Shown here: positions 1 to 14,706 of the stretch, piece after piece
How the letters are laid out: each line of letters starts with the position of its first letter
Position numbering within the stretch: position 1 is the first letter of the stretch
Source of the DNA: Kosakonia radicincitans DSM 16656
GTDB taxonomy: Bacteria > Pseudomonadota > Gammaproteobacteria > Enterobacterales > Enterobacteriaceae
Assembly (NCBI RefSeq): GCF_000280495.2
Contig: NZ_CP018018.1
Coordinates: forward strand, 1-14,706
Reading direction: 5' to 3'
DNA: 14,706 bases
Made by a program: the position numbers and the translations under genes
The notes under the pieces: generated by a model
The model's database searches: none
The model's input: the letters and a program-made list of their open reading frames with translations, nothing else
Told to the model about the DNA's origin: nothing

Positions 1-504
1 CAGGACAAGGGGCATTATTTCGATAACCTCTGCCAGTTCACCGCCTCCGAGATTAACAGCCGCATTGCTGAATACGTTGCTATGGGTGAGAAGGTGGCCC
101 GCAAAGCTGCCGATGATGCTCTGGGCAAATGGCACCAGAAACATGGCATTGCCAATCATGCAGGCGACATTACCGCCAGTTACGAGCAGGTGCGCGAGGC
201 GTGGTATGCCTTTGCATTGGATCGCGTTGTGGCAAAACATCCTGACTTCATCGGCTTTAATACCGTTGGCGGCTTTGCACTTCGCTCCTCCTCTGCTTGT
301 TGGACGCAGTTCGTTGACTGGTACGCAGGGAAAGAGGATGGAATTAAACGTCAGCGCCTGCTGCTTGACCGTGATGTGCTGATTGGCAGCGCCAAGGTCA
401 GACAGTCCCGGAGCGTTAACGGCAAGCGAGAGGGCGGCTCTACCGTGCTGCTGCCTGAGATTCCGATGTCTATCCCGGACAATGTTAAGAGCTTCAAACG
501 TTAA
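1..504 (+). CDS. SF3-type helicase, C-terminal 167 residues (gene continues from the right end of the window)
   Basis: The frame is open from base 1 to the TAA at 502-504. The gene open at 13627-14706 ends on a complete codon, and its frame continues here without a break, so this is read as the C-terminal third of a 527-residue protein on a circular molecule. The joined helicase core ends just before this part: the putative arginine finger (QIANRF) sits about 18 residues upstream. What remains is a charged helical region near residues 15-60, followed by a compact region with aromatic residues (WYAFALD, CWTQFVDWY), which could be a winged-helix or origin-binding domain as in other SF3 replication helicases. 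That domain assignment is inferred only from position. The gene ends directly before a terminator and the iteron array, the usual arrangement of an initiator next to its origin. A start at the ATG at 82 is possible in isolation but much less likely. Confidence 0.75.
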   Translation, partial: QDKGHYFDNLCQFTASEINSRIAEYVAMGEKVARKAADDALGKWHQKHGIANHAGDITASYEQVREAWYAFALDRVVAKHPDFIGFNTVGGFALRSSSACWTQFVDWYAGKEDGIKRQRLLLDRDVLIGSAKVRQSRSVNGKREGGSTVLLPEIPMSIPDNVKSFKR

Positions 505-508
505 CACT

Positions 509-530
509 AACCCGCTTCGGCGGGTTTTTT
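509..530 (+). terminator. Intrinsic terminator of the helicase gene
   Basis: A 7-bp stem AACCCGC/GCGGGTT closes a TTCG tetraloop and is followed by a T run, five bases after the helicase stop codon. It would stop transcription before it enters the iteron region. Confidence 0.9.
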
Positions 531-550
531 ATTGGGTGTTAAACGCTGAG

Positions 551-794
551 GGTTAACAGTTTGGCCTGTTAACGTCGAAAATTAACAGGATAAACGCATG
601 ATAATTAATGAAAATGTGGCAACTGTTAAGCTGTTAACCTTTTTTGCCTCTGCTCCCTATATATAAATACGTTTCTTATCTTTTTTTTACTCACTATCTT
701 TTAATTAAAATAGGTTAACAGGTTAACAGTATATAAATATCAGTAAGTTAGGTGCTTAACAGGCAGGTTAACAGGGGTTAACAGGGGTTAACAG
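551..794. repeat. Iteron array with AT-rich core, candidate replication origin
   Basis: Six exact copies of GGTTAACAG lie at 551-559, 713-721, 721-729, 766-774, 776-784 and 786-794, and one inverted exact copy at 631-639. Variants are at 566-573 (CTGTTAAC), 581-588 (ATTAACAG), 623-630 (CTGTTAAG) and 755-762 (CTTAACAG). The last three exact copies are spaced 10 bp apart, one helical turn. Between the two groups, 656-712 is almost pure AT with runs of T, a likely unwinding region. The repeat resembles the GGTGAACA type I iteron bound by the alpha protein of satellite phage P4, and the adjacent gene is an SF3 helicase, so origin function with helicase or primase binding is inferred. A GC-rich inverted repeat (CCCC 823-826 with GGGG 830-833, extended by TGCA on both sides) flanks the array. 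Confidence 0.85.
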
Positions 795-1031
795 CTGCCG
801 CATAGCGTCGCAAAGTGCATCGCCCCGCAGGGGTGTGCAGCTGCGTGACGCGGTTCTGAGGTGTGGGGGTTACTGGTAGATGCCGTGCTTTCGCACGGAC
901 ACTGCAAAAATCACTGGCCCGGAGCCAGATCGGCGGCTCAGTGCCTCATGATACGGTTACATTTTGGCAACGGCGGGGTAAGGAGTGGCGGGGGTTTACT
1001 GTCGTGCTGCGTCACTTGTTGCGTCAATGCG
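795..1031. other. Gene-free stretch beside the origin
   Basis: No convincing gene is seen on either strand. It holds the GC-rich inverted repeat at 816-839, one member of the dispersed hairpin family (871-898), a second weak stem CTGG/CCAG near 915-930, and two tandem GCGTCAAT units at 1021-1036 that run into the 3' end of the next gene. It may carry origin accessory sites. Confidence 0.5.
871..898 (+). repeat. REP-like hairpin element, divergent copy
   Basis: A GGTAG foot (875-879) is followed by a perfect 6-bp hairpin, CCGTGC (883-888), loop TTTC, GCACGG (893-898). The foot flanks match the family consensus poorly, but the hairpin and its loop closely resemble the copy at 13084-13112, with shared GCCG, TTTC and CACGGAC blocks. 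The two copies lie on either side of the helicase gene and iterons on the circular map. Confidence 0.55.
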
Positions 1032-1502
1032 TCAATTCTGGCGGTTCATTCCACGTCGCATAATGCCTGGCTCTGAGCTGGGTTTGATGTCGTACATCTG
1101 GCGCTCTGCCTCCTGCGCTTTGAGCAGGGCAAGGATCGCACTGGCGACGGCGCGGGTCATCTGCGGGTCATTATCCAGCACGGCTTTGAGCTGGCGGCTT
1201 CTGAGGGCGGTTAAATCGGTGGCATGGCGTTGCAGTAGGGTGAATTGCTGCTCTGTAAACTGGTTCCGCAGCTGTCGGATCTTCGCGCTGGGCGTCTCCT
1301 CCAGCATCTGCCGGGCGCGTTCGCGCTGCTCCATGAGGCTGGTCACGTTGTCCGGCGCTGCTTTCTGTTTGGCATCGGCGGCAATCCAGCGCTGAATCGC
1401 ACGGGCGGGGATCCCCATCTGGCGGGAGACACTGCCAGCGGTTGCGCCGGGTTGCCTGCTGAGGGTGAGGGCCTGCTCTTTTTGCTCTGGTGTGTAACGC
1501 AT
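1032..1502 (-). CDS. Helix-turn-helix protein, possibly small-terminase-like
   Basis: A 156-residue protein starting with MRYTPEQKEQ. The start at 1502 is chosen because AGGAG sits 8 bases upstream; a longer frame to 1592 adds 30 residues of poor composition and has no such site. Residues 1-45 form a homeodomain-like helix-turn-helix of the transposase/terminase type (VSRQMGIPARAIQRWIA). Residues 55-140 are charged and helical, consistent with a coiled-coil oligomerisation region, ending in KAQEAERQMYDIKP. This order, N-terminal HTH, helical middle and short C-terminal tail, is that of phage small terminase subunits, which bind packaging sites; an IS3-type OrfA-like DNA-binding protein is the main alternative. 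No large terminase or transposase catalytic gene lies nearby. The real role is unknown; only DNA binding is well supported. Confidence 0.7.
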   Translation of the reverse strand: MRYTPEQKEQALTLSRQPGATAGSVSRQMGIPARAIQRWIAADAKQKAAPDNVTSLMEQRERARQMLEETPSAKIRQLRNQFTEQQFTLLQRHATDLTALRSRQLKAVLDNDPQMTRAVASAILALLKAQEAERQMYDIKPSSEPGIMRRGMNRQN

Positions 1503-1650
1503 GGTGATGGCTCCTGTGGGATGGTGCCCCATGGTGGCATCACGACTGCTTTGTGTGGCAGCGCAGCTGCCGCCATACCGATGGCCTGCCACTGGCTCAG
1601 CCTGCCAGCCGCGACGCTGTTAAACGAGGCGGGGCAATGCGTTACCACGA

Positions 1651-1681
1651 CAAAAAGAGAAGCGCCCCGCAGAGAGGCGCT
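1651..1681 (-). terminator. Intrinsic terminator after the secreted-protein gene
   Basis: Read on the minus strand, a stem AGCGCC/GGCGCT (1676-1681 with 1661-1666) is followed by TTCTCTTTTTG. It lies 8 bases after the stop of the 118-residue gene and separates it from the HTH gene. Confidence 0.75.
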
Positions 1682-1688
1682 GAGGCGG

Positions 1689-2045
1689 TTACAGGTCGAT
1701 ATGTTTTGCGCCATTGTCCGGGCGGCAGGTGGCGCTCATCATTCCCCGGCCTACCACGTTTGCGGTGATGGTCGTTGTTGGGGTGGGAGTGTCGTTAAAA
1801 GCAGCCAGGAGCATGACCGTGCTCTGGTTTGGCGTGCTTCCGGTCATGTCCACTGTCAGATTTCCGGTCTGTATCTTATCAACCGGGAAGGAAGCGCCGC
1901 GCCAAGTTATCGTTAGCCGCCCGTTGTCCTCTCTGAGGTGGATCGCGGTGCCGTCGCTGCACCAGTGGAGCAGGGAGAGCGGTTTAGCGTATAGCGGCGC
2001 GGTGGTCAGCAGTAGCGCGAGCGCTGCGGGTATATTGATTTTCAT
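1689..2045 (-). CDS. Small secreted protein of unknown function
   Basis: A 118-residue protein. Residues 1-20 form a clear Sec signal peptide: a short charged start (MKI), a hydrophobic core (ALALLLTTA) and an AXA-like cleavage site LYA before KPL. The mature part is about 98 residues, rich in Thr and beta-prone, with only two cysteines (residues 29 and 107), which could form one disulfide joining both ends in the periplasm. No lipobox or membrane anchor is seen. No strong Shine-Dalgarno is visible before the ATG; a weak GGTGT lies about 15 bases upstream. It has its own terminator and a hairpin separates it from the upstream gene. Possible roles include entry exclusion or lysis control, but nothing in the sequence decides this. 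Confidence 0.75.
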   Translation of the reverse strand: MKINIPAALALLLTTAPLYAKPLSLLHWCSDGTAIHLREDNGRLTITWRGASFPVDKIQTGNLTVDMTGSTPNQSTVMLLAAFNDTPTPTTTITANVVGRGMMSATCRPDNGAKHIDL

Positions 2046-2082
2046 AGTATGTAATTCATTACACCATATTGATTACGATATA

Positions 2083-2100
2083 GGGCCCCCGCAGGGGCCC
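2083..2100 (-). terminator. GC-rich hairpin between the 63-residue and secreted-protein genes
   Basis: GGGCCCC (2083-2089) pairs with GGGGCCC (2094-2100) around a 4-base loop. It lies just after the stop of the 63-residue gene. The following bases on the minus strand (TATATCG) are AT-rich but not a T run, so it may be a weak terminator, an RNA stabiliser or a terminator for the plus strand, where CGGTTTTA follows. Confidence 0.45.
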
Positions 2101-2105
2101 CGGTT

Positions 2106-2297
2106 TTACAGCTGGTCAGTCACTCTGACGAGTACCGCAGCCGGATGGCACGCCATCAGGATTTTGACGTGGTGATCATGCTGGTCTCTGCCTGCGGCAA
2201 TAACTACGCCGTTAAGCATGACCGCAACGCACTGGCCCTGATTGAGTAGCTTGTGCCACTGCTGCGCCGCTTTCCTGCGTGGGTCTATGCGGTACAT
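2106..2297 (-). CDS. Small hypothetical protein (63 residues)
   Basis: The protein begins MYRIDPRRKAAQQWHKLLNQ and has a basic N-terminal helix followed by a hydrophobic beta-like segment (CVAVMLNGVVIAAG) and a His-rich stretch (DQHDHHVK). The start is supported by a strong GGGAGG five bases upstream, which lies in the end of the previous gene. Its ATG directly abuts the TAA of that gene, so the two are translationally coupled. No family is recognised. Confidence 0.6.
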   Translation of the reverse strand: MYRIDPRRKAAQQWHKLLNQGQCVAVMLNGVVIAAGRDQHDHHVKILMACHPAAVLVRVTDQL

Positions 2298-2492
2298 TTA
2301 CGCCTCCCACGAAAACAGGCGGCAGACTGGCAGTGTGAGCACGCGGCCCTCCGCCGTTCTGAGGCTGACTTGATGGATGCCGCGCCCGTTCATCGCTATA
2401 GTGCGCTGGATGCCGTGCTGGCGGATTTCTCCGTGCTCGATGGTTAAGCCGGGGAATGTTTGCGCCGTGTGACGCTGTGATGCAATAATCAT
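2298..2492 (-). CDS. Small hypothetical protein (64 residues)
   Basis: It begins MIIASQRHTAQ and has a region of short beta-prone segments (IQRTIAMNGRGIHQVSLRT) that could form a small beta barrel. The stop codon abuts the ATG of the downstream 63-residue gene, supporting a two-gene unit. The Shine-Dalgarno is weak (GGA about 11 bases upstream). The preceding 140 bases contain three strong hairpins, so translation may be controlled by leader structure. No family is recognised, and an in-frame upstream start is not evident. Confidence 0.55.
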   Translation of the reverse strand: MIIASQRHTAQTFPGLTIEHGEIRQHGIQRTIAMNGRGIHQVSLRTAEGRVLTLPVCRLFSWEA

Positions 2493-2524
2493 AATGTTGG
2501 TTCCATTGGGTTGGTTCTGACAAT

Positions 2525-2628
2525 GGCGCGGCTTTGGTTGCCACCTTCACCGCGCCGCTTTTGGTTCCCCTGTTAGCGCAGGGGCTCCAATCTTTTAGAC
2601 GGGCCATGCCTTCCCAGTCTGGCCCGTC
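2525..2628 (-). promoter_or_regulatory. Three consecutive hairpins upstream of the 64-residue gene
   Basis: Within 104 bases: GGCGCGG/CCGCGCC (2525-2531 with 2550-2556), CCCCTG/CAGGGG (2567-2572 with 2579-2584) and an 8-bp pair GACGGGCC/GGCCCGTC (2598-2605 with 2621-2628). They fill the gap between the resolvase stop codon and the next gene. They could end resolvase transcription or form a structured leader. No T run follows any of them on the minus strand. Confidence 0.5.
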
Positions 2629-2632
2629 GCTC

Positions 2633-3259
2633 TTAATTCTCTTTCATTACCCGCAGCACCGTAGAGCGCGAGCAGCCAGCCATTGCGGCGATCTCTCCTG
2701 TCGTGTGCCCCTTCTGGGCGTATTTCAATATCTTGTTATGCAGCGCCGTGTTTGGCGGCTTCCCGGTGTATATGCCGCGTTTCTTCGCTTTCTCGATCCC
2801 CTGCTGCTGGCGCTTGCGCCGGGTCTCGTAGTCATCGCGGGCCCATGCTGCGGCAATGTCGAGCAGCATCGAGTTGAGCGCATCGAGTACCACGCCGCGA
2901 ACGTCGAAACCGCCCGCCCCGGTTGGCTGCTCTCCCTGCAATACCGCCAGCGTGGTGGGGATGTCGCAGCAGACAATGCGCAGCCGTTTGGCCCGGATCC
3001 GTTCTTTCAGCTGCTCCCACTCTGTCCGGGTTAAGCGGCTCAGGCGGTCGAGCTTCTCCACCAAAAGGACAAAGCCCGGCCCTACATCGTTCAGCAGCTT
3101 GTTGAGCTGCGGGCGCTCCAGCTGCGTCCCTGATACGTTCTCTTTGTACCAGCCGCAGATCGTCAGATTGTTGGCTGTGGCAAATTCTTTTAATTCAGCC
3201 TCTGCGCGTTCCGCGTCCTGCTCTTTGGTGCTGGCCCGCATGTAAATAACGCAATTCAT
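2633..3259 (-). CDS. Serine recombinase, resolvase/invertase family
   Basis: A 208-residue protein with the catalytic N-terminal domain of small serine recombinases and a C-terminal helix-turn-helix. Counting from the second of two adjacent methionines, R8 and S10 in YMRAST and D71, R72 and R75 in KLDRLSR align with the gamma-delta resolvase active-site residues R8, S10, D67, R68 and R71. The long E helix covers roughly residues 105-140, and an HTH lies at about 174-208 (TTGEIAAMAGCSRSTVLRVMK). The start at 3259 is preferred because GGGAG lies 6 bases upstream; for the ATG at 3262 the gap is only 3. The size suits a plasmid multimer resolvase or invertase rather than a large integrase. The upstream 110 bases contain res-like repeats and a promoter, so it probably resolves dimers at this site and represses its own gene. 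Confidence 0.92.
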   Translation of the reverse strand: MNCVIYMRASTKEQDAERAEAELKEFATANNLTICGWYKENVSGTQLERPQLNKLLNDVGPGFVLLVEKLDRLSRLTRTEWEQLKERIRAKRLRIVCCDIPTTLAVLQGEQPTGAGGFDVRGVVLDALNSMLLDIAAAWARDDYETRRKRQQQGIEKAKKRGIYTGKPPNTALHNKILKYAQKGHTTGEIAAMAGCSRSTVLRVMKEN

Positions 3260-3286
3260 CATTAGCTCCCATGGTGCGGGGTGTTT

Positions 3287-3381
3287 CTTTTGGGTGTGTC
3301 AAAACAGAATGCGCCTTTTGGGTTTTATAATCAACCCTAACGACGCGTTAATCACTGCTTTTTTGAGGTGTACCCAAAAAG
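3287..3381. repeat. Candidate res site upstream of the resolvase
   Basis: CTTTTGGGTG (3287-3296) and CTTTTGGGTT (3315-3324) are direct repeats, and TACCCAAAAAG (3371-3381) is an inverted copy. An A/T-rich region with a near-dyad (GGGTTTTATAATCAACCC, 3321-3338) lies between. Small serine resolvases normally bind a roughly 100-120 bp res site of three subsites directly upstream of their gene, and the size and position here match. Assignment of crossover and accessory subsites is not possible by eye. Confidence 0.55.
3324..3351 (-). promoter_or_regulatory. Candidate promoter of the resolvase gene
   Basis: On the minus strand TTAACG (3351-3346) and TATAAA (3329-3324) are separated by 16 bases. 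It lies within the res-like repeats, so bound resolvase would block it, as in Tn3-type systems. Confidence 0.45.
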
Positions 3382-3390
3382 TCGCCCTTT

Positions 3391-3416
3391 CGAGCCAACG
3401 GCTCGCCCCTACCGCT
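3391..3416 (-). repeat. REP-like hairpin element
   Basis: On the plus strand CGAGCC, loop AAC, GGCTCG (3391-3405) is followed at once by CCCCTACCGCT (3406-3416). On the minus strand this reads as an AGCGGTAGGGG foot followed by the hairpin, the layout of REP elements with a GTAG foot. It lies between the res-like site and the plus-strand operon. Confidence 0.7.
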
Positions 3417-3474
3417 CCAGTCGTGACGGCAAACTGTCCGGGCAGCATTCCGCTGACTAAAAGAGAAAAAACCG

Positions 3475-4113
3475 ATGAGCACGAAAACCTATATTGCGGA
3501 GCTGGGCGAACGTCTGGCTTCTGAGCAGCTGCTTGAGCACCCGGAGCTCCCGCAGTTGAGCCTCTCCCCGGATGTGCCAGCCGTGGCGGCTGTCCTCCAC
3601 AAAATGCGCCAGCGCACTGAAATGGAGACCTGCCTGAATGAGCTGGAATCTGTCATTCCTGCCAAGCAAGCGGCATCCCAGCGGCTGCGCAGCCGTATTG
3701 TGGAGGCGGAGCGCCTGATTGCTGAGGCCAAGGCCGATCTGCTGGCTGGTCGCCAGCCTGATCCAAATGCCGCCCTGCAAAGCCTGATTATTGATGACCT
3801 GCGCCAGCAGCTGATTGAGGCGCAGGACGAGCAGCAGCGTGCGGAGAGTGAAATTAGCCGCGTGCGTGGCGAGCTCTCCGCCGCAAACGCCGTGATTGAC
3901 CGGGCCATGACCGAATACGCCAACGATGTGCGAATCAGCCGCGCCTATGCCCTCCAGAAAGCGCTGATCGAGGAGCTCACCTCTCTGGCGGATGCAGACG
4001 GCGGGCGTGGTCAGTACGGGCGTAAATTCTCCGTCAGCACCTCGCTGGCGGCTATTGTCAATTCGCATGGTTTCATTGAGATCCTGCGCACTCGCCGGGG
4101 GATGGTGTCATGA
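3475..4113 (+). CDS. Coiled-coil protein of unknown function, first of a five-gene operon
   Basis: A 212-residue, strongly helical, charged protein. Residues about 45-150 are rich in Glu, Gln, Arg and Ala with heptad-like spacing, as in a long coiled coil (for example LRQQLIEAQDEQQRAESEIS), interrupted by a linker near residue 95 (GRQPDPNAAL). The C-terminal 50 residues are more globular. No signal peptide or membrane segment is seen. The Shine-Dalgarno is weak (AAGAG about 8 bases upstream of the ATG), but no better start is visible. The stop overlaps the next ATG as ATGA, so the genes are translationally coupled. The family is not recognised. Given the virion-type protein encoded opposite, a scaffold, chaperone or minor structural role is possible but not shown. 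Confidence 0.75.
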   Translation: MSTKTYIAELGERLASEQLLEHPELPQLSLSPDVPAVAAVLHKMRQRTEMETCLNELESVIPAKQAASQRLRSRIVEAERLIAEAKADLLAGRQPDPNAALQSLIIDDLRQQLIEAQDEQQRAESEISRVRGELSAANAVIDRAMTEYANDVRISRAYALQKALIEELTSLADADGGRGQYGRKFSVSTSLAAIVNSHGFIEILRTRRGMVS

Positions 4114-4721
4114 GCGGTAATTTCCAAAAGCTGATCAACATGCTGAATGGGGCGGGTGGCACGCTGACCAAATCGCTGGACGCCGCTGACGGCTTCCCGC
4201 TGAGCAAACAAAGCCTCGATCAGGCCCTCAAGAGCTGCGGTGATATGGGCTACGGGCAGCAGACGCAGCAGCTGCTCAAAGATATGCACGCGGCGGGCCT
4301 CAGTTCCGGCCTTAGTGACAAAGAGCTGGAGGGGCACATTGCGGAGACTATGCGCGGCCTTGCCAGTAAACGAGCGTTAACCAAAAGCCTGACGCCGGGT
4401 GATGCGCTGGCGGATGCAATGCAAAGCACCGCAGCTGCGCCGCAATTTAACCCTAACCAGATCACCGTTGCCCCATCAGTCGAGGCCGTACACCGTGCGC
4501 GAGCGCAGCAAGTCAGTGATGCCCAGTTTTTGCAAGAGGTGGCAGATCGCGGCGTGCCGTTCGAGCAGGTCAATCAGCTGCATCAGGTGATGGAGCAAAC
4601 GCGGGGCCTGCCGGATGACGTGCGAGCCCCTGCCATGCAAGCGGTACGGGCGGCGCTGCCGCAGGAGCCGCTTTCCCCAGCCGCGCAGGGCATCGACTGG
4701 AGTGCTCAGGGATGGAAATAA
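4110..4721 (+). CDS. Hypothetical operon protein (203 residues)
   Basis: It starts in the ATGA overlap with the previous gene; a GGGGGATGG stretch upstream offers a Shine-Dalgarno. The protein is helical and Gln/Ala-rich, with Gly-rich turns in the first 60 residues (NMLNGAGGTLTKSL, CGDMGYGQQTQQLL) and a low-complexity linker around residues 100-125. The C-terminus is Pro-rich and ends in SAQGWK. It has a single Cys and no signal peptide or clear membrane segment. The composition resembles small virion or scaffold proteins more than enzymes, but this is only an impression. It contains one TGCAATGCA palindrome at 4415-4423, matching the putative RHH operator. Its stop lies 10 bases inside the next gene. 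Confidence 0.72.
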   Translation: MSGNFQKLINMLNGAGGTLTKSLDAADGFPLSKQSLDQALKSCGDMGYGQQTQQLLKDMHAAGLSSGLSDKELEGHIAETMRGLASKRALTKSLTPGDALADAMQSTAAAPQFNPNQITVAPSVEAVHRARAQQVSDAQFLQEVADRGVPFEQVNQLHQVMEQTRGLPDDVRAPAMQAVRAALPQEPLSPAAQGIDWSAQGWK

Positions 4722-5065
4722 ACAGCCGGGCCGTATTGCTGGCCTGTCTGTCTGCGTTGCGCTTGCCTGCGGGTGAGCGCACCTCTGATCACGTCATGCA
4801 GCTGGCGCACCTGCGCACCGTTCTGCGTAACGAGGGGCACTCCTCCCCCGCTATCCATGACGACGCCGCACTGCTCAAAGAGGCTGAGGCACTGGCAAGG
4901 GCCCGCCGTGAATGGCTGGCAGACGCTGCTGATATGCGCCAGCGCCACACCGAGCTCCAGCACCTTGTTGCGATCAACCTCCTGCCTGAGGGGGAAGCAC
5001 GCGAGGAGCAGGGCGATAACTACCGGGCATGGGCAAACGCCGATCCGGTCAAACAAAAATATTGA
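4712..5065 (+). CDS. Hypothetical operon protein (117 residues)
   Basis: It starts within the last codons of the preceding gene. The protein begins MEINSRAVLLACLSALRLP, an apolar N-terminal helix that is not followed by a convincing cleavage site. The rest is helical and charged, with HDDAALLKEAEALARARREW and a Glu-rich C-terminal part ending in PVKQKY. No domain is recognised. The tight coupling in the operon argues that it is real and acts with its neighbours. Confidence 0.7.
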   Translation: MEINSRAVLLACLSALRLPAGERTSDHVMQLAHLRTVLRNEGHSSPAIHDDAALLKEAEALARARREWLADAADMRQRHTELQHLVAINLLPEGEAREEQGDNYRAWANADPVKQKY

Positions 5066-5074
5066 GGTTTCACC

Positions 5075-5416
5075 ATGACTTTTACACGTACCTACGCCCC
5101 AGACATCGATCAGACCTTCCAGCAGGGAGGCCGTGGCGGCACCGCTAAGCCGTTCCAGAATCAGCCTTATGCGCCGGGTGAGTCTATGGGTAGCGCAGCT
5201 GGTCGCCAGTCCACCGCAAAGGGCGACTTTGACCGCATCACGTTGACCGATCACCCTGTCTACGGCAAAGCCGCAGGCCATAACCGCGATCACCTCTCCG
5301 GGGAGTGGGTTGTGGAGGCTGGCGCGGTGTCTGTTCGCTCCCGCGTGTCTGCTGCTGAGGCGGCGAACAAGTGGGAGCAGGCTGTGGCGTCTGCTGTCGC
5401 GGCAGGTAAGCCGTAA
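5075..5416 (+). CDS. Hypothetical operon protein (113 residues)
   Basis: The start is supported by TTGAGG seven bases before the ATG, overlapping the stop of the previous gene. The first 55 residues are Gly-, Gln- and Pro-rich and look disordered (FQQGGRGGTAKPFQ, YAPGESMGSAAGRQ). The second half is more ordered, with a short HNRDHL segment and an Ala-rich C-terminal helix (AAEAANKWEQAVASAVAAG). No family is recognised. The TAA overlaps the next ATG (TAATG), so the following short gene is coupled. Confidence 0.7.
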   Translation: MTFTRTYAPDIDQTFQQGGRGGTAKPFQNQPYAPGESMGSAAGRQSTAKGDFDRITLTDHPVYGKAAGHNRDHLSGEWVVEAGAVSVRSRVSAAEAANKWEQAVASAVAAGKP

Positions 5417-5589
5417 TGGAAAGGCCCGTGATGCTTATCCCGGAGCGTGCCATTGCCGATCCCGATGCTAACCGCATCAGGGCAATGCAGGAGCGTATCC
5501 GGCGAGCCACAAAGCGCCGGGCGCAGGAAACGCAGGAGCGAGCCATGGCTGCGCCAGATTATCACTGGAGCGCATCCCGCCGCAGATAG
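5416..5589 (+). CDS. Small basic protein, last gene of the operon
   Basis: A 57-residue frame that starts in the TAATG overlap with the preceding gene and ends at TAG 5587-5589, just before a strong terminator. It begins MERPVMLIPERAIADPD and contains a very Arg-rich helical stretch (RIRAMQERIRRATKRRAQET), ending in SASRRR. The strong positive charge suggests nucleic-acid or membrane-surface binding. The overlap, position and terminator support a real gene. Confidence 0.6.
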   Translation: MERPVMLIPERAIADPDANRIRAMQERIRRATKRRAQETQERAMAAPDYHWSASRRR

Positions 5590-5593
5590 CAAA

Positions 5594-5622
5594 AAGGGCC
5601 CGAATATGGGCCCTTGTCTTTT
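5594..5622. terminator. Bidirectional terminator between converging operons
   Basis: AAGGGCCC (5594-5601) pairs with GGGCCCTT (5608-5615) around GAATAT. On the plus strand GTCTTTT follows; on the minus strand TTTTTGC follows. It serves the plus operon and the minus-strand tape-measure-like gene. Confidence 0.88.
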
Positions 5623-5647
5623 GCGTGCCAGCACGCCCGCTACCGCT
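5623..5647 (-). repeat. REP-like hairpin element
   Basis: On the plus strand GCGTG, loop CCAG, CACGC (5623-5636) is followed by CCGCTACCGCT (5637-5647). The foot overlaps the stop codon region of the 915-residue gene. The 11-base tail is identical to the copy at 8642-8652. Confidence 0.65.
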
Positions 5648-8393
5648 ACCGACTGGCAAAGCTGCGCGGCTGCGTGAAAGAGCTTTTTACCGGGACGCTT
5701 TGGGTTTGTGTGCGCCCATCTGGGTATTGCAGGTTTACATTGATATTGGCGTCTGAAATATCAATTTTCCCTCCGCGTTGCCCGGCTGGCATGGTCTCCG
5801 GTGCGATCTTGTAGTTGTTCTGGTTATTCAGGGCCATGCTAACGCCAGAATTAACCACGGATTGCGGGATGCTGCTATTTTTCACGTTCTCTTTGCGGAG
5901 GATGGCCCGCGTTACGTTCAGCAGAGTGTTCTGATCGGTTAAGTCCAGCTGCTGATCTGGGTCGTAGCCTGTCCATTCGCTCGCCTGCCGGATGTAGCGC
6001 GGCACCTCAGGATCACCGCTCGCATAGGTGCTGATAATCTCCCGTAGCGTGCGCTTGCGTCCACCCTGATATTTCCCAGTGCTATAACGCAGCAGCTGCC
6101 CGGCAGACGCTGCAATGCCTGCCTGCTGGGTTGGGAAGCGCCGCCAGTTGCCGTTAGCGTCCTTCACGTTACCAACGTTATTGCCTGCCCAGTTCCCGGC
6201 AGCACCGCTGCCTGCTGCCGCTGCGGATGGTGAGGAAATATTGCCGCCTAGCGCGGCCTCTCCGGCTGTTTGCGGGCCGTATGCCGCTGCGTGTGCATTC
6301 GCATTGCCCTGCTCTACAAAGTTGAGCTGCTGCTGGCGCATGAGCTGCTGCTGGCGTTTCAGTGCCCTGTATCGGTCGCCCTCTGGCCCTGCGGTCTGCA
6401 TACCGACGCCCTTGTCCTGCAAGGTGTTCATTTCCTGCTGATAGGCATCGAGACGCCAGCCGTATTTGCGGCGGGCCTGCTGCTGCGTATCGAGGCGCAT
6501 CCCCTTTTCATAATCGCGGCGCAGACTGTCCTCACTGCCCCCAGTCATTTTAACCAGTGCCATGCGCATGACATCGAGAGCAGGCAGGGCGCGGCGGGCG
6601 TAGTCCTCAAACTGGTTGTTGAGCTTCGCCACGTTATCGCGGATCTCGCTCCCTTCGGTCTTCGCAGGGCCATGCACGGTGGCAACCTGAGTGAGCACGT
6701 CTTTCAGCTTCTCCGGGTCAGTACCTCCAAGGGCATCGGTAAGGCGCTGGCGTTCGCCAGCATCAAGGCCCCCGCGCTTGAGGTATTCATTGCCCATAGC
6801 CTCCAGCCCTTTGCCGCTCTGAATCTGCCCCAAAGCGGCGTAACTGGTGGCGTTTACGCCGTCAGGGTTAATTTTCAGGCGGCTGAGGCGACTTGAGACG
6901 CCGCTCATATCTGCGCTGCTCATCTGGTCGATTGCCAGCGCGTCATTGATGCCGACGCCAAGATGGCGCGAGAGAGCCACGATTGAATCAGGGCCGTAAC
7001 CATAGGCCCGGTGGATGCCCTGCCGGGTCATATCGAGCAGGGTCTGATCGCCGTGATGATTGCCGCCAAAGCGCTGCCCGTAAAGAGAATCAGGGCCCAG
7101 CGTGCTGCTAATGGTGCCAAAAGCGCCGCCAGACTGGAGGACTTCGAGCGCCATCGGGTTGTTGATGCCGTTGCGCAGGGCCATGCGGGCCATGAATGCC
7201 CGTGAAGGGTCGCCCATTGCGCCACCGCGCTGGAGGTTCGCATTAATGCGGCTCAGCAGGTTGGTGGAGCCCTGCAAATCCATGCCGGGGATCCCTGAGC
7301 TCATCAGGCCAGCCATTGCACCCGCATAGCCCGGTACATTTGGCGCGGTCAGGCTTGCGCGTGCCTGCTGGGTGGCAAAGTCGCTGATTGCCTGCATAGC
7401 TTCGCCAGCCTGCGCAAATGCGCCTGATTTTCCGATAGCCTCCCCCATGAGCAGGCCCATGCGGCGCAGCTGCTGATCGTTGTTTACGACACGGGAAGCG
7501 GAGAGCTGGCCCATCGTGCCCGCGACGCTGTTTGGGTCGAGGCCGTAGGAGCGGGCCAGACCGCCAGAAACAAGCATCCCGGTGCCAAGGTTCTGGCCCG
7601 GCTGGATGTTGGCGGCGCGGGAATAGGTGGAGGCCAGCGCGATGGCGTCACCGTTGGTCATGCCCAGATTGTTGGCTGTGCTCATGACGCCGCGCTGGAG
7701 GCTGGAAAAGCTGACAATGCCGCCCATCTGGCGGTATAGCTTATCAAGCCCGATCACGTTGTCCTGTGCCTGCCCGATCTTGTCTGCGACCGCGCCGATA
7801 ATCTTTCCTACTCCGAGCGCAGCAAGTCCGCCGACCAAGCCCATGAGCCCGGCACCTGCTCCGCCAGACAGCCCGGCGTTCATTGCCCCGCTAATGGTGC
7901 CGCCGACCGGGCCAGCGTTGCGCAGCATCGTGCTGAGGTGATTCTGCCATACCGAAGGCTGGTTATTATTCTGCGGCCCGCCCTGAGGCGCTGGAGAAGG
8001 ATTTGAGGGGGTAGGCGCTGGCGGTTTCGGCTTCGGTTTCGGGGCGTCGTCAAACTCCACGCCCAGAAAGTTGAGCATGGCCTGCATCTTTTTGATGCGC
8101 TCAGCCTGATCGCCATACATCTTTTTCCAGTCAGCCATGAGCGGGTTAGACGCTCCTTGGCCCGTCTTGCCCATGGTCGTTCTGAGCTCGGTCTGGACTT
8201 TCAGCAGCTTCTGCATCTGCTTGATGAAGGCGTCCAAGTCCTCTTTTGACTTGACGTTAATCGGCTCAAACTTCTGGTTGTTGGCCTGACCGACCTGAGA
8301 CGCGAGGATGCGGATCTGGTCGTTCACCATTTGAATCTGTTGCTTGAGGTCTGCCGCGTCAAACTGCGCGGAGACCGGGATTTTAATAGCCAT
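5646..8393 (-). CDS. Tape-measure-like virion protein with a C-terminal peptidoglycan-hydrolase-like domain
   Basis: A 915-residue protein with AGAGG six bases before the ATG. Residues 1-100 are helical (coiled coil, beginning MAIKIPVSAQFDAADLKQQI), as in many phage tape-measure proteins. A Pro/Lys-rich linker follows at about 115-147, then a Gly/Ala hydrophobic segment at about 159-210 (LMGLVGGLAALGVGKIIGAV) that could insert into a membrane. The middle (220-650) is helical with repeated LGMTNGD, YGLDPNS and GMDLQGS-like turns. Residues about 732-865 look like a lysozyme-type domain of phage structural proteins: GNNVGNVKD, FPTQQAGIAAS, TLREIISTYASG and TGYDPDQQL are its landmarks. The role inferred is a virion injection or tail-length protein that opens the cell wall. 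It lies directly downstream of the zinc-ribbon gene with a 43-base gap. No capsid, tail tube or portal gene is present, which makes its presence odd. Confidence 0.72.
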   Translation of the reverse strand: MAIKIPVSAQFDAADLKQQIQMVNDQIRILASQVGQANNQKFEPINVKSKEDLDAFIKQMQKLLKVQTELRTTMGKTGQGASNPLMADWKKMYGDQAERIKKMQAMLNFLGVEFDDAPKPKPKPPAPTPSNPSPAPQGGPQNNNQPSVWQNHLSTMLRNAGPVGGTISGAMNAGLSGGAGAGLMGLVGGLAALGVGKIIGAVADKIGQAQDNVIGLDKLYRQMGGIVSFSSLQRGVMSTANNLGMTNGDAIALASTYSRAANIQPGQNLGTGMLVSGGLARSYGLDPNSVAGTMGQLSASRVVNNDQQLRRMGLLMGEAIGKSGAFAQAGEAMQAISDFATQQARASLTAPNVPGYAGAMAGLMSSGIPGMDLQGSTNLLSRINANLQRGGAMGDPSRAFMARMALRNGINNPMALEVLQSGGAFGTISSTLGPDSLYGQRFGGNHHGDQTLLDMTRQGIHRAYGYGPDSIVALSRHLGVGINDALAIDQMSSADMSGVSSRLSRLKINPDGVNATSYAALGQIQSGKGLEAMGNEYLKRGGLDAGERQRLTDALGGTDPEKLKDVLTQVATVHGPAKTEGSEIRDNVAKLNNQFEDYARRALPALDVMRMALVKMTGGSEDSLRRDYEKGMRLDTQQQARRKYGWRLDAYQQEMNTLQDKGVGMQTAGPEGDRYRALKRQQQLMRQQQLNFVEQGNANAHAAAYGPQTAGEAALGGNISSPSAAAAGSGAAGNWAGNNVGNVKDANGNWRRFPTQQAGIAASAGQLLRYSTGKYQGGRKRTLREIISTYASGDPEVPRYIRQASEWTGYDPDQQLDLTDQNTLLNVTRAILRKENVKNSSIPQSVVNSGVSMALNNQNNYKIAPETMPAGQRGGKIDISDANINVNLQYPDGRTQTQSVPVKSSFTQPRSFASR

Positions 8394-8436
8394 GGGATGC
8401 CTCTTTTTCTTGTGAGGCCCCAGTGTGTTGTCACGA

Positions 8437-9645
8437 CTATTTCAGCGCCCGAAGCTGCGCCAGTAGCGCCAGCAGATCAGTGCCGTCACCCCTTTCCCGG
8501 TCTATTGCCATCGCTACGCCGTCGAGATAATCCCACTCACCCAACGCAGCCAGAATGCAGGCCCGCAGGCGGTTGAATAGCAGCTGTGGCACGCGTTCGA
8601 GTGTAAGAGGGGAAGGGGGCACCAATTGCAGCGCAGCTGCACCGCTACCGCTCAGGGGGAAATCGGCATACATCGCCACATAGACGCTGAAAAACTGCGG
8701 CTGTTTTACTTCCACGTCGATCCAGTTGTGTGGCGTTCCCGATACATCCGCAGATGCAGTGCAGCACGGGCATGAGGCAGAAACAACGCCGTTACGGTCG
8801 CGCATGATACGCAGCGGAGCATGACGGCACTCTGAGCAGATCACTGCGCTGTCAAACTTCCCCTCTGCAAAGGCGTAAACGTTCGCCGCCTCTCCGGGCG
8901 TCATAAATGCCAGTGGCGGGCGTACTGTGGCAAGCGGTAGGGGGCGTGCCTGCGGCTCGCAATCAGGGCAGTAAAAGCGCACCGGGCCCACGGTCGGGGC
9001 GTCGGTGTTCCAGTCCCAGCGGAGAGCTGTCTGGCGGTGCGTTCGGCAAAAATAGCGCGGGTGGCCACTCGTATCGAATCCGGGGACGCCGGGTGTGATG
9101 TCGTGAAATTCTGAGGCAGGATCGCGCAGGAGCTGGCGCAGAATGGCCTCGCTCTGGGTGTCTCCTATCCAGATAGCCCAGCGCGGCACGCCGTCAGCCA
9201 TATACCCAATCAGCCATGGATTCATCATTGGCGGGAGGGTGATCGGTCTGCCGCGTGCGCCCCGGCCTTTCTTGCCCTCAGAGGTACGATTCCAGCACGA
9301 AACGCAGCAGACAGCCCACGGTGTAGCCTTGTTGCCGTTGGTCTTGCCGACGAGCCGGGCCAGCTTGCCGCAGCGGGGGCACTGGTGGATAACAACCGGA
9401 GGGGAGCCCGTCGATTCATCGCGCCACAAAATCCCGCCTGTAACGCATTTTGAGCAGGGTCTGCTGCAACGCTCTGGGTCTGCATGGCCCTTAGTGGTTT
9501 CGTCGTGCAGGCGCTGGCACGCGCTGATACTGACGCATGATTTTGCCGAATCCGGGCAATAAACAAAAAGCCTGCCGGGCATCAAATCGGGATAAGCCTC
9601 GACGGCTCCGACCGCTGCGAGTTTTTCAGGGGAAACGTTATCCAA
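8437..9645 (-). CDS. Multi-zinc-ribbon protein, TTG start
   Basis: A 402-residue protein read from TTG at 9645; AAGGCGGTGA precedes it with optimal spacing, so the TTG is well supported. Nineteen cysteines lie in the first 300 residues, mostly in metal-binding pairs: C30/37/43, C60/64/67, C89/92 with C113/114/117, C200 (with H203) with C226/229, and C270/273 with C292/294/295. This suggests at least three zinc ribbons. The last 100 residues have no Cys and are helical (LFNRLRACILAALG excepted for one Cys). Zinc ribbons of this type are common in nucleic-acid-binding and transcription-control proteins; P2 Ogr and P4 Delta are short zinc-finger activators of phage late genes, but no homology to them is visible. 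It is probably co-transcribed with the downstream tape-measure-like gene, so a role in late expression or in virion assembly is possible. Confidence 0.75.
   Translation of the reverse strand: MDNVSPEKLAAVGAVEAYPDLMPGRLFVYCPDSAKSCVSISACQRLHDETTKGHADPERCSRPCSKCVTGGILWRDESTGSPPVVIHQCPRCGKLARLVGKTNGNKATPWAVCCVSCWNRTSEGKKGRGARGRPITLPPMMNPWLIGYMADGVPRWAIWIGDTQSEAILRQLLRDPASEFHDITPGVPGFDTSGHPRYFCRTHRQTALRWDWNTDAPTVGPVRFYCPDCEPQARPLPLATVRPPLAFMTPGEAANVYAFAEGKFDSAVICSECRHAPLRIMRDRNGVVSASCPCCTASADVSGTPHNWIDVEVKQPQFFSVYVAMYADFPLSGSGAAALQLVPPSPLTLERVPQLLFNRLRACILAALGEWDYLDGVAMAIDRERGDGTDLLALLAQLRALK
8627..8652 (-). repeat. REP-like hairpin element inside the zinc-ribbon gene
   Basis: On the plus strand TGCAGC, loop GCA, GCTGCA (8627-8641) is followed by CCGCTACCGCT (8642-8652). 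It lies within coding sequence near the C-terminus of the zinc-ribbon protein, so it is tolerated by, or part of, the reading frame. Confidence 0.65.
8933..8960 (+). repeat. REP-like hairpin element inside the zinc-ribbon gene
   Basis: AGCGGTAGGGG (8933-8943) is followed by GCGTGCC, loop TGC, GGCTCGC (8944-8960), a 7-bp stem with one T-T mismatch. It is in the opposite orientation to the copy at 8627-8652, about 290 bp away. Confidence 0.65.
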
Positions 9646-9717
9646 AATTCACCGCCTTTTTATACGTCATGAGAGCCGCAAAGCCGCGCCAGTGCTGATC
9701 TGAGAGTGAATTAGATG

Positions 9718-9747
9718 TTGACGCATTTAAGACATTTTGTCTATATT
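9718..9747 (+). promoter_or_regulatory. Strong sigma70-type promoter of the replication operon with an internal operator-like palindrome
   Basis: TTGACG (9718-9723), 18-base spacer, TATATT (9742-9747). A perfect inverted repeat AGACA-TTT-TGTCT (9730-9742) fills the spacer and touches the -10 box, an ideal place for a repressor. Expected transcription start is near 9754. Confidence 0.75.
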
Positions 9748-9753
9748 GTTCAT

Positions 9754-10001
9754 CAGGCGGGGCAATCACAAGGGCATCCGCCGATCAATTCCCAATTCCA
9801 GCAAGAATGGGAAAGTACACCCCAGTCATGGGGGGTTAGCGGGTGACGCTCTCTCACCCATCACCATGACGTGAGAGCGAAAGGCAGGAGCCAGTGTGGC
9901 GACTCTCCGGGGGCGAAAGCCCTACATCGTGCCGCATTCGTCCTTATGGCTTCTTTTGGCTTTTGGCATAAAAGCAATCCTTCCGGCCCTTCGGGGCCGG
10001 A
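9754..10001 (+). ncRNA. Long structured leader of the replication operon, candidate immunity-type or attenuator RNA
   Basis: About 250-300 bases separate the promoter from the first likely gene. Predicted by eye: CCCC/GGGG at 9820-9834; two mutually exclusive pairings, GGGTGA (9841-9846) with TCACCC (9854-9859) or CTCTCAC (9851-9857) with GTGAGAG (9871-9877); a GAAA-tetraloop hairpin GGGC/GCCC (9911-9922); and an 8-bp TTCG hairpin (9982-10001). In P4 and P1-type elements, leaders of replication or immunity operons carry small processed antisense RNAs (CI and C4) that block expression by pairing with the leader. The position and competing pairings fit, but no sequence match is claimed. An open frame from GTG 9871 crosses the leader but lacks a ribosome binding site. 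Confidence 0.45.
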
Positions 10002-10059
10002 TCCCATTGCAGCGTGTAACCAACCCATTGTTGCGCTGCGTCCTGAATTGGTACGCCTA

Positions 10060-10245
10060 ATGAGAAAACTTGATAGAGCGGCTCTTGCTTCCGAATTGAG
10101 GATCGGAAAAAAGCAGCTGGAGCGCCTGATCGCGGCTGGGAAGATACCGCCGCCAGATGGCAGGACATATCCGGGCGGTAGTTACTGGCAGTTAACCACC
10201 CGGCTAAAGGCAATAATTGCGGCACAACGCCGCCCGGAGCGCTGA
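10060..10245 (+). CDS. Small MerR/excisionase-like HTH protein
   Basis: A 61-residue protein from ATG 10060. Residues 5-45 form a helix-turn-helix like those of AlpA/excisionase or MerR-type small regulators (ALASELRIGKKQLERLIAAG, then KIPPPDGR), where the segment after the recognition helix forms the wing. It probably binds DNA to control the operon or to aid replication or recombination. The start is uncertain: no Shine-Dalgarno is clear at 10060, at the in-frame ATG 9946, or at the in-frame GTG 9871, and the upstream part encodes leader hairpins. Translation may depend on leader folding. The gene ends 2 bases before the primase start. Confidence 0.6.
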   Translation: MRKLDRAALASELRIGKKQLERLIAAGKIPPPDGRTYPGGSYWQLTTRLKAIIAAQRRPER

Positions 10246-10247
10246 AA

Positions 10248-11453
10248 GTGAACGAGAGCAAAGATGAATACCTGTTATGGCCCGGTGTGTTTGACGAGGC
10301 TCTGGCACGCGTGCTGCCTGCACCTGATTATCTTGGGTGGGTGCAGCAGGTACGGCAGATCGCCTGCTGGGCTAATATCCTGAGGCTGGGCGATGCGCAG
10401 GCCATCTGCGAGCGCTGGAGCGCCTCAGGCGTTAACGCTGCCCCAGCTGACGCCGGGCTTATTCGTGCTGCTCTCCGCCCTCAGTCTCTCGAAAAACTCA
10501 GCCCCTTCTCCATGGCGGGCTCATTCCTGCGTGACTCCGGCATTATCGCGGAGATCCGCTCCGGGCGTTTTGGCTCCTACCAGCCGACCGCCGCAGACCT
10601 CGCCAAACGCGAGCAGCAGCGCCGGGAAATGGAGGAGGCTCACCGGGCAGCACTGGAGGCCGACGAACGGCAGCGCCAGATTGCCATCCGGCAGGCAACG
10701 CAGATTTACAGCAAGGCCAGTCTCGATCCGTCTCAGTCGCCGTACTGGCAGGGGAAATGCAGTGCAGCCGCACTGCCCCTACCGCTGCCGGATGACGTAA
10801 AAGCCGCAAACTGGCGCACCTTTGAGAAAGGCGCTCCCAGCAAAGGCATTTACTGGAATCACTCGCTGGTCATTCCCCTGTACTGCATCACTGACGAGCA
10901 GGCGCTGGGGATGCGCACCATAGAGCTGATCTGCGGTCGCCCTAACCCGGAAACTGAGCTCTCATTCACGGGAGCAAAACGCGGCCTCAAAGGCTCCCAG
11001 CGCGGCGGGGCTTTCTACCCGTTCAATCTGGATAAGGCCCGCAAGGGTGCGCCGATTGTCATCTGTGAGGGCTTCTCCTCCGGGGTGGCGCTGTCGCTCT
11101 CCATCGGTGGAGCTCTGCCAGTCGTCTGCGCCATGAGCTGCAATAACTTTGCCGCCGTCATTGATGAATTGCGGATCGCTTTCCACGATAACCCGATTTA
11201 TCTGGTCGGTGACGTGGGCGTGGGCGAGGAGATAGCGCAGGACATTGCCGCCATCAGGGGCCGCGTTCCTGCTTACTCCGTGCCCCTCAGCCGCGTGCTG
11301 TTTGAGGACGGCAATGATCCGTTCGACCTGCTGGCCCGCCACGGTGTCGAAAACTCCCGCACGCTGCTGCGGTCGTTATTCAGAGAGGCCCGCATTGGTC
11401 GTGACGGTACGCTGTCCACGCCGAGCTCATCGGATGCCAGTGACAACATTTGA
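10248..11453 (+). CDS. Toprim-type DNA primase of the P4-alpha/plasmid class
   Basis: A 401-residue protein read from GTG at 10248, with GGAG 8 bases upstream inside the end of the HTH gene. Residues 1-110 are a helical N-terminal domain; 115-165 is a charged helix (AKREQQRREMEEAHR); 170-260 matches the DNA-contacting part of P4-like primases (SPYWQGK, LVIPLY, TELSFTGAKRGLKGSQRGG). Residues 267-340 form the Toprim fold: the nucleotidyl-transfer glutamate is E274 in ICEGFSSGVAL, and the second acidic site is D322 in YLVGDVGVGEE. The usual DxD motif is thus DxG, with E327/E328 close by. No N-terminal zinc ribbon is present; P4 alpha carries primase and helicase in one chain, while here the helicase is a separate gene. 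It would make primers at the iteron origin. Confidence 0.82.
   Translation: MNESKDEYLLWPGVFDEALARVLPAPDYLGWVQQVRQIACWANILRLGDAQAICERWSASGVNAAPADAGLIRAALRPQSLEKLSPFSMAGSFLRDSGIIAEIRSGRFGSYQPTAADLAKREQQRREMEEAHRAALEADERQRQIAIRQATQIYSKASLDPSQSPYWQGKCSAAALPLPLPDDVKAANWRTFEKGAPSKGIYWNHSLVIPLYCITDEQALGMRTIELICGRPNPETELSFTGAKRGLKGSQRGGAFYPFNLDKARKGAPIVICEGFSSGVALSLSIGGALPVVCAMSCNNFAAVIDELRIAFHDNPIYLVGDVGVGEEIAQDIAAIRGRVPAYSVPLSRVLFEDGNDPFDLLARHGVENSRTLLRSLFREARIGRDGTLSTPSSSDASDNI
10758..10786 (-). repeat. REP-like hairpin element inside the primase gene
   Basis: On the plus strand GCAGTGC, loop AGCC, GCACTGC (10759-10776) is followed by CCCTACCGCT (10777-10786). The 7-bp stem is perfect. The left arm overlaps a TGCAGTGCA palindrome (10758-10766), the putative RHH operator. 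Confidence 0.68.
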
Positions 11454-11463
11454 ATATTCATAC

Positions 11464-11497
11464 GCCGCGCCCCTCGTTGGGGATGCGGCTTTTTTTA
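11464..11497 (+). terminator. Intrinsic terminator after the primase gene
   Basis: GCCGC (11464-11468) pairs with GCGGC (11485-11489), and inner CCCC (11470-11473) with GGGG (11479-11482), followed by eight T. It splits the operon; downstream genes may be expressed by read-through. Confidence 0.85.
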
Positions 11498-11516
11498 TGC
11501 CCGGAGCATCAAAACC

Positions 11517-11804
11517 ATGACAGATCAGGACTTCGAAACAATGCTTTTTAACCAGTCCAGCCAGACCGCGACGCTGTTTGTCGCCCGCGCTGTGACTGAC
11601 CTCGACGCCATGCTGGGCGAGGGGTACGCCGTCGCTAACCCTGCCGTTTTGGCCCAGTGGCTCACGGTAGCCGGTTCTCAAATGGTTACGCTCCAGCAGC
11701 TGCACGGCGGCAACGGTCTGGCGACTCAGATCGAGCGACTGGGGGCCATGGCTGACGCTATCGGGGCCAGCGCAGCAGCAGCGCACGCGGGGAAAATGCA
11801 ATGA
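11517..11804 (+). CDS. Small hypothetical protein (95 residues)
   Basis: It starts at ATG 11517 with GGAG 10 bases upstream, just after the primase terminator. The protein is helical and acidic in its N-terminal third (MTDQDFETMLFNQSSQ) with an Ala/Gly-rich C-terminal helix (AMADAIGASAAAAHAGKMQ). No membrane segment or Cys is seen. Its stop overlaps the next start as ATGA. It may be a small accessory replication or regulatory protein, but no family is recognised. Confidence 0.65.
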   Translation: MTDQDFETMLFNQSSQTATLFVARAVTDLDAMLGEGYAVANPAVLAQWLTVAGSQMVTLQQLHGGNGLATQIERLGAMADAIGASAAAAHAGKMQ

Positions 11805-12256
11805 GACCTAAAGCAGAGATTCGCGCAGAGAGTACCGCCCGCGTAGTGGCGACCATCAGCAAAGAGATGGCGGAATGGCAGCAAACTGATTACAGCATGG
11901 CCCTGCTCCCTGACTTCTATCCGGGCCAGCGCCAGCGCTCCCATACCGGGCAGCTGTACGTTATCGACCGGGCCAGCTTTACCAACGCCATCTGGGGCGG
12001 CACGCCACAATTTGCCGCCGATGCCCGCAAAGCGCTGGCCTTTAAGCAGATTCACCGCCGTGAACGGTCTTTTGTCGGTGTCTGCGATGCGGAGCGTGAA
12101 GCGCTCGCCACTGCCCTAATGCTGGAGCTGTTCGGCATCACTGACCGCGATCCGATTCTGGCCCAGCTGCCGCACCTCGATGCACTGGAGCTGCTGACGG
12201 TCGAGGATAGCGACAAAAAGACCATCGCGGAGGCGTTCGGTGAGTGGATCAAGTGA
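11801..12256 (+). CDS. Hypothetical protein (151 residues)
   Basis: It is coupled to the preceding gene by an ATGA overlap. The N-terminal 45 residues are helical and charged (TARVVATISKEMAEWQQ). A middle part (YPGQRQRSHTGQLYVIDRAS) looks globular, followed by RRERSFVGVCDAEREALATA and an acidic C-terminus (LLTVEDSDKKTIAEAFGEW). There is one Cys and no transmembrane segment. The family is not recognised; it travels with the replication genes. Confidence 0.68.
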   Translation: MRPKAEIRAESTARVVATISKEMAEWQQTDYSMALLPDFYPGQRQRSHTGQLYVIDRASFTNAIWGGTPQFAADARKALAFKQIHRRERSFVGVCDAEREALATALMLELFGITDRDPILAQLPHLDALELLTVEDSDKKTIAEAFGEWIK

Positions 12257-12257
12257 T

Positions 12258-12398
12258 ATGGATGCAGCTGTAAAGGCCATATGCGGGGCAATTCGTGACG
12301 GACTGCCCTTTGAGGAGGTTCGGGAGCTGCCGGAAGTTCGCACGGTCGCGGAGCAGGGGCTGCTCAGCCTCGATAGGCTCCGGGATTGGTGGATGTGA
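12258..12398 (+). CDS. Small hypothetical protein (46 residues), last gene of the replication operon
   Basis: The ATG lies one base after the stop of the 151-residue gene, and the frame ends with TGA at 12396-12398 directly before a terminator. It begins MDAAVKAICGAIRDG and is acidic and helical, ending in LDRLRDWWM. The pattern of two helices, with EVRELPEVRTVAEQG between, could be a small HTH or a protein-binding hairpin. The lack of an own ribosome binding site suggests coupled translation. It is short, but the position supports it. Confidence 0.5.
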   Translation: MDAAVKAICGAIRDGLPFEEVRELPEVRTVAEQGLLSLDRLRDWWM

Positions 12399-12402
12399 TA
12401 AT

Positions 12403-12427
12403 GGGCCATTACGGCCCTTTCTTTTTT
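12403..12427 (+). terminator. Intrinsic terminator of the replication operon
   Basis: GGGCC (12403-12407) pairs with GGCCC (12413-12417) around ATTAC, followed by TTTCTTTTTT. Confidence 0.85.
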
Positions 12428-12451
12428 GCGGCCTCGCCGCAGCCTACCGCT
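12427..12451 (-). repeat. REP-like hairpin element at the end of the RHH gene
   Basis: On the plus strand TGCGGC, loop CTC, GCCGCA (12427-12441) is followed by GCCTACCGCT (12442-12451). It starts where the operon terminator ends and overlaps the stop codon region of the RHH gene, like the copy at 5623-5647 in the other converging gap. Confidence 0.65.
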
Positions 12452-12962
12452 AGAGCTTCCCCAAATCCTTTAATTTGTGCCGATAGTCCCGGCAGCGGCT
12501 GCGCGTCCACTCCTGCCCGGTCGCCGTGCGATACCCGGCTGCATTCAGTGCCGCCACAATATCCTCAAGGCTGGCCCGTTGCTCAGTCATGCTGACTATC
12601 AGCCCGTCTGCATCGCCCGATATGGCGACGAAACGCGGATCACCGTTATGCACCGCAAAGCCCTGCGGTGCCTCTCTTTGTGGTGCAGGTGCGGTGCGCT
12701 CTGCTTTTACTGCCGGGGCTGGCTTCGTCTGTGCGCCCAGCTGGCCCGATATGGTGCCCAGCAATGCAATGACCTGATCCAGCTTCTGCACCTCTCCAGC
12801 TGGCTCCTGCTCGCCCTCCTTGCTGGTCTCCACGTAACGCCGCAGCGCCTCAGTGATAATGCCCGTTCGGTTACGGTGCTGCTGCTCTGCCAGCTGCTCA
12901 ATCTGGGCCAGCAAATCGGCATCCAGACGCAGCGTAAACGACGCCGTTTTCTTTGGTTTCAT
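12450..12962 (-). CDS. Ribbon-helix-helix DNA-binding regulator with a second C-terminal DNA-binding-like domain
   Basis: A 170-residue protein with AGGGA five bases before the ATG. Residues 1-48 form a CopG/Arc-type ribbon-helix-helix: a basic tip, the DNA-contacting strand TASFTLRLD, then helices LLAQIEQLAEQQHRN and TGIITEALRRYVE. Residues 50-100 are a Gln-, Pro- and Ala-rich linker. The C-terminal part (about 125-170: SLEDIVAALNAAGYRTATGQ, then WTRSRCRDYRHKL) resembles the small DNA-binding module seen after the catalytic part of large serine recombinases. Such proteins repress plasmid copy number, partition or transfer genes and usually themselves. Directly upstream are TGCA-N-TGCA palindromes that fit a dimer-of-dimers operator, and further copies lie in the primase and at the helicase start, so it probably represses itself and perhaps replication. 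Confidence 0.85.
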   Translation of the reverse strand: MKPKKTASFTLRLDADLLAQIEQLAEQQHRNRTGIITEALRRYVETSKEGEQEPAGEVQKLDQVIALLGTISGQLGAQTKPAPAVKAERTAPAPQREAPQGFAVHNGDPRFVAISGDADGLIVSMTEQRASLEDIVAALNAAGYRTATGQEWTRSRCRDYRHKLKDLGKL

Positions 12963-12981
12963 GGTTGTCCCTCATTCGCGG

Positions 12982-13068
12982 TGCAGTGCGGTGTAATGCA
13001 GTATAAACGCGGCGCATACGTCATGCAAAGCGCGTCATATGTACCGCAACGAAATGCAATGCACTGCA
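12982..13068. promoter_or_regulatory. Operator-like TGCA-N-TGCA repeats upstream of the RHH gene
   Basis: TGCAGTGCG (12982-12990) and TGTAATGCA (12992-13000) are near-palindromes exactly 10 bp apart, one helical turn. TGCAATGCA (13055-13063) and TGCACTGCA (13060-13068) overlap in a run of three TGCA blocks. The two groups would flank the RHH promoter. Closely spaced short palindromes are typical RHH operators. Confidence 0.6.
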
Positions 13069-13083
13069 AATTTGCGGAGGGTG

Positions 13084-13112
13084 AACGGTAGGGGCCGCGC
13101 CTTTCGGCACGG
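13084..13112 (+). repeat. REP-like hairpin element
   Basis: AACGGTAGGGG (13084-13094) is followed by CCGCGCC, loop TTTC, GGCACGG (13095-13101 with 13106-13112), a 7-bp stem with one C-A mismatch. It is the closest relative of the copy at 871-898. Confidence 0.6.
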
Positions 13113-13206
13113 ACGAGGGCAGGCCCGCCGAGCAGCAGCGGCATGAGCGCCGTAATTCCAGCCATTAGCGCCCATGGTGCGGCGCGGCACGCTTGCGGGC
13201 TCTGGC

Positions 13207-13257
13207 TTATCCACTGGGGAGGGTGAAATTGTGGGCAAGTACAAAAACTTATCCACG
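13207..13257 (+). promoter_or_regulatory. Two DnaA-box-like sites
   Basis: TTATCCACT (13207-13215) and TTATCCACG (13249-13257) each differ from the E. coli consensus TTATCCACA by one base, are in the same orientation, and are 42 bp apart, close to four helical turns. They suggest host DnaA takes part in replication control. Confidence 0.55.
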
Positions 13258-13384
13258 CAATTAACAGCGCTGCATGTGACGTAGATGAAGATCTGCGGGC
13301 TTGCTTTGGATCGCATTTCGACGCCATACTATTGGCTGCATGTTGTCTGCTGCGCTTAAGGAACGGGGCAGACTACAGGCGAAA

Positions 13385-13410
13385 AAAAACCAGCCGGGCA
13401 GCTGGTTTTT
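13385..13410. terminator. Bidirectional intrinsic terminator
   Basis: AAAAACCAGC and GCTGGTTTTT form a 10-bp stem around CGGGCA, with T runs in both directions. It isolates the helicase promoter region from upstream transcription. Confidence 0.85.
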
Positions 13411-13530
13411 AATCGCTTAGAAGGTTCGAGCCTTCTGTGCATTCCGGTCGATGCGTGAGGCGTATCATTCCGGGGGAATACTAAGAGATAACTTTACCTT
13501 GGGTTGGTCGGTTACTCAACTGCTAGTTTA

Positions 13531-13546
13531 GCGTCAATTTTGACGC
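13531..13546. promoter_or_regulatory. Perfect palindrome upstream of the helicase, operator candidate
   Basis: GCGTCAA-TT-TTGACGC. The right arm forms a -35-like TTGACG, though no good -10 box follows at the right distance. The arm heptamer also occurs at 9718-9724, where it is the -35 box of the replication operon promoter, and twice at 1021-1035. A shared regulator is possible. Confidence 0.45.
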
Positions 13547-13626
13547 CCTTCAAGCCGTATTCCCTCGTAAGACGCCCCGCTATATCGACCATAACGAAAA
13601 AAACTCTGAGTTATGGAAACGATAAA

Positions 13627-14706
13627 ATGAGTATTTCCGAGCAAGACAATGCAGTGCAGACAGAAGCTAAACCAGCGAGCCCGTTAACTATCGCTCTAAG
13701 TGAAGTTTTCGCCGGGATGCTCAGTGAATACCTGCCCCTGCATGATGCAGATAAATGCCGCACTCGCCTGCAAGAGCTGGGCGTTAACACGCAGGCCGTC
13801 ACGGCTCTTATGCGCTCAACCCTCTGGCATACGCCGACAAAAAAATACATGCACCTGAAAGGGAATGAGGTGCTGGACATCGTACAGAATGATTTTAACT
13901 TGCTGGAGCGCCCCGGAGTGAAACTCTGGCGCTGTAATCAGGCAGTAAAAGACATCCTGAGCGAGCAGGGCGTGGGCACCGTCAAAAAGATTGAGGAGTT
14001 TCGCCTCAAGATGGCAAAGGCTATCCGTGAGGCGATCAGCGGTGAGCTGCGTTACTCCCAGCAAGCCAAGCAGGTGCGGCTTGAGATTGATATGTTTGCG
14101 CAGGAGCCACGCCTGAAAAAAGAGCGGGGCGGGGCGGTGTTCTACCTCTGCCATACGCCTTATGGCAATTTCGACAAAGACGGCAATCCTGCGGGTTACG
14201 ATCAGGCCATTGCCGATGATTATCTGGATCACTTCCCTACCTTCCCCGCAATGCTGGACGCCATTGTGGCGGCTCGCTTCGCCTCCTCTCGCAAATCCGC
14301 ATACATCCTTTTGCAGGCGATTTCTGACTGGGGAAAGGATTTTCTGCTGGGCCCGAAAGGCGTTTTTGCCTCGCTGGGCGTGGCTATCTGCCTGAGTGAG
14401 AAAGATGTGATTAAAATCCTCAGCGGGGCTAACAGCGGGCATCTGGCGGAGGAGTTTCTGGGCTGCTTGATGCTGGTTATCAATGAGCCGACGCAGGTGA
14501 CGAAAATCCAGTACCGTCTGGAGGAGTCACTGACCATCACCTCTAAATTTCTGGCGGCTGTTAACGTGCCGCTGTTCACCAAAATTTTCACCTCTGCCGA
14601 TCCGGTTCCCGGCCTCAGTGATGCTGACGGCGTAGACAGCCAGATCGCTAACCGCTTCGCGCAGGTTAAAGGGGATGGGGATATTAAACTGCGCCCGCTG
14701 TTCATG
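13627..14706 (+). CDS. SF3-type replication helicase, N-terminal 360 residues (continues at base 1)
   Basis: Open from ATG 13627 to the window end; 360 codons exactly, joining in frame to base 1 for a total of 527 residues. Residues 1-180 have no clear motif. The helicase core starts near 200: ASSRKSAYILLQAISDWGKD contains a Walker A-like GK (236-237) followed by Asp instead of Ser/Thr. Walker B-like LMLVINEP is at 281-288, with Asn in place of the usual Asp before E287. A sensor-like strand VPLFTKIFTSAD is at 314-325 and an arginine finger candidate R343 lies in QIANRF. The order matches the primase-helicase-associated SF3 ATPases of phages and plasmids (DUF5906-like), which unwind origins. 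The start has only a weak GGA about 10 bases upstream; a five-codon frame (13613-13630) overlaps it and could couple translation. It is the expected partner of the Toprim primase. Confidence 0.78.
   Translation, partial: MSISEQDNAVQTEAKPASPLTIALSEVFAGMLSEYLPLHDADKCRTRLQELGVNTQAVTALMRSTLWHTPTKKYMHLKGNEVLDIVQNDFNLLERPGVKLWRCNQAVKDILSEQGVGTVKKIEEFRLKMAKAIREAISGELRYSQQAKQVRLEIDMFAQEPRLKKERGGAVFYLCHTPYGNFDKDGNPAGYDQAIADDYLDHFPTFPAMLDAIVAARFASSRKSAYILLQAISDWGKDFLLGPKGVFASLGVAICLSEKDVIKILSGANSGHLAEEFLGCLMLVINEPTQVTKIQYRLEESLTITSKFLAAVNVPLFTKIFTSADPVPGLSDADGVDSQIANRFAQVKGDGDIKLRPLFM

Follow-up and report, generated by a model that had tools for sequence, protein, structure and literature searches.

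The window analyzed here, a stretch of 14.7 kb that is a complete circular plasmid, raises the question of what eight short hairpins, each lying beside a short foot, are doing on it. An earlier note regarded them as a REP-like family because of their layout, and offered single-strand initiation or protein-binding sites as an alternative; several scattered hairpins of this kind occur on small plasmids of gut-type bacteria, a group whose whole plasmids measure roughly 12 to 16 kb. Among the open-licence papers listed, none dealt with these sites; pSYM9 is named in two genome announcements.

A foot-plus-hairpin family on the plasmid

The features of the window are collected in Table 1. Its iteron-like GTTAACAG repeats are likely the origin, and the related plasmid L014 has an unbroken rep gene whose product shows full identity across 527 aa.

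Table 1. Landmarks of the plasmid and its foot-plus-hairpin sites
Feature	Positions	Strand	Foot	Stem and loop	Context
rep gene, first part	13627..14706	+			continues at 1-504 across window end (circular record)
rep gene, last part	1..504	+
Iteron-like GTTAACAG repeats	551..797				3' of rep; likely origin
Toprim protein gene	10248..11453	+			primase fold of DnaG/T7 type predicted; candidate site reader
Site A	872..898	+	ACTGGTAG	CCGTGC, loop TTTC	directly 3' of rep and iterons
Site B	3391..3416	-	AGCGGTAG	CGAGCC, loop GTT	resolvase/gene 3475 intergenic
Site C	5623..5647	-	AGCGGTAG	GCGTG(C), loop TGGC	over stop codon of 915-aa gene
Site D	8627..8652	-	AGCGGTAG	TGCAGC, loop TGC	within 402-aa gene, sense strand
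Site E	8933..8960	+	AGCGGTAG	7 positions with T.T mismatch, loop TGC	within 402-aa gene, antisense
Site F	10759..10786	-	AGCGGTAG	GCAGTGC, loop GGCT	within primase gene, antisense
Site G	12427..12451	-	AGCGGTAG	TGCGGC, loop GAG	over stop codon of RHH gene
Site H	13084..13112	+	AACGGTAG	7 positions with C.A mismatch, loop TTTC	5' of rep
Weak possible ninth copy	4640..4662	+	AGCGGTAC	GCGGC.GCT.GCCGC	within gene 4110-4721

All eight copies lie where the earlier note had placed them, apart from some ends that were off by 1-2 bases, with five feet on the minus strand and three on the plus strand; its count of six for CTACCGCT on both strands was reproduced, the three exact copies of CCCCTACCGCT are sites B, E and F, and the gene placement was right too (D, E and F intragenic, C over the stop codon of the 915-aa gene and G over that of the RHH gene). 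Two of its statements hold in part: the shared foot is exactly AGCGGTAG at six sites, whereas A (two mismatches) and H deviate from it, and pairing is complete in six of the eight stems and not in all, since E and H carry a mid-stem mismatch. The possible ninth copy scored 10.5 bits (E 2.1) and is present in the plasmids L009 and L014 too.

Regarding the statistical reality of the family, every exact AGCGGTAG foot of the window stands next to a hairpin (6/6), the probability of a hairpin of that strength at a random position being 0.051. The enrichment over shuffled sequence is clear: with a hairpin threshold that was chosen after the lineages were seen, and that differed between scans, AGCGGTAG plus hairpin was observed 6 times against a mean of 0.013 (maximum 1) in 300 dinucleotide shuffles; for AGCGGTAG alone the 6 occurrences compare with a mean of 0.32 (maximum 3; 300 dinucleotide shuffles). 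With one mismatch allowed in the foot the excess is small, 16 versus 10.7 expected, and 12 of 200 shuffles reach 16. The host genome (6.12 Mb) shows no enrichment of CTACCGCT: it has 183 occurrences, or about 0.44 for every 14.7 kb, and 874 of the reversed pattern. DNA fold z-scores of single sites range from -3.3 to +0.3, and the energies per site are not decisive, so the case for the sites rests on comparison; by comparison the family is real, and its structure is kept though the stems change, as the earlier note had argued.

As for a spread beyond the plasmids, MAFFT alignments of all site classes came out misaligned, and the covariance model was therefore built from nine B/E-class sequences; it gave class D sites only 9.8-10.8 bits. 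Searches with this B/E-class model lent no weight to a wider family: the best score on the host chromosome was 20.3 bits (E 0.09), and 15 of 391 other genomes of the host's family had a weak match (one each, two in one) of 23 to 27.5 bits. A pattern match in one viral contig was read as chance, and no primase relative was confirmed among 34 and 49 pattern-matching stretches of genome and viral contigs.

Conservation in place and lineage-specific feet

The comparison covered 27 plasmid records (25 whole); 66 plasmid records matched the primase. The sites proved to be mostly conserved in place, constrained within genes, and endowed with lineage-specific feet. Four lineages (clades 1-4) have a largely common site map and differing feet, namely AGCGGTAG, A(C/G/T)GGGGAG, CGCAGAGG and ACCGGTAG; the foot is of GTAG type in clades 1 and 4, of GGAG type in clade 2 and of AGAG type in clade 3, and two further plasmids both fitted this pattern. 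Copies are kept at the same places in related plasmids, with 3-8 sites per plasmid in the multi-plasmid scan, and because the plasmids are related these counts of sites and plasmids are not independent. An A' site, present in clades 2-4, was not found in the window scan.

Within genes, foot and stem are kept while the codons of spacer and loop vary, and hence the intragenic copies are not insertions; insertion of a mobile element at D, E or F was also rejected on the protein alignments, which show no gap there. Synonymous variation at D and E is among the lowest of the 402-aa gene, and at F it is not the lowest of the primase gene. The 402-aa cysteine-rich protein occurs in clades 1 and 3 and is separate from the Toprim protein.

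The pattern has exceptions. Clade 1 feet often deviate by one or two bases at A and H, and at I in five plasmids, and the F-like site of clade 4 lies on the opposite strand with a bulged stem. L014, a near-identical recent relative, has sites B, G, H and A and neither the primase nor the 402-aa gene. Breakpoints between lineages fall at sites in 15 of 250 cases versus 9.0 expected, a value equalled or exceeded in 24 of 500 shuffles; with so weak an enrichment, the sites were discarded as recombination hot spots.

Candidate readers of the sites

A common site map with lineage-specific feet points to a trans-acting protein that would read foot plus hairpin and follow the lineage; running against it are the GTAG foot that clade 2 retains at site C in five of five plasmids and the GTAG-type foot at site I of L015. 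Among the candidates for this reader the Toprim protein ranks first: its tree, quickly built, follows the foot type, and its structural model shows the fold of a DnaG/T7 primase. The model (pLDDT 84.6, pTM 0.64) is predicted to have the polymerase-domain fold of DnaG and T7 gp4 primase, and the acidic Toprim residues (E274, D322, D357 and D360) are invariant in ten sequences; the Pfam Toprim_3 match is below its cut-off, and residues 1-140, the N-terminal part where primases of this type have a zinc-binding domain, are barely covered by structural matches. Rep and its iterons are unlikely readers, since L058 (clade 3) and L063 (clade 4) share the same rep/iteron block and have different feet.

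The strongest competitor, unlikely though to be taken seriously, is another plasmid protein binding single-stranded or cruciform DNA (the product of gene 3475, the HTH_Tnp_1 protein or one yet to be named), with a function in partition, copy control or plasmid folding rather than priming. In quick gene trees made with no support test, gene 3475, which adjoins site B, equals the primase in how closely it follows the foot type (3 changes, minimum 3, 23 plasmids), the HTH_Tnp_1 protein is at its minimum as well (2 changes, minimum 2, 21 plasmids), and so are four genes absent from some lineages. Against such a protein, no HTH_Tnp_1 relative turned up in clade 4, the family matches of gene 3475 are weak, coiled-coil-like and below cut-off, and the polarity of the sites and their position beside the iterons would need a separate reason.

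Quite unlikely is a helper-phage factor that reads the sites in the course of replication, packaging or take-over; the plasmids would then be satellites of ~90-kb myophages. The size of the plasmids would suit satellites, and the 915-aa protein has homologues among the virion-associated proteins of such phages (48.6% over 89% of its length in fHe-Yen8-01); yet clade 3 has sites and no phage-like gene, and in the 139.8 kb scanned from two related phages the sole exact AGCGGTAG with hairpin lies inside a tRNA gene. As this one and an exact foot with no hairpin were all that the scan for AGCGGTAG gave in these stretches, related phages were rejected as carriers.

That the sites are REP elements handled in trans by TnpA-REP (RAYT) or another HUH enzyme is very improbable. 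The arrangement does resemble, as the earlier note saw, what the consulted parts of the literature describe for REP elements: a 5' GTAG-type foot, a short spacer (2-3 bases), a 5-9-bp hairpin and frequent mid-stem mismatch (PMC8266576, PMC3733652). The plasmid sites share this layout and the small loop, and some are intragenic. Unlike REP elements as described there, they are few, fixed in place and built on unrelated stems (eight window copies with different stems, not a high copy number with a common one), and D, E and F are not insertions; their foot is 8 bases long and lineage-specific, so that the mostly-GTAG tetranucleotide before the palindrome is present in clades 1 and 4 (two of four lineages) and absent from clades 2 and 3. 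The earlier note had seen no TnpA-REP enzyme on the plasmid, and none of the 19 related plasmid records searched gave a Y1_Tnp match at E <= 1. Four Y1_Tnp frames are present in the host, and their identical score makes them look like a multi-copy insertion sequence. The B/E-class model showed no amplification on the chromosome or in the other genomes of the host's family, and breakpoints are only weakly enriched at the sites. With no RAYT found, unrelated stems and no amplification seen, membership in the REP family, which the layout had suggested to the earlier note, is not supported.

Finally, a role as RNA hairpins in transcripts, at mRNA ends or in regulation, is the least probable of all: C and G do lie at gene ends ahead of terminator-like repeats and clade 3 encodes a ProQ/FinO-type protein, but in clade 1 both E and F run antisense to the genes that contain them, and Rfam gave no match at gathering score (of four sub-threshold ones, 5592-5624 touches the end of site C).

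Proposed priming at the sites

Comparison favours the alternative of the earlier note, initiation on single strands or protein binding. The preferred reading, held tentatively and at slightly less than even confidence, is that the sites are plasmid-specific, primase-dependent single-strand-initiation sites. Once the helix opens, each site would fold into a short hairpin beside its 8-base, lineage-spelled foot; on the single strand the plasmid primase of predicted DnaG/T7 type, perhaps with a partner, would recognise the hairpin together with the foot or anti-foot and start a primer there. Site A, which comes directly after the rep iterons (plus A' in clades 2-4), would start the leading strand, and the sites with minus-strand feet (B, C, D, F and G), whose hairpin and anti-foot would lie on the lagging template of a one-way fork, would start lagging fragments. 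The polarity fits priming of such a fork, with the exceptions of E and the clade 4 F-like site on the other strand; the Toprim protein as reader and the direction of priming are both presumed. Other observations run against priming: in both the window and L018 plus-strand genes have a third-position skew that is negative or close to zero, gene 3475 tracks the foot type equally, and L014 keeps sites without the primase.

Among the closest known counterparts is RSF1010, whose ssiA and ssiB lie on opposite strands; each consists of a hairpin and a 5' single-stranded tail that is bound specifically, and the start there depends on the RepB' primase (PMC4434180). The plasmid sites likewise combine a hairpin with a specific 5' tail and lie on both strands, and by analogy their start may also depend on a primase. 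In contrast, RSF1010 needs only one site per strand, which speaks against priming at the 3-8 sites of these plasmids, and RepB' is of archaeo-eukaryotic type whereas the Toprim protein is predicted to be of DnaG/T7 type.

Regarding primases of the predicted type, DnaG uses short template words. The T7 gp4 primase also starts at short template words (PMC12839067), and neither enzyme is known to use a dedicated hairpin at each start, unlike what is proposed for the plasmid sites.

A further extension, possible but rather doubtful, is a multi-site priming code, in which a DnaG-type primase would use dedicated foot-plus-hairpin starts on both strands, the lineage-spelled foot would be rewritten together at most sites, and primase and sites would form a compatibility code shaping module exchange. 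If true, there would be four natural primase versions and four landing-site versions on much the same map, so that the choice of start sites by primases would be directly testable via foot exchange in vitro; a GTAG-like foot beside a hairpin would no longer suffice to mark a REP element, and the mode of replication of a group of non-mobilizable enterobacterial plasmids would become clear.

Foot-and-hairpin sites of the plasmid

The window corresponds to contig C3 of a three-contig, 6.12-Mb genome, and its rep reading frame crosses the window end; the same frame is unbroken in the related plasmid L014, with 527 identical amino acids, so the sequence is that of a circular plasmid cut inside rep. 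The eight hairpin copies listed in the earlier note (sites A-H) were all recovered, and six carry, as that note had counted, an exact AGCGGTAG foot, the 8-base word 5' of the hairpin; the feet of A and H depart from it (ACTGGTAG and AACGGTAG, respectively). A hairpin lies within four bases 3' of the foot at 6/6 exact feet (background probability 0.051), and 300 dinucleotide shuffles gave on average 0.013 foot-hairpin pairs against the six observed; the enrichment over shuffled sequence on which the note had staked its proposal is present. Single-site fold energies are modest, with z from -3.3 to +0.3.

Regarding the host genome, the AGCGGTAG 8-mer is not enriched in it (183 in 6.12 Mb), and a covariance model built on the B/E class placed its four best matches on the plasmid, the best chromosomal one reaching 20.3 bits (E 0.09) with 150 of 981 candidates scored. 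Among 392 family genomes, matches at E ≤ 0.01 occurred in 16: the window's own genome and 15 others, which had a single match each, except for one genome with two; the scores in these 15 run from 23 to 27.5 bits.

Clade-1 relatives, the lineage of the window, have orthologous copies at the same positions; at the codon level, foot and stem are retained and the neighbouring codons vary. The E foot, CTACCGCT, is kept in 8/8 compared sequences next to a codon that is CCC, ACC, CCG, CAC or CTT; at D (8/8) changes are confined to the loop; at F the foot is kept in 10/10 clade-1 sequences, with changes in the loop. Synonymous variation at conserved-residue codons is 1/9 at E, 1/10 at D and 3/13 at F, and 112/224 and 161/278 gene-wide; F is not the lowest-variation stretch of its own gene. 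In clade 1 the A and H feet, and in five plasmids those of a further site, I, are often one or two bases off. Protein alignments are gap-free at D, E and F, which rules out that these copies are inserted elements.

Four lineages and their feet

The comparison covered 27 plasmid records (25 complete), and four lineages were distinguished by foot (clades 1-4). Five plasmids (L015, L017, L018, L020, L023) at first seemed to be without most copies; their hairpins stand at the corresponding positions and carry another foot, A(C/G/T)GGGGAG. At site F, in the primase gene, the clade 1 stem GCAGTGC/GCACTGC goes with the foot CTACCGCT, and the clade 2 stem GAAAGCC/GGCTTTC with CCTCCCCGT; foot and stem are thus rewritten at the same codons and the structure is kept. 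A third group, of pSYM9 type (L057-L060, L064), has the foot CGCAGAGG, and a fourth (L061-L063) has ACCGGTAG. Our own alignment brings the feet under the pattern ASSSRKAG; 3' of them come zero to three bases, a stem of 5-9 pairs that often has a central mismatch, and a 3- to 5-base loop.

In a motif-free count of 6-mers beside hairpins, the foot word ranked first in 7/11 plasmids, was lower in L010, L059 and L062, and was absent from the nine listed for L015. Across 24 plasmids, exact own-lineage feet had a hairpin in 53/57, 23/36, 18/28 and 14/19 cases (clades 1-4), and other-lineage feet in 3/60, 7/16, 1/13 and 0/17, three of the seven being site C; the rows are related, so these counts are descriptive. 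In a small check on two added plasmids, with the foot expected from primase identity, 4/5 ACCGGTAG feet of L067 and 4/4 GCAGAGG feet of L068 had a hairpin, and no foot of the other three lineages with a hairpin was found in either. A near-identical hairpin, GCGCAGC.T(G/T)TC.GC(A/C)GCGC, follows three different feet: ACTGGTAG (L010), AGGGGGAG (clade 2) and ACCGGTAG (clade 4). Because each site has its own stem and the feet mostly change in concert, the simplest cause of the pattern is a trans-acting factor inherited with the lineage.

Polarity and a possible role in priming

When the map is oriented so that the resolvase is on the minus strand, the sites that a plasmid has run in the order B-, C-, D-, E+, F-, G-, H+, A+, A'-; A', a site of related plasmids, was not found in the window. 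In clade 4, A' precedes A, and the F-like site has a bulged stem and its foot on the opposite strand. In the plasmids examined for this, A directly follows iteron-like repeats located downstream of rep, most clearly in clade 3 and the window and weakly in L018. Other plasmids have different repeats at this position; L058 and L063, which belong to different foot lineages, have theirs in common.

Total GC skew is positive in 16/16 plasmids examined, and third-position skew, read on the plus strand, is positive in the minus-strand genes of 7/7 plasmids and in the plus-strand genes of 5/7, the exceptions being the window and L018. This suits a one-way fork with the plus strand leading, in which minus-foot sites would expose both hairpin and anti-foot on the lagging-strand template. 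The clade 3 foot depends on the strand (GCAGAGG at 17/17 minus sites, CGCTGAGG at 9/10 plus sites), and the same holds in L068; such strand-specific feet were seen across L057-L060, L064 and L068.

The sites may be priming sites for the plasmid's primase, the reading favoured here, drawn from sequence comparison and held at slightly less than even confidence; the enzyme would start primers at the foot-plus-hairpin sites. Priming would explain the lineage-specific reading, the placement beside iterons, the distribution over the replicon and, for the most part, the polarity. The proposal resembles the RSF1010 ssi sites, hairpins with a bound 5' tail (PMC4434180); the present sites are more numerous and the primase is of a different type. 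Against priming, E breaks the polarity, as does the clade-4 F-like site; clades 1 and 2 show little skew; a GTAG foot is kept at C in 5/5 clade-2 plasmids; and L014 keeps four sites but no primase, with the reservation that it is a recent relative.

The first alternative is another plasmid protein, since gene 3475, beside B, tracks foot type equally well. A helper phage ranks second and a REP/RAYT system third. REP elements, according to PMC8266576 and PMC3733652, have GTAG feet and short hairpins with mid-stem mismatches, and come with a Y1 enzyme; a search of 19 plasmid records for such an enzyme found none, in agreement with the earlier note that no TnpA-REP enzyme is encoded. An RNA function comes last. 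On the host chromosome, four Y1_Tnp frames with equal scores (L026-L029) probably belong to an IS200-type element.

Related plasmids and the phage link

Features with coordinates in the window and in one related record
Feature	Record	Position	Strand	Remark
GTTAACAG repeat array	window	551-797		downstream of rep
156-aa protein with HTH_Tnp_1 match	window	1032-1502	-	named transposase in some relatives
915-aa protein	window	5646-8393	-	related to particle-associated protein of ~90-kb myophages
Primase (Toprim protein)	window	10248-11453	+	predicted DnaG/T7-type fold
RHH block	window	12449-13088		92% shared with clade-2 plasmid L023
Fragment in IncN resistance plasmid NC_011385	L066	12782-14757		clade-1 primase gene with site F, plus two adjoining genes

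The window is matched by 21 plasmid records from Enterobacter, Klebsiella, Escherichia, Citrobacter, Serratia, Yersinia and Kosakonia, and 17 of these records are typed as non-mobilizable; a wider circle comprises 53 records with the 402-aa cysteine-rich protein and 66 with the primase. The L023 record (26,750 bases) looks like a head-to-tail dimer, its annotated genes recurring after ~13,375 bases. The RHH block ends in or beside the G and H feet; breakpoint enrichment at sites overall is weak. Among the open-licence papers listed, none was on the sites, and two genome announcements name one plasmid.

As for the 915-aa protein, its identity is 48.6% over 89% with Yersinia phage fHe-Yen8-01 and 58.8% over 72% with Enterobacter phage phiT5282EW. 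The clade 3 plasmids compared are without it, and four carry a ProQ/FinO-type gene. The plasmids may be phage satellites. Finally, a family search with the 156-aa protein matched no catalytic domain, and its relatives occur in clades 1, 2 and 3.
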